Shown here: piece by piece, positions 1 to 64,000 of the stretch
How positions within the stretch are numbered: position 1 is the stretch's first letter
Layout: the number at the start of each line of letters is the position of its first letter
From: Ectocarpus siliculosus
Taxonomy: Eukaryota; Sar; Phaeophyceae; Ectocarpales; Ectocarpaceae
NCBI GenBank assembly: GCA_000310025.1
Contig: FN649757.1
Coordinates: forward strand, 170,146-234,145
Length of the DNA: 64,000 nt
Reading direction: 5' to 3'
Program-made: the position numbers and the translations under genes
Notes under the pieces: generated by a model
The model's input: the letters and a program-made list of their open reading frames with translations, nothing else
Told to the model about the DNA's origin: nothing
Database searches by the model: none

Positions 1-243
1 ATTTGGGTAGTAAGTACCACATCGGGTTATCCTACAATTAAGTTATACAAGCGCTAATTTAGCCACCACATACACCTAGTAGGATCCACTGAAGGTAAGG
101 TGGCGAGAGTCGACAACACATACTGACTCATAGTAATTTCGACTGACGGTAACCTTGAAGTAGGGACGGCTGGAAACCAAGAAGAGTCGCCGTGCAGTAT
201 AGCATAGTCGATAGCAGCAGTGCGCTGCAGGCAGTTCCTGATA

Positions 244-281
244 CTGCCTCAAACCTTACACGCTGCCTCAAACCTTACACG
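244..281 (+). repeat. Tandem 19-bp duplication
   Basis: The unit CTGCCTCAAACCTTACACG occurs twice back to back (244-262 and 263-281) without a mismatch. It looks like a recent replication-slippage duplication. Confidence 0.85.
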
Positions 282-631
282 CAGTAGGTACTGGGCTGCA
301 CCAAGAACCGTTGATGCCCAGCGATATGCATGAATGCAGAGAAAGCCAAATATTTGAAACTACTGAAGGACAATCATACGTACACACAAAGACATGGCGC
401 GACGGCTTGGAAGATTCAAAGTGACACACGACAAAGGTGTACGACATAATCCAAACGCGCAGTCGGTACTGGGCAGCCCCAAGAAACGTTCACACCCAGC
501 GATATTGTTGGAGAAGTCAGGAAACCCATATACATGTGGAGCTACGCATGGACACTCACGTACTTGCATAGCCCTAGTAGTATGCACCCAAAGAGATATC
601 GCGACGTTCTGCACGATCAAAAGCGGCACCC
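281..631 (+). repeat. Diverged tandem duplication, about 170-bp unit
   Basis: The stretch 281-437 (CGCAGTAGGTACTGGGC ... CACACGACAAAGGTG) reappears in diverged form at 457-631 (CGCAGTCGGTACTGGGC ... GACACAGGTG). Shared blocks include GGTACTGGGC, CCCAGCGATAT, CAAAGA.AT..CGCGACG and GA.CA.AAG. No function is suggested. Confidence 0.55.
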
Positions 632-3600
632 GACACAGGTGTCAGGCAATACCAAAATACTTGTGAACACTGCCGCAGCGTGCCGCAACGTTCGTCGACA
701 GGAGGTGCTCCGCTCTGACTCGAGCAATAGGAACAATGCTGTCACGGCAATGGAGTGCGAACCGACGTGTCAATCGTTACGTTTCGGATTCCTTGTAGTA
801 GAGCCAGGTAGGAGATATTCCCAAGGAGTCTCTTTGCGCGGCGACCACAATATGACGACACCTATACGGGAATCTGCTGTTCAGCAGCATCATGCGACAT
901 GTGCACGACACGCGCACGGTTGTTCGCATCGCATTGAAGTATTCTTCTTCGTCGCAGGGGTATCGCATCCATTCATGGTCGTCGGGGTAGGCAAACGTTC
1001 TTGGTCGATGCCTCTTCCATGTCGCTGTTTCCAAAAAACGAAATCGAGCTACATGCATACCATTTTTTTTTTTGCCATACTCTACTAACAGCAACAAATT
1101 TGTCACGACACGACGACCATCCTGTGAGTATATAACCAGGGAGAACGATTGCTCCCCCGCCCCCCAATGGGGCGGGCGGCCATAACGAGACGGATCGCGG
1201 TGAGGGTTTGGGAGGAAGTGAAGTATGATGTTATCCACATACTCACGGGATGTCGGCGCGAGACATTAGACCTCATTTTAGTGCTCACCAAAATTGGGGC
1301 CGTACTTTGTTATTTGCGGGCCACAATATGCGTTTGCGACGAAATGTCTAGCGTTACGGCCACCACATCGCACAACTGTGGCGCAGCAACGAAGACGTGT
1401 ACCGAACCTTTACGTGCCACCGTCACACGTTGTCATGAGTGCACTTGTCGACAGCTCACGTTTGCTCTTGGTGTTGTGTTGACGTTGTGGCGACCACCTG
1501 CTCGTGCCGCCTGGACACGAAATTGGAACCGTGTTTTTTATTTTTGGCCACACAGTTGTGACCAAGAGTGCCTATTTTTCTTTTTTTTCAGAAGGCAAAA
1601 GATGGCCAATCGACGCCCTATAGGTCTTGGTTAGTCGAAACGCAGGGCTGTCTACTGAAGGAACGCCGGAATTCAGGCAGAAACCAAACGAGGGTCCCTA
1701 CATCTAGAGCCTTTTTCTCCCTCCTGGGAAAAAGGGAAAACCGCTGCGCTTCGCACTCCGCGGAACAATGATATTCCCCTCGACGGTACCTTTCTCCTAC
1801 GATTCTGTGCTAAAGCCCCCTATAACCGGGCACTCGCCTTGTCGGTGAACCACCTATAATAGGTAGTCTTCATTATACTTTTTCATGCTGCATGTTCCCC
1901 CTTTTTTCGCTCTTTCTTTTCCTAAAAACTGCTGCATTGTAGGAGATAGCACCGGGTGAGGTGGAGTTTGCAGATCTCCTTTAACGAAAAACAGGAAACC
2001 CCTGTGTGCCTTGGTTTTCGAAAGTCTAACTCCAGCACGAACCTATCATCGCACCGCAACAGCCCGCATGTTGCTGATGTACAATGTTAGCAAAGATACT
2101 ACAGTAATCCTTGTGGTACGGCAGTACAAGCAGGATTAGTTTGAGCTGGCGTGCGGTCCGATTTTGAAATAGTGACCGCGAATCAGCATGTGCGCGAGCC
2201 CGAACTTCGGCGAAGCTCTTGCCTCGCACGTCGTACTCATCGCCCTAGTCGATTTCAATGTGGGGCCATGGATGTATTTGTAGGTCTAGCCACAGGTCGG
2301 GACGGTGCTGGATAGAATTTCGAAACTCGGACCGCAGTAGATTCAAGAATCCTGCTTTGTAGCTCGCCGAAATTAACGATAAACGGATCGTTTGGAAAAT
2401 CGCGGACCGGTCGCAAATCTGTAGAGACGCAAGGGCTACAAGAATAACCGCAAATGTCTTTATACTACTGTAGATCCATCTGTGGACGGTTGCGTAGATT
2501 CGTACTGGAGTCAGAATTTAGAAAACGAAGATATGCCGGCGTTTCCTGCTTGTGTTTAGAAGAGATCGGCCAGATCCACCTCGTCCTTAAAACCTTTAGT
2601 GTCGGCCGAGGCTAAGGTTCATAGATCCTCTTGCGCGCAAAACCTGTTCCGCAATTTTGCCTTTATTGTAGGGACTCTCAACCGGACGCATAAAAAGTGC
2701 CAAGTTCTGAAGTGAGGGCCCTTTCTGTGGTGCACATCAAACATCCCGTTTCGTTTGACTTGTTGCACAGATGGCTCACTCCCTTTGAGCTTCGTGTGGC
2801 CGACATTCGAATCCAACCGCTCTGCTGTACTCCTATCCGACGAGACTTGTGGCGAATGGACAACAAGTTGTTGGAAACAACGCGCAACCTGTACTCATTT
2901 TTTTACCCTTGGCTAAACCTAGACCGCGTCTGCTGCCCACGGCCTGAATCCGACTAGAGCACACCCATTCCGCGAGTGGTAGGGGGTACGAGCTGCTGGA
3001 AGGTAACGCGAAAGGAACTTTGTGTTTCTGCCAGAACGGACAGCACGACGAGACAGCTGTTGCAATATAGGGTGACTCCACAGGAATCGTTGTGTAGAAG
3101 AAGATAGCCGAATCCACCTGCTGAAGTTCTTCCCGATATTTGTGGCGAATGATGAACAATATGTGGGCTGCAAGTCACCCCACCCGCTATTTGCAGGAAA
3201 TAGTGTAGACGTCCTTGTGTTATTTTGTATGAGCGTCTTCTCAGCGAAGCGCTTGTTGCAACCTCGACAAATGGGGAGGTGTATCGACCACTGTCTTCGT
3301 GTTCGCCACAAAAACGTAGGTGCTTTACGGTGACACGTGGCGTTCTTTGTAGTTTCGAAGTATTCGAATTCTTCAGTATTCGAAAGGGAGCTTCGTTTGA
3401 AACGACCCTTACCCGACTGCACGATCGGTTTCGAGATAAGAACTCGATAATTCTTCTGACATTAATATGGTCAGCAGTTGTGAACGAGAATCTTCCGCTC
3501 CGTTCAAGGATCTGAACACATGACTGCAACCTGACGAGGCACATACCAGGTATTTTCAACCACAAAACAGCAGTGCCACGGAGAGCACCTATGGGTAGTT

Positions 3601-3718
3601 CTGAAACTGGTTTTGCTCTCAGAAACATGCAGAAAGCAGTCCTGAGCTACCCGGCAGAGGCGCCGGGCCAAACCAGCGTCATAAACTAGCGTAGTCCCAG
3701 AGCGTCGGTCGAGTTTTT

Positions 3719-4393
3719 TCAGGCAGAATCGCTCTCTGCGTCTGTGATTACATGGACCACACGTCTCGCCAAGAAGAGTGGGGGGACTGTCACCGTAATG
3801 GATAGGAGGAAACACACACACACTACAGCGAGAATCGCCGATGTGAGTCTGAGCGGAACGGAAAGATGGAGGGGAAGGCGGATGGGGAAGAAAGAACGGC
3901 GAGGATAGAGCGGGCACAACGTAGATGAATACACAGGCAGGGGCATAACACATGAACGTCTTGAATATCGCGGCGTCTCTATGACAGTGGAAAGTAGGGG
4001 GCGGAGCTTCATCGAGTGTCGACCTCGAATGCATTGCACAAGGCACATTAAGATCTGAATATTGTGACGATACTCATGTTCTCGGTCTCGAAGAGAACTC
4101 GCATAGTCGGCAAGCACGCCTTGTACGTCATCGCCCTGGACATGGAACACGGCAACGTCTTGAACCTTGCGCCCACAGCACTGAAAGGTTTTGATGGTGC
4201 AATCTTCATACTTCAAGCAAAGCGGATGCGCCATACTCGCGAGTTGAAATTCAACCGCAAGTCTGGTAAAGACTTGAGTCCAATATTGCAGAACTGGCCT
4301 GAGGAGCCCCGCTTTAAGCAATTTGAAAGTCTTTCTTTTGAATCTGGCACGTGAACTTTCAATCCGAAACTCCTTGTGCAATTCCGTCCGCAA
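3719..4393 (-). other. Segment shared with 52740-53300, carrying an unbroken antisense frame
   Basis: A 224-codon minus-strand frame is open here. The region is related in order and sequence to 52740-53300, upstream of exon 2 of copy C, for example around the peptide VFHVQGDDV here and VFHVHGDEV there. In the second copy the same frame is soon stopped, so the similarity is better explained as first-intron or upstream sequence duplicated with the regulator gene than as a conserved protein. No domain is recognised. Confidence 0.35.
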
Positions 4394-5382
4394 CTTCTCT
4401 CTTCAAGTTCAGAAATCAGAAGTGTTTCTCTGCGAAATTAGCTTCTACGCTGAGCTTCAATTTCATTTTCGGCCATTTGTCTTGTTTAGCTTGCGGTGGT
4501 CGCAGATAAAGGTAGCACGGTCGTTCAAGTCGTGAAGGCCCCCGTATAGCCGTCAAATCAACAGGGAGCAGGAACACTATGCCCTCTCTCACTCGAAATC
4601 AGCGCCGCCGTTCGTTCTCAATAGGACGTAAGTTTGTTGCTCGTTTGATGCCAGGCACAGTGTTTCCATGTCTTGTATGCTTCCATCAGTGTAAACCACT
4701 CAAAGCCTACGGCGCTACTGCTTTGCTGGCCTTTTCCCTTCACAACGTGTATTTTCTTGCAGGCGCTGTGCAGCGAAAGGCAGCCAGTGCACATACGTCA
4801 AACGGCGGTGGCATCTCTCAAAACCACACCAAGAACAACGTCAGCCTCAGCCGTCTGATCGTTGCCACACGCACCGTAGAGAGGTCCTGCTCCAATCCTC
4901 ACAACCCAGCGGACTGGCGTCTTCTGCCAGGTTGCCGCTTAAGAGGTGAGGTGTAGTTCACACGTTTCCCTGTGCTTTTCGCTTTGACAAACCAAGTGAA
5001 CGGATATATCAACCAACAACCAAGGCGTGCAGACGAGAAGTGTAGCTCTCAAATCATGTCTTTGTGAATATGTGTTTGGGTGCGTTGCTTTTGGCGTTGT
5101 GTTCGCCAGTGGAATCCGACTTTGGGGGGCCCAATACCGCTCGCCCGCTTTTCTTGAAATTTGCCATGTTGTACGGGCGGCGACGCGAACTGCGAATGTC
5201 CGGACACGCAAATTGGCACTTCCTATGACATGAGTAGGAAATCAAAAACGTGACTATTTGGGCAATCTAGACTATCACAGAAGCCCGTCAGCGTTGATGG
5301 GGAACGTCCGTCGCTTCTTGCGTACAGTTCATCATCACGCATGATCATCCAGCTTTGCTCTTTATTCTGCTGCTACATCCAG

Positions 5383-5926
5383 GCTCAGGTTGAGTGCATC
5401 TCCGGCGGCTGGTCTCGTGGGAATGCAGGAGAACGCCTTCCTTAGCGACTTCTTTGGCTGCGTCGGGTTTCTCCCGCTTACCAACCAAAGGTATTGCATA
5501 CATGTTGCTTGGACTATGATACACTTTACGCTGGGAGAGCTACTTTTGTTCTACGCCCCAATAGAGCAATATGCCGAGTTCATTGAAACAGCATGAACAG
5601 GCTCCCGCTTGGATGGACGTATGGTGCTGGTGGTGCACCTGTACTCCATACCGTTGCCCGACACGTGGCGCGTTTGCGGTGTCTTCGTTGTTTTGACCAG
5701 TACCATTCGCGAGGTGATGGTACAAATCCTGACAACCCCGGCCACTCTACAGCGGCCACCCGTTGCGGGAGGCTGTGACGAAGAAGCGGTTTTCGACGCG
5801 ATCGCGCGAGGGGCGGACTTGATCAAGGCCTCGGAAGGGCATCAGCTTCCCATGAACCCGCGATCTTGCATTTTCTGGTGTGCCATTGCTCTGGGGGCGC
5901 TTGCGAAGGGCAGTCCTTTCGAATCG
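5383..5926 (+). other. Copy A exons 3 and 4 (conserved core)
   Basis: Exon 3 (5383-5490, 108 nt) encodes LRLSASPAAGLVGMQENAFL and continues through SDFFGCVGFLPLTNQ. It starts after ...CATCCAG and ends CAAAG|GTATTG. Exon 4 (5701-5926, 226 nt) starts after TTTTGACCAG and ends GAATCG|GTATGA. It carries HQLPMNPRSCIFWCAIALGA and LAKGSPFES, the most MHR-like part. Exon 3 is exactly 108 nt in copies A, B and C. Exon 4 is 226, 207 and 223 nt. Confidence 0.7.
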
Positions 5927-8900
5927 GTATGAAGTGGCGTGGGTTCTCACTTTGTTGCTGCAAACGTCTTTTGCGGACCTAACTGTCAGAGGAACCCATT
6001 TTCCATATCGTATTGTGGATGAAGTTCTAATGCCAACTGGTGGGTTGTTTTTCTATTTTAGAGTGTTTGGCTTGTCATTCATGCGACGGGCCTCTATACC
6101 TCACTTGGGCTTGGTGACAGGTGACGAAGTACTCTCAACTAGCCCACGGAGCGCTGGACAAGAGCAACTCGGGTTCCGCAGACGCCGAGGTCGCGAAGTG
6201 AGTCGAGCAGGGATACCGTCCACGAAGATGACTGCTGGCCTTGCGTTTTGTGATGTCCCCTTTCCAGGCACGCCTGCCTGATGGCTTTAGACCTCGGGTC
6301 ACTGCTGTAGATTCCAACACATCACTTCATGCTCACTTTCCGGTGAAGCTCGTAGTGCTCTATTCAATGATGAATATTTTGCCCGATGTTCCGTGCTTTC
6401 GGTATATTTTTCCCTTCCCAGGGCATGGGCAATGCTGGCCTACCTGTACGGCTTCATGGGGGACTTGGTGAGGTGTTTCCCCTGGTCCTGCCGTGGATAT
6501 GAGTATGCATCGCTGTTGACGTGATCAACTCAGTTCTTGTTTCTCTGTAGTACAGCAGCCGACGTGGAACGATACTGCAAGCAAGTCGCTTCGGCAGCCT
6601 GCTCTGCATCATGTTGGAACCGTTGTGCACCAGAAAGTATCCCTTTCTTTTGATTTTTCCGACGTGCTTCCGTTCGATAACTACGTCAACCTGACAGACA
6701 CGATATCAAGATTACAAGGCGGTGTCAGCATCATTCTTGAGATGTTCAATCGAGGACGGATCTACCGCTTCTCTTCCAGTGGTGAGAACGACGTTTGCAC
6801 CCCGACTGGGGTGCCCATAATGACCGCAGTATGAACAGCGTGCCTCGTTTCTACATGTTTCGGCTGCGATGTGCTGGAAGCTCAATCTTGATGACTCCAA
6901 GCGCTTGCTGCGGTCCAAGGCGAAGAGTCCTCCCTTTGGGCTATTGGCGGTTCTGGAATGCACGATAGAGTATGATGCCAAAGTCCCCCTCTTGTCCCCT
7001 GATGCCATGGCTTGGTTGTCTGTCCACATCGCTGATCTACGGGTCCTATGCGGCCGAACGCTGACCAGGGGTTCGCCGAGGTTGTTAGCTTTACCGAGAT
7101 CGCCGACTCGTGCTGCGGACAGCGGCACGTGAAGTCGCTTGCTGGTGAAGTGCCAGCAATGCCGCAGGTGTGTGAGTCGATTCCATCGCGGAATCGTTGG
7201 GCAATGAATCCTTTGAACCTGACCTCGCTGCACGGAATCGATACGTTGCTGATGTGCTGGTGTGTTGTGTTCGGACCAGTGTGTCCACCAGGGAGCATTT
7301 GTTCGCCACGGGTATTGTGAAAGCTGATTCTGTCTGGTCTCGCTACCACCACGTATTTTGCTGATTGGCCCACATCCGCCCACCACCTTTGCTCACACCT
7401 CGATCCCAGTTGAAAGAAGCCGCCACTGAGGGTGAGATATATCGATATGTCTCTCAATCTCTGAAAGCGTTTGAGCAAGGTTCCCACGCAATAGCGAGCA
7501 AGCAGAGCACGACGACAGGCGAAACCCCATGGAAGGGCGAGCGTGATGGCGGATCAAACGGAGTCCGGCCATCCCACGACGCTTACCAGGCGAAGGATAT
7601 TTCGAACGCTATGGTTACTATGTGGGGACAAGGGGGCTGCCCCGATTTCGAGCCGCTTGAAGGAGTGGTAGATCGGTGAGTCAAATTACATGATGCAACA
7701 CCAGTGAACATGGCGAAGATCGCAACACAGCACGGTGGTGCCTTTACTGCCCAACGATATCAAGGTATGCCGTGAAGGTTGGTACCAGGAGCCATCGAGT
7801 CCTCAACCCTGCTGTAGGTTAGCACATTTGGGAAGACTTCGCTCCTTTTACTGGCTCACATGTTCCTATTCGCCCGTCGCTGCGCATCTCACTCGCAATC
7901 GGCCGCATGTCAACATGGGATGCGAAATTTTCCGGCGACCAGACCTGGTATTCGTGGCGGTGTCGGCAGCCTTCTCGTCAACATGTACGCTAAGGATGTT
8001 TCGTACACGTCAAAAAAACGCGCTGTCCCACCACCATCATTCTGAATCAACACCAACTGCTGTTGTTGTCTACCGCAGGTGCTGTGTTTCTTGTTTTCAG
8101 CTCAACAGCGATTCAATTGGTTGACATTGCGGTGACCATGTGATTAATGCGAGCCGAAGATGTGAGTTGTTCTTGCGGTACCTTCCGTCAGCTATATTTG
8201 AACTTTGTTTGGCGACTGCTGATGGAATTGTCTCTGGCGCTTGCAAGGTTCCGTTGACCGGCGACACATGCCTGTTCGCCCCCGGTGAGACTTTTTTCAC
8301 AGTCCGGTTTCGTCCTCGGTCGTTATACCGGAACCTCCCAAATCCGATAGGAGCATTGCCTTCGCAAAGGCAGAAAAGGGCGATTTACATGCCACGGTGG
8401 AGAGACTTGGCCGCTGCGTTGAGGTGTATGAGCGATATCCTGGGGTGTGCCGAGGCACGCTGGGGTGAGTCCTCGGCACTGAAGAGATTGTGTGACTACA
8501 ACTAACTTTCGTGCGGTCTTTGAAGTTCACATGTTATATAGCTACTTCCGCCGCCATGCACTTGGTTCGGGCTGTAACGAGAGAACAGTACTCTAAAAGT
8601 GTCAATTCTTTCATGCATCATGTTCGTTGTGAAAGGGGTCCTGCCACTTTCACGAAGGTATTGCGAACTGTGAATTTTCCGCGAGTATGTGCCTACGTTT
8701 TCTGTCGTCGGATGATGCCGTTCGGGGGACGTATACGTCGCTCTTGAAGCGGATAGTGATGCTACTGGCTTGATGTTCGATGTGAACCCTTTCTCTAATA
8801 TCTGTGTACGGGGTCTCAATGCTTCTGAACAGTGAGTGGTAATCGCCGGAATAGCCGGTCTCGAAATTGACAGTTGTTGCGGTTCGGCCTCCTCTCAGTA

Positions 8901-10264
8901 CCAGCCTCATAGCAGCAGCAGCATCACTATCTCCCTTCGTGCTGGATGACGGCCCCTCCACCTACAGTCTTCGTTTTTCGGGAATGGTCCCTCCGTTGGT
9001 GATAAACTCGCCGGAGACCTTCCCCGGCAGAAGGGGTGTATGCAAATACTGTTGATGACAGGCACTACCTCTGGAGATGTTACTCTACACTTTCCATTTC
9101 ATTCGACGTTTTTAACCTACTCCCATCGTATGGAATGGGACAAGATTGTTCGGCGGCAGCACGTCCCCCAACCATGAACGATTTCCTGTCTTCGAGGCCG
9201 TTCGACCACGGCTTTGCGTGTTGCCCCTTGGAAAGGTGGGCACAGCAACTAGCTATGTCCAATTGAGCCCAAGGGTTTAATGACTGGTACTTGTCTAGAG
9301 AATAGGCTGTAATGTGCGTAGACTCTTACTCTCAAGCACCATTAGCATCACCGCGAGTGATGCAGTGCCTCTGGGTCGATTCGAATCTGTTTTCAGCTCT
9401 GCCGCGTTTTGGACGTTCTGGACAGTTAGAAGAGAAGCGAAGAGGATATGTTGGACAGAAATCAGTGCGGGGTCTCACGTGAAGACAAAACTACCGGCAC
9501 CATGTGCTAACGGGAAGGTTTGTGGTAGAAAAATTATGTCATGGTGTACCGAGTGGTATTCGCTACAAAGCGCCATTTGTGAAACTCGTATATCCCGTGC
9601 TCCCCTTGCCCGCGCCCATCAAAGGTACCACAAGGCACATATGGTGCTGGTTGTCCTCGAAGCGATTGGTGACCCCAGATCTCGAGCGATGTACGACACT
9701 TTGCGGGAGTCCTACAATTTGTTTCGGCCTGCTGGTTCTCTGCCCGTACCCCCGTTGGAGGAGTGGCACGGGGTGGATGCCTTCTGCGACCATCTCTATT
9801 GCAGGTAGGTGTGCAATATGGCAGAAAATAGGGCCTGCCTAGTATTCTTCGGCGTCAAATATTCCGATTCAACATTGGCATACGCAAATTCGGAATGTTC
9901 GCAACAGAGGATTTGCAATTGTACCTTGGAGCACCCGCGGTTTCCCCTTACGACGCGGCAGATCCCAGTACAGTACGGGGACCTATATTGTGCCGGGTGT
10001 GTCCTGACGTTTTACCGGCACTATGTAACGCGCACCGGCACTATTCAGAGTAGTGCCTCAATAGTGCCGGACCAGCACTATTGAGTTCCAATATTCCTCA
10101 GCAGTGCCGGTCCGGCACTATTGAGGAGGTGTAGATTTCATGGTGTAGCGCTCTCAAGCTTAGCGGGGCCAACAAAGTACGATGTGGATCGAAATTACGT
10201 GTGTTATTAGTGGACGAAGCTAAATCTCAGTCCTCGTTGCCCTCCTTCGATTTTGCCAACGAGC

Positions 10265-10525
10265 CACGACAGGAAGCGCACCGCAAGAAAACAACCATTA
10301 CTACCACGGCCGTACCGCCCGCCCTCACTACATCGTGACAAACTATTTCATGTCTGCCTGGCGTACCCCCTTGGATGTTGGAAGAAAGGATAAAGGCCAA
10401 TATCACGAACCAAAAAACGACAGGAAGGAAGAAAGATAAACAACCGTTACTACATACCACAGCTGTACCCCCCACCCTAACTACGCAGCAACTCTTCCTC
10501 ATGTCTGCCTGGCGACCCCCCTTGG
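10265..10525 (+). repeat. Tandem duplication of a transposon subterminal block
   Basis: Two diverged units of about 155 bp (from about 10265 and 10420) share ACGACAGGAAG, CCATTACTAC or CCGTTACTAC, and end in CATGTCTGCCTGGCG. On the minus strand this block corresponds to the last residues of the pogo-like transposase (GVRQADM), so the terminal codons of the dead transposase are present twice. Confidence 0.5.
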
Positions 10526-10741
10526 GTGTTGCAAGAAAGAAACAAAAAAGCTGCAGCAGCAGGTGTCCCTATTATTCTGTGTGGCGTCTGTCCTCTGGCG
10601 TGTGTGTGTGTGATGTGTGTGTCTTTATCATTAGCATCGACAGCGCTAGCCGGTCGACCAATGAAATGACGTCGGTCTCAGTGCGGTTGAAAACACAACA
10701 CACTTCTACGTGCCATTACCTGGAACCCGTTGAGGAGGTTG

Positions 10742-10742
<1 letters not shown>

Positions 10743-10775
<33 letters not shown>

Positions 10776-10983
10776 CCCTAACCGGGGGCGCGCAAAACCC
10801 CAAAAATTTTTCCCCCCCCCCCCTAAAAACGGGGGGGGGGATTGGGGGGTTTTTTCCGGAACAGGGGTTTTTCTCCCCAAACCNNNNNNNNNNNNNNNNN
10901 NNNNNNNNNNNNNNNNNNNNNNNNNNNNNNNNNNNNNNNNNNNNNNNNNNNNNNNNNNNNNNNNNNNNNNNNNNNNNNNNNNN

Positions 10984-11022
<39 letters not shown>
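10743..11022. other. Assembly gap with poly-G margins, probable artefact
   Basis: There are 100 Ns at 10884-10983, bordered by G runs at 10743-10773 (31 G) and 10984-11022 (39 G). Between the first run and the gap the sequence consists almost entirely of stretched homopolymers. The left run begins where retroelement copies normally read GGGGGCGCCATGGGGG. Gap length is unknown and poly-Gly or poly-Pro reading frames across it are not real. Confidence 0.85.
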
Positions 11023-11023
<1 letters not shown>

Positions 11024-11446
11024 ACTCGTAGTCGTGCATGCCGTAGTCGTCAGACCATTGACCTCGCATCCCTACAAAGCCGGGACGGAGCATGCCGGGT
11101 TTTCACCGGACCAGGCTGTCACATCACCAAGCGCGAAGCGCCGTGAGGTATTCGGCGAGTTGCATGAAGGGTGCGCTGCATCCTGCTAAGGGTGTTCGGC
11201 ATCTTGTGCTTACTTCTTTGCCTACGGATGACAGCTGCGTATGACTTAATTTATTTTCTGGTGCTTTCACTTCCAGAGACAGCAGTTGTAGGCGCTGTGT
11301 AACTGCCTCGAGAGTGCTTGACCAATCTTAACACAACGTGCGATTATCCCCTTTGCGCGGAGTGAGGGTTCTCGACCCCGCACAATAGTATCTACTCGAC
11401 CACCATTCATGGTTACCGCAAAAAGAAAAAAAAAGGCAAAAAAGCG

Positions 11447-11702
11447 CTTATTTTGGTTTCTGTCGAATTGCTTCATTATTTCTTCGGTTTCTAGGCTACG
11501 TGTTGGGGAGAGAGACGCACGAAACGCTCATCGTCTCTCCGGCCGCGTTAGCTGCGAAGGACGGTGTCAACTGTTGCAAATCCATCTCTCTCCCCACAAA
11601 TACTAGCCGGGGGACTACGACTGCAACCGCAGGAGTCCCAAAACTGACATATCCTCAAATGGTAAACACCATTCTACAACACCCGACTAGATACCGAATA
11701 TT
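11447..11702 (-). repeat. Split direct repeat B2
   Basis: Matches 12020-12293 with few differences (TTATTTTGGTTTCTGTCG ... CACCATTCTACAACACCC). The inner copy has extra bases just before ATTACCGAATA. Confidence 0.8.
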
Positions 11703-11752
11703 CCCGAACTTATGCCCCCACCTTCGAAAGAAAAGGGATGGGAGGGCGGGAT

Positions 11753-12019
11753 TTTCTAAACTGCCGCCGCTACTGCGTTAGGCGGCTGCTGCTGTCCTTC
11801 CGTTGCTTCACGCGCTCTGTAGCTCTCACACGTTACCCGACTTTGCTACAGCCCCTGCGTGAACTCGATCACGGAATGACACCCCCCAGCTCTAGACTAC
11901 AATAATAAATCCAAACACCGTGACCCTGGGTTTCCGATAGAAAATGAAGTCAAATTCTAATTCGACTGTTACAAAATAAACACCAGTTTATTCTATCTGC
12001 CCTTCGAACAAACCTTCCT
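11753..12019 (-). repeat. Split direct repeat A2
   Basis: A 267-bp copy of 14071-14337 with a handful of substitutions. It starts TTTCTAAACTGCCGCCGC and ends ACAAACCTTCCT, and abuts B1 directly. Confidence 0.85.
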
Positions 12020-12293
12020 TTTATTTTGGTTTCTGTCGAATTGCTTCATTATTCTTCGGTTTCTAGGCTACGTGTTGGGGAGAGAGACGCACGAAACGCT
12101 CATCGTCTCTCCGGCCGCGTGAGCTGCGAAGGCCGGCGTCAACTGTTACAAATCCATCTCTCTCCCCACAAATACTAGCCGGCAGACTACGACTGCAACC
12201 GCAACAAGAGTCCTAAAACTGACCAAGTCCTCAAATGGTACACACCATTCTACAACACCCACATCGGGGTCAGTTTCTGGACGATTACCGAAT
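12020..12293 (-). repeat. Split direct repeat B1
   Basis: Copy of 11447-11702. It abuts A2 without spacer and lies just beyond the 3' end of the recombinase frame. Confidence 0.8.
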
Positions 12294-12346
12294 AAGTCAA
12301 CTATGCGTTCCCCATACGGTCCCCTCCCCCGGCTGTCTCGATAGTA

Positions 12347-13114
12347 CTATCCCGCTGCCGTCTGTAAGTTCCGTGACACTCGCCGCGAATCCTCTACATT
12401 GTTTCGTGCATACGGCTTGTAGACATTCGACCTCCACTTTCCTTCTCTCTGAATCACTCGTTCTGCGATGTCTCCGCCCGATGCAAGAGCCGTGGCGCCT
12501 CCGATTCGCAACGAGTGCAACGCGTACACCTGGGGGTTATGCCCCGACTTCGCTACCACTTCTCTGACTACACGGAGGGCAGCACTATACCTCACTACTC
12601 TCACTGCTCTTCCACTACGGTACGAAGCCAACGGAGCGGAGTCAGGCAACGTCGCATGACACGACAATAGCTCCACCACAAGAGCCACCGCGCCCCCGCG
12701 TGCTCTCAAACCTGACGGCGGTCCGGTGACTTCGTCTCGCGTACGAACCCGTATGATGCCGTTCTGCTCTTGATCGGCATTGTGCCCTCTAAACCTCATT
12801 TCGACACGGTCTGCTCTACGATAGTGACCAAAGTCTAGTTGCGTCCCGTCGGCAAACAATGCTTTGTCCGTCCTTGTAAGACGGTGTGCCTCATGCACCC
12901 TGCCCGCGTCATTCGCGAACACCTCATCAGACCGTGTGATGAAGAGATAGGACAGGCACAGACACAGCCACATCACTCTGCCCCCTTCCCCCCAGTTCTG
13001 CCTTGCGCTTTCGCCGTCCAGCGGCATACGCCAAGACACAGGCAGGCGCACACGGCGTACCGTCCCCAAAGCCACGTGGTTCCTCGCCATCCCCCTTAGC
13101 GCACATTTCAACAT
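12347..13114 (-). CDS. Tyrosine recombinase (YR) of the DIRS-like element
   Basis: A 255-codon frame on the minus strand. The C-terminal half has the tyrosine-recombinase signature. The first catalytic arginine is probably R61 in FITRSDEVF. The H-x-x-R box is H200 and R203 in ALHSLRIGGATAL. W227 takes the place of the second histidine in REGKWRSN, and the nucleophile is Y232 or Y235 in VYKPYARNN. Such enzymes cut and join DNA through a covalent tyrosine link and integrate circular cDNA of DIRS elements. The lengths of the N-terminal helical part and catalytic part look complete, and there is no internal stop. The start Met is the first in the frame, but the protein may have been the end of a longer polyprotein. 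Placement between A1 and B1-A2-B2 supports a DIRS/Ngaro origin rather than a Crypton. Confidence 0.75.
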   Translation of the reverse strand: MLKCALRGMARNHVALGTVRRVRLPVSWRMPLDGESARQNWGEGGRVMWLCLCLSYLFITRSDEVFANDAGRVHEAHRLTRTDKALFADGTQLDFGHYRRADRVEMRFRGHNADQEQNGIIRVRTRDEVTGPPSGLRARGGAVALVVELLSCHATLPDSAPLASYRSGRAVRVVRYSAALRVVREVVAKSGHNPQVYALHSLRIGGATALASGGDIAERVIQREGKWRSNVYKPYARNNVEDSRRVSRNLQTAAG

Positions 13115-13141
13115 CGGAGACGACGAGTCTAGCTCGCACAG

Positions 13142-13327
13142 GTGCTTCCACTCATTGGCGCGTCCCGTGCTGATACGTGTACAGCTTTTTTTTTTTTTTT
13201 CCTTTGAGATCGGTTAACTCTACTCGCCAAAAGCACGAGTGCTTCCACTCATTGGCGCGTCCCGTGCTGAGGCTGACATCACATATGCAGCACGGGTGCT
13301 TCCACTCATTGGCGCGTCCCGTGCTGA
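13142..13327 (+). repeat. Three copies of a 32-bp unit with poly-T tracts
   Basis: The unit beginning GTGCTTCCACTCATTGGCGC and ending CCCGTGCTGA occurs at 13142-13173, 13239-13270 and 13296-13327. The first and last copies are each followed by an ACGTGTAC block, a long T run and a GAGATCGGTTAACT block. It lies between A1 and the recombinase start, in the 5' part of the DIRS-like element, and could be a leader or regulatory repeat. Confidence 0.7.
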
Positions 13328-14070
13328 CACGTGTACGACTTCGTTTTTTTTTTTTTTTGCGTTGAGATCGGTTAACTTCCACTCGCCATCAACACGGTTT
13401 TTGCTTCATTTTATCCGTTCCTGTGAATGCTGTTGTATGCACTTTCCGATTACGTATGCGGCCGCTTTGTATACCGTGGGACTTGTCAATGCCATCAGTG
13501 GAGACGATAGCTTACGTGAGCATATTATGCATTCGGCTACACTATTTTACCCGTCTGTGTGCGGCACAGACCAGGCACCGGCAAAGTAGTCCCGAGTGAG
13601 CAGCCGGAAACAGAGAACAAGGCACCTGCACCATGTACATACTCTTGACAGCACACGCCTCGTGCCCCACTGCCGCGGGTCGATTGGTTATGTCCGATGC
13701 CGCAAGGGTTCTCCACCCTGTGCAGTACAATGGCTGCTATCGTGGCACGTACAGCAGCGCGTTTTTTCCGTTAAATTATTTTTTCAGCGAGAGTACATCT
13801 CCTCGGGTTGGGATGAACGGCATCCCATGTGTGGGAGGGTACCTATCTGAACGACGTGGCGAGAGAGACTGCGGTACGCCGCTTATCTTACTGCACCCTC
13901 CCCCCCCCGTGCTAATGCACTCAGCGGTGAGGTCACAAGAGTAGCGGGACGCGGGAAGGAACACGGCAGACACGATGGATGTTGGACACAGACCCGATTA
14001 CACACCTTATATGGAGGGTCCCGAGCGCGCGCTGGTCGCTTCCCCAATGCTTGCGCCGCGTCCCGTCCTT

Positions 14071-14337
14071 TTTCTAAACTGCCGCCGCTACTGCGTTAGG
14101 CGGCTGCTGCTGTCCTTCCGTTGCTTCACGCGCTCTGCAGCTTTCACACGTTACCCGACTTTGGTACAGCCCCTGCGTGAACTCGATCACGGAATGACAC
14201 CCCCCAGCTCTAGACTACAATAATAAATCCAAACACCGTGACCCTGGGTTTCCGATAGAAAATGAAGCCAAATTCTAATTCGACTGTTACAAAATATACA
14301 CCAGTTTATTCTATCTGCCCTTCGAACAAACCTTCCT
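14071..14337 (-). repeat. Split direct repeat A1
   Basis: The 267-bp partner of 11753-12019, at the 5' end of the DIRS-like element as read on the minus strand. No target duplication is evident, as expected for DIRS-type integration. Confidence 0.85.
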
Positions 14338-15159
14338 GTAACCTGGTTGCCGTGGGGTGATCGGCTTGTTTTACAAAGTCGTTGCCAAGCTACGAAAGCC
14401 CAGCCCCGATGGCAAACATCGGGGAGGGGTGGTGGCATGGGGGGGGGCTAATCTATTCTCCGGATCAAAGACAGAAACGGTAGCAACAGAAGAAAACTGC
14501 ACACGTCTACGAAGGTTTCTACCTTGCGCTCGAGTTCGTGTTGAGTACTACTTTCACCATCATTATCCTTGCTGCCACTACAGAGGGGGGCCCGGTATAG
14601 TGCAGGGGTGTGTCCAGAGATTTTACCTGCACTATACCGGCCACCTGCACTACTCTGAAGAGTTCCCCAATAGTGCAGGTTCGTCACTTTTGAGGTTTCG
14701 AATATCCTGCACTACATAGTGCAGGTCCTGCACAATTGTACTCACTATTGAGGAGATGCTTGACTTCATGGTGTGGCGCGCACGCTTGCGGGGCTAACCG
14801 GGTACGAATGGATCGAATTACAGTAGTACTGGGCCTTGTCCTAGCGTGGGCGTGGGCAGACTGTCTCGCGACGCGTTGTGGTCCCCCCCTGTCGCACACA
14901 CACATATGTTGTAGAAGAATTACTTTTACGTTCCACCGTTATTTCTTCCTGCCTCAGCACTCGTATTGTACTGCACACTCTGAACTGCTGTCGCGCGAAC
15001 CAGCCCGTCCACGTTACTACGTAACTAACGAAGCTAAATCTCATTCCTTGTTGCCCTTATTCGATGTTGCAAAATAAAAAAGACCAAAAAGGAAAAACAC
15101 GACAGGAAGCGCGCACTGCAAGAAAACAAACAATCGCTACAGCGGACCCCCCGCCCGCA

Positions 15160-15249
15160 TTACGCGAAAATTTCCCTCATGTCTGCCTGACGCACTCGCT
15201 GAGCGGAATGCGCTGCTATCATCACCAGATCATCGTCCGCGCAAGGCAT
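15160..15249 (-). CDS. 29-codon relic fusing the first and last codons of the pogo-like element's frames
   Basis: On the minus strand the frame starts MPCADDD and ends VRQADMREIFA before TAA. The start matches MPCAEGE at 38042 in the full-length element (its zinc-binding frame). The remainder matches the transposase C-terminus there (MIAAHAAKGVRQTDMREFVDE, split here as MIAAHAAKGV and RQTDMREFVDE). The whole interior has been lost while an open frame remains. It cannot be catalytic. Whether the frame is kept by chance or does something is unknown. Confidence 0.5.
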   Translation of the reverse strand: MPCADDDLVMIAAHSAQRVRQADMREIFA

Positions 15250-15344
15250 GGTGCACCTCTGCGTAGAGCTCTCTTTGGGTCTGCAGCAGCACGTGTACCC
15301 TCGTTTCTGTGTTGATTTTGTCCGCTGTCCGTGTGTGTTGTTAT

Positions 15345-16060
15345 TGTTAGCATCGACCGCGTTAACCGGCTGACCAATGAAAAGACGTCAGTCTCAGTGC
15401 GGGTGAAAACCAAGAACACTTCTAAATGCCATTAACTGGGACCCCGTAAGGGGGCGCCATGGGGGAGACTAGCCTGTTCTCCGGATCAAAGACAGAAAAG
15501 GTAGTAACAGAAGAAAACTGCGCACGTCTACGAAGGCTGCTACACTTTGCACTCGAGTTCGTTTTGGAGTGCTTTCACCGTCATCCTCCTTCCTTCCAAC
15601 TCCATCGTTCTCATGGTCGTTTTCACAGCAACTTCTCGACATTTCTTCTACAGCCCTGCGTCGTTTGTGGTGGGGAAGGTCGTCTGGCTCGCAGCTCTTG
15701 CTCTCTTCCACGCCGCCATTCCCTCCTCGACTGCTGATTTGGTCTCTGTCATGTCCTCCTTCGTTCCCTCTCCTCCTGCTTCATCGCTGCCAAATGACTT
15801 CCCGTCATTGCCATGCTTGTCGTTTCTAGCTGCGCTACTATGTACCGAGATCCGAACCTATTGGCCGTGGTGGGAACTGATCAAGAAGTAGTCCGTGACG
15901 TTTGAAAACATCACGAAATCGCACGGATAGAAAACGGGCCAGCTCGAAGGTATACAGTCTCCGAATCCTTGGTATACCGTCTCCGAATGCTTTTTGGTAT
16001 GAAAAGCCTCAAGGCGAAGCAAGGCAGTTTTGTTGTCGAAATTACCCTTGCAAAAGGTGT
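15345..16060 (-). mobile_element. GT-targeting retroelement copy 2 (5' truncated)
   Basis: The 3' end at 15345 follows CCGTGTGTGTTGTTATTG. The 5' break at 16060 is followed at once by GTGTGTGTGTC. It is nearly identical to 17026-17740 apart from a short tandem duplication of GGTATAC.GTCTCCGAATCC around 15945-15990. It lies in the GT tract of pogo-like element 2. Confidence 0.7.
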
Positions 16061-16077
16061 GTGTGTGTCTTTGTTAT

Positions 16078-16493
16078 TAGCATCGACCGCACTAACCTGC
16101 TGACAAATGAAAATACGTCAGTCTCAGTGCGGTTAAACACACAAGACACTTTCTAAATGTCATCAACGGGAACCCCATGAGGGGGGCGGCATGGGGGGGA
16201 CTTTGCTATTCTCCAAATGAAGACAGAAACGGTAGCAACAGAAGAAAACTGCACGCATCTACCAAGTTTACTACCTTGCACTCTAGTTCGTTTTGGAGTG
16301 CTTTCACCATCACCACCATCCCCCTTGCTTTCACCCCCATCATCGTTCTCATCATCATTTGTACAACAACTGTTTTTCGCCAGTTCTTCTCTGTCCCCCT
16401 GCGTCGTTTGTTGTGGTGAAGGTCATCTGGCTCGAAGCTCTCGCTCTCTTCCACGCTATAATTCCCGCCTTGCTTGTTGTAATGGTCTTTGTG
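16078..16493 (-). mobile_element. GT-targeting retroelement copy 3 (5' truncated)
   Basis: Starts with the same 3' end (TTAGCATCGACCGCACTAAC) after GTGTGTGTC and is cut at TGGTCTTTGT, followed by GTGTGTCC and the right end of pogo-like element 2. It is more diverged than copies 2 and 4. Confidence 0.65.
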
Positions 16494-17025
16494 TGTGTCC
16501 AACCTGCACTACTGCAGGGCAACGCGGTGCCCAACCTGCACTATAGCGGGACCGCCCTCAGTATTGCACGACCTGCACTATTGAGGGCGCTGTCCGTGTC
16601 CAGAGATTTTACCTGCCCTATACCGGCCACCTGCACTATTCAACCTGCACTATAACAGGCCCCCCTCTGTACCATCATTCTCACCATCATTTTGACAGCA
16701 ATCATTCGGCCGTTTTTCTCTAGCCCTGTCGTTTGTAGTAAAGGTCGTCTTGCTCAAAGATCGTGCTCTCTTCCGCGCCATGATGCCCTCCTCGACTGCA
16801 GTTTTGGTCTCTTTCTTGTCCTCCTCCCGTTCCCTCTCCTCCTCCTTTATCGCTGTCAGACGAATTCCCCTCATTACCATCCTGGTCGTTTCTATCTGCC
16901 TACTACCGAGATCCCAACCTGTGGGCCGTGGTGGAAGCTGATCAATATGTAGTCAGTGACAATTGAAAACGTCCCGAGTTGGTATGGACAGAAAACGAGC
17001 CAGCTGTGTGTGTGCTTTTACTATT

Positions 17026-18620
17026 AGCATCGATTGCGTTAACCGGTTGACCAATGAAAAGACGTCAGTCTCAGTGCGGGTGAAAACCAAGAACACTTCT
17101 AAGTGCCATTAACTGGGACCCGTAAGGGGGCGCCATGGGGGAGACTAACCTATTCTCCGGATCAAAGACAGAAACGGTAGTAACAGAAGAAAACTGCACA
17201 CGTCTACGAAGGCTGCTACACCTTGCACTCGAGTTCGTTTTGGAGTGCTTTCACCGTCATCCTCCTTCCTTCCAACTCCATCGTTCTCATGGTCGTTTCA
17301 CAGCAACTTCTCGGACATTTCTTCTACAGCCCTGCGTCGTTCGTGGTGGGGAAGGTCGTCTGGCTCGCAGCTCTTGCTCTCTTCCACGCCGCCATTCCCT
17401 CCTCGACTGCTGATTTGGTCTCTGTCTTGTCCTCCTTCGTTCCCTCTCCTCCTGCTTCATCGCTGCCAAATGACTTCCCGTCATTGCCATGCTTGTCGTT
17501 TCTAGCTGCGCTACTATGTACCGAGATCCGAACCTATTGGCCGTGTTGTGAACTGATCAAGAAGTAGTCCATGACCTTTGAAAACATCACGAATTCGTAC
17601 GGATAGAAAACGGGCCAGCTCGAAGGTATACCGTCTCCGAATCCTGTTGGTATGAAAAGCCTTTGGGCGAAGCAAGGCTGTTTTGTTGTCGAAATTACCC
17701 TTGCAAGAGGCTTCATATGCAAAGTAGTTAGCGATGGCTACGATAAGTCGATTGGTGCATTTGCCAAGGCCACCACACGTTGAAAAAGCAGGAGTAAGGA
17801 GGGTAGATCTGCACGGGTTGAAACTTCCAGCATAGTGATTTGCCTTACTTGCAGCTAGATCTTCGAGGGCGGATCCTGGCTTTTGGATCGACATGTACAT
17901 GCCTCGACCTGCGGACGGGTTTACTATTGCTACGTCTACAAGAATGCACTTGGGGCAGAGGTTCTCTACTTTATCTCCTGCGTGTAATCCTGGGGGGATC
18001 CCGAAGTTCACCTTGTAGAGCCCTTTTCCCCTACCAGTGCCTGTAGTAAGTGGGGAAGAGTGTTCTACGGCGATAGGCATGTGGCATTTGTGAAATGTCT
18101 AAAAGATCACGCGAGCCATCCTGTTGTGCAGGAAGGTCGAGGCGCCGGTCTTCGTGCAGACCAGGGAATGGTATCGGCTCAACCGTTTCTTGCACCGCGA
18201 CAATGCACCTGAATCGCAAAGCCTGCCTGTGTCACATTCAGTTTGATCATGGGTCCCCAGCACACAACCGATTGCCTCTCGATACAAGTCAGGCAGCACT
18301 CGTTCATCTGGCGAGAGTCCTTGTGTTGTCAGCCACGACAAAACTCCGCTGCCTTCGACTTCCTCCAAGCGGACCAACGCTCTCTTCCTTGACGTTTCCT
18401 GCAATCCGACCTTCTTGAAGTCTGTCTCCAACATATGGCGCACTGCCGTATGAAGAGGTTTCAACAGAACAGCTTTTGCCCCAAAAACTTGGTAGTGCCC
18501 GCCAAATTCATTTCGGCCGCATGTCGACGGTGTTTGCCTTTCTTTGTCAGGGCTGTCGCCTCCATCGCTTCTCCCCACCTTCCCAGCCTCCATGACAAAA
18601 ATTCCTTGAAGAGGGGGAGT
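17026..18620 (-). mobile_element. GT-targeting retroelement copy 4 (longest copy)
   Basis: The 3' end at 17026 follows GTGTGTGTGC. The upstream limit near 18620 meets GAGTGTGTATGC. It contains about 0.5 kb of 3' untranslated sequence (17026-17513) and 1.1 kb of decayed coding sequence (17514-18593). The untranslated part includes CCAAT and ACGTCA-like blocks within GACCAATGAAAAGACGTCAG, present in nearly all copies. Confidence 0.7.
17514..18593 (-). pseudogene. C-terminal part of a retroelement polyprotein
   Basis: Two minus-strand frames (18593-18099 and 18080-17514) are separated by a stop near 18097. The first carries a Cys/His cluster (TECDTGRLCDSG, SRCKKRLSRYHSLVC, LHNRMAR) that resembles the zinc-binding site after the reverse transcriptase in many retroelements. 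The second has LVDVAIVNPSAG, then KANHYAGSF, then LLTPAFSTCGGLGK and RLIVAIANYFAYEA. An acidic ...DV..VNP segment followed by a Thr-Cys-Gly-Gly block is typical of the C-terminal, restriction-endonuclease-like part of such polyproteins. The reverse transcriptase itself is absent, so assignment to a non-LTR class rests on 5' truncation and the constant 3' end. At least one stop breaks it. Confidence 0.45.
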
Positions 18621-18633
18621 GTGTATGCTTGAA

Positions 18634-18690
18634 TTGTTAGCATCGACCGCGCTAACCGGCTGACCAATGAAAAGACGTCAGTCTCATTAC
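18634..18690 (-). mobile_element. GT-targeting retroelement copy 5 (3' stub)
   Basis: Only about 57 bases of the 3' end remain (GTTAGCATCGACCGCGCTAA ... GTCTCATTACG), followed directly by GTGTGTGTGTGTG and the right end of pogo-like element 1. Confidence 0.6.
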
Positions 18691-18826
18691 GGTGTGTGTG
18701 TGTGTAGTGAACCAGCACTCTTGCTCGGCGCCGTCCTATTGAGGGCGCTGGCTGTGTCCAGAGATTAACCGGCACTATGTTGGGCACCGGCACTATTCAT
18801 CAGGCATTCTCTAGGTCCCTGTACTG

Positions 18827-19219
18827 TACATGCTTCGTCAATATGAACAAAACCTTCGACTGTGTCGCTCGCTTAATAGGGTGGTGGAAGATCTCGCTGC
18901 AAGCGGGCCGTTTATGGCCTTGTCGGCGCAATCCGTAGATGGCATCGATGTCTGCGACGGCACGGAGGGCATGGATAGCGACAAAGGCGACGGGGCTCTC
19001 CTCGGTCACGGGCAGATCCAAGGTGAACAGGTGTCGGCCTGCAATAGTCCTGCGAGGATTATCGACACGGTCTCCGATCGGCCAACTGAGAACGGGACTG
19101 CGTCCACGAGGTTTCCCGAACTGAGTGAGGGCAGCGGTTTGATGGAGAGTTCTATGGATGATGAAATTGCTACCAAGGATTGGTTGGATGCGACCCATGC
19201 CATGTTAGATGAACTCTGA
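18827..19219 (+). other. Last exon of copy A, downstream part
   Basis: Continues the frame from 9962-9970 after the transposon: MLRQYEQNLRLCRSLNRVVE ... ATKDWLDATHAMLDEL, then TGA. It is rich in Asp and Glu (MDSDKGDG, SSMDDE) and ends in the DWLD.THAML motif that copy C also has (EDWLDVTHAML). An acidic tail with bulky hydrophobic residues would fit a transcriptional activation region, which is inference. Confidence 0.65.
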
Positions 19220-19910
19220 TTTGTAACTCGAACAACCCAACTTTGTTGGCATCCTTTGGTTGGAACACCAGCGGGGCGCTTTCTTTCCTTCTCCCTTGTG
19301 TAGTCTGAATATGGCTAGAGGCTGCGTCACAACAGTCCATAGAGGCACAGCCTTTGCAATAAGAAGGTACGTCACGAGAAACGCAATTCAGTGATTACCA
19401 TTGCCCCAATCTGTGCTTCTTGATATCTGAGGGTTTGGCGAAGGTTTTGAAGTTCAATGTATGTAGAGCTCATCACGGTGACATACGTTCGGCTTCATTC
19501 GCGTGGAGGAAGAGTACAGCACGCACATACCTTGCACCCGCAAAAAGTGTTGTTGACTCGGATTGTTTTCCTGGAAAGTGCGAAACCATGATGGCGATGG
19601 TTTGCAGCCTGTTCAGGAATTGCCACCAGAAGTAGGCTTGAACTAGTTGGCGGTGTTAATCGCTTCGAGTTCTTCGAGTTGTTCCTCTGTATTTGGTTAT
19701 TATATCGCCTCGAGGGGTGTATTGCGAGGTGTGATATGCATGCGCACCTGCTGCTGCAGAAAGCCTTGAGAGAAAATCGCCTGTTTAGGACGCATAGGTG
19801 CAAAATACAAGTAGGGCGTACCAGTTGCCGTGGAGTTTTGATTTTCTGCCAAGCACGCAAACGACTTGTTCTGAATCTTTAGGATTGAAGAACTCTTGCA
19901 GCCAGAATGC
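19220..19910 (+). other. Duplicated 3' flank of the regulator gene
   Basis: The stretch has counterparts after copies B (45200-45830) and C (59342-59910), including CTTCCTTCTC...GTGGTCTG or GTGTAGTCTG, TTCTTGAACT.GTT, and GCAGCTGCTGCAGGC or CACCTGCTGCTGCAGA. It probably holds the 3' untranslated region and downstream sequence of the duplicated locus. No separate gene is recognised. Confidence 0.4.
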
Positions 19911-21468
19911 TGATTGGTCTTGAGGTATCATGACGACTGGCTGCTGCTGGATTGACACTCAGCACCCCTAGCTGCTCTTCGGCACGGGTCAGAAGTTGTT
20001 CTGAGATGGGGCATACGCAGCTGTAACAGTAGTTGGCTATCAACCACAGGCAGCCATTCAATCCTCGTGGTTTCTTGCTATGAACGTCACTTCGGACTGT
20101 CTATCAGATTGTGACGTGTCGGATAACCTGTCGAAGAACGACCTTTGTGCGGTTCATCAGGCCCATGTGTGTTCGGGCTCGCTGACAGCATTTCAGGTCT
20201 TCATGCATGACGCGCAGCAGAGAAGAACAAGCACTCTGAGAAAGGCGAAAGATAGGAACAAAATTGTTGAGTGCGGCCGATAGCGGAGTGAATTCAATAT
20301 CCGATGTTTTTATGCCGAAGGCAGGGCGAGGTGGAGAATACAAACGCCGGCATGCCCCCAATGTATCACGTGCCTAATGAAGTTTGTCAAGCATATCTTG
20401 AGCTGATGGGCGAAAGAGAAGAAAAGGAAAAATGCAGGAAAAGAACGCCAAACGAGTACACAGCAGTGCAATAGCAAATAAACGCCTTCGGTCGTTGCTT
20501 CAAGTTCTGAAGATTTAGCTTCAGCTCCTCAGACCAATATCCGTCGAAGTTTCATTCGACTCCCCCACCCCTTGCGCGACCCTTCCCGAAATGCTGATCC
20601 CCAGCTATACTGCATATCTCGCCGCGGAGTCTCGAGTATGGTGGTTGGGTGGGGAATCCCAGATCATGACCCCTCCCCGAGTTTGACGAGCTTCCGCCTC
20701 CTGTAGCCAGCAAGAGTCGGTCTTGTCTGTGTCGCCACACGAACGTGGCGGTTGAACAGAGAAAGCGGGTCTGTCCGGTGCATCGCAGCATGTTGTTTTG
20801 TTTTTTCTTGCTGAGTGAGTGGCGCTTCCTACCTTGATGGTTTGTATCCCTCAGGCCGCCACTGCTGTGGTGGTGCACCACAGCGGGCATCTCGGAGGTT
20901 ACGGTCTCACTACTGTCAGTTTTGGACACACGCCCGTACGCGTCACTTATTCCCTAACGTGCACGGACAGCAACAATCATCGTTGCTCTCGTTCGTGAGT
21001 ACGACGCATGTTTGGAGTATACTATCTGCGGGTCTGGCCTTTTTTTGTCTCGTTCTTGCGCGTGTTCGGTTTGTGTAGCCTATGTATGTTGTTGCTTTGA
21101 GTGTCGCCGGACCGCATGTCCAGCAGGGTTTCCGGACGGCATGTCAACTGCCGCGATCGCTGCCCCTGGTCTTTCAGTACATGGTTCGGTGGTGTGCATC
21201 TACGCGGCTACGCTCGTCTACATCGAACTTGGACGTTGATATTCAAGTTAACTTTGTTGGAACTGCCCGTCCCTTCGTCCATCTATACCTCATCATCCAT
21301 ACTATCAAACAAGAATAATATCATTGGCGGTGAATGAGCCGCAATCCACCAACTGAGGTTTTCAATGCAGTCGTTAGTCCACCTCCACCACGGAGGAAAC
21401 GCCTTCGCCAAGAATTCTCCTTTCTTCCCTCTCTCCGCCCCTCCCATTTCCGGTTCTTGGACAGCAGC

Positions 21469-21505
<37 letters not shown>

Positions 21506-22440
21506 GGTTTTGTCTTCTTCACATTATACTTGTGTCAGTTGCTAATCCCAGAAACAACCAGTGGACTGTTTCAAACAACTACCCGTAGTAAACGTTAGCG
21601 TCCGCAAGAGTCCGCGAAGCGTTTGACCGACTCCCTGTCTCCGGTTTATTGACTCTATCGATGGTACATGAAATGGCCTCGAGGGGCATTGCTCGCCAAC
21701 ATAAGAAGGCGTTCAGGGCGGGCAAAGGACTTCCCTCTATGCGCGTTTGTACATTTGCTGCTGCATAGGGTTCGCGAACGATCTCCCGTTATTACTCCCC
21801 TATGCCCAAGTACTGTATTTTGTCTTCTGTACTCTCGATCGCTCTCCGCTCATTCGTGTTTTGTTGTAAAAGTGATTGGGTTCCTACCCAACCCAAAATC
21901 CATTTTCACTGGTATTGGACGGGTATATATCCTTCCTTGCAAGGTCGAAACCCCCACAAGGCAAGTCGCCGCCCTCCTTTCACACATATTTTCAACACAC
22001 CTCTTGCTCGCGTAGCGATGCGCGTCTCAAACGGAACAACGTGCGCGAACAGCAATCGACCATCGTTGTTCGCTAGCATACGTCAATGTCATATATGTCA
22101 TGCTAGGCATGTGTGTTCGCGCTGTTTATTTGGTTCTTCGTTCACGCGCATGACTTGCGGTACTTGTTGCTGCGTGGTATCCGGGTTCCTGTGCATGTGT
22201 GTCAGTAGTTTCCCGTTGAGTCGCGGCAATACTACACGCCCTCCACCTTTCTGCCTTTCTCTCCTCTCTCCCTTCCGTCTCTTTGTTGGGGAGATCAATT
22301 AATAATTTATTTTTTGTCTTCACTTTAAATCAGCGCTCCCAGTACTAGTGCCGTCCTACTCCAGCCCGTGGTCACACAGAAGAGTCCCTCTCTACCCTCC
22401 CATCCTGCGGTACGTTGCCTTCGATTTTTAATGCGAGAAG
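19911..22440. other. Intergenic region without a recognised gene
   Basis: Short frames only. A (GTT)n tract of 13 units is at about 21469-21507. Nothing else could be supported. Confidence 0.5.
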
Positions 22441-22469
22441 AGTTCAGCACTCTCTTCCCTCTGTGTACA

Positions 22470-22620
22470 CACGATCTAGCGTTATCCATTAGACCAGGAG
22501 CGGAAGCGAGATAAAAACTCGCTTTGCAAGAAAAGCTCCCTTACGCCAGGATTCGAACCCCTGACCTGACCTCTACAAGGATTCGAGGATGCCAACTAGA
22601 CCACCGGGGCGACCGGCAAT
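22470..22620 (-). other. Pair of tRNA-like promoter modules, pseudogene or SINE head
   Basis: On the minus strand, 22615-22545 has a good A box (GGTGGTCTAGTTGGCATCC) and B box (GGTTCGAATCC) at tRNA spacing. The acceptor stem does not close, the T stem has a bulge and the anticodon arm has an oversized loop. Further along the same strand, at 22500-22470, a second A box (CTGGTCTAATGGATAACGC) follows the hairpin AAGCGAG-TTTTTAT-CTCGCTT. No anticodon is assigned. A dimeric tRNA-derived SINE or a decayed tRNA pair are both possible. Confidence 0.4.
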
Positions 22621-22854
22621 CGGGAGACCGCGAAATATGAACAGTTGCATATTGTGGGGTCCGCCTTTTTGTCCCGGCTTAGCCCGACTCTCTCTCTCTC
22701 CCTCTCTCCGGATATATGTAGTCTATGCTCCCGAGAAGTACATAGCAAAGGACCTTGAGGGGCGTCGCTCGTCTGCACCACAGTAAATAACCTTCTATAC
22801 ACGTGAATTCATAGGATCCGCGGACGACACCCTCATAGCCGAAGGTTCCCTTGC

Positions 22855-22885
22855 TTCTCTCTCTCTCTCTCTCTATATATATATT
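22855..22885 (+). repeat. (CT)n followed by (TA)n microsatellite
   Basis: About 11 CT units run straight into TATATATATATTA. Another CT-rich stretch is at 22690-22710. The following TGTTGTTGTTGTTGTCTTCA and CGTTCCGAT block reappears near 62835-62892, suggesting a dispersed repeat end. Confidence 0.7.
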
Positions 22886-22899
22886 ATTGTCTGCAACCG

Positions 22900-24770
22900 A
22901 GCAGCAGTATGCCATGTTGTTGTTGTTGTCTTCACATTAAAAATCGTTCCGATCTCCGCGTAGTACCTTCTAAAGTCCGTACGTACTGGTCCAACTGACG
23001 TGGACGCCCTTCGTGTTCAAAAGCCACCCGGCCCCAAAGGAGGGTACACCTTTCACAAAACCGTTCAGAAAAACAAAACAAATGGACCCCACAAGAGGAG
23101 TCCTCTAAGGCGCGATTTGTTTTCTACCTAAACGAAAACGAAAAAATAAGGAAAACAAGCCGGGATACAGACGATCGACCGTGGTAAAAAGGGACGAAAG
23201 AACGAAAGACAAAGAATGAAAGAAAAAACGAGAGAAAGACAAGGAAACGAAATTGCCAAATGGTTTCTTGGGGTCCCCCACCCAACTTAGGGCGTCTTTA
23301 CGCTCTAGACCAAACAGGAAACAGGGAACATGCAACTCGGAATTCCCTGTTCCCTGTTACGTATCGTTGTGTCTTAACATACTCTGCAGAACACGGAACA
23401 TTTAGTGCGCGGGTGCGGCCGGCAGGTCCTCAAAGGCAACACACACCACCATTCGATGCAGAAAGACGAGTGGGGGGTAGAGGAAGGAGCAGGTGGTGTA
23501 GGTTTTGAAGGAACGACGAGCGCACATCAAGCACATGTGCTAGGTATCGGCTGGAACAGGCGGTCCTCTTCATCATGCAATCCGCACGCTCGACAGTGCT
23601 CTGCAAGGCTTGCTTTTTGAGCTGCGGTCCACGGCAGCCGTTTCTTTTTCACTTAATTGTTCCCCCATACACCGGCTACACGAGCATCCGCCGCCGGTTT
23701 TTCGCATGCAAGAGACTTGATGATGTCGGCAATGCCTATTCGCCTTAACCGGTAGCATGCAGCACTTATGGCAGCCACATGCCCGAGAGTGGGGAAAGAA
23801 GTCACACCTCGAAATCACATTTGGATGTAAGAATACAAGAGTCGGATCTACCCAAATCTGAACTGAAATGGCCTGTGTGTCTTAACGGCACATATATCTG
23901 CCACATTGAAACGCATCTCTGCAGTCCACCGCGAACACCCGAGAGGCCCGCCGCTTGCCAACTTCCAGGTTGCTGTTGTGACATGCTGTTGTGACGTGGC
24001 CACACCACATGGGGAGCTATCGCTCCCGAGAAGCACACACCAAACGCGTACATGGCCTCTGTACGGTACTGACACGATCTCTATGCATGTGAGACTTTGA
24101 ATCGAGCCTCATCCGACGGAAAGCAACCAATTCGTCTGTGCATTTGAGGTTCGACAACCCACGGGAGATTGCCCCACAGACCAACAGAACCCACACACGT
24201 TTTTGTTGGGCGCCAGTCACCACGTGCTACAACGATCGGCAGTCACCCTCCCTTTGGTTTGGCTTTTTGTGTTCTCTTTCTCCTCTGTGCTTGGCGGTGG
24301 ATGGAGTTCGTGTGGATGGGGGTAGGTGGGCACGCGCCGTGCATGCTAGTAGACCGTGGTCCCGCAACTAGCTACGGTTGCGGTTCACCCAAATCGGGAT
24401 TCGAGTAAATCATTTCACCATTTTTCAAAACCCGATTTGGTTTTGGGTCGTCCTGTTTTAAGTCCTAAAGATTCGATCGGTGGAATAACTTGTCATCGAA
24501 TCAACAAGAGAGTGCTGTGGATCTTGCGGTCTTACAACCAAATCTGAATGTGATTTCGAAATATGATTTCTTCGTTAAGGCCTACCCTGATCACACACAT
24601 CACACCACATCCGGAATTGCCACCGAAGAGCCTGTGTTCCACGTTCCCTATGGTCTGTTGGCGATTAGAATGAACATGTTCATAACAATTGTGGTGCGGC
24701 GTAACTACCTCAAGCACGGAACGTTTGTGGCATTTCTTGTTTCCAGGAAAGTTATTTGTGTGGCCGGCCA
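22900..24770. other. Intergenic region without a recognised gene
   Basis: Purine-rich tract 23190-23250 and the motif CAGGAAACAGGGAACA at 23315, repeated in inverted form at 25041. No frame with a recognisable domain. Confidence 0.4.
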
Positions 24771-24774
24771 ATCA

Positions 24775-25070
24775 GACAATAATTCCCGAGTTCCCTGCAC
24801 TGGTGGCCAGAGGAGCAGGTCGGGCACGAACTACAACCTGGGGGGGGGAGGTTGGGAGGCCGAGTTCGAACTTGAACCCATATTTCTTCAGGCTTGCAGC
24901 CCGCCGTGTTGATGGCAACAACGCCACTATCCAAGATGCGGGATACCTTGCACGCTTTGGGCTGCAACTCCCTACAACCTCCCCCCCCAGGTTGTATTTG
25001 GTGCCCCAACCTACGCACAACTTGCCTCTGGCCACCCGTGTGTTCCCTGTTTCCTGTCCAGAAAAGGGAA
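24775..25070. repeat. Imperfect inverted repeat with about 100-bp arms
   Basis: The reverse complement of 24775-24890 matches 24955-25070 in order: AACCTCCCCCCCAGGTTGTA, then TGCCC.ACCT, then CTCTGGCCACC.GTG and a TTCCCTG block. The spacer is about 65 bp. A transcript would fold into a long hairpin. It could be a foldback or MITE-type element. Confidence 0.55.
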
Positions 25071-25150
25071 GTTAACACGCCCTCACCCGTAATGTCAGTA
25101 CTTATGTATGGTTGGTTCTTTTTGGGGGCGTCTTTCCTTGACACGTATTG

Positions 25151-25717
25151 TCACCTGGTCAGGACAACAGGCAGGTAATGTTCTCTCTCCATCCGCTCGT
25201 TCACACACACACCGATCACGCGGGGCACTTTTCCGCGTCGAATATTGCGGCCAGCATCATCATGACTGAGATCTTCCATCTTATCTTTCCTTTCGCCCGA
25301 ACATATTATTTCGTGGTCTTCACATAAATATCTTCTTCTACCATTGTACATGCGCAACCTCAACGGTGCCGCCCTCCGTCCGCGAGTGCGGGCGTTCCGG
25401 CCGGCCGCCGCCGGAGGGAAAACATGACTGCTGGCGGTCCCCCCTCGTGCCGTCGGTGCTGATGCGGATGCTGCCGCTCCCGCCGCAAGTGCCTGCGGCT
25501 CGGCCGTCTCATCCGCCGCCGTCGCCGCCGCCGCCGGCAAACCCCTGCCGCCGGGGGTCGCCCCTCTCGCCGCCGGTGCTGGTACCGATGCTTCCCCGGC
25601 CGTCTCCCCCGTCGCTTCCGCCGCCGCGGGGCAACGTTGGCCGCCTGGGGTCACACCTCTCGCCGCCGGTGCCGCTGCAGCCCATCCGTTGGAAGCCTGT
25701 GGCCAAACGACCAACAT
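25151..25717 (-). CDS. Hypothetical Ala/Gly/Pro-rich protein
   Basis: A 188-codon minus-strand frame. The N-terminal two thirds repeat a loose AARGATPGGRGLPAAA theme within very GC-rich DNA (25370-25690). The C-terminal third is of normal composition (YLCEDHEIICSGERKD, VPRVIGVCVNERMER). GC-rich repeats create open frames by chance, and overlapping frames exist on the other strand, so coding status is doubtful. No function is proposed. Confidence 0.2.
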   Translation of the reverse strand: MLVVWPQASNGWAAAAPAARGVTPGGQRCPAAAEATGETAGEASVPAPAARGATPGGRGLPAAAATAADETAEPQALAAGAAASASAPTARGGTASSHVFPPAAAGRNARTRGRRAAPLRLRMYNGRRRYLCEDHEIICSGERKDKMEDLSHDDAGRNIRRGKVPRVIGVCVNERMEREHYLPVVLTR

Positions 25718-26990
25718 ACTTCAGGCCCTGTCCGCCCATCGGGGGGAACTGCCCGAGGCGTATTGTCATGCGATTTCTTTTGCGTTTAGCATTTTTGACA
25801 TATTCGGTCAGCGTAGGTTTTCTTCGGATTTTGTTCTTTGGTCATGTCATCATCTGCACAATAATTTTAAGGGCTTCGTTGAGGTCTGGACATCTTCATT
25901 CTTCAGTCAATTTTCTTGCTGTGTCTCGTGCTCGTGTTACCGTAGTACGTAGTCGCGGCTTCCCGAAAAATAAACAAGGAAAGTTTCAGACAGACAAGGC
26001 CGACCAAACTTGTCGAGGAGTTTTTTTTCGCCGTGTTCGTGTGTTTCAGGAAGACGAGGCCGGCCATATCGATTATTGCTCGAATTTATTATTTTCTTTT
26101 CTCTGGCTGGCGGCTTTTGGTGGCAACAAACGGAGGCAAAAATGAGTCGGGCGCCCAGAAAGTTCAGAAACACACCCAGGGGCTTGGAACCCACGAAGCC
26201 AGCAGGTCACTGATGGTTCGGGCTGTACACCAGCCCAGTTGGGACCATCCCCCTTGCTTGACGCACACGGAACCACTGGACCAATATCCAAGCTCTAGCT
26301 TGGGGCTCTTCAGACCAAAAGTTTTTTGTTTTTTCGTGTCGTTCCCATTCGCATAGCCTACGCCTTGCCCGATCGGGTGTTAAAGCTCAGTCTCGAGCTA
26401 CGGCGCACGTCAAGCGATACCCGAGGCATGACTTGGAGGGAATCGAGAATCATCAGCCGTCCCGGAGATTCACGAGCTTCCGCCATCTGCAGTGGGCAGA
26501 TGCCATCTTGGTGTGTTTCGCCCTCTGAGTGCGGCTTTTGAGCAGGCAAAGAGAGTTCTCTTCCGAAAATATACTTGTTGCTGGAAGGGAGGGGAGAAGT
26601 TTCTCACGGATGGCAATGCGTTTTGGTTCATTTTGTGCGTTTGAAGGTTGTGCGTTCGTAGACATAGTACCGGCATCTCTATAAAAGCATCAGCGGAGGA
26701 GAAGTTGATGCCCTTTCCTCGCGTCGCAAGTGTGACAATGTGCGTGGTCTCCCCAAGGACAGCGCCGTGACTATTCTTGTCGCTTCATCGGTGCGGCCTC
26801 ATTGTCTTATCAATGCTGACTTCCTCTGGCTTCCTCCGTATATCGAGGTGGTCGTGCTATGGGTTCTCGTTCGGGGCGGTGTTTGTGTTTCCTTGTGTGG
26901 CTGTGGTGCTGAACGCTTGCTGGCGTGCTGTCGCCTCTTTTCTGGGTGCAGCACACGTGCGAACTTTTGCATTCTTCCGCTTGTGTTTTT
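25718..26990. other. Intergenic region without a recognised gene
   Basis: Short overlapping frames only. A degenerate duplication of a TTTCAG.ACGAGGCCGGCC-like block occurs at 25985-26070. Nothing else is supported. Confidence 0.4.
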
Positions 26991-26991
26991 C

Positions 26992-27668
26992 TTAGCTTCG
27001 ACCGCGCAAACTCGTTGACCAAATATTGTACGTCAATATTTCCGGCTAAAACTACAAAGTGCTTCTATCGGCCACGATCTGGGAACATGAGGGAGTGTCA
27101 TGGGGGAGTCTACGCTACTCTCTTGATTTATGACAGATTCCGTAGCAACATAAGAAAACTGTACATGTTCACCGTGGCTGCTACTGCTTTGGACGCTCGT
27201 TCGTTTCGGCTTGTTGCCTGTATTGTCCTCCCCGCATTTTCTACCACCGTCATTCTTCTCGCCAATATCCTCACTACCCTTGGCAGGTCTTCCCTACAAT
27301 ATTCTAATCGCCTCCACCCTCCTTTCTCCCCTTTCCCTTTCCTTCATCTCCGTCACTCCCAAAAATACTACCACTCTCATGCCATCACTACCCTCTTCAC
27401 TACACCACTATACTGAAATCTCAACCTGTTGGGCCGTCGCGGACTTTAGTCGATCAGTAGTCCATGACTTTGAAGGAGTCACGAGTTCGTACCAAGAGAA
27501 AACGAGCCAGCTCTGAAGGTGGACTGTCTCCGAATTCTGTTGGTACGGTAATCTTTATGGAGAGAAGCTGTCTCATCGTCGAAATTTCTCCTGCAAAAGC
27601 TTCGTAGGCGAAACGGTGGCGATAGCTACGATTAGTCGCCGAGTGCTTTTTGGCAAAGACCACCATGC
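26992..27668 (-). mobile_element. GT-targeting retroelement copy 6 (5' truncated)
   Basis: Diverged copy. The 3' end at about 26992 (TTAGCTTCGACCGCGCAAAC) follows CTTGTGTTTTTC. The 5' break near 27668 falls in the codons matching TCGGLGK and is followed by GCTGTGTGTATGC. The minus frame keeps FAYEAF, SELARFLLVRTRDSFKVMDY, related to SCKGNFD ... FELARFLSVRIRDVFK of copy 4. Confidence 0.6.
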
Positions 27669-27997
27669 TGTGTGTATGCGTAGATCTCCGTCTGTATGTA
27701 TGCGTGTGTGCATGGCTATGCGTACTCTATGCCAGTTCGTAGATGTGAATATATATGTGAATGTACCACACCCTGTGCACCACGTTCCCGGACTTGCTTG
27801 CGGATGCATGGATGGATGTAGGCACCACCCTTCATTTTCTTGCACACAGTACTGCTCGCTCCAACTTTCTCTTGTACCAACACCCTTCGTTCTTCCATAC
27901 GTGTTTCTTTGGTTCCTTCCAGTTTTATTGCTTCGTACTTTTCGTTCATCGCTTGCCGCTTCCCGCCCCCCCACCTTTTCCCTGTTTTCTTCTTCAA

Positions 27998-28528
27998 TTA
28001 AACAGGGCTTCGCGCTCCACCCTCTGCTTCGACCACTTCCGCCCAAGATTCAGCGTCGACCTTTCGCGCGTCGTCCTGTTCACGTACCTCGGCTATGTGC
28101 CACATGTTGGCCGCGTACGAGTCTAGGAAGAACGCCGTCCAAGCAACCGACATATCTTCCTTCATTCTGTCCGAGTGTGGGTACGCTGAACTTGCAGTTG
28201 TGCTGGGTGTTGACAGTTGCTTAAGAAGAAGGTATTGTGCAGTTCGCCTGTCTCGGAGGGCTTCAACTTCGTCGGTTCTGTCTTGGAGTGAGGTAGGATT
28301 CAACTTGTGGTCAGTGTTGGCGGAGGTCAGGGTCGACGTAGGGAGAATAGGAACGTGCGACAAGTACCAACACGACGACTTTTGCGATATGAACGATGCC
28401 ACAATAATGACGCCGAACAAAGTCAAGGCTTTGGCCTCGACCGTATTGCCGTAGACACGCCCTTCAATACCTCGTCCTTCCCAAATACTTCTTAATGCTC
28501 CGTCCGAAGGTACATGTACAGTAAACAT
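27998..28528 (-). CDS. Hypothetical protein frame
   Basis: A 176-codon minus-strand frame. Its second half (RTDEVEALRDRRTAQYLLLK, then SVAWTAFFLDSYAANMWHIA and EVREQDDARKVDAESWAEVV) has the charge and helix pattern of a real protein, with a possible short coiled coil. It is not recognised. It lies upstream of retroelement copy 6 on the same strand but is not part of the segment shared with copy 4. No introns were resolved. Confidence 0.25.
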   Translation of the reverse strand: MFTVHVPSDGALRSIWEGRGIEGRVYGNTVEAKALTLFGVIIVASFISQKSSCWYLSHVPILPTSTLTSANTDHKLNPTSLQDRTDEVEALRDRRTAQYLLLKQLSTPSTTASSAYPHSDRMKEDMSVAWTAFFLDSYAANMWHIAEVREQDDARKVDAESWAEVVEAEGGARSPV

Positions 28529-28676
28529 TGTCGTTTGATCAAATTTGCATCACCATCATCTCACCGGCGATATACCCATTCAGACGGACTCAACAACGGC
28601 ACCTTCAATAACCATAACATCGCCCTTCCGAACGGACGAAAACAGCCGCTCGCCACCGCGAATCACCACAGCACAG

Positions 28677-28714
28677 TCCTTTTGGACAGAATACAGCCCT
28701 TTTGGACAGAATAC
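28677..28714 (+). repeat. Tandem duplication of an 18 to 19-bp unit
   Basis: CCTTTTGGACAGAATAC occurs twice in direct succession, separated by AG. Confidence 0.8.
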
Positions 28715-30104
28715 TGTACGCCAGCCGACGGCGACCGCGAAACTTACCGGCACCTGAACTGATTCCGTCTTTGATTCTTTTGCCGACATGCGTATCAGCC
28801 AAACCAAAGGGGTGACGTTCAAATTCATTCGACGATATGTTTTGTATCAACCCGTCCGGGCGGACGTGCTAGCTTTCAAGTCTCGTGCACCAGTCGTGCT
28901 TTTCTTGCGGTTGGATTTGTCGGGTGAGCTCCCGTTCTCAGCAGCCCTGTGCTTTTTCGTGAATGATATGATCAACAATGGCTTGAGACTGCGGGGCCCC
29001 GCGTCCCTGGTGCGTGACTCTTCTTTAGAAAATTTACACAATCTCACAGAAAGCCTACCCGTTCGAGATATAGCCAAAGTCGAACCACAGTCGAAAGGGA
29101 TGCGCTGAAGTATTTTCAGTGAGTGGAGGTATACCGCGTGGAAACTGGGTGTGTTTTGAGATCGTTTATGCCAATACATACTGAAATGTATCAGTGATGG
29201 CAGCTGGTGCTAAGAACAAAAGCATCTGTATTCTCGTGTTGCATTACGCCATTCGACTCACCGATCTACCGCTCCTTCGAGAGGCTCGAAGTGCAGCTCA
29301 CAGTATCCATAGAAGAATGTCGGTAGGTCCGACCTGTGCTCGGTTGAACCCCGAAAACGTGACTCCGAGACCGCCTTATACTCTTGATGCTGTTGCTGTA
29401 AAGTGGATGAAATTGTCCACCGGAAGCACGTCAGAGAAACAAAAAATGCGAATTAGCTGGAACAGACCATTTTCACTCCCAGGAATGATGCAAGCAGGCC
29501 GCCGGACCGACTCACTTGAAATGTATATAACGCATCAGTTGCTGTGATACACAGAAGCCAGAACTGATTTGATCACGAGTCAGCAGCGATGCGCACTCAT
29601 ACACACGGCAGGGGCAGGGTAAAAGCGTCACCCAGTCTTGCATAACGCCGTACAGGTAGGCAAGCACTGCCATGCCAATGCCCTGGGAGTACAAAAATGA
29701 CCGACAAGAGGGACTGTCCGCGTGAATATTTATCTTTTTATAGAGCACCTTGGGCCCCATGGGAACGTGTGCATACGTCAGGCGTCCGAATCTACAGTGT
29801 GAACAGAGAATGGAAGGTCATAAGGCAGGGGTCCAGAAAGGGCGGATAACAAAGCGCAAGACCGGCCGTCATCTTCGTGGAGGGTATCCCTGCTGAATTC
29901 ACTTCGCGATGTCAGCGTCTGCTGACCCGGGTTGTTATTAGCCAGTGTTTCGTAGGTATTTCGCCACCTACCACCAAGCCCAAGTGAAGCACGGAGGCCC
30001 ACCGCATGAGCAAGCCACTCTGGCACCGCAAAATTGAAAATCAATCTCCACCAGTTTGGATTTGAACTTCACATGTACATACTAGATTTGGTCACTTTTC
30101 ATGC

Positions 30105-30335
30105 TCACGCATGTCTTTCTCTCGCGGCAACGAGTCTTTCCTCGGCATTCCTTCTTTGTGGCAGGCAGGAGGCTCGTCGGTACATTAACGCTGGTGCCCG
30201 GAGCTCGGTAGGCCTCCGTGGCAAGTGAGGTTGATGGTCAAAGTGGCGAAAAACGGTTCTATTCCCCGGGGGGACGTTCCGCACAGACAAAGCCTGGCGA
30301 ACCAATTCTGAAAGCCATCAAAAAAGGGCGTGTGA
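30105..30335 (-). repeat. Dispersed repeat shared with 58660-58780
   Basis: On the minus strand TTTCAGAATTGGTTCGCCAG, GCTTTGTCTGTGCGGAACG and a later CCACGGAGGCCTACCGAG block match the plus strand at 58660-58780, just before the last exon of copy C. It sits in intron 4 of copy E. Its nature is unknown. Confidence 0.5.
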
Positions 30336-30351
30336 AATATTTGTCTCTTTA

Positions 30352-31576
30352 GGCCACTTGTTAAGCTGTCCTTTTTTGGGCTGTCCCTTTTCTCAAAAAG
30401 GGACGAACCAAAAAAGAATCTAGCAAAAACATGACCCACTTGTTACGGTGCTGGTCGATCCTTTTTGCTCATCCGCCAAAAAAAATGACCCTGCAACAAC
30501 AAGTGCAACGGCCGTTCGTCACCCAATGAGTACCTTGGCACCGAGTTGGTTTTTCGGTGATATCTCCGCACAGAGCGAAGCATCAGCAACTGTAAAGCTA
30601 TCCCCCGCGAGCTGGGTGCTTGGTCCGCCTTGTGTGGCGGCTGATCGAGACCACAGGGCAGTGGGAGGCACGGCAACTGAGGTGGCGAGAGTCAACAGCA
30701 CCTTGAAAAACCCCACCGCGCCAACAACCAGCTTTGTTTGCTCTTTTTTGCCCATGCCGCAACTTTGGTTCATGGATGCTCCCTTGCCACACACTGAAAC
30801 AACAGCGATGACAAAGGTATCCGCCACGAGCTATGTGTATGGTCCGTCTTGTGTGGTGGTTGATACAGACCAGAAGGCTGACGGGCGGTCAGAGGTTGTG
30901 AGCCCGAGAGTGGTGGACAAGCGGGAAAAATGACCCGCCGCGTCTCCAAGCATATTTTTGGTTCTTTTTCCCCGTGTTGCAACTTTGGTTCATCGATGCT
31001 CCCTCGTCACACACCGAAGCAACAGCGATGACAAAGGTATCCGCCATGAGCTGTGCGTCTGATTCGTCTTGTGTGGTGATTGATACAGACCAGGACGCTA
31101 TAGGTCGCCCAGAAGTTGGGTTCGCAAAAGTTGACTGTGCACCAAAAAGACCCACCGCTGCTGCGCCCAGGCTCTTTCGGCTCGTTTGCCGCTTGTTTGC
31201 CGCACACATCGGGTTGTCCACCTGGTCAGCCGAATGACAACATTACGTCTATCGCCGAGGCTACTTACTCCGTACCAGTCACATGACACGACTCGTGCGA
31301 ATACCGTTAGAGTTTGCGGGGATCATCCGTCGAGATATTCAATCAAGTTTGTGGGCAAGTGTCATGTGTTGTGACAGAAAAAGGACAACAAAAAAGGACC
31401 GTCCCATCCTGTCACAAAGTTGCCCAAAAAGGGACAGGATGGGGCGATCTTTTTTCGCTGTCCCTTTTCGGGAGGTTCAAAAATGCAAAAAAAGACCACG
31501 TAACAAGTGGTTCTTGGTCAGTTGTCCCTTTTTTAGAAAAGGGACAGCCCAAAAAAGGACAGCTTAACAAGTGGCC
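30352..31576. mobile_element. Harbinger-like non-autonomous element, TTA duplication
   Basis: Near-perfect terminal inverted repeats of about 42 bp begin GGCCACTTGTTAAGCTGTCC. TTA flanks both ends (30349-30351 and 31577-31579), which fits the three-base TWA duplication of PIF/Harbinger elements. Motifs such as GTCCCTTTT and ACTTGTTA recur near the ends. The interior carries three diverged copies of a unit of about 220 bp (near 30550, 30750, 30970), each with TTGTGTGG.G..TGAT..AGACCA. No transposase is visible. Confidence 0.7.
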
Positions 31577-32802
31577 TTACACTGTCCATAACAAAAAAGA
31601 CACATGACCCTCGGGCAATGCGTATGTGGTCTTGCGTCACCCGCGGGAAGCTTGACCCGAAAGGAGACCTCGTACAGTAGACTAAAGGATATGGAAAATC
31701 GGTTGCGCTGACAGCCGGTTCCATGAAACACGGTCTTCAGCAAAATAGATATGCAAGATCATGTTCCTACAGCAAATGCAAATCAGAATACGCATGATCG
31801 GCTTCATCGGAAGCGGATGCCTTTCCGAGACCTCGCTCAACTCCGCCCCTCGGGCGATCGCATCGAAAATCTCTTCTTCGTCTCAACGCCCAGGAACGTC
31901 AAACGGATACCCTCGGAGCCAGGTTTACGCAGCGTAACAAATGATTTTGGTCGTCCTACCTTCCCAGATGAAGGGCGTGCACTGCACTCGTCAATACAAA
32001 TCCGACGTAGCTGCTTTGAGTCCAGCAACGCCATGAGTCGTTGGAATAACAGTACTCTGTATTGACTGTGCGAAGGCAGATCGAGATCCAGGACTTGAGC
32101 ACCGCACAGTATTCAAACCACCTGATGAAGCTCCGCACTCAGCCATCGATGTGCATGGTGGCGGGAAATTCGGAGGCTTGAGACGAATGTGGCCGGTAAA
32201 TTGTGAGCCTCACACAATACTTGCCATCTGTCTGTCACGCATGCATCTGTCTGTCGGAATCATGTCTACGTTGTTGCTGCTCGTGCTCCTCGGCGGTGTG
32301 ATGTGTGATACTTTGTCTCGCCAGGCATATGCCGCATGCGTTCCTCTTCCAGATGAAGGCATACTATTTGTGCGTGTTTTGCGTCGTCCGCAGAGCGGGA
32401 AGACTTGATATCATATTTTGTTTTTTTCGTGGGTCGTGGGTGTGGGTGTGTGCATCATCGTACCGCAGAGTGCAACATGTTGAACGGGGCCGCAGCACTA
32501 CAGATAGCGCCCGCAGGCAAGGAAAAATCTGTTAAGAAGAATAGGCTAAGAAACACAGCTCAATGTCGGCCACAAACCAAGAAACTCCCCAATAAGAAAC
32601 ATGATGGTGCGACATACCCAAGACATAAGTAACAAGAGGTAGCTGGGGGATCGCGTCAAAGGCAAGAAACGTCCAACTGCTGCTCCGGTGCTCCCAACCC
32701 CCTACGTAACATAGCTGAACAGTGCATCGTTTTGTGCGGGGGAGAGTGGTTGGTTTCGCGGCGCCCCCCGCGCCCCTGCTGCTCACTGTGGTGTACTACT
32801 AT

Positions 32803-33908
32803 TAGAGTTATTTAAAACTCGATTCATGGACCGGCGGGACCTTTTTGGGCCTTTCGCTGCTTTGTACATTTTTGGTGAAAAACTCTCGTGATATCAAACC
32901 CGAGAATACATCGTCACAGGATAAAAATACAGGACTGTTAGCCTGCGCCAATACATCCGCGGACAGCTGGTGTGTGGGCAAGTGGGCTGCCGTTGTGGTG
33001 CAGCCAAATTTGATCAACCAGAAACAAGCAGCATTCGAAATAAGAGTGCCTTTGTTCAAGGTTATACGAATATGCACACCCTTACGTAGTGAACGAATAG
33101 CGGACAAGGCGCGTTCGTCTCTGCCAAGAGCGCCCCCAACCCACGCCAGCTGGTACTCCATATGTTGGCCCTCGGGCACGTTGATTGATAAAAAACCGTT
33201 GGTCCTTTTTCTCTTTTTTTTTGTGCCAAAGACAAAACGAGAGAGAGGTAAGAAAAGACAGGCAGACAGGCATATACGCACACCCTGTGCATCAACGGCA
33301 ACAACAACCTCCAGCCTCCCCGCTATGCCGACTAGGAAGGGCCGCCCTCCCCCCCTCAAAAATAACGGGGCAGCCCATAAGCTACGCGGCGAGCCTTGTG
33401 GAACTGTGTCTGTTCGTTAGTTCGTCTGTGCTTGCGTGCGATGGCGGCACCAAAGAAAGCGAGAAAGAAAAAGGAGCACGACGAGAGAGGAGGGCAGAGG
33501 GAAAAGAGAGGGTGCAGCAGCATGCAGCAACCTCACGTACGCGTTGATACGCATGCAGCACAAAAAAATATTCCGGGCAGTGCCTGAAAGCTTGGTTGGG
33601 GGCTGGCGGTGGTGGCGGCGTTTGTTATGACTGTTTGCTGTGTCTTTGCTGTTGTGACGGCGGTGACGTTTGCTGCAAAAGCGAGGAGAGAAGAGAGGGA
33701 GGGAGGGAGATAGAGAGAGCAGCTACAGTAGTAGTCTGTTCGTCTCGGAACACAAATATATACTTGGGGCTCTGGAGCCCCAAACATATTTTTGCTCACG
33801 ATTCATGCATTTTTGCCCAAAAGTCCCCTCCGATATAAAACTCGATTCATCTACTTTTCGGGCTCTTTCACTGGTTTCATGCATTCTTTCGAGTTTTGAA
33901 TAACTCTA
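32803..33908. mobile_element. Putative TIR element
   Basis: The ends TAGAGTTATTTAAAACTCGA and TCGAGTTTTGAATAACTCTA are inverted with one mismatch. AAAACTCGATTCAT appears near both ends. A CTACT pentamer occurs on each side but is not flush on the left, so the target duplication is unsure. The family is not identified. It lies within copy E. Confidence 0.45.
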
Positions 33909-34404
33909 CTACTGCATACAGTACTACTGCCACACATCGCGGACGACCACATGCTGTCCTGTGCGGGTTGACGGCACTCTCCACCACCTTTCGTGAAGGC
34001 TTGAGGAAGAAGTGGATTTTCCCCAGAGATCAAAAGGTAGAAATAAGGAATTGCGAAGGAATAAGAATGGACGACTTCGGCTGATCCTTCCACCCAAAAT
34101 AAGAGGGATCGAGGCTCGACCCGGTTTTGACGTTTCTAAACTGCGGGCGCCATCTGTATTACATATTGGTCCAATGGCTGGTCCAATCGCTCGGTGCACG
34201 TAGCTGCACCACATACGATTCTTCACGCTGCTGTGTATCGGCATTGGCGCACCATCAGCATCGCAGATATACTGTAAGACTATTGCACGGAACTGAGTCG
34301 ACTCCGCGACTGCAAAAAATACCATTTTTTACGCCGCCCTCGTACGTCAGTAATCACCCCGCCCTCGTACATCGATCGACTGAGCCTTGCCTCACCGACT
34401 GAGT

Positions 34405-34557
34405 CTTGCCGACGAGGTCGCCATCACAGCTCTTCTTTTTCCGTCCACATTCTGAGCAACTTCGGCGCATTCCGGGCGGGGTCGGCCGGAAACAAGTCTC
34501 CTTACTGCCATCGCTGTTCTTCCCGTGATACAACGGCATCGCAGTTGAAGTATCCAT
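34405..34557 (-). other. Copy E exon 1, zinc-cluster first half
   Basis: C-SE-C-GRKKKS-C spacing (C-x2-C-x6-C) is intact. The segment that should read DGQRPC reads DGDLVG. The expected splice donor is changed to GGCAAG. Confidence 0.6.
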
Positions 34558-35146
34558 GGATACGCTCCTTGGTTGTTACATGAACCACTCTGTAGAGAGA
34601 ACAACACTGCACACGAAAACAATGGGGGCGACAGGCAGGCGACAGAGACTCACACTCACAAGGGCTAGAGGGGGGACAACAGCATGGCGACGTGGGCGGG
34701 GAACTGGCGGGGTTGTGGTGATTGGTGAGAAAAATATACAGAGAACCAGTCCGCTCCTATTGGGTGATTCTCGGACCTCGGACTGACCTTCATCGTTCGT
34801 TTGATTCTTTTTGGATGGCATCGGTTCACAAAGCTGAAGAAAATATGTCGTCATTCCAATTCCAAAGGTTGTTGTTGATAGGTCGGGTTGATGCAGTTGG
34901 CGACCAAACCCCGGAGGAGACTGAACCCTCGGCTGCCTGCCGCAGCCGGCTGCCTGCGGGATTCGTTCTTATTATAAGTTGAGAGAGAGCGGCAGCTGGC
35001 CCGCTGTACTTTTGCGCGCGGCTTGAGGCGGTAGCTGTAGGTGGCAATCCGTAGATCTCCTAACGGTTTTTCGAGGTCATCAACGTACACGTCACACAAA
35101 TGCGCAAGAACATTTACTGGTTTACGCGTGTGTTATTTATTTAGGA

Positions 35147-35198
35147 TAGACTCGCTACCGGCTGACCAATGAAAATACGCCAGTCTCAGTGCTGTGAC
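35147..35198 (-). mobile_element. GT-targeting retroelement copy 7 (3' stub)
   Basis: GACTCGCTACCGGCTGACCA...CGCCAGTCTCAGTGCTGTG matches the retroelement 3' end. It is preceded by CGCGTGTGTTATTTATTTAG and followed by GTGTGTGTTTGTG. Confidence 0.5.
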
Positions 35199-36351
35199 GT
35201 GTGTGTTTGTGTACCTGTTCTGTACAGGAGTACGACCATCAACGACCCGTGCAGTTCCCGCCACATTACCATGGTACTGCTGTGTGCTGTTTTTTCGGCG
35301 TTCGAGTGTCTCGCTATTAGACGGGTCGCGCTGGTGTGGCCCCTCTCTTCTTTCTGGGCCTGCGTGTTTGTTTGCATGCGCAGACAGACGGCCAGACGAC
35401 GTGCTCCGTGCCGCGTTGTCCCCACGCACCAAGTCCCCCCGACGCCCCAGTCCCTCCAGGGCGTCCGCGTTCGCGAAAGCTCAAGCTCGAATAGTCGTTC
35501 AGCGTTCAGCGTATGTTTGGTTCTTTTTGGAATGACACAAAGTTGCATGCCACATCCAAAGTTTGTTGTTCGGGTTGATGCAAAGTTCGAACAAGCTGTT
35601 GGCTACCAACCGCCCTCGGAGGAGACTGAACCCTCGGCCGCCTGCCGCAGCCGACCGCCTCAGGAAGTCGTGGATTCATCCTTATTAACGTTAATATTCT
35701 ACTGTATGAAGGGCCAACGAGTGGCAGGTCGTCGTCCTACTACAGTATAACCGCGCGGCTGAACACATGATACCCCGCCGGTGGGCAAACTATTATCCAC
35801 CCGACGGCAGGATTACAGTGGGGGGCCCTCTATAATGCCGGTACGTGCGCAGGGCGTTCACCGGCACTATAGCGGGCACCGGCACAACTGGGAATAGTGC
35901 CTCAATAGTGCCAAACGGCACTATTCGGGTGATCGATATCCCTCAGTAGTGCCGGTCTGGCACTACTGAGGCACTGCTATTTGAGTTCATGGTGTATCGC
36001 TTACCATTTGCGAGGCCAACAGAGTAGCATGTGGATCGAGTGTGGTGAATATACTTTGTGGGCGGCAGGGGCAGCCTTTTCTGAGACAAATGTGGGTTCC
36101 ACTCTGATAGCTGAGTTTGCCGCGAAACCATTCCCGCATGCACGCGCAGAATTCACCTTCGGAGCCAAACCCCGTGTACAGCTCCCGTCCGTGCAACTTA
36201 GTATACTTGAAAAAATATCACGTTCCTCGCTGCCTCCCTACGATGTTGCGTGATGAGACACGCCAACAAAACCAATAAACGCGCCAGCAACGAAGCGGAC
36301 ACAAATAAAACAAAACAAAAAGAAAAAAACTGCGGTATAGCTGTCCCCCCC

Positions 36352-37815
36352 TCACTCATCAACAAACTCTCTCATGTCTGTCTGGCGCACGCCCTTAGCG
36401 GCATGCGCCGCGATCATCGCCATCTTCGCTTTCGATAGGTGGAACGCAGCGTCCCCGTTTCCACTCTCCCGCGCGGCCACCTCCAGGACGCCGAAGTGAG
36501 AAGACAGTTCACCGTAAGCCGGTGGGGCGCGGCGGCCGCCCCCCGTGTCCTCATGATCACTGTCCGCCTCATCTTCGGATTCCTCCTCGCGGCAGGTAGA
36601 TAGGCGCGTTCGTTCCCGCTAGCTGTGCCGTCATTTCGTCCGCTGCATCCTGTCGAAAAGCCTCCACCACGTCATCGTCATCCTCGATGGTAGCCCACGC
36701 CTGAACTAAGTCCACCTCCTCCTCCGGGGCAGGCTCTCCGGGTGAGACGTTGAGTTCTGCGAACATTTCACTCAGGTCCTCGTCTTCGATGCGAGACCCC
36801 TGCTGCTGCGCGTCGTGCACGCTCGTGCTCAACGAGTGGACACTCTTCGTGAGGGACCTCAACGCAGGCTCGTCGATGCGGGCCTGGGTTTTCCCGTGGA
36901 GGTTGGTGAGCTCAGCCACCATCTCCTGCGGAAGCGTGTCGGCTTTGACAAAGCACCTGGTCGCGGGGTTGCCGAGAATACGAACCGCATCCGTTTTTGA
37001 GTGCAACGCAGATATTAGACGGACCCAGCGGCAGAAGTTGACTCATCCGCATGCAAAAAAAGAGGAAATTTTTATTGCAAACGAGGGATGCCCCTGCAGG
37101 AAACTTTCTAAAAAAAAATCCGTACCACCTCTGCCACGAAACGTGCCACCAAAGCTATTGTGCTAGCACCACCGCCCGAGTTGAAGCATCTACATAGCAA
37201 CAGAACATGTTCAAACCTGACCTGGCGATGTCCTGGGGAGTGACGCTGCCCCATGCTTTCTGAAGAAGTTCAGCGGCGTCCCGTAGGTGAGGTAACCAAC
37301 CGTTGGTGCCCCTTCGCCAGCCCCATCGTCCCGGCCTTCATCTTACTGGCTTTGGCCTGGGCGCGAAGGGTCTCAGCGACCAACATTGTGGATGCCTTCA
37401 CGTCGAGCAGCTCCTTCCTGTAGAGGACCTTCGTCTTCGCGATGATCCCCATGTCCATGGGCTGGTGCAGGCTGGTGCAGTTCGGAGGATAGAACTTGAT
37501 GGTAACTTGCCCACGATCATCAACGAGATCGCCGTGAGAGGAGCAGCCGTCCATCAGGAGCAGCACCTTTTCGTGAGTGAAGCGCCGAATGAACGGGAGG
37601 AAGACTTCAAGCCACCACTTGAGGAACGTCGCGGAGTCAGACCACGCGTTGGCCTGCGAGAAGTACTTCAGAGGTGAAGGCGCGTCCGTGAAGCAGCGAG
37701 GCACCTTCGACCTCCCGATGATGGCCATGTCCACCTTTGCAGTGCCGTCGGCGTTGCTGCACATGATGGCAGACATCCGATCCTTGAACCACCTGCCCCC
37801 CCTTTCTCTGTCGGA
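36352..37815 (-). pseudogene. Pogo/Tigger DDE transposase, truncated and frameshifted
   Basis: Cut-and-paste transposase of the pogo/Tigger group (DDE_1 type). The frame 37776-37270 has VLLLMDGCSSHGD (second catalytic Asp, residue 76) and PPNCTSLHQPMDMG (third acidic residue, Asp108). It is preceded by WFKDRMSAIMCSNADGTAK, with a TAA at 37816-37818. The first catalytic Asp and the DNA-binding N-terminus are missing. Near 37310 the frame shifts, and the correct reading continues GTNGWLPHLRDAAELLQKAW. Next comes an acidic region (37006-36569), then another shift near 36595, and an end at MREFVDE with TGA at 36352-36354. Inactive. Confidence 0.85.
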
Positions 37816-38042
37816 CGTTTAGATGGTCCCGCCCCAGCATCAACCCCAGCTGCAGTCGCTTTGCGCTTGCCAGTCTTAGCAGCGACGCAAGAACTGCAGA
37901 TGCGGGACGTTTCGAAGTCACCCTCCACGCTGCCGCAAGTGCCATGGAGCCGCCCGCCACATCCTCCCTTGCAGACGTGGCCATGAGGGGCCTTCGGCGT
38001 TCTGTTCTGTTGAAGGCACAGTTCACCTTCCGCACACGGCAT
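37816..38042 (-). CDS. Cys/His zinc-binding frame at the 5' end of the pogo-like element
   Basis: Starts MPCAEGELCLQQNRTPKAPH and continues HVCKGGCGGRLHGTCG ... RICSSC, a C-x2-C, H-x-C, C, C-x2-C arrangement suggesting a PHD- or ribbon-like zinc domain. It then becomes Lys/Ala-rich and runs out of frame with the DDE part. It could be the N-terminal domain of the original transposase or a passenger. The start codon is shared with the relic at 15249, which shows it belongs to the element and not to the host. Confidence 0.5.
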
Positions 38043-38299
38043 GGTGCGCCTCTGCGTAGAGCTGTGTTGGACTGCAGCAGCACGGTGTCTGTATTTTGGG
38101 AGTGTGGTGGTGTGTGTGCGTGCGTGTGTGAACCGGCACTATTGCGGGCTGACGTGGTGCCCAACCGGCACTATACCAGGCCCGCCCTCAATAGTGCCGT
38201 TTGGCACTATTGAGGGCGCTTTCTGTGTGGAGAGATTTTACCGGCACTATACCGGCAGTTGGCACCATTCAACCGGCACTATAGAGGGCCCCCCACTGT

Positions 38300-38640
38300 A
38301 TGGAAATTAATACACCTTGTTTACCCCCACTCCTGGATCTCGCCCTACAAGACTCCAATCCACACGGGTTAACGAGTGTTTCGCTGGGTTGCAGAGCTAT
38401 CATGGGACTCGTTGTGAAAACGGGATACCGTACTTGGTGGCACGACTGTGGGGCAAGTATCGCAGCCGTGGTGGGGTCACAAGCACGGGCAAGAGTTGCA
38501 GTTGATGTGCTCACAGCAAGCCTCAGTGTACGCGCTGACGGGGGGACAAGTAAAAAATCGCGCGCCGCAGCGCCAATAAAACTGGTGCCAACACGCACCG
38601 CCAGCCAGGGATCAACTCGCGGAAGCAGGGCGTAAAATGT
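38300..38640. other. Spacer between the pogo-like element and exon 2 of copy B
   Basis: Frames open on both strands (for example minus 38700-38269) but no domain is recognised. By position this is first-intron sequence of copy B. Confidence 0.35.
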
Positions 38641-41269
38641 TTCACCGTGTGCAAGTTGTACTTCAAAGTGGTGCCTCCCCTCAATGACGCTCCCACACAT
38701 GTATTTCCAATTCGCAGTGCCACAACGGCAGTGACCAAGAGTTCACTGCCGAATACGCAGGTTCGCATGTGCTTTCACGTCTGTAGGATCATGCCTTTGC
38801 CTATTGTTTTGTGCGTTGACGAACAACGTGGACATGGCGGCTACCAACCTACGTGCAGAGCTTGCTCTCAAACCATGTCTCAGTGTATCGAGTGTTTGGT
38901 AGCGTTGAAATGTTTGAGACGTGTTGTGTCCTTCGATGGAATTCTACTCTGGGGTACCCCAAAACCGCGCACCCACGATTGATTGTCTTTGCATTTTGCC
39001 ATCTTGCACCGGCAGCGACGCACGGTGAACTTCCGGACACACAGGCTCTCGCATTCCCGGTCGTGTCTGTAGGGGGCTAGTTTCGTCACCTAAATCACTC
39101 CGGGCTAGTTTACCCACCCAAAGTTCCCTGTCATGGTTGATGCAGAGCGCGGGTGACGTCTTCCCATCAACATTTCGTCACGCTTGTTGCTCCTGTTTCA
39201 TCCTATTGCTGCGTCCAGGTTCAGGCTGAGTGCATCTTCGGCGACTGGTCTCGTGGGGATGCAGGAGAACACCTTCCTCAGCGACTTCTTCGGCTGCGTC
39301 GGTTTTCTTCCGCTTACCACCCAGAGGTATCGCATGAAGCTTGCTCCGAGTTATTGTACGCAGCAGGCGGTGCTTGGGTTTGACGCTGCATTGTTTCTGC
39401 TTGCCGACGTTAACTGAAGCAACGTCCACATGAGGCGGTGTGGTATTGGAGTGCTGGTGTTTTCCCCATACCATGGCCCTACCCGTGGCGTCTTTCGGAG
39501 TTTCGTTGTTTCGGCCAGTCACATTCGCGAGGCGATGGTGAAAATCATGACAACCCCCACCAGTCCACAGCATTCCGCCGTTGGGGGTGACTTCGACGAG
39601 AGTGGCCGTGTCGAAGCGATCGAACAAGGGGCTGAAAGGCATCACCTTCCAACGAACCCGTCATCCTGCACTTCTTGTCTGCAATCGCACTGGGGGCAAC
39701 TGCGAAGGGTAGGTCCTTCGAATCGGTACCAAATGACGTGTTTCCCGTATGTTGCCGAAACATGCCTCGCTTACCTGACAACGGAATAGGTATTTCTCGT
39801 TCCTGAACGTTGTTGAAAATCTCGACTGGTTTTATGATGTAGATTCAAGCACGAGCATTCAAGGTCCAGTCATAAACCATGGTGGGACGAAAGTATCCAC
39901 CGACACCAGAATGTCGTGAGAGTGGGTACCAGGCGGCGATGAGGCCCGACCACTGCTTGACCTGGACATCCCGGAAGGCTTTCCCCTTTCTGTTGGCTCA
40001 ACATTTCTCATACGCCCGTTCTTGTGTATCTCACCCGTAAATATGCCTGCATGTCGACATGGGATGCCATCACTCCGGCAAGCAGACAAGACGTTCGTGG
40101 TGGCGTCTGCAGCCATCTCATCAACGTGTAAGCTGGGGGCGCGTTGAAGACAATAAAGGCATGCATCCATACGACGTGATTTCCGAGAGAACCCCAACTG
40201 TTCTTGTCGACATGAGGTGTTGTGTATTGGGTGCTCGTGAAATGATGTCTTAGTTGGTTTGGTTTTTTGGTAACAAGGTGATCAGAACAAGTCTTCTGAT
40301 CTATCATGACTCAATTTGTACCTAGGCGACACGCAAGAAAATCATGTCCCCCTTGCGGTGGTTCGCCCTTGATCCTTACCCTCGAACACGCGGAATGCGA
40401 CAGGACCCTTGTCTTTCAGAACGCAGCCAAGAGCGATCTGCACGCCGCTCTGGTGGGAACCGGCCGCTGTGTTGAGGTTTTCGAGCGATATCCTGGCATT
40501 TGCCGGGGCACGATGGGGTGAGTCGCGTGTTCGCCCTCAGCACATGAATCAGTGATTTGACGTCGTTTTCTTGTTCATGGGGATGCTCCGGTTATGGTGT
40601 TGACAGAAGGCGTGAGCTAGATTGGCTGCTCCTTGCCATCGGTATCTGCCTTTCACGAAAACACAACGCTGTAGGAGAACTTCGTCCATGCACAATCATT
40701 TTTGTGGCGAAGGAGGCATCTCCACCGGGTGGTTGATACTCCATAGCGTGAACCATCCACGATCAAGTTTCCCGCCGAAACGCTTGATACCTCCCAGAGG
40801 TATTGACGTAGAGAGTTGAGGCTCACTCGAACGACTCCGTGAGGGTTCACACAGAACCACAAATGTGGTGCTGCGATCCGAAGCTTGATTTCGCGACGCA
40901 ATCCACATGCGAGCTATACATACAAATGATGAGATTTTGCCGGAGTCGCGGATTGTGGTTGGTTCTGGGGTTTGCATTCACCCAACGTTCGGCAGCATAC
41001 GACCCGTGATCACGTCGACGCGGTTACTACAGAACGCGCCACCACTTAAGAACCGCTAATTTAGCTTGAGGCTCGACGCTTATTGGTTACCTCCAACCGT
41101 GCACATGTTCTTATTTTCCAAGTTTTTATTTGGAGCAGGTATCCACCTATGGTAAACGAGGTTCTTGTTCTTATTTCTATACCGATTGCCGTATGCAGAG
41201 GACACAGACAGGTCTTTCTGCGTGGATTTCATTACGAGACACTACTGCTGAAAGAGTACAATGTAGCCG

Positions 41270-41870
41270 TAAAATCGCCCCCTAGGTGGCAGTGCCACAT
41301 GTACGGTATGGGAGAGGAGAGGTTGCCGAGAAAGGCTTAGGAGGCGAAGTGGACAAACAAAAAGAACTGGTGTACCAACCTACGGAGAGTTAATGTTGTA
41401 GATGACGCATGGAAGGGGGTCCAACTTGACAAAGGCGAAACACTCGAGAGGGGAGGTCAAGAGGGGTTCAAGGAGAAGATATATGTTGCTACTTTGGCGA
41501 GAGAGAAGGACAGGATCAAACCAAAGAAACCAAGGACACGGAGGGTCTCGATGTGTACGGAATATCAAAGAAGGAATATATTTAAAGATTACCTACATGG
41601 AGGGCCAATGGATGCAGGGACAAAGCTGAAGGTCAAACCTAGGACTGGGGATGTTGGCCTTTGAGAACGTAGACGAAGATTGAGGAAGGTAGACGATGAA
41701 GACGACAAACCCAGGTGTGATTGCGGCTCCGAGGGCGAAGACCATCTTCATGTACTTGTGGAATGCCCGTGGTACAAGAAGGAGAGGGAAATGTACATGA
41801 CTGAGCTAGCTGGGGAAAACAGTAGAAGGAAAAAGTACAGAAAGAAAGACACTTGACGAATGTAAATAGC
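41270..41870 (+). pseudogene. Non-LTR retrotransposon C-terminal fragment, copy 1
   Basis: Plus strand. RRNIFKDYLHGGPMDAG, KLKVKPRTGDVGL, then VDDEDDKPRCDCGSEGEDHL with HVLVECPWYKKEREMYM. The C-x-C ... H ... C pattern followed by Y-KK-E-R-E-MY is typical of the zinc site at the C-terminus of non-LTR reverse transcriptase proteins. Frames are broken between the segments. Confidence 0.6.
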
Positions 41871-42149
41871 CAGGAGAAGACGGTAGGTGTACTGGGGCAT
41901 AGGAAATGGGTTGAAATAAGGCGGAAAGTGATACCGATGGGAAAACATGTTTGAGGACCTTTTTGACAACGTAGGAAGGAACGATTGGCCATCGGTGATC
42001 GAACCTGTGGGAACAATGCTCCGTCCTGTCGAGGACGCGTGGTCAACGGTCTAACCGCTAAGTAAGGCTGCCAAAACATGAGAGAGACTACACCCCCCTT
42101 CGGATCCAACTCCTACGATCGGGAAGAGGCGTAAGTAGGTTAAAATGGC

Positions 42150-42720
42150 AGGTAAGCCGTATGTTGTACGATGTGGGAGAGGAGAGATTGCCGAGAGAAG
42201 CCTGGGAGGCGAAGTGGACAAACAAGAAAAATGGAGGTACCAACCCGGAGGGAGTGTATTAAGGTTGTAGACGGCGTAGGAAGAGTTCAAAATCGATTAG
42301 GTTGGTACATTGGAAACGAACGGTGTAGATCTAGAGGGGTTCGAGAACAAGAAATCTGCTTCTTTCGCCGAGAGAGAACACCATATAACAAAAGGATCCA
42401 AGGATAAGGAGGGTCTCCATGTGGATGTTGAAAGAAGGTATAGGTACCTACTACATGGACCAATGGATGCAGGGAGAAAGCCGAAGGTCAAATTTTGGAG
42501 TGGGGAAAACGGCCTTCGACAACATTGACGAAGATTCAGGAAGGTAGACGATGAAGACGAGTTAAATGTGAATGCGACTCCGAGAGTGAAGACCGGGTTC
42601 ATGTCGTTGCGAAACGTCCGTGTTGGGCGACAAGGACAGAGAAATGTACATGATTGAGTTGGACATGTAGAAGAAAAGGTACAGGGAGGTGTTTGAGGCA
42701 TGGAATAGCCAAGAGAAAAC
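42150..42720 (+). pseudogene. Non-LTR retrotransposon C-terminal fragment, copy 2
   Basis: Parallel to copy 1: RRYRYLLHGPMDAGRKPKVK, later KCECDSESEDRVHVVAKRPC in a shifted frame. The upstream motif GGGAGAGGAGAG.TTGCCGAG also repeats. It is more degraded than copy 1, with one zinc ligand changed. Confidence 0.55.
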
Positions 42721-43240
42721 GGTGGTAGCTGTACAGGAAGTGGGTTGAAAAGGCGGGAGGTGATATCGATATAGGGTAGATCGGCTAGGGAGAACATGGT
42801 TTGGCCACGTTTGACAAAGTACTTCGAAGTGGGAAGGAACGATTGGCATCAGTGATCCTGTTGGAACATGGATGCGTCCTCTCGAAGACGTTGGTCAATT
42901 GTCCTACCGCTAAGGCATGCGAAACATGAGAGAGAGTACGTTCTCCCCCTCCGCGCGTACAAGAATTCATCACGAGGTCCTCTCTCTCCCCCCCCCCCCG
43001 CCTCGAATCAGAAACTAACTGCTGTTTGGGTCACCCCCAGCCTCCTGAATTCTTATCTTGCAGCCGCCGCGTTTTGGGGCTCCGTTCTTATCTCTATGCG
43101 CATTGGTACACCGGGCGGGTTCTTGTTCTTAATACAACGTCGGAACTGAGCATATGTTCTTATGGCCAAGTTCTTAGATTTTGGATTGTTTGAGGCTCAA
43201 GTTCTTGAACTGCTAAGTTTTTAAGTGGTGGCGCGTTCTG

Positions 43241-44680
43241 TATCGTTCTCAGTGCTGAGATTCAGATCATACCCCCGAGGTTACTCAATGGATGAGACCG
43301 TGAGTCAGCGAAGTCTTGTCCAACGCAGTCTGCGCCAATCGCAAAATATAGCTGCATCTGTCCAGGCAGCTCGTTCGTGGAGGGGAGGGAGTGAATGTCG
43401 AGGCAAAATATATCTGACTGAGCGTAAGGAGGATGCCTTTGGGGTTACCACGTCCTGATGGCACCATACTCTATTTTTTGTTTACGCTGACTTATCTCCA
43501 CAAAGGAGAGGCCCGTGGGGAATATAAGCGTCTTTTCTTAGAGGTGTTATAGAAACGGATGTATGGATTGGAAGAAAATCGATGTGGGCAATGTCGTTCT
43601 TGTTCATGAAGAGACAAAGGATGACTTGGCTAGTTCATGATGAGTTCAGTGGATGTTTCGCTTGTCAGTTGGATTTGTCCGGCCGCAAGGACCCTTGCCA
43701 TGCCGCTTGCGACCTCCACTCTTAGCACACTGTGCACACATTCTTTGTTCGATGCTCCAAATCGGTCCGCACCTCCCGCCAGTTTGTGCTGATACCTGCA
43801 GTTCGATTTTTATAAGGTTGTTTTGACCGTGCACCTCCGCCAACGCCACGATTTCTTGCGGTTTATCGTAAGCATGCGAAGTACGACAGTATGTTTTGGC
43901 TTGCTGGTGACAGTTGTCCAAACTACTGGTCTCGACCTACTGTTGGTTTCGTTCAGCATCGTATCCGGTAGCGGCAGTGGGATCGCTAAGGCCCTTAGTC
44001 TTGCATAACACCCCCCACTTCCCACAATATTTGTTTCGCTCGGACGCTTGCGAATTTTGTGGCAACTTCAAAGAGAAATCCTCGGAAGCAGAAGCGCGCG
44101 TGCATCTATTGTCGAGGACGGAAGGCGCTGCGTCGGTGGGCACATTGTGTGCTGCGCGTTTGGTTCATTCGATGTGCCGTCCCCTACTCTTATATCCGGG
44201 TGGGTTGGAATGGGGGTAGATTTGGTTTGCAAAAGCACAAACTCGAGAACCAACACTTTGCCGCGTTGGTGGACGCGCGATGACAACCAATCAGTTCGCT
44301 TCCCAGATTGTAGTATGGGAAAAAACAAGTATTTTGTGTCCCCGAACCGGTTCCTCATTTGACCAATAAGAGGTTCTGAATCCCTTGGCAGTTTGAGCGT
44401 TTTGGACTTCACCACAAGTTATCTGAACTCTGGCTTGTCTAGACGAGTTTCTGCCTCTTCTCGAGTGGTAGAATCCGCCGGATCGGTTCAAGTATCGTTG
44501 TTCGCCTTGGACGACGGAGGAAGAGGAAGAGCCGCACAGTTTGACGAATTGCCGAGAATATCTATTGCACAAAGGTCCAAATGGTTTCGGAGTCGAGACC
44601 ACATCAGCAACACACACGTGCCGACGAAAACAGTCAATACTTTTCGAGATGTTTGGTGAATGACATAGACAATAGACATC
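43241..44680. other. Intron-like remainder of copy B
   Basis: Lies between exons 11 and 12. No recognisable gene. At 44070-44125 a stretch reads KRACIYCRGRK in one frame and RRCVGGHIVC in another, reminiscent of both halves of a Zn2Cys6 cluster but without the middle. Treated as possible coincidence. Confidence 0.3.
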
Positions 44681-45230
44681 TCTGTCATCGTGTACCCAGC
44701 GGTTTGCTCCACAAACCGAATTGTTTCAAGCCGTATGTTCCCGTGCTCCCCGCTGCCGGCGTCCTCACTGAAGGTATCACAAGGCCCATATGCTTCTGGT
44801 TTGTCTCGCAGCGATTGACCACCCTGGAGCTCCAGCGATGTACGACAAGTTGCGGGTGTTCTACAATTTGTTTCGCCCTTCTGGCTCACGGGCCGTACCC
44901 CGTTTGGAAGAGTGGCACGGAGTGGATGCCTTCTGCAACGACATCTATTGCAGGTACGTATTTCAATGTACACTATGACCTTGCCGATCTCCGAATATTG
45001 CAAATCCGATGTTGGGGAAAACGGGATGTGACGGGCCTACCAATGTTTTATTCAGCGATTAATGTCTTCTTCCAGCGCTAGTGACGGCAGAAACGATTTA
45101 CTCGCATGGTCTTGCAGCGGTTCGACCCTAGAGTACACCCAGTCAACCCGGACGACGTGAGTAGGATGCACTACCAAGTCCACGGATACGAACAAAACCT
45201 ACCGCTTGCTTGGTAGGGAAACCGGAGCAG

Positions 45231-47360
45231 GTGGTTTCCTCTCTCGAATGTGTAGTCTGAGAATGGCCACAGGATGCGTTTACCCGTCCATCCCGGCACC
45301 TTTAGCACACTGCGTACCAACAAGAGCCAACAACATAAAAAGGTTGCCGTTTGCTGATCCTCGCTTATTGGCGCTGGTGAATTTTTCGGGAACTTCGTCA
45401 CAGGTAGACAAACGTCACGATGACATATCTTATTCAAAAACTTGTATAATGAGGAGATGCACGTCGTGCATCCGCAAATTCACTTCTGTCGACTTGGAAT
45501 GTTTCCCCCCCCCCAGGACGCCATGACATGCCATCACATTCAGCTCCATGTTCAAGACCAATTCAGTCTAAGCCTCTTTTTCAGTCTTGAAGTACGAAAT
45601 TTCGCGTACATACATAAATGTAGTTGTCACCCGTTCCTGGTGCTTCGAGTTTTTCCGATTTTTTTCGATCGCTCGGTTGCCGTGAATGTAGCTATGCATT
45701 TAGCTGTGTAGAAGAACTGTAGTCGGCACTCGGTCGTGGATCTCTTGAGGTGTGACATGCGCAGCTGCTGCAGGCTTCAGTTGCCTTCAGCCAGGCATGT
45801 GAAAGCATGGCAGACATGACCAAGATCCACAGTGCATTCTACTACATGTAGTGTAGAGGGGTTGCGAGGACCATTGCCAGTAGACCGTCGGGACGACCGG
45901 TGCCCTGCTGAGGATCAAAATATTTTGTGTTCCGGTACCGTAGGCATCAAACCATCTTATTACCCAGGATCAATACAACGGCAGGAGGGACTGGTGTTGA
46001 GTATGAAGCCTGGGGATCAGGTCGGAGGTGATACTGAAATACCTCAAGCTTTCACAACAACAAAGTGGTAGACTAATCGGGTTGGATGAGACCATGTACA
46101 CAGAGTAAGATATCCCAGATACGGTTTGCTCAGACTGCACGGCGAGTTTTTACGGTGAATCAACGGGGAACCCAGTAAATCGGAGAGGATGCACTCTATG
46201 CAATACATGGCAGGCAGTCAACGAACCTTTACACAGCCCTCTCCATAGCATCGTCCCCACGCCGCATAAAAAAGTGGCATGGCCTCTCCTCTATCTCCGA
46301 CGGTTCAGATGCACCCTGTGACCCGAATGCTCAGTGTTCTGAGATCTCTCAGGCGAAGAACGGCAGGTTTTAACGTAGAAAAAACACGGCACAGAGGGCG
46401 GCGGGGTATTTTTGTAGCCGTCTCGAGTGGACCGGCCTCTTGTCGACCGGACCGGGCATTACGTCGGACGAGTGTATGCACCGCGCGGGCACTTTGGACA
46501 AAGATTTGCGGCGGGGCTTGTGGGGGCGTTTTGACGGCGGTGCACTTGCTGTCTGTGCAGAATATGGCGGTTGGTGCAAGTTGGTGGCACCAAAATGAAC
46601 CGAGGAGGGCAGGGAGATGAAGTCAGACGAATTAGAAGGGGCCGTGTACAGTGGTGTCCCGTGCGGTACGAAATAGAAGTAGCAAGTCGGGAGGCAATCG
46701 AGGGAAAAGGCACGGTGGTAGCCAATAACATTTGTAGAAAGTAAAAGAATAACACCCCAGCGCGTGAGTTCTGTAGTGTCACGATGACGTCGAAGTTGGC
46801 GAAGAAAATGGTAGATTACCGTTTCGGGACTTGGTCGTCGAAGACCGTTGTGTGCAGTAAGGTTGGTTCCCCCCACCGCAGGAAAGAGCACCCTCGTTTG
46901 TTGTTTGGAGGGAAGATAGAGAGGGGCAGCAGGCAGCAGCTACAGTATTGAGAGAGAGGCAGAGGGACGATAGAAAGGCCGCAGAAGGTGTCTGCGGGCA
47001 AAATACATGCTCTCTGCGTGCCAGTTTGGAAATCTCTCCGTTCCTTGGGCTTGTTGAAGAACAAAATTACTGCTGGAGACTGTTGGTTTCGGCCAATGGG
47101 AAGAGGGGAGTCCCTGATTTGTCCCACCAAATCCCGCCAATTCCCCGCCAAGCTGACTTCATCCTCGAGTCTGTTGTGTCTGTCTCCTTCTCCCTTCCTC
47201 TCTTCCCGTGCCTGCGTCTGTGCATGAGCCGAGGCGACGTGATCTGTGCCGTGATCAGAGTAGTAAACAGCACAAAGCGCCACCGCCAGTCAAGAAGCTG
47301 GATAGCAGCTCTTTTTGTGGCCGGTGGTGTACAGCAGTACCGGAAGAGGGCAATCCATCC
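45231..47360. other. Region between copies B and C
   Basis: 45231-45830 is the duplicated 3' flank seen after copies A and C. From 45830 to 47040 only unassigned frames appear. 47040-47300 resembles 62090-62300 (CTGGAG..., TCCCACCA..., CCCCGCC) and may be the promoter or leader of the regulator genes, since both precede a zinc-cluster exon. Confidence 0.35.
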
Positions 47361-47506
47361 ATGGATACTTCAGGTACAGAGCCGTCGAAGGGCAACAACG
47401 ATGATGGTACGGCGACCTGTCTTCGGCCAATCCTGCCTGGAATACGCCGGAGCTGCTCAGAATGTGGACGAAAAAAGAAGCGTTGTGATGGCCAACGACC
47501 TTGCAG
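47361..47506 (+). other. Copy C exon 1, first half of the zinc cluster
   Basis: Begins MDTSGTEPSKG and ends CDGQRPC plus two bases (AG) before GTGAGA. Cysteines 1 to 4 are here and cysteines 5 and 6 are in exon 2. The split Arg codon AG|G lies between the fourth and fifth cysteines. Confidence 0.75.
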
Positions 47507-50500
47507 GTGAGATCTCGGTGGGGAAACCACCAAAGGTTGCGTAAGGTGCATGTAGGGTACACTATGTACTGGAATGTCGTCAAGTCTAAACTACATTTGT
47601 ACGTACCGTACAGAATACGGATGGGACAAACCACACATGCCAACCTCTCACGGGGTCCTAGATCAGCATGTTATGTTTTTAACCGCATGGAGACCGACGT
47701 ATTTCATTGCTCAACCGCTTAGCGCCGTCGATGCTACAGAAGTACAGTATACACTCCTGTTAATCAAAGTATGTTCAATGAAACACACACCCATGCATTG
47801 TTGGGCGTTTTTCTTCCGAGAGGGAGGCGTTGACTCCCATCATGGATTGATGACTTGCGTACGACCTGCGGAATCTTCATCTTCGTGAGAAATAGAGTGG
47901 TCGATTGAGTCCCGACTAGAATATTCCAGCGTTGTTCACGGTGCAGTTCTTTTCGGCGGTACGGTCATATTTCGCACCGCACCGCACCGCACCGCACCGC
48001 ACCGCACCGCACCGTCACATTTGGAGATGAAAGAAAACGCACCTCGCCGTGATACAACGAAACCGCACCGTACCGCGCCGTGATGTATGACGAAATCGCA
48101 CCGCCACGTACCGTACCATGGCGGTTTCTTTCACGGTGCGGTTTGTCCTAGACGCTGTCGCCGAAAACGCTGTAAAAATGGCACGTGAAGCCCTTTTTTT
48201 TATGCAGACGCACACCAGGAAAGGCAGCTGCATCTTTGTCCAACCTGCTGCTCGTGCGGAAGAGCAATTGGTTCAGTCCTGCACGCCTGATGAAAAAAAA
48301 AACCGGCCCAACAAAAAATGGCAGTTGGCAAGCCCACGGACTGTCGACGTTCGCACCCCCATCTTTGTCAACATCCAGCAGTGGAACAGACCAGGAGCTA
48401 CCCAGGGCAGCTATTTGTAGTTTCACTGGACTTCGTTCACTATAGCGCGAGAACTGCTCGGCACAGACTCCGAGATTCTACTGAAAAAACGTGATCCACG
48501 CCCCCTGCGGCGGCCCAACGTCCTCTGCTGTTCACGTGCGTGCAACCTAATCAGAAAACGCGCCTACACTACCGATCGACACGAGACTTTGCTCACTTAT
48601 GAACAGTACCGCAAGGAGTAGATATCTCGAGTCTGTGTCTGGAAGTGCTCCCAGGACAGAGAGAGGTGTACGTATCGCGATGAAAAAGATATCTTACGCG
48701 GATTGATCAAGCATTCTCATGTTTGGACGCCCCAGCGGCGATAGAAGACGTTGAATGTGCTTTCTGTGTGTCCTGCGGGTCTAGTGCAATTTGAACTTTG
48801 GTGCAACACGCAAGTACAAGTGGAGTATTTGCAAAAGGCGTGCGAAGGAGTTTGAACTGAGAGCGAACGCCTTGCCGTGCGCACCGCCTGGTCACCAAGA
48901 AAAACGCCGTGAAAATGCGGCACCCGCACGCAGCAGCAGTAGTAGCAGTCCGCCAGCAGACTCCGTTGTGGAAACTTTCTTTGTTATCTAAAACGACAGT
49001 CCGAACACCAGACAAAAAAAGCACACACAGCCGTTTTCAGCCCCCCCCCCCTCCTACTCGACTCGCGGTTTCCTTGCCATTTAACTTGGGACAACCGGGT
49101 GAACTTACACAGATATAAACGCCTGCTGCAAAGCGCAGACGCCGCCGTTGCTCCTGTTGCACCCGAAACATAGACCGAATAAGTCGAAATCCAAGCGCGG
49201 CGGTCGAATGTAGGCGTCCTGACCATCGCCTAATGAGCCCCATGCCATTGGATGAAACGCTACTTCTAAAGTTCTATTTTATTCGCTGGAACCCCACCCC
49301 ATGACAGCACGACCTTGCTTGCATATTGAGCCTGAAACAAGACGCTGACACCCGTGCAAATATCAGTGAAAATACAGTCCATGCTGGAGCGTTCAATCTT
49401 AGTATGGGGTCGGTACAGGCCCGGCGTGATAAAATGACCAGAAGCGCGTGTCCTGGCGGCGGGTACAGGCCCAATCACACGCTCGCTTGACCCGCTTGCG
49501 GTCGGCTTTCGCATGGTGGCGCGTCGCCGTCGTGGCGGCTTTGACCACCACCTCCTCCTCCGTCGCCACCAGGGCCTTGGTCTGCTCCTTGACGGTCGTC
49601 GAAGGAGCTTCTTCCGACGTAGTATTCACGGCTCCTCTTTCGCCGGCCGCCGCTGCCGTGGCTGCCGCCGCCAGAACCGCCGCCAGAGCCGTCGCCGCCA
49701 GAGCCGTCGCCGCCAGAGCCGCCCCGCCACCACCGTCGCAATTGCCAGCATCCCCGGTTGGGTCTCCTCAGAAAGAAGAAAGGGAAGTCGAGCCGCTACT
49801 GTAGTCTTGCTCGCTTGCAGCCCATCGTCCACATTAGCGGTCGCCTCCATCCCCGGCGGGTCGTTAATGAGCGCGTCCCCATGACCATCTGCCGCACCGC
49901 CGAGCGGACACGACTCCTTCGCCGCTACTACCGGCATTGTAGCAAATCCGAGCCTCCTGCTGCCACCGCCGCGACACTAGGAGCAACCGCGCTGGCGACA
50001 CGGCTGGGGAACGAAGCGTCTGATAGGTGGACATTGCCGGTGTGGCGGCGGCATCGGGAGACGGGACCACGAGCCCGGTCGCGGCTCTTCTTCCGGCACA
50101 GTATTGTTGGTGCTGGCAATGGCCTCGCTCTCTCCGCCTTGCCGCTTGATACTGTTCGCTCTGTCGAGAGAAGGGAGCGTGGTAGCGACCACCGTCGCTG
50201 CCCAGGCTACGTTGCGTCCTTCGGCGGCGGTGCCCCCGCCACCGCCACCGCCGTGTTGCCCCCCGGAGTCGTGCAGCTGGCGTTGCTGGCGGAACCGCTA
50301 TGCACTGCAGACGCCGCTAGCGGTGGCTCGACCGTGGCCGGGGCGGGGGTCTTTCCCTCCGGAGCTGCCTCGTCTCCTTGACACCTATCCCCTGCCCTCG
50401 GACCCTCCCTCCCCGGGCTTGCCCTTCTTTTTCACCTTAGACACCGTCGCCGTTGCCGGCAACGCCGCCACCGCCGCTTGCTGCTCCTCTTCATCATTCT

Positions 50501-53500
50501 CTCCCTACTCACCGTCATCTTTGCCGCAAACGACTCTGCGCTTTGTGGGCGGCCGCTGCTCAAGCTGGCGGCGAAGCGTACGGAGGTGATTTTTTCGGAC
50601 GGTGTTGGTGCAGTCGAAACGAAGTGGCGGCTCTCGACGAAATGCCGACGAAGGCCTGTACGGAGGGGAAGGGAGGGAGGACAGAAGTTCAGGGTACGAT
50701 CATCATATGGTACGTTCATCGCGTGCAGAAGGACCATGACGAAGGACCTTACAACCGCCAACGACAACAGACAGCAGTGCAGCCGTCCTCTGCAACATAC
50801 CCCCGTACGTCACAGTCACCTGGCGGGCGGCGTGCTTTCTCTGGCGGCGGCGCGACTTCTATATCCATTCCCTGTTTCACAGGCTTACTACGGTCGCCCA
50901 GCTGTGCGAACCTCAAAAACAGAAGCAGGACGTGATATCATGATAACGCGCAAACGGGGGGGAGTGTTGCATCGGCCGGTGGCGGACTCTCCCTTGTGTG
51001 CACAACGTGACCGGCAGGATGCCGGCAAGCAGTTGCAGCGGCAGAGACAAAATCACACGCGCCAAGAATGTTACACACGAGCCGACACGAGCTGATGTTC
51101 TAGCGGCAAGTGAGTGCAGCAGTGACCTTACGAGAGCAGCAAGCTCAGCCTAGAGTAGCCACCTTGTGGTCCTAGGACAGAGCAGACGTTGTTCCCCCGC
51201 ATCATTCATGAGTAGGCGCTCCTTTACACGCGCACTCGAACCCAAAACACTTCTCGAGGTCGGGGGTGTTGAGCAGGCCGGGCCTGCCGGAAAACTCGAT
51301 TGCTCGACACCGAAAACCCACGCCCTGCTCTCCCCGCCTCTATCGTGCCTACCACGCAATACAAGCGCAGCCCCCGCAACTCACCGAACTCGCCGATTTC
51401 CTCGGGGCCCTCTTGGCGCGGTCTCGTGAGCCGGTCCGTGTCTGCTGGACCACCATCCTGCGGTAGATGTCCTCCATCACGCTCTCCGACGTGTATTTAG
51501 GACCGACGGTCGACCGGGAAACTGCCACCCTTCCGCTGCTGATGCCACCGCCACCGCTCCCGCCGGTGCGGCGCGCCCTCTTTCGGGTGGCGATGTCCCG
51601 TGACCGCTCCCGCCCCGTTAACATGCTACCGTGATGCGCTCCGCGCTGGTACCGTTGAGAGGAGCGATGGAAATCACGGCCCATCCTCCCTGGTGCCGCA
51701 TTCCTCTAGTTGAGCTGAAAGACCGTTCGCGTCTTCGTTTAGGGCGAGGAGACGCGGGCAGTGCCACTGTCTGCTCTGTCTGGCGCTTGTCGCCGGCTCT
51801 CCCCCCGCCCCATTTTCCGCTGCTTCTACTACGTCTCATATGAGCCGCCCTATATTGCCTATAGCAGCACGAATTGTTCTGGCACATATTCATCCGTAGT
51901 AGAGGCTTGTGAGGAATGCAGATGCTGTTGTTGGTGGTGAGTGTTATCGTTAACAAAATAATCTATATGAACTCTTGTGTTGGATTTCCTGGCAGCCCTG
52001 CCGCAGTTTGTCATTTACGGCCTCTATGCACAAGCACAATGTAAACACCACGCTACTTCCGATGGACCGCACAGGACAGGACTTTATCGTCACGTACTCC
52101 ACGAAGTTGTAGGTACTCGTTCCTTGGGTCACGGATAAACATAATATTTCTGCGGTTTTCTTCGACGGGATACGGCCACCAAGGCCGCGGTTCGTGCAGT
52201 GTATAATGGAGAAGAACAAACACCAACGTTTAAAAACCGTGCGACGGGCAGACCGCACCGCACCGCACCGCACCGCACCGCACCGCACCGCACCGCACCG
52301 CACCGCACCGCACCGCACCGTGACCATGTTAAAAGCTACACCGCGGTGCGGTTCACACCGTGAAGATCCCTGAAATATTCTTACTGGGTACCGTGGAATT
52401 GTACTTCGAAGTACCGCACCTGGCTAACCTCGAATCGCCGAGCGAGAAACTACAAGAATCGTAAAACTACAAATATCGAGCCTTGCACCCGCAGGGTGGC
52501 TGGGGTTCCAATTTACAATGTTTTCCCCGCAAGGCGGAAGGTAGAGCCTGTGCTCGCCGTCGTTCGATGGGCCATCACGAGTTAGCCGTCCCTCTTCAAG
52601 TCTCGAGTACGCTGGTGACGAGGGGAGCAGGCGAAGCCAGAGCCGGCGGTGAAGTTGCCAATACAATCTAAACATGACCTTTCTGATACCATAATGGCAC
52701 ATCGGAGAGGGCTCCCTTCTTGCTTCCTGTGCCTCCAGCCAGAGGCGCAATGCCAAACCTAGATACAACCAATCGTTTCTACCGATGCTTAGCGCAAGAT
52801 TTTTCAGGCTGAAGCGCCCACTGCGTCTGTGACGACAGGCCCTACACTTTGAAAACCCCGGTTTGAGCATGCAGCACAGCAGAGCGAGAAGAGGACTAAA
52901 ACGGGAAACGACAGAGGGAGGCACCATCACAGCAAGCGGAGTACACGTAGATGAACCCAAAGACCGACAAATAAAACGCAGAAATTCTTCCTTATCGCAA
53001 TACTCTCCAGGCATCCCGAGTGCAGGGGTGGAGCTTCTTGGAATCTCTGTCTCAGATGTGTAATGCGACAACAGGTAGTCTGAATGCTGTGAAGTTCCTC
53101 GTGCTCTCAATGTCGCTCATGCTTCGCACAGTCGTCAGACACGACGTACGCCACCTCATCGCCGTGGACGTGGAACACGGACGTTTGCGCTGTGTTGAAC
53201 ATCGCTGGGAAAGTGGTTTTCATGCCGTCTGCCCAAATCAAGAAGGGGATGCGCTGTGTTGTTAGTTACAATCCAACCGCAGATGTGTCAAGTCTAGAAC
53301 AGTCCTTAAATTCCGGCCTATTGATCTGAGGAGTGTTGCGCGTGTACGTGTCGAAATTGTTGCTTCCGAGCCTAACCCAACTTGCACTTCGAAGCCCCTT
53401 TTGAAGCTTGCATTGCCCAGCTTCTCTCGTACGTTTCAGAAATGGAAGACTTTTCTCTCTGCAGCTTGGAGTTACGTATTGAATGTAGAGGTTGTGTTCG

Positions 53501-56500
53501 CTTGAACCCATTGGCGTGCTCTTCTTGCTGCTGCCGCACCTCGGGAAGTCCGTACTGTCGTTCGAGCCACATGTAGCACACCATCGTGTGTAACCATATT
53601 GACATGGTGATATTGCTCGTTTGATGCATACGAGGCAATATTGTGGCCTCATCTTGTGTATGCCCCCTAGTACTGCATCGCATGGACCCTCCACGCGAAA
53701 TACTGGTTTGCTGGGCTTTTACCTTCGCAATATTTGTATGGTGGTAGGCGCTGTGTAAGGTCAGGCAGCCAGTGCACGTACAGCAAACGGCGGCGGCGTC
53801 TTCTCCAAACACACAAGCAAACCCATCTTCGGCAACCGGATCGCGATGGGGCGCACGGTGGAGAGGTTCCGCTGCATTCCACACCACCCGGCGCACTCGC
53901 GACTTCTGGCAGGCTACCGTTGGCGAGGTACACTGCATCATGAATTTCCATTTAGCTTTGCGGGTTGATGAACCGATCGGACATGCCGACCAACAATCTG
54001 CGCGTACAGACGTGCGGTGCTGGCGTACAGACGTGCGGTGCTGGCTCTCAAATCATGTCTCAGTGCAGCGACAATAGTTGAAATATTGCAACGCTGTGAT
54101 TTTCATGAAATTCAACTGCGATGTCCTCCAAAACGGCGCGCTCACTTGGGTTTGCATTTTCCGAGTGCAGTTCTTGGCAACGGGTATTTAGTGATGCCTC
54201 GCTCCAATCCTGTCGCTACATTCAGGTTCGGGCTGAGTGCATCTCCGGCGACTGGACTTGTGGGAATGCAGGAGAATGCCTTCCTCAGCGACTTCTTCGG
54301 CTGCGTTGGCTTTCTCCCGCTAACCACCCAAAGGTGTCGCATGCAGCTTCCTTGGACATTGTCGCCCTTTGGGCTAGGGGGCCCGCTTCTAATGAATGCC
54401 ACAACTGATCAGTTTCCCGAAATCATTGAAGCAGCATATACGTGGCACGATGTTGGTATGGTTCTGTGGTGCTGGTAGCTTGCTCCTGCTACGCCGTGCC
54501 GCCAGTCGACTCGTGCGCCTTCACCACGTTTGTGTTGTTTTGGCAGTCACATTCGCGAGACGATGGTGAACATCATGGTGTCTCCCGCCATACGACAGTC
54601 CTTCGTTGGCGGCGATTTTGGCGCAGGAGGTCCTTTCGACTCAATCGCAGGAGGGGTAGAGTGGAGCAAGGCCTCGGGAGGGCATCAGCTTCCCATGAAC
54701 CCGTCGACGTGCACGTTCTGGTGTGCAATCGCTCTGGGGGCGCTTGCGAAGGGCAGTCCCTTGGAATCGGTACGAAGTAGTTTCTCGATGTATTGGTGAA
54801 AACGCACATGTTTTGCTCGTAGTGGAACCAGTGCACCTCTTTCCTGAAAAGCTGGTGGACTACGGTAGTTCTATTGTGCAGTGCCATACTGTTTTTTCTC
54901 ATGCGGCAGATGTCCATGAATTCACTGGTGGTTTGGTGGCAGGTGGCAAAGTATTGTCAACTGGCCCACGAAGCGCTGGCCAAGAGCTCTTTGGAGCCGA
55001 CAGACGCTGAGGTCGCGAAGTGAGTTCAATCGGGGATAACCCCCCCCATCACCACTCATGCCCTTGATATTCATGGTGGGCTCTCGCCGGGCACGCCTGC
55101 TGTCTGCCGTTTGACCCCGACTCACTATACATTCAAACGCACGGTCAGGTGCTAGTGTTCCCAGGGGGTCGCCGGGCTTATCAGTTGGGCAGGGCTCCAT
55201 TTTTCGATGAACATTGACGCTTACCCTTCCTTCTTTCGTGTTTGCCTTTCCCTGCCTAGGGCTTGGGCAATTATGGGCTATCTGTACGGCTTCATGGGAG
55301 ACTCGGTGAGGATTTTCACCTGGCTCTGTCGTGCACATGAGTGCACATCGCTGTTGACTCGGGACCTCTTCAGTTGTGGTTGCTCTTTGTGACAGCAGCC
55401 GGCGTGCATCGCCGCTTCAAGGGTCGCATCAACAGCTTGAAGGATGTTGGAAAAGGGTTGCTCCAGCTATTATCTCGGTGATGAATTTTTACTCCGACGT
55501 GCTTTCCCCCCCGACTGTTATACGAATCCTACAGGCAAGGTATCAGCACTACCTGGCTCTTTCGGAGTCATTCTTGAGGAGTTCTATGGAGGAAAGGTCT
55601 ACCGATAATCTTCCAGTGGTGAGCAGTACTTTTCACCAGCTGAAAACGGGTGCTCATATTAACGGGGTACGAGCGTACCTCATCTAGCCATGTATCTGCT
55701 GTTTTGCGTGCGGGAGATCAATGCGGTCGACGATAAGCTCGGATTAAGGCGGACGTGTCTTTTCGAGCGTACTGGGAAAACAAGCATGGTTTCCACGTCG
55801 ATTTACCTTCCTCTCCTCATGCTTTGGTTCGGCCAGCTGTCTATATCGCCGACTTTCCTGCGTATGCTGTGCGGCCGTGCGCTGACCAGGGGTTTGCCGA
55901 GGTTGTCAAGTTTAAGGAGTTCGCTGACTCATCGTGCGGACAACGCCAGATGAAGTCGTTTAACGCCGAAGAGCAAACAAACCCGCAGGTGTGTGAGTCG
56001 TTCGCATCGCAGAGTCGTCTAGCAATGCATTTGGCGAGCCACACCTTCCAGGATGGACCCGATGTATCAGAAGTAGCCTACAAGGCGGTTCACGATGCTC
56101 GGGCAAGAATGTCCACCGGACAGCGTCCTTGGTTTCACCCGAATAGGGCTTGTGCACGTACAGTGCCATACGGAAAGTCAGCCGCCGTTTTCTCTTCTCG
56201 TTGACCACCTCTCTTGCGTCTTGGCCCACACCCGCGCACCACTCTTCGACACCTGACGATTCCAGTTGAGCGCCGCTGCCACCGAAGGCGAGATATATCG
56301 CTATGTCGCTCAATCCTTCAAGGCATTCGAACAAGCTTCCCGTGCAATAGCGAATGAGCAGAGCGCGAAGCCAGGCGGACGCCTAAGCGAGGGCGACCGT
56401 CATGACCGATCAGGCAGCGTCCGCCCATCCGATAACTCTCTCCTCTGTAGGGAGATTTCCAGCTCTTTGGGCACTGTGTTGAGAAATGGGCGTTGTATCG

Positions 56501-59341
56501 ATTTCGAGCCGCTTGAAGAAGCGGTAGATCGGTGAGTCGAAAGATGTGATGCAGACACCAGTGAGCACACCCAAGATCGTAAGGCACCATGGTCGGACTA
56601 TAGATATCCACCGATATGGGGGTGCCATGTGAGCGTGGAACATCAGGAGCCATCGAGGCCCGACCACTCCTTGTCCTGGACATGCAGGAAGACTAGTTCA
56701 AATGGCTCACATCTTCCCACTCGCCCGATGGTGTACATGTCATTCGCAACGGCCTGCATGTCAACATGGAATGCGATCATTCTGGCGAGCAGACCAACTA
56801 TTCGTGGGGGTATTGGCAGCCTTCTCATCAACTTGTAAGTTGGGGATGTGGAAATCATACGCGGATTCATTGCAGTTGTAGACGTAACTGTATGCGACCA
56901 CGCGATCCCGGGTTTCGAAAGAACCCCAGCTGTTCTGGTCGACAGAGGGCGATGTATTCCTTGTGTCCGGCGACACGATGTCTCGGTTGGTCGATGAATT
57001 CTTGCGGAAGACTCAGACGACACATTATTGGCGTTATTTCGACTACTGTTCATCCGCTTTGCTCTTGAACGTTTCTGTGGGCCACGGAAAATGCTTGCCT
57101 GTCTCCATTGAGACTTTGTCACGAGGGATGTCGTTCGCCCTTGATCTTTAGTCCTGTAAAATCCAAAATCCGACAGGACCCTTGTGTTTGTAAAGGGAGC
57201 AAAGGGGGATCTCAATGCCGCCCTGGAGAGAGTTGGCCGCTGCGTTGCGGTTTTCGAGCGATATCCTGGCTTGTGCAGCGGCACGATGGGGTGAGTTGAT
57301 TGCCCGCCCTCCGCACGTGCAGAGGTGATGGTCATTTTAATTCACGCTCATGGGGTAGCCTCTGGTCGGAGTTGGCAGATGGCGTGGACTAGGCTCGCTG
57401 CCCCTTGCATTGTCCGTGGGCCTTTCACAACAGATTCATGGAATCTCTTCTCCTTAACGTAGGCAGTGTCGTGCCCTTATGACGTCAAGGGAAGATACCT
57501 CAGTCAGCTTGTCATTAGTCAAATCACGTGCTTTCTTATTGAACGTTTGAGCACTGCGGTGCGCTTAACAGTCAACCTCCTGCGCGACTAGCAGACAGCT
57601 CCATCATGGCACAGGGGTGAGGCCACGGCGAAATTTTGTCCCAACCGACAGAAATACCGCGTTCACCGAAAATATTGCAGTAGCAAATCTCTCATGACAC
57701 GTCTGTCATGGTGCATCGAGCGGTATGAGCTAAGAAGCGACATTTGTGAAAGCCTGTGACCCCGTTCCCCACGCTGCCACCGTTTGTATGAAAGGTACCA
57801 CAATGCACACATAGTGCTGGTATGTCTTGCAGCCATCAGCGACCCCAGAGCTAGAGCGATGTACGACAGTTTGCGGGCGACCTACAATTCTTTTCGCCCT
57901 GCCGGCTCTCTGCCCGTACCCCCTTTGGAGGAGTGGCACGGTGTAGATGTCTTCTGCGACGACTGCTATTGCAGGTGTGTAGATTTTGCAGCCGGTGCCG
58001 TTCGCAGATACATGGTGAACGCGACTGCTGGAAAAATGGGACGTGGTAGGACGTGGTACGGGTCCCAAGCGTTGTTTCCGTGAGAAATATATTCCTGCCG
58101 CGCTGGGTGTATGATGAATTCCTCAAGATGCGCTTGTAGTTGTACCCTGGAACACATGTGATCAACCCTTACTACGTGAGTCATTTCCCTCCCTTCGGGA
58201 CGTGGGTGTCAAGCCTCCTGCGGGTGACGTAAGATCACATGCACATTGCCCGAAGAGAGGCTGTGTCTTAGTTGTTTCGGCAGTTTTATCACGCTCGTAT
58301 TCCGTACTAACATCGTACACGTAGGTATTCCACATTGGAGCCAGCTCGAGCGGACAACAACTCGCCGGCGAAAATTCAGACTTGTTCTATGAGCGTTTGA
58401 TCGTAGATTTGCAATGAGAATCGCATTTGAATCCGAAACAACACCACAAAACAAAAACGTGTTCAACACTGCGGGTGCATGCGCAAAGACGTTTCTTCCG
58501 TAGTAGCGTATCACTTTACCAGCTTAGAAGTGAAATAGAGCAAACGTAGGTACTGCTGGACATCGCGATGACACAAAGACGCACAGCGATGCGGAATCAG
58601 GAAACGAATGAATGAACTTGGAGATGAACAAGAGGAAAATATTTCACTCGTCCTTATTGATGAGTTTCAGAATTGGTTCGCCAGGCTTTGTCTGCACGGA
58701 ACGCGTCCCGTGGTATAGGACCACTTTTCCCTACTTAGATTGTCAACCGCACGCGCCACGTAGGCCTAGCGAGAGAAAGAAATACCGAAGCATGCAAAGG
58801 GAACAAATCGTGTATGTCCTATGAACACAATCTTCGCCCGTACCGCTCGCTTCGTAGGGCGATCGAGCAGCTCGTTGCAAGTGAGCACATTACGACTTTC
58901 TCGGCGCCAAGCGTAGACACCATCGACGTCGGCGATGGAACGAACGGCACGGATAGCGACCACGCCGACGAGACTCTCCCCGGTCACGGGCAGAGCCAGC
59001 CTGCATGGCCGTCCGCCTGTAACACTTCCCAGATGGTAATCGACACAGTCTCCGACTGGCCGACTGAGAGGGGGGCTGAGCATCGGAGGGGTTCAAGTGT
59101 AGGGTCGACGAGCCCAACTGCTCGTCCAGTATGCTCGAACTATCTATGCTATCAGTCAGAGGATGGACTTCACTCTAACCGCGTTGAAGCCAGCTTTGCC
59201 AGCGTGGCCATGGCTCCCGAGCCATTGTCAAGGATAAAAGAACTGAGCGAGGACGGCGGTTGGATGGAGGATAGGGAGGACGATGGCGTCGGCGCAGAGG
59301 ATTGGTTGGATGTGACCCATGCCATGTTGGGTGCGCTCTGA
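47361..59341 (+). CDS. Zn2Cys6/MHR-like transcription regulator, copy C (best-preserved)
   Basis: Probable sequence-specific regulator. Exons: 47361-47506 (ATG at 47361; CSECGRKKKRCDGQRPC), 53748-53927 (RRCVRSGSQCTYSKRRRR, completing C-x2-C-x6-C-x5-C-x2-C-x6-C), 54226-54333, 54547-54769, 54943-55019, 55260-55305, 55535-55618, 55890-55988 (left limit unsure), 56266-56531, 56697-56834, 57196-57290, 57795-57974, 58780-59341. Phases agree at most joins. The middle has WCAIALGALAKGSP, QLAHEALAKSS, AWAIMGYLYGFMGD, YQHYLALSESFL and STWNAIILASRP, an MHR-like helical series. An acidic tail ends EDWLDVTHAMLGAL. Joins near 55.6-55.9 and 56.8-57.2 kb are unresolved. Intron 1 is 6.2 kb and repeat-rich. 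It may be the only functional copy here. Confidence 0.65.
47974..48014 (+). repeat. (GCACC)n microsatellite, about 8 units
   Basis: A perfect pentanucleotide run, continued by degenerate ACCGC/ACCGT motifs to 48140. It lies in intron 1 of copy C. Confidence 0.9.
48150..49430. other. Intron 1 of copy C, no recognised content
   Basis: Only short overlapping frames and poly-A or poly-C runs (48288-48303, 49043-49054). Confidence 0.35.
49440..51130. other. GC-rich, low-complexity region within intron 1 of copy C
   Basis: GCC/CCG-rich repeats (for example CGCCGCCAGAGC units at 49680-49720) open long frames on both strands at once, with Ala/Arg/Gly-rich translations. None is convincing as a gene. 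It is similar in texture to 25370-25690 and 63460-63900. Confidence 0.35.
51202..51684 (-). CDS. Hypothetical two-exon protein on the opposite strand
   Basis: Minus strand. Exon a (51684-51385) ends ...RAKRAPRKSASS at TCG|GTGAGT. A 60-nt intron ends GAGCAG. Exon b (51324-51202) reads GVGFRCRAIEFSGRPG, LLNTPDLEKCFGFECACK, GAPTHE and stops, in the same phase (0). The exon b composition, with four cysteines in about 30 residues, looks like real protein. The start is uncertain because the frame stays basic and Gly-rich upstream. Not recognised. It lies in intron 1 of copy C, antisense. The intron is unusually short for this window. Confidence 0.3.
52252..52320 (+). repeat. (CACCG)n microsatellite, about 14 units
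   Basis: A perfect run of the same pentanucleotide as at 47974-48014, in the same orientation 4.3 kb away and in the same intron. GGTGCGG and ACCGTG fragments surround both. Confidence 0.9.
52740..53300. other. Upstream segment of copy C shared with 3719-4393
   Basis: Ordered matches to the region upstream of exon 2 of copy A, including CTGCGTCTGTGA, CACGTAGATGAA.AC, and CATCGCC.TGGAC.TGGAACACGG. The antisense frame open at 3719-4393 is broken here. Confidence 0.45.
58600..58779 (+). repeat. Dispersed repeat before the last exon of copy C
   Basis: TTTCAGAATTGGTTCGCCAG and the flanking sequence match the reverse strand of 30105-30335. It ends close to the putative acceptor CGAGAGAAAG|AAATACC used for the last exon. 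Confidence 0.45.
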
Positions 59342-62300
59342 GCTATGTGATGGGAGCGTCCTACAGAAAGTCAACTTGGCCGGCAAGGTTTAGGGTGCGA
59401 AACCGGAGGGGGGCGTCTTCCTTCTCGAAAGCGTGGTCTGCGTGTGGCCGTATCACTGCATATGCATCCCGGCAACAGCTTTGGAGTAGTAAGTATTGTC
59501 ACAGGAGCCGAACGATTTGGAAGGTGGCGTCTTCTTGAATCTGAGCTTGAACGCGTCCGCGCGGTTATTGCGAACGGTCGCATCGAAGATATGTTCCGGG
59601 GACACGCGACGGACGGTGGCATCGGTTGAGCTTGAGTCAATGGCGTACGAAATCAAAGTATCTATCGATTCGGAACGCTTGTTGCCGGAAGGACGCCACG
59701 CCTACCAGCTACGTGCGGAAGTCTCTGTAGGGTTTGCCACCAGTGGAATCTAGGTTCTTGAACTGGTTTGCGTTGTTAGTTGGCTTCGAGTAGGTTTTCG
59801 AAGTGTTGCTTTTCGTCTGCCCAACTTCGTAGTATATTGTGTGACATACGCAGCTGCTGCAGGCATTCATCAGTTGCCGGCAATCAGGCATTTAGGAGCA
59901 TGGTAGCATAAACACGAGAGACCAACATTTCAGGACGTTTGGGTACAAGTAGTATGCACGTCAGCGTGGTATATGCCATAGGCTACCGGTTTTACGTCGT
60001 GTTGTACCCATTGCAGCTGGAGGACGTGTTCGGACTACGCTTTAGGATGGCGACAGCCGTCCATCTGACAGAGCAGCCCGGAGGTAACATGATAATCATC
60101 GGCCTACCGTTGGCTTGCCGAGAATCAGCGCCTCATCTCACACCTAGTAACTGATCGCGGGACTGTGCCACGATGGACCTCGTGCGAGATAGGGCATTCG
60201 CGGCTCTGCTACAGGCACGATTGTCATTCAGTCAGGAATGATTGAGGTCGGTATCGTATGTTGGTATGTGTTCAGGACGGACGGGCGGATACAAACGTAT
60301 GGTATGCAGATACAGGGCAACGGGCAACTATTAAATCATTGCCCAAAGGTCCACGTTAAAAACAAGTCCGGACACATGGGCCATCCCCCCCTCGGCCCCG
60401 CGGGAGGGCAATTTCGATATATATATGTCTTGTATAGGGATTAGTATAGGGGGATTCGTTGATGAAAATACGGCATTGACCCCCCTACGTTTCTATCCGC
60501 GGTGCCCCTCACTCAAATATATAGAAATTAGAGCTCCCCCCCCCCAAATCATCCCCCACCCCCCCACGAACCCCGATTTTCGAAGATTTAGTGGGCCTAT
60601 GTGTCTTGATTTATTTTTCACGTTAACCCTTGCATTGCCCTCGTCAGCAGAGCTGCCTCCAAATCGAGGTCCGCGTCCCTTTGAACGTGCGTGCGTGGTT
60701 GGTTACGACGAACGATGTGCTCTGCAAATCAAACGGCACAAGACATTTTTCGTTGCGCCAAGTTGCGCGAACAGTCGAAGCGGTGCTTTTTTACGGGATA
60801 CTTTCACCCTGCGGTCCATGCGTTGCAGTTTGCATCTCCCCCTGGCAAAAACCTTGCTTGAACATCGTGATCCCACGAGGGGGATACAACACAGACATAG
60901 ATGGGCATCGAAGACAGTGCAGTTCTAGCTCTTCACGATGCAAGATTGGTGTCGAGGGGCTCGTCCGTACGAGTTGAGAAATTGCGGTCTGATTGTTGCT
61001 GGCGAGGTCGGCCACCGGGAGGTGAAATGTGCTGTCGCACGCGGTTTCAAGCGGCGTGCAGATCAGATGGCCTTCAAACTTGGCACACAGCTGTGTCTAC
61101 TGGATCATCGTTGACCCTCGACTTTTGGTGGATGTCGGTGAGCAGGCTGGGGAATCGTCCATGCGGGAAAAGATGTTGTGCCCGACATTGGCGGCGGAAA
61201 AGCAGGCGAATGTGGCCCGACCGCATTTTGGAAGCGTGCTCGCTCTGCGCGCCACCAGCGTTGCCGACACTCGGGGCGTCCTTATTTTGTCCAAGAGCAC
61301 CGAACCGTGGACAGCATAGTGCTGATCTTGCTCGGTTGTGGAGAACGGCGCGGCAAAGAAAGCATGAGTTTGAGCTCCAGGCGCGCGGCGCGTGTGAAGA
61401 GGTGGCAAAAATGCTGGCGTTTGGCACCGACCGGTGTGGCCTCGATTGAAATTCCAAGAAAATTGTCTCGAAAAAATGCATGTAGCGCGAAGGCACCGCC
61501 GCTGCCTCGTGCTCGTAGCTTTCGCTAGGCGAGAGGAATCGGCCGCAGTAAAAACAAGCGCGGTCAAGATTTAATCGGCCGCACAGTTAAAAAAGCGCGG
61601 TCAAGATTTCTTGTACGTTTGTCTTTTTCCGTAGCTGAAACCAATGCTACTTGGTTTGGAATCCTGCAGGGTACCAAAACACTGAATGAAGCACTCGGAT
61701 ACACAATTCACAGGGCTACCGTAGAACAAGTCTTCTTATGCCGCGCAGTTGGCGTAGAGTGGGATCGTGCGCTTTGTCCTTTACCTTTCACAGGAGTTAC
61801 CACCGTCCGACATCTAGAGGACAACCAGTAGACTAGAGGAGGAGAGGATCCACTCCAAAATACCACCACCAACCTCCTATGTAGATAGACTGTGTAGACC
61901 GATCCTCTCTCCAACCGGACTACAGGCATCACATCACAAGCTCAGAGTGAACCAGAATAGGCATAGAGGCACGTTCTGCACTCCTCCAAGCCTCCTCGCC
62001 TCCTCGCCTCTTGAGATCTTGGGATCTTCTGTGTGTGAGAACCGGCCGTTGTTCAGGGAAGGCAGCCGTTTAGTCAATACCGAAGTCAAAACATTCTGGA
62101 GCAAACTGGTTCTCTGCAAGTCCCACCAGTTCCGCACCCCACCGCTGCTGTGTTCCTTGATGAGATCGTCTCTTGCGTCGGTCGCCCTCTCTCTTATTCT
62201 CTTATCATGCCTGCCTGCCTCTTTGCATAGATCCTGCCTGACATACACGGCGCAGAGACGATGCGTGCTGTGTGTCGTGTGCCGTTCTTCCGACGAGCCC

Positions 62301-62600
62301 GAGCCTGTGAGCCTGTGAGGACCGAACCACATTATTATTAGTTGGTTCAGAAGCGAACTGGTTCTCCAAGGTTTTCTCCGATTCTCTCCATCAATCACCA
62401 TATCACCGCCACAGTTCCCCGCCACAGGCTCTGTTCCACCATCCTTGGGTCTCGATGCGTGTGTCTCGACCGGTCGCTTTCGCTATTGTTCTCTTCCTGT
62501 GACTGCCGTGGCATCAACTTCAACGCGCCAGCGATATGCAGCTGGACCATGGGAACAACAACGATGGCCGAACGGAGACTTGAGTGCGGAGGCCGTCCCT
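59342..62600. other. Region between copies C and D
   Basis: 59342-59910 is the duplicated 3' flank. 60370-60600 contains C runs and a TATATATATG tract. 60630-61560 has open frames in up to five registers with no recognised domain. 62090-62300 resembles the sequence upstream of exon 1 of copy C. Confidence 0.35.
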
Positions 62601-62607
62601 GCCTGGA

Positions 62608-62672
62608 ATGCGGAGGAGTTGCTCAGAATGCGGACGAAGAAAGAAGAGATGTGACGGTCAACGACCTTGCGG
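62608..62672 (+). CDS. Zn2Cys6 regulator copy D, exon 1 (partial gene, continues right)
   Basis: MRRSCSECGRRKKRCDGQRP then C and a split codon before GTAAGA. C-x2-C-x6-C-x5-C spacing is intact, and the exon ends in phase 2 exactly as copy C does. Upstream, the copy C-like leader (DHGNNNDGRTET) is interrupted by TGA at the position of TGT (Cys) in copy C, so translation would have to start at the Met at 62608. The second exon is not seen before the window ends. A degenerate exon is equally possible. Confidence 0.5.
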
Positions 62673-62834
62673 GTAAGACGGGCATCAGGGTTGGAGCAGT
62701 TTCGGAATGAATCCGGTTCAAAGTACTGTAGAAGGGCCGGGAGACATAGACGAATATGTCAAGTTTCGGGTCGAGGCTCATTCTGTCAGGTAACATTTGT
62801 CTCAAATTTCGTGCACGTGTACCGGTGTTGCTGT

Positions 62835-62892
62835 GTCGTTGTTGTTGTCGTTGTTGTTGTCATCACATAAAAAAAAAAACGTTCCGATACCT
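62835..62892 (+). repeat. GTT-rich tract and repeat end shared with 22916-22960
   Basis: GTTGTTGTC...CACATAAAAA..CGTTCCGAT is present at both sites, suggesting copies of one dispersed element. Confidence 0.5.
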
Positions 62893-63416
62893 TCTTCTGT
62901 CTATATATAGGCTAACTTGAAAGGGATTTGCTCAAATAGCCCCTATTTTATATAATGGACCCGAAAGGGTCCGCAAGTCAATTTATATCCTCGACAGATA
63001 GCGTGGGGCCCCCGCTCCTCTCTACACACACTCTGTGTGGGGCAGAAGTGAACTGGAACTAACGCTACAGGCCAGAGAGAGGGTTATCCCCTGGTTCAAT
63101 CTCAGTAGAAGTAGTCGTATAGGACAAAATCGATAGAAAAAGAACAAGAAAAAAAATCACGCACGAAGGCAGGAAACCAAACAAATGAACTCACAGGCAA
63201 GATGAACGACACACGCCGCAGCGAACAAACACAGTGGGGGCTGTTTGTGGTACTTGGATATGAGTCCGATCTGTGCATCCTCTGTGGGGAGTACGCGTAT
63301 GGGAAGTATGAGTGTGGTGGGTACGTATGCGGTTGGGGTTCAAGTGCGGCCCCACCGGGTGACGGATATATATAATACATGGTCATTTTTCATCTGCTGT
63401 TCCTGGGATAACATAG

Positions 63417-63999
63417 TACCCAGTCTCAACACCTCAGACCGCGGAGGGCGGCAGTGCACACTTACAAGGCAGCAGCAGCGTCGTCCCCGGTCGCCGCGAT
63501 GGCCCCGGACACCTCGACAGACGCAGCGGCAGTGGCGGCGGCGTCGGCGGCGGGGGGGGCGGCAGAAGCGGCAGCAGCGGCGGCGCCCCCGGTCGCAACG
63601 GCGACGCCCCCGGTCGCCATGATGGCGTCGGGCACACGGCAGATCGCAGCGGCAGCAGCGGCGGCGACGGCAGCGGTGATGGTGGCGGTGACAGCAGCAG
63701 CGGTGGCGGCAGCGGTGATGGCGGAGACGGCGACGCCCGCGGCATGCATACTTGGGTCCGCGACCGCGATGCGCCCGACCGCAGCTTCGCCATCAACCCC
63801 AACTGGAGCGACCGAGCACAGCGTCGGCCCGCGCGAGCGCCGCACATGCAGCCTCAGCAGCACCCCCATCAGGTTACCCCCTCCGTCACGAGGGCCTCGG
63901 CGCGGCGCCTGGCTAATGGTGGGCCCCTGCCGCGGTCCCCAGGGGTGTTGGCGATGCTTGCGATGGCGGAAGACTTCGACGCGCGGATGGACGATGAGC
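63417..63999 (+). CDS. Open Gly/Ser-rich frame running off the window
   Basis: After a possible acceptor (ATAACATAG|TACCC) one plus frame stays open to the end. It is Gly/Ser/Asp-rich from 63465 to about 63740 (GGDGSGDGGGDSSSGGG), then of normal composition: MHTWVRDRDAPDRSFAINPN, WSDRAQRRPARAPHM, SPGVLAMLAMAEDFDARMDD. The normal part is what argues for coding. The Gly part lies in GCG-type repeats where Ala-rich frames are also open, including on the minus strand. The protein is not recognised. It could belong to a mobile element or to a host gene. Confidence 0.35.
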
Positions 64000-64000
64000 G

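Follow-up and report, generated by a model that had tools for sequence, protein, structure and literature searches.

Insertion at GT runs by a probably RLE-encoding LINE of Ectocarpus siliculosus, and its passage into pogo-like DNA transposons

The copies described here belong to a family of non-LTR retrotransposons, probably RLE-encoding and CRE-like, which very probably integrates at GT runs by target-primed reverse transcription. The evidence comes from the window, i.e. the whole stretch of 64,000 nucleotides of Ectocarpus siliculosus DNA analysed (contig FN649757.1), and from copies of the same LINE in the source organism's own 189-Mb assembly, whose many EsV-1-7 domains fit a brown alga.

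GT runs at the junctions of LINE copies

All seven copies that the initial annotation had credited with a common 3' end were found in the window, together with an eighth in the reverse orientation (Table 1). Head-to-tail stacking of truncated copies is supported, the nesting being read within the window itself. GT is present at or near the junctions; the description of every junction as GT-rich was slightly overstated because, on the 3' side of the old copies (26992, 35157 and 47737), the GT is no more than short, decayed or offset.

Table 1. LINE copies, pogo-like transposons and GT tracts in the 64-kb window
Feature	Coordinates	Strand	Basis
Pogo-like DNA transposon A, GT tract filled by three stacked LINE copies	9971..18826	.	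TIRs + flanking TA
GT tract of transposon A, LINE copy 1 junction on the 3' side	10600..10621	+	
LINE copy 1, 3' part (rest at 14436-14577 and 16672-17005)	10631..10730	-	colinear blastn pieces
LINE copy 1, middle part, interrupted by transposon B	14436..14577	-	
Pogo-like DNA transposon B, within LINE copy 1; own GT tract with two stacked LINE copies	14581..16669	.	TIRs + flanking TA
5'-truncated LINE copy inside the GT tract of transposon B	15347..16057	-	
Second stacked LINE copy of transposon B, terminating at GT 16490-16497	16077..16488	-	
LINE copy 1, 5' part, terminating at GT 17005-17014	16672..17005	-	
LINE copy 2, longest of the window, with RLE-like coding region	17024..18618	-	
LINE copy 3, 3' stub of ~55 bp, terminating at GT 18692-18705	18637..18690	-	
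Divergent, older LINE copy; 3'-side GT weak, 5'-side GT short	26992..27668	-	
LINE 3' stub, GT-rich flanks on both sides	35157..35192	-	
Pogo-like DNA transposon C, GT tract unoccupied	35816..38298	.	TIRs + flanking TA
DDE_1 transposase fragment of transposon C	37273..37818	-	Pfam PF03184, E 4.5e-26
Unoccupied GT tract of transposon C	38100..38135	+	
Eighth LINE copy, old, reverse orientation to the other seven; GT decayed and offset	47670..47737 (about)	+	

Genome-wide, a 19-base core of the LINE 3' end gave 1,069 matches, and the exact 3' end TTAGCATCGACCGCGCTAACC occurs 204 times on the forward and 199 times on the reverse strand. GTGTG lies at most 22 bases from the 3' end at 165 of the 199 reverse-strand sites, each site being counted once among the matches listed; the forward-strand figure (521) counts overlapping matches and was left out. 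CACAC at the same spacing was found at only 3 of the 403 sites on both strands, so that the orientation is fixed, with the 3' end preceded by GT and not by CA.

We then read the junctions of 60 copies, taken from the first 61 among the matches listed, and scored GT runs of at least 6 against a background of 30-base (left) or 40-base (right) stretches of the window. Such a run adjoins the 3' end (left) in 49/59 copies, L053 being excluded for its Ns, vs a background of 2.2%, and GT in this position is very common, often short. At the variable 5' truncation point (right), the run is present in 31 of the 46 copies judged vs a background of 3.0%; the 14 copies left unjudged comprise seven of a non-autonomous family and seven that extend past the fetched stretch. 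Under the more stringent requirement that 10 bases out of 12 fit alternating GT, the counts are 43/59 on the left and 29/45 on the right, and only 21 of 45 copies pass on both sides at once. A GT run of 6 is missing from the 3' side of 10/59 copies and from the called 5' end of 15/46; some of these GT-less junctions are decayed GT or misplaced ends. Both refuting conditions named in the initial annotation were thus checked, namely that most copies elsewhere are flanked by non-GT DNA and that GT is confined to one end; neither held, and the GT flanks of the genome-wide copies support its reading of a microsatellite-targeting retroelement.

Two other repeats that adjoin GT were tested as candidate GT-targeting families, one recognised by pattern at L027, L043 and L063 and visually at L016, the other at L025 and L046; their strict patterns match the genome 8 and 2 times, respectively.

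Structure of the element and its probable endonuclease

The copies display the hallmarks of a LINE, a constant 3' end and a variable 5' truncation, with 46 called truncation points located 46 to 554 bases from the 3' end; a second family shares only the 3' end with this LINE. The reverse transcriptase (RT), which bears a YVDD motif, was identified in L007 (RVT_1, E 6.5e-10, L007:2310-2921:-), where an RLE-like ORF, P0001, lies downstream of it and reads in the same direction. The RLE-like coding region of LINE copy 2 in the window is 67% identical to part of this protein. Among eight long copies, three motifs follow the RT: C-x7-C-x7-H-x3-C in four, [YR]K[MV][DN]-x2-IPP in seven and DV[TA]I[VI]NP in five, the KMD motif of the window's own copy having N instead of D. 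We take such CCHC-like and D...D motifs downstream of an RT to be those of a restriction-like endonuclease (RLE). AlphaFold modeled the RLE-like region with a pLDDT of 30, and no solved relative was found in the PDB for P0001, the RT ORF or profile A2, nor a Pfam match for the RLE-like region.

No intact full-length copy is present among those read. The closest to full length, L003 (~2.9 kb), lacks ~1.4 kb present in L004, and its domain scan returned only a weak zinc-finger match (E 0.061). Neither APE nor GIY-YIG was matched in nine LINE ORFs scanned, and no APE was found upstream of the RT in four ORFs scanned from L003, L004 and L008; these negatives are weak because the copies scanned are broken. 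Folding of the RNA 3' end, calculated for one copy, gave no support for structure (z -0.07). Taken together, the coding motifs suggest that the LINE is probably an RLE-encoding, CRE-like non-LTR retrotransposon. The CRE label relies in part on RT motifs that we assume to be those of this clade. Its other source is the annotation in PMC12477816. According to passages of PMC4640811, target-specific integration is a feature of most RLE-encoding clades (CRE, R2, R4, NeSL, Hero), and it is present here, with GT at 3' ends and truncation points. Kinship with R1-clade Mino, which the initial annotation had cited for comparison, was not borne out and has been dropped, since no APE was found in the ORFs scanned, all from broken copies, and the motifs that follow the RT are RLE-like.

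The element might instead be Penelope-like. Chlamys-group Penelope-like elements (PLEs) favour CA repeats, head-to-tail partial copies such as those observed here are typical of PLEs too, and a YVDD motif in the RT fits this assignment. Three PLE/Chlamys families with 4,782 copies are reported from Ectocarpus in PMC12477816. We nevertheless consider a Chlamys identity unlikely and dropped it: RLE-like motifs follow the RT, GIY-YIG has no match in the nine ORFs scanned (from broken copies), and neither the window nor L001-L008 has a match at the gathering score to any Rfam family, ribozymes included.

Pogo-like transposons as carriers of GT tracts and of a LINE passenger

Transposons A, B and C have TIRs and flanking TA exactly where the initial annotation had placed them, with the GT tract occupied in A and B and empty in C, as it had claimed. 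Their assignment as pogo-like Tc1/mariner elements is based on these ends and on the DDE_1 transposase of C, the one scanned. At the right end of transposon C, the GT tract is uninterrupted in 27 near-identical copies (C and 26 elsewhere), and also in five diverged copies (L077-L081); independent insertions are present in the GT tract of other transposons. The reading that a GT tract belonging to a pogo-like transposon serves as an insertion site is supported. Pogo arms were recognised around five of the 60 copies read, representing two events, and the others mostly adjoin GT in non-pogo contexts. Insertion is therefore not restricted to one transposon site, as in the Tx1L type, GT being used in many contexts. 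The use of tracts within transposons looks like a by-product of the GT preference. It would be a further step, and we think a rather unlikely one, to view pogo-borne GT tracts as mobile landing pads favoured over ordinary GT runs, with the transposase multiplying LINE-derived passengers that no longer copy themselves, so that RNA and DNA transposons would form a two-part system of mutual amplification.

One occupied transposon carries the same ~750-bp passenger at 11 loci. The passenger 5' junction is identical at all of them, blastn detects the passenger, complete or in pieces, at 11/11 (at L091 the fetched stretch covers only its 5' part), and at the nine loci where the right TIR is readable, TA adjoins it and the sequence beyond differs. 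Since the same passenger lies within different outer flanks, it moved with the transposon, a clear case of a DNA transposon multiplying one LINE-derived insertion to 11 loci. A further site (L043) and a different transposon family (L009, L051) also contain the passenger's family, which would fit 11 independent insertions of the same passenger into the same tract. The shared 5' junction, the recovery of the passenger at every locus and the differing flanks beyond the TIR and TA speak against this and against an origin by segmental copying, and we consider such origins very improbable.

An origin of the GT in the element itself, as a tail or copying artefact and not as a pre-existing target, would accord with the frequent, often short GT at the 3' end, but is extremely improbable given the GT at variable truncation points (31/46) and, as a strong counter-argument, the GT carried by empty homologous transposon sites.

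Integration at pre-existing GT runs probably proceeds as follows. The element's endonuclease would nick the GT strand, whose free 3' end would prime cDNA synthesis from the short A-rich tail of the RNA, and a second cut within the same tract would leave GT on both sides. The new 5' junction would then be a target again, and head-to-tail stacks would result. If a GT run of any context can serve, the tracts within pogo-like transposons would also be used, and a transposon once hit could carry its passenger onward.

Significance and comparison with known systems

In this brown alga, targeting of a dinucleotide repeat is documented for what is most likely an RLE-type LINE, whose copies, about a thousand, lend themselves to studies of strand, junction and truncation. 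Multiplication by a DNA transposon offers a simple spreading route for a dead retrocopy. RLE-type LINEs are also of interest as insertion tools, and a GT-specific enzyme from nature would be of use, provided that an intact copy could be characterised.

A LINE-in-transposon system is already known from Xenopus, Tx1L in Tx1D. Like the present LINE, Tx1L is a non-LTR element with insertions in a DNA transposon. However, Tx1L has one Tx1D site as its specific target and uses an APE, whereas the present LINE uses GT runs in many contexts, the transposon being only one carrier. Microsatellite elements of the R1 clade, Mino among them, resemble the present LINE in their target, (AC)n, but the R1 clade encodes an APE upstream of the RT, and none was found in the broken LINE copies scanned here.

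The fish element Togen, among the NeSL-related, RLE-encoding non-LTR retrotransposons, is specific for (TG)n microsatellites according to passages of PMC4640811. It shares (TG)n specificity with the present LINE, which is probably of the RLE type as well; it differs in its fish host, and the passages of PMC4640811 make no mention of tracts inside DNA transposons. "Transposons" and "other TEs" appear among the non-LTR targets in parts of PMC4640811 and PMC8869645. The initial claim that use of a transposon's own GT tract is not described was therefore too strong, as published (TG)n-specific RLE elements (PMC4640811), transposons as listed targets and the Tx1L-Tx1D system all precede it. In Ectocarpus itself, two LINE/CRE families with 4,821 copies, 30 of them intact, make up 0.42% of the genome (PMC12477816); word searches of the main text yielded nothing on GT targeting. 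As in the present LINE, the host is a brown alga and the copies are mostly short, and the present LINE is likely one of these families. Microsatellite GT targeting by related elements is thus already known; what is new here is the carriage of a LINE passenger by a DNA transposon at 11 loci.

LINE copies and pogo-like transposons of the window

Comparison with the window sequence showed the seven LINE copies of the initial annotation, and their coordinates, to be correct. All seven display the same layout in the + direction, a GT run followed by a short T-rich stretch and then TTAGCATCGACC or a variant, with a body that extends rightward and ends at a variable point, where GT resumes. The element is thus oriented leftward, and the left GT run marks its 3' end. 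As that annotation had claimed, GT is present at the junctions of these copies, with the qualification that it is short or decayed in the oldest ones. An eighth copy, old, in the opposite orientation and absent from the annotation, lies at 47670-47737, its 3' end separated by about 45 bases from a GT run (47783-47790).

The GT tract of transposon A is filled by three stacked LINE copies, and transposon B is located within the first of them.

Pogo-like transposons A to C and the LINE copies found in their GT tracts (window positions)
Feature	Position	Remarks
Transposon A	9971-18826	TIRs and flanking TA
Transposon B	14581-16669	TIRs and flanking TA
Transposon C	35816-38298	TIRs and flanking TA; DDE_1 match, E 4.5e-26
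LINE copy 1	10631-10730, 14436-14577, 16672-17005	in tract of A
LINE copy 2	17024-18618	in tract of A; longest copy of the window
LINE copy 3	18637-18690	in tract of A
Further LINE copy	15347-16057	in B's own GT tract
Further LINE copy	16077-16488	in B's own GT tract

Within the span of copy 1 and A, a run of Ns flanked by G homopolymers (10743-11022) is an assembly gap or a sequencing artefact. Direct repeats were seen by eye over 11440-14340 (e.g. near 11750/14067 and 11450/12025), around a minus-strand ORF (12347-13213) resembling a tyrosine recombinase, for which no Pfam match was obtained at 0.001; the 11440-14340 segment would fit insertion of an Ngaro-type DIRS element into LINE copy 1.

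GT at LINE junctions across the genome

In the whole genome (189 Mb, 492 contigs), the 19-base core of the 3' end, with at most one mismatch, gave 563 and 506 matches on the two strands, and the exact TTAGCATCGACCGCGCTAACC gave 204 and 199 on the forward and reverse strands, respectively. GTGTG lies at most 22 bases away from 165 of the 199 reverse-strand TTAGCATCGACCGCGCTAACC sites, counted once per site among the matches listed (the forward-strand count, 521, is inflated by overlapping matches), and CACAC at equal spacing at just 1 + 2 sites on the two strands.

Of the first 61 copies listed, 60 had their junctions read; selection by exact core match biases this sample to well-preserved copies. 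On the left side, 49 of 59 copies (L053, with Ns, was excluded) have a GT run of 6 or more and one has an AC run, compared with 2.2% (GT) and 1.7% (AC) of the window's 30-base stretches. On the right side, where 14 copies were left out (seven non-autonomous family members and seven that extend beyond the fetched stretch), a GT run is present in 31 of 46 and an AC run in one, compared with 3.0% of the window's 40-base stretches. The binomial tails against these backgrounds are ~1e-71 (left) and ~1e-36 (right), with copies treated as unrelated. A stricter score, with a background below 1%, gave 43/59 on the left, 29/45 on the right and 21/45 on both sides. Ten left and 15 right junctions are without such a GT run; several of them carry decayed GT (e.g. 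L011 on the right, L034 on the left), some of the ends are probably misplaced, and some junctions, such as the left ones of L023 and L060, are plain exceptions.

In 57 copies the GT tract is 4 bases or longer, and in 48 of these it ends in T. This terminal T is followed by another T in 36 of the 48, making the tract border ambiguous, and by C or A in the other 12. The GT strand would be the one nicked, mostly after T, and an A-rich RNA tail would be copied first.

Coding capacity of the element

The element keeps a constant 3' end, and truncation was called at points between 46 and 554 bases across the 46 judged copies, a combination characteristic of target-primed reverse transcription. Matches to the window's longest copy yielded eight long copies. 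The long copy L007 has an RVT_1 match (Pfam, E 6.5e-10), 3' of which lies P0001, a 490-residue ORF with 101 genome matches, including window copy 2 at 67%. Downstream of the RT, C-x7-C-x7-H-x3-C occurs in four of the eight long copies, [YR]K[MV][DN]-x2-IPP in seven (N replaces D in the window copy) and DV[TA]I[VI]NP in five. We take these motifs to be a zinc knuckle and the catalytic core of a putative restriction-like endonuclease, a reading unconfirmed by Pfam, PDB sequences and AlphaFold (pLDDT 30). Upstream of the RT, L003 contains a finger-like stretch weakly matching zf-Di19 (E 0.061), and the scan of nine LINE ORFs revealed neither an APE nor a GIY-YIG domain. The Ectocarpus LINE/CRE figures in the relevant passage of PMC12477816 (2 families, 4,821 copies, 30 intact) fit mostly short copies.

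Another family accounts for seven of the 60 copies and has in common with the others just the tail and roughly the final 45 bases, as expected for a dependent, non-autonomous partner. In the 5' part of the long copy L004 (~2540-2740 in element orientation), an inverted repeat was seen by eye, as if a 5' segment had inserted twice, in opposite directions.

The transposon GT tract and carriage of LINE inserts

The right end of C (38020-38298) has at least 27 matches, C included, among 40 scored of 261 candidates. Since these are 98-100% identical over all 279 bases, the pogo-like family of C probably moved recently. The GT tract is uninterrupted in all 27, and likewise in five diverged copies (L077-L081); from these intact tracts in other transposon copies, we conclude that the tract is older than the LINE insertions. 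Four copies (L069-L072), with a right arm 96-99% identical to C, form a subfamily without the GT tract.

Outside the window, pogo GT tracts also adjoin LINE sequence: L005 and L007 each have a LINE 5' end at such a tract, and in L074 a 72-base fragment of LINE body is found next to one. Pogo arms were recognised around five of the 60 copies, representing two events, eight other copies with one or two arm-like heptamers each being left out; this count is a lower bound, because most copies were read only over ~120 and 610 bases around the 3' end. Most simply, the target is GT itself and the transposon is one GT carrier.

A pattern spanning the 5' junction of the passenger, a LINE-derived insert in a transposon GT tract, and the transposon right arm matched 11 loci. 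The passenger is present at all of them, whole or in pieces (84-100% identity per piece; 746 bases in L028; the stretch fetched for L091 covered its 5' part only), and in L028, L040 and L041 both insert and transposon flanks are alike. The right TIR followed by TA is readable at nine loci, with different sequence beyond it at all nine; L041 and L091 have an altered transposon end, also unlike the remaining loci. At the two loci where both transposon ends were read, TA stands on either side. The passenger junction is common to the 11 loci and the outer flanks differ; a single insertion was thus multiplied together with the transposon. Another insert, 94% identical over 446 bases between its two loci (L009 and L051), is carried by a second transposon family, with different sequence past the right TIR.

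The EsV-1-7 domain (PF19114) has at least 150 genome matches over cut-off (150 scored of 880 candidates) and none in 14 control genomes; passages of PMC12477816 describe its proliferation in brown algae and its presence also in a brown-algal Mariner transposase. We read this as the genome of a brown alga, probably Ectocarpus or a close kin.

At the level of titles and abstract starts, in a search mostly outside the subscription literature, we found no report of LINE insertion into a microsatellite carried by a DNA transposon. Tx1L is known to insert in Tx1D, Mino targets (AC)n and Chlamys targets CA repeats. The portions of PMC4640811 consulted describe fish Togen families as (TG)n-specific, CRE, R2, R4 and NeSL as mostly target-specific, and transposons and microsatellites as being among non-LTR targets; an excerpt of PMC8869645 likewise lists microsatellites and other TEs, citing work on Tx1L, and the title of PMC8449440 ties MITEs to microsatellites in pineapple. 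GT targeting belongs to a known kind, and carriage of the insert by a DNA transposon is well documented here.
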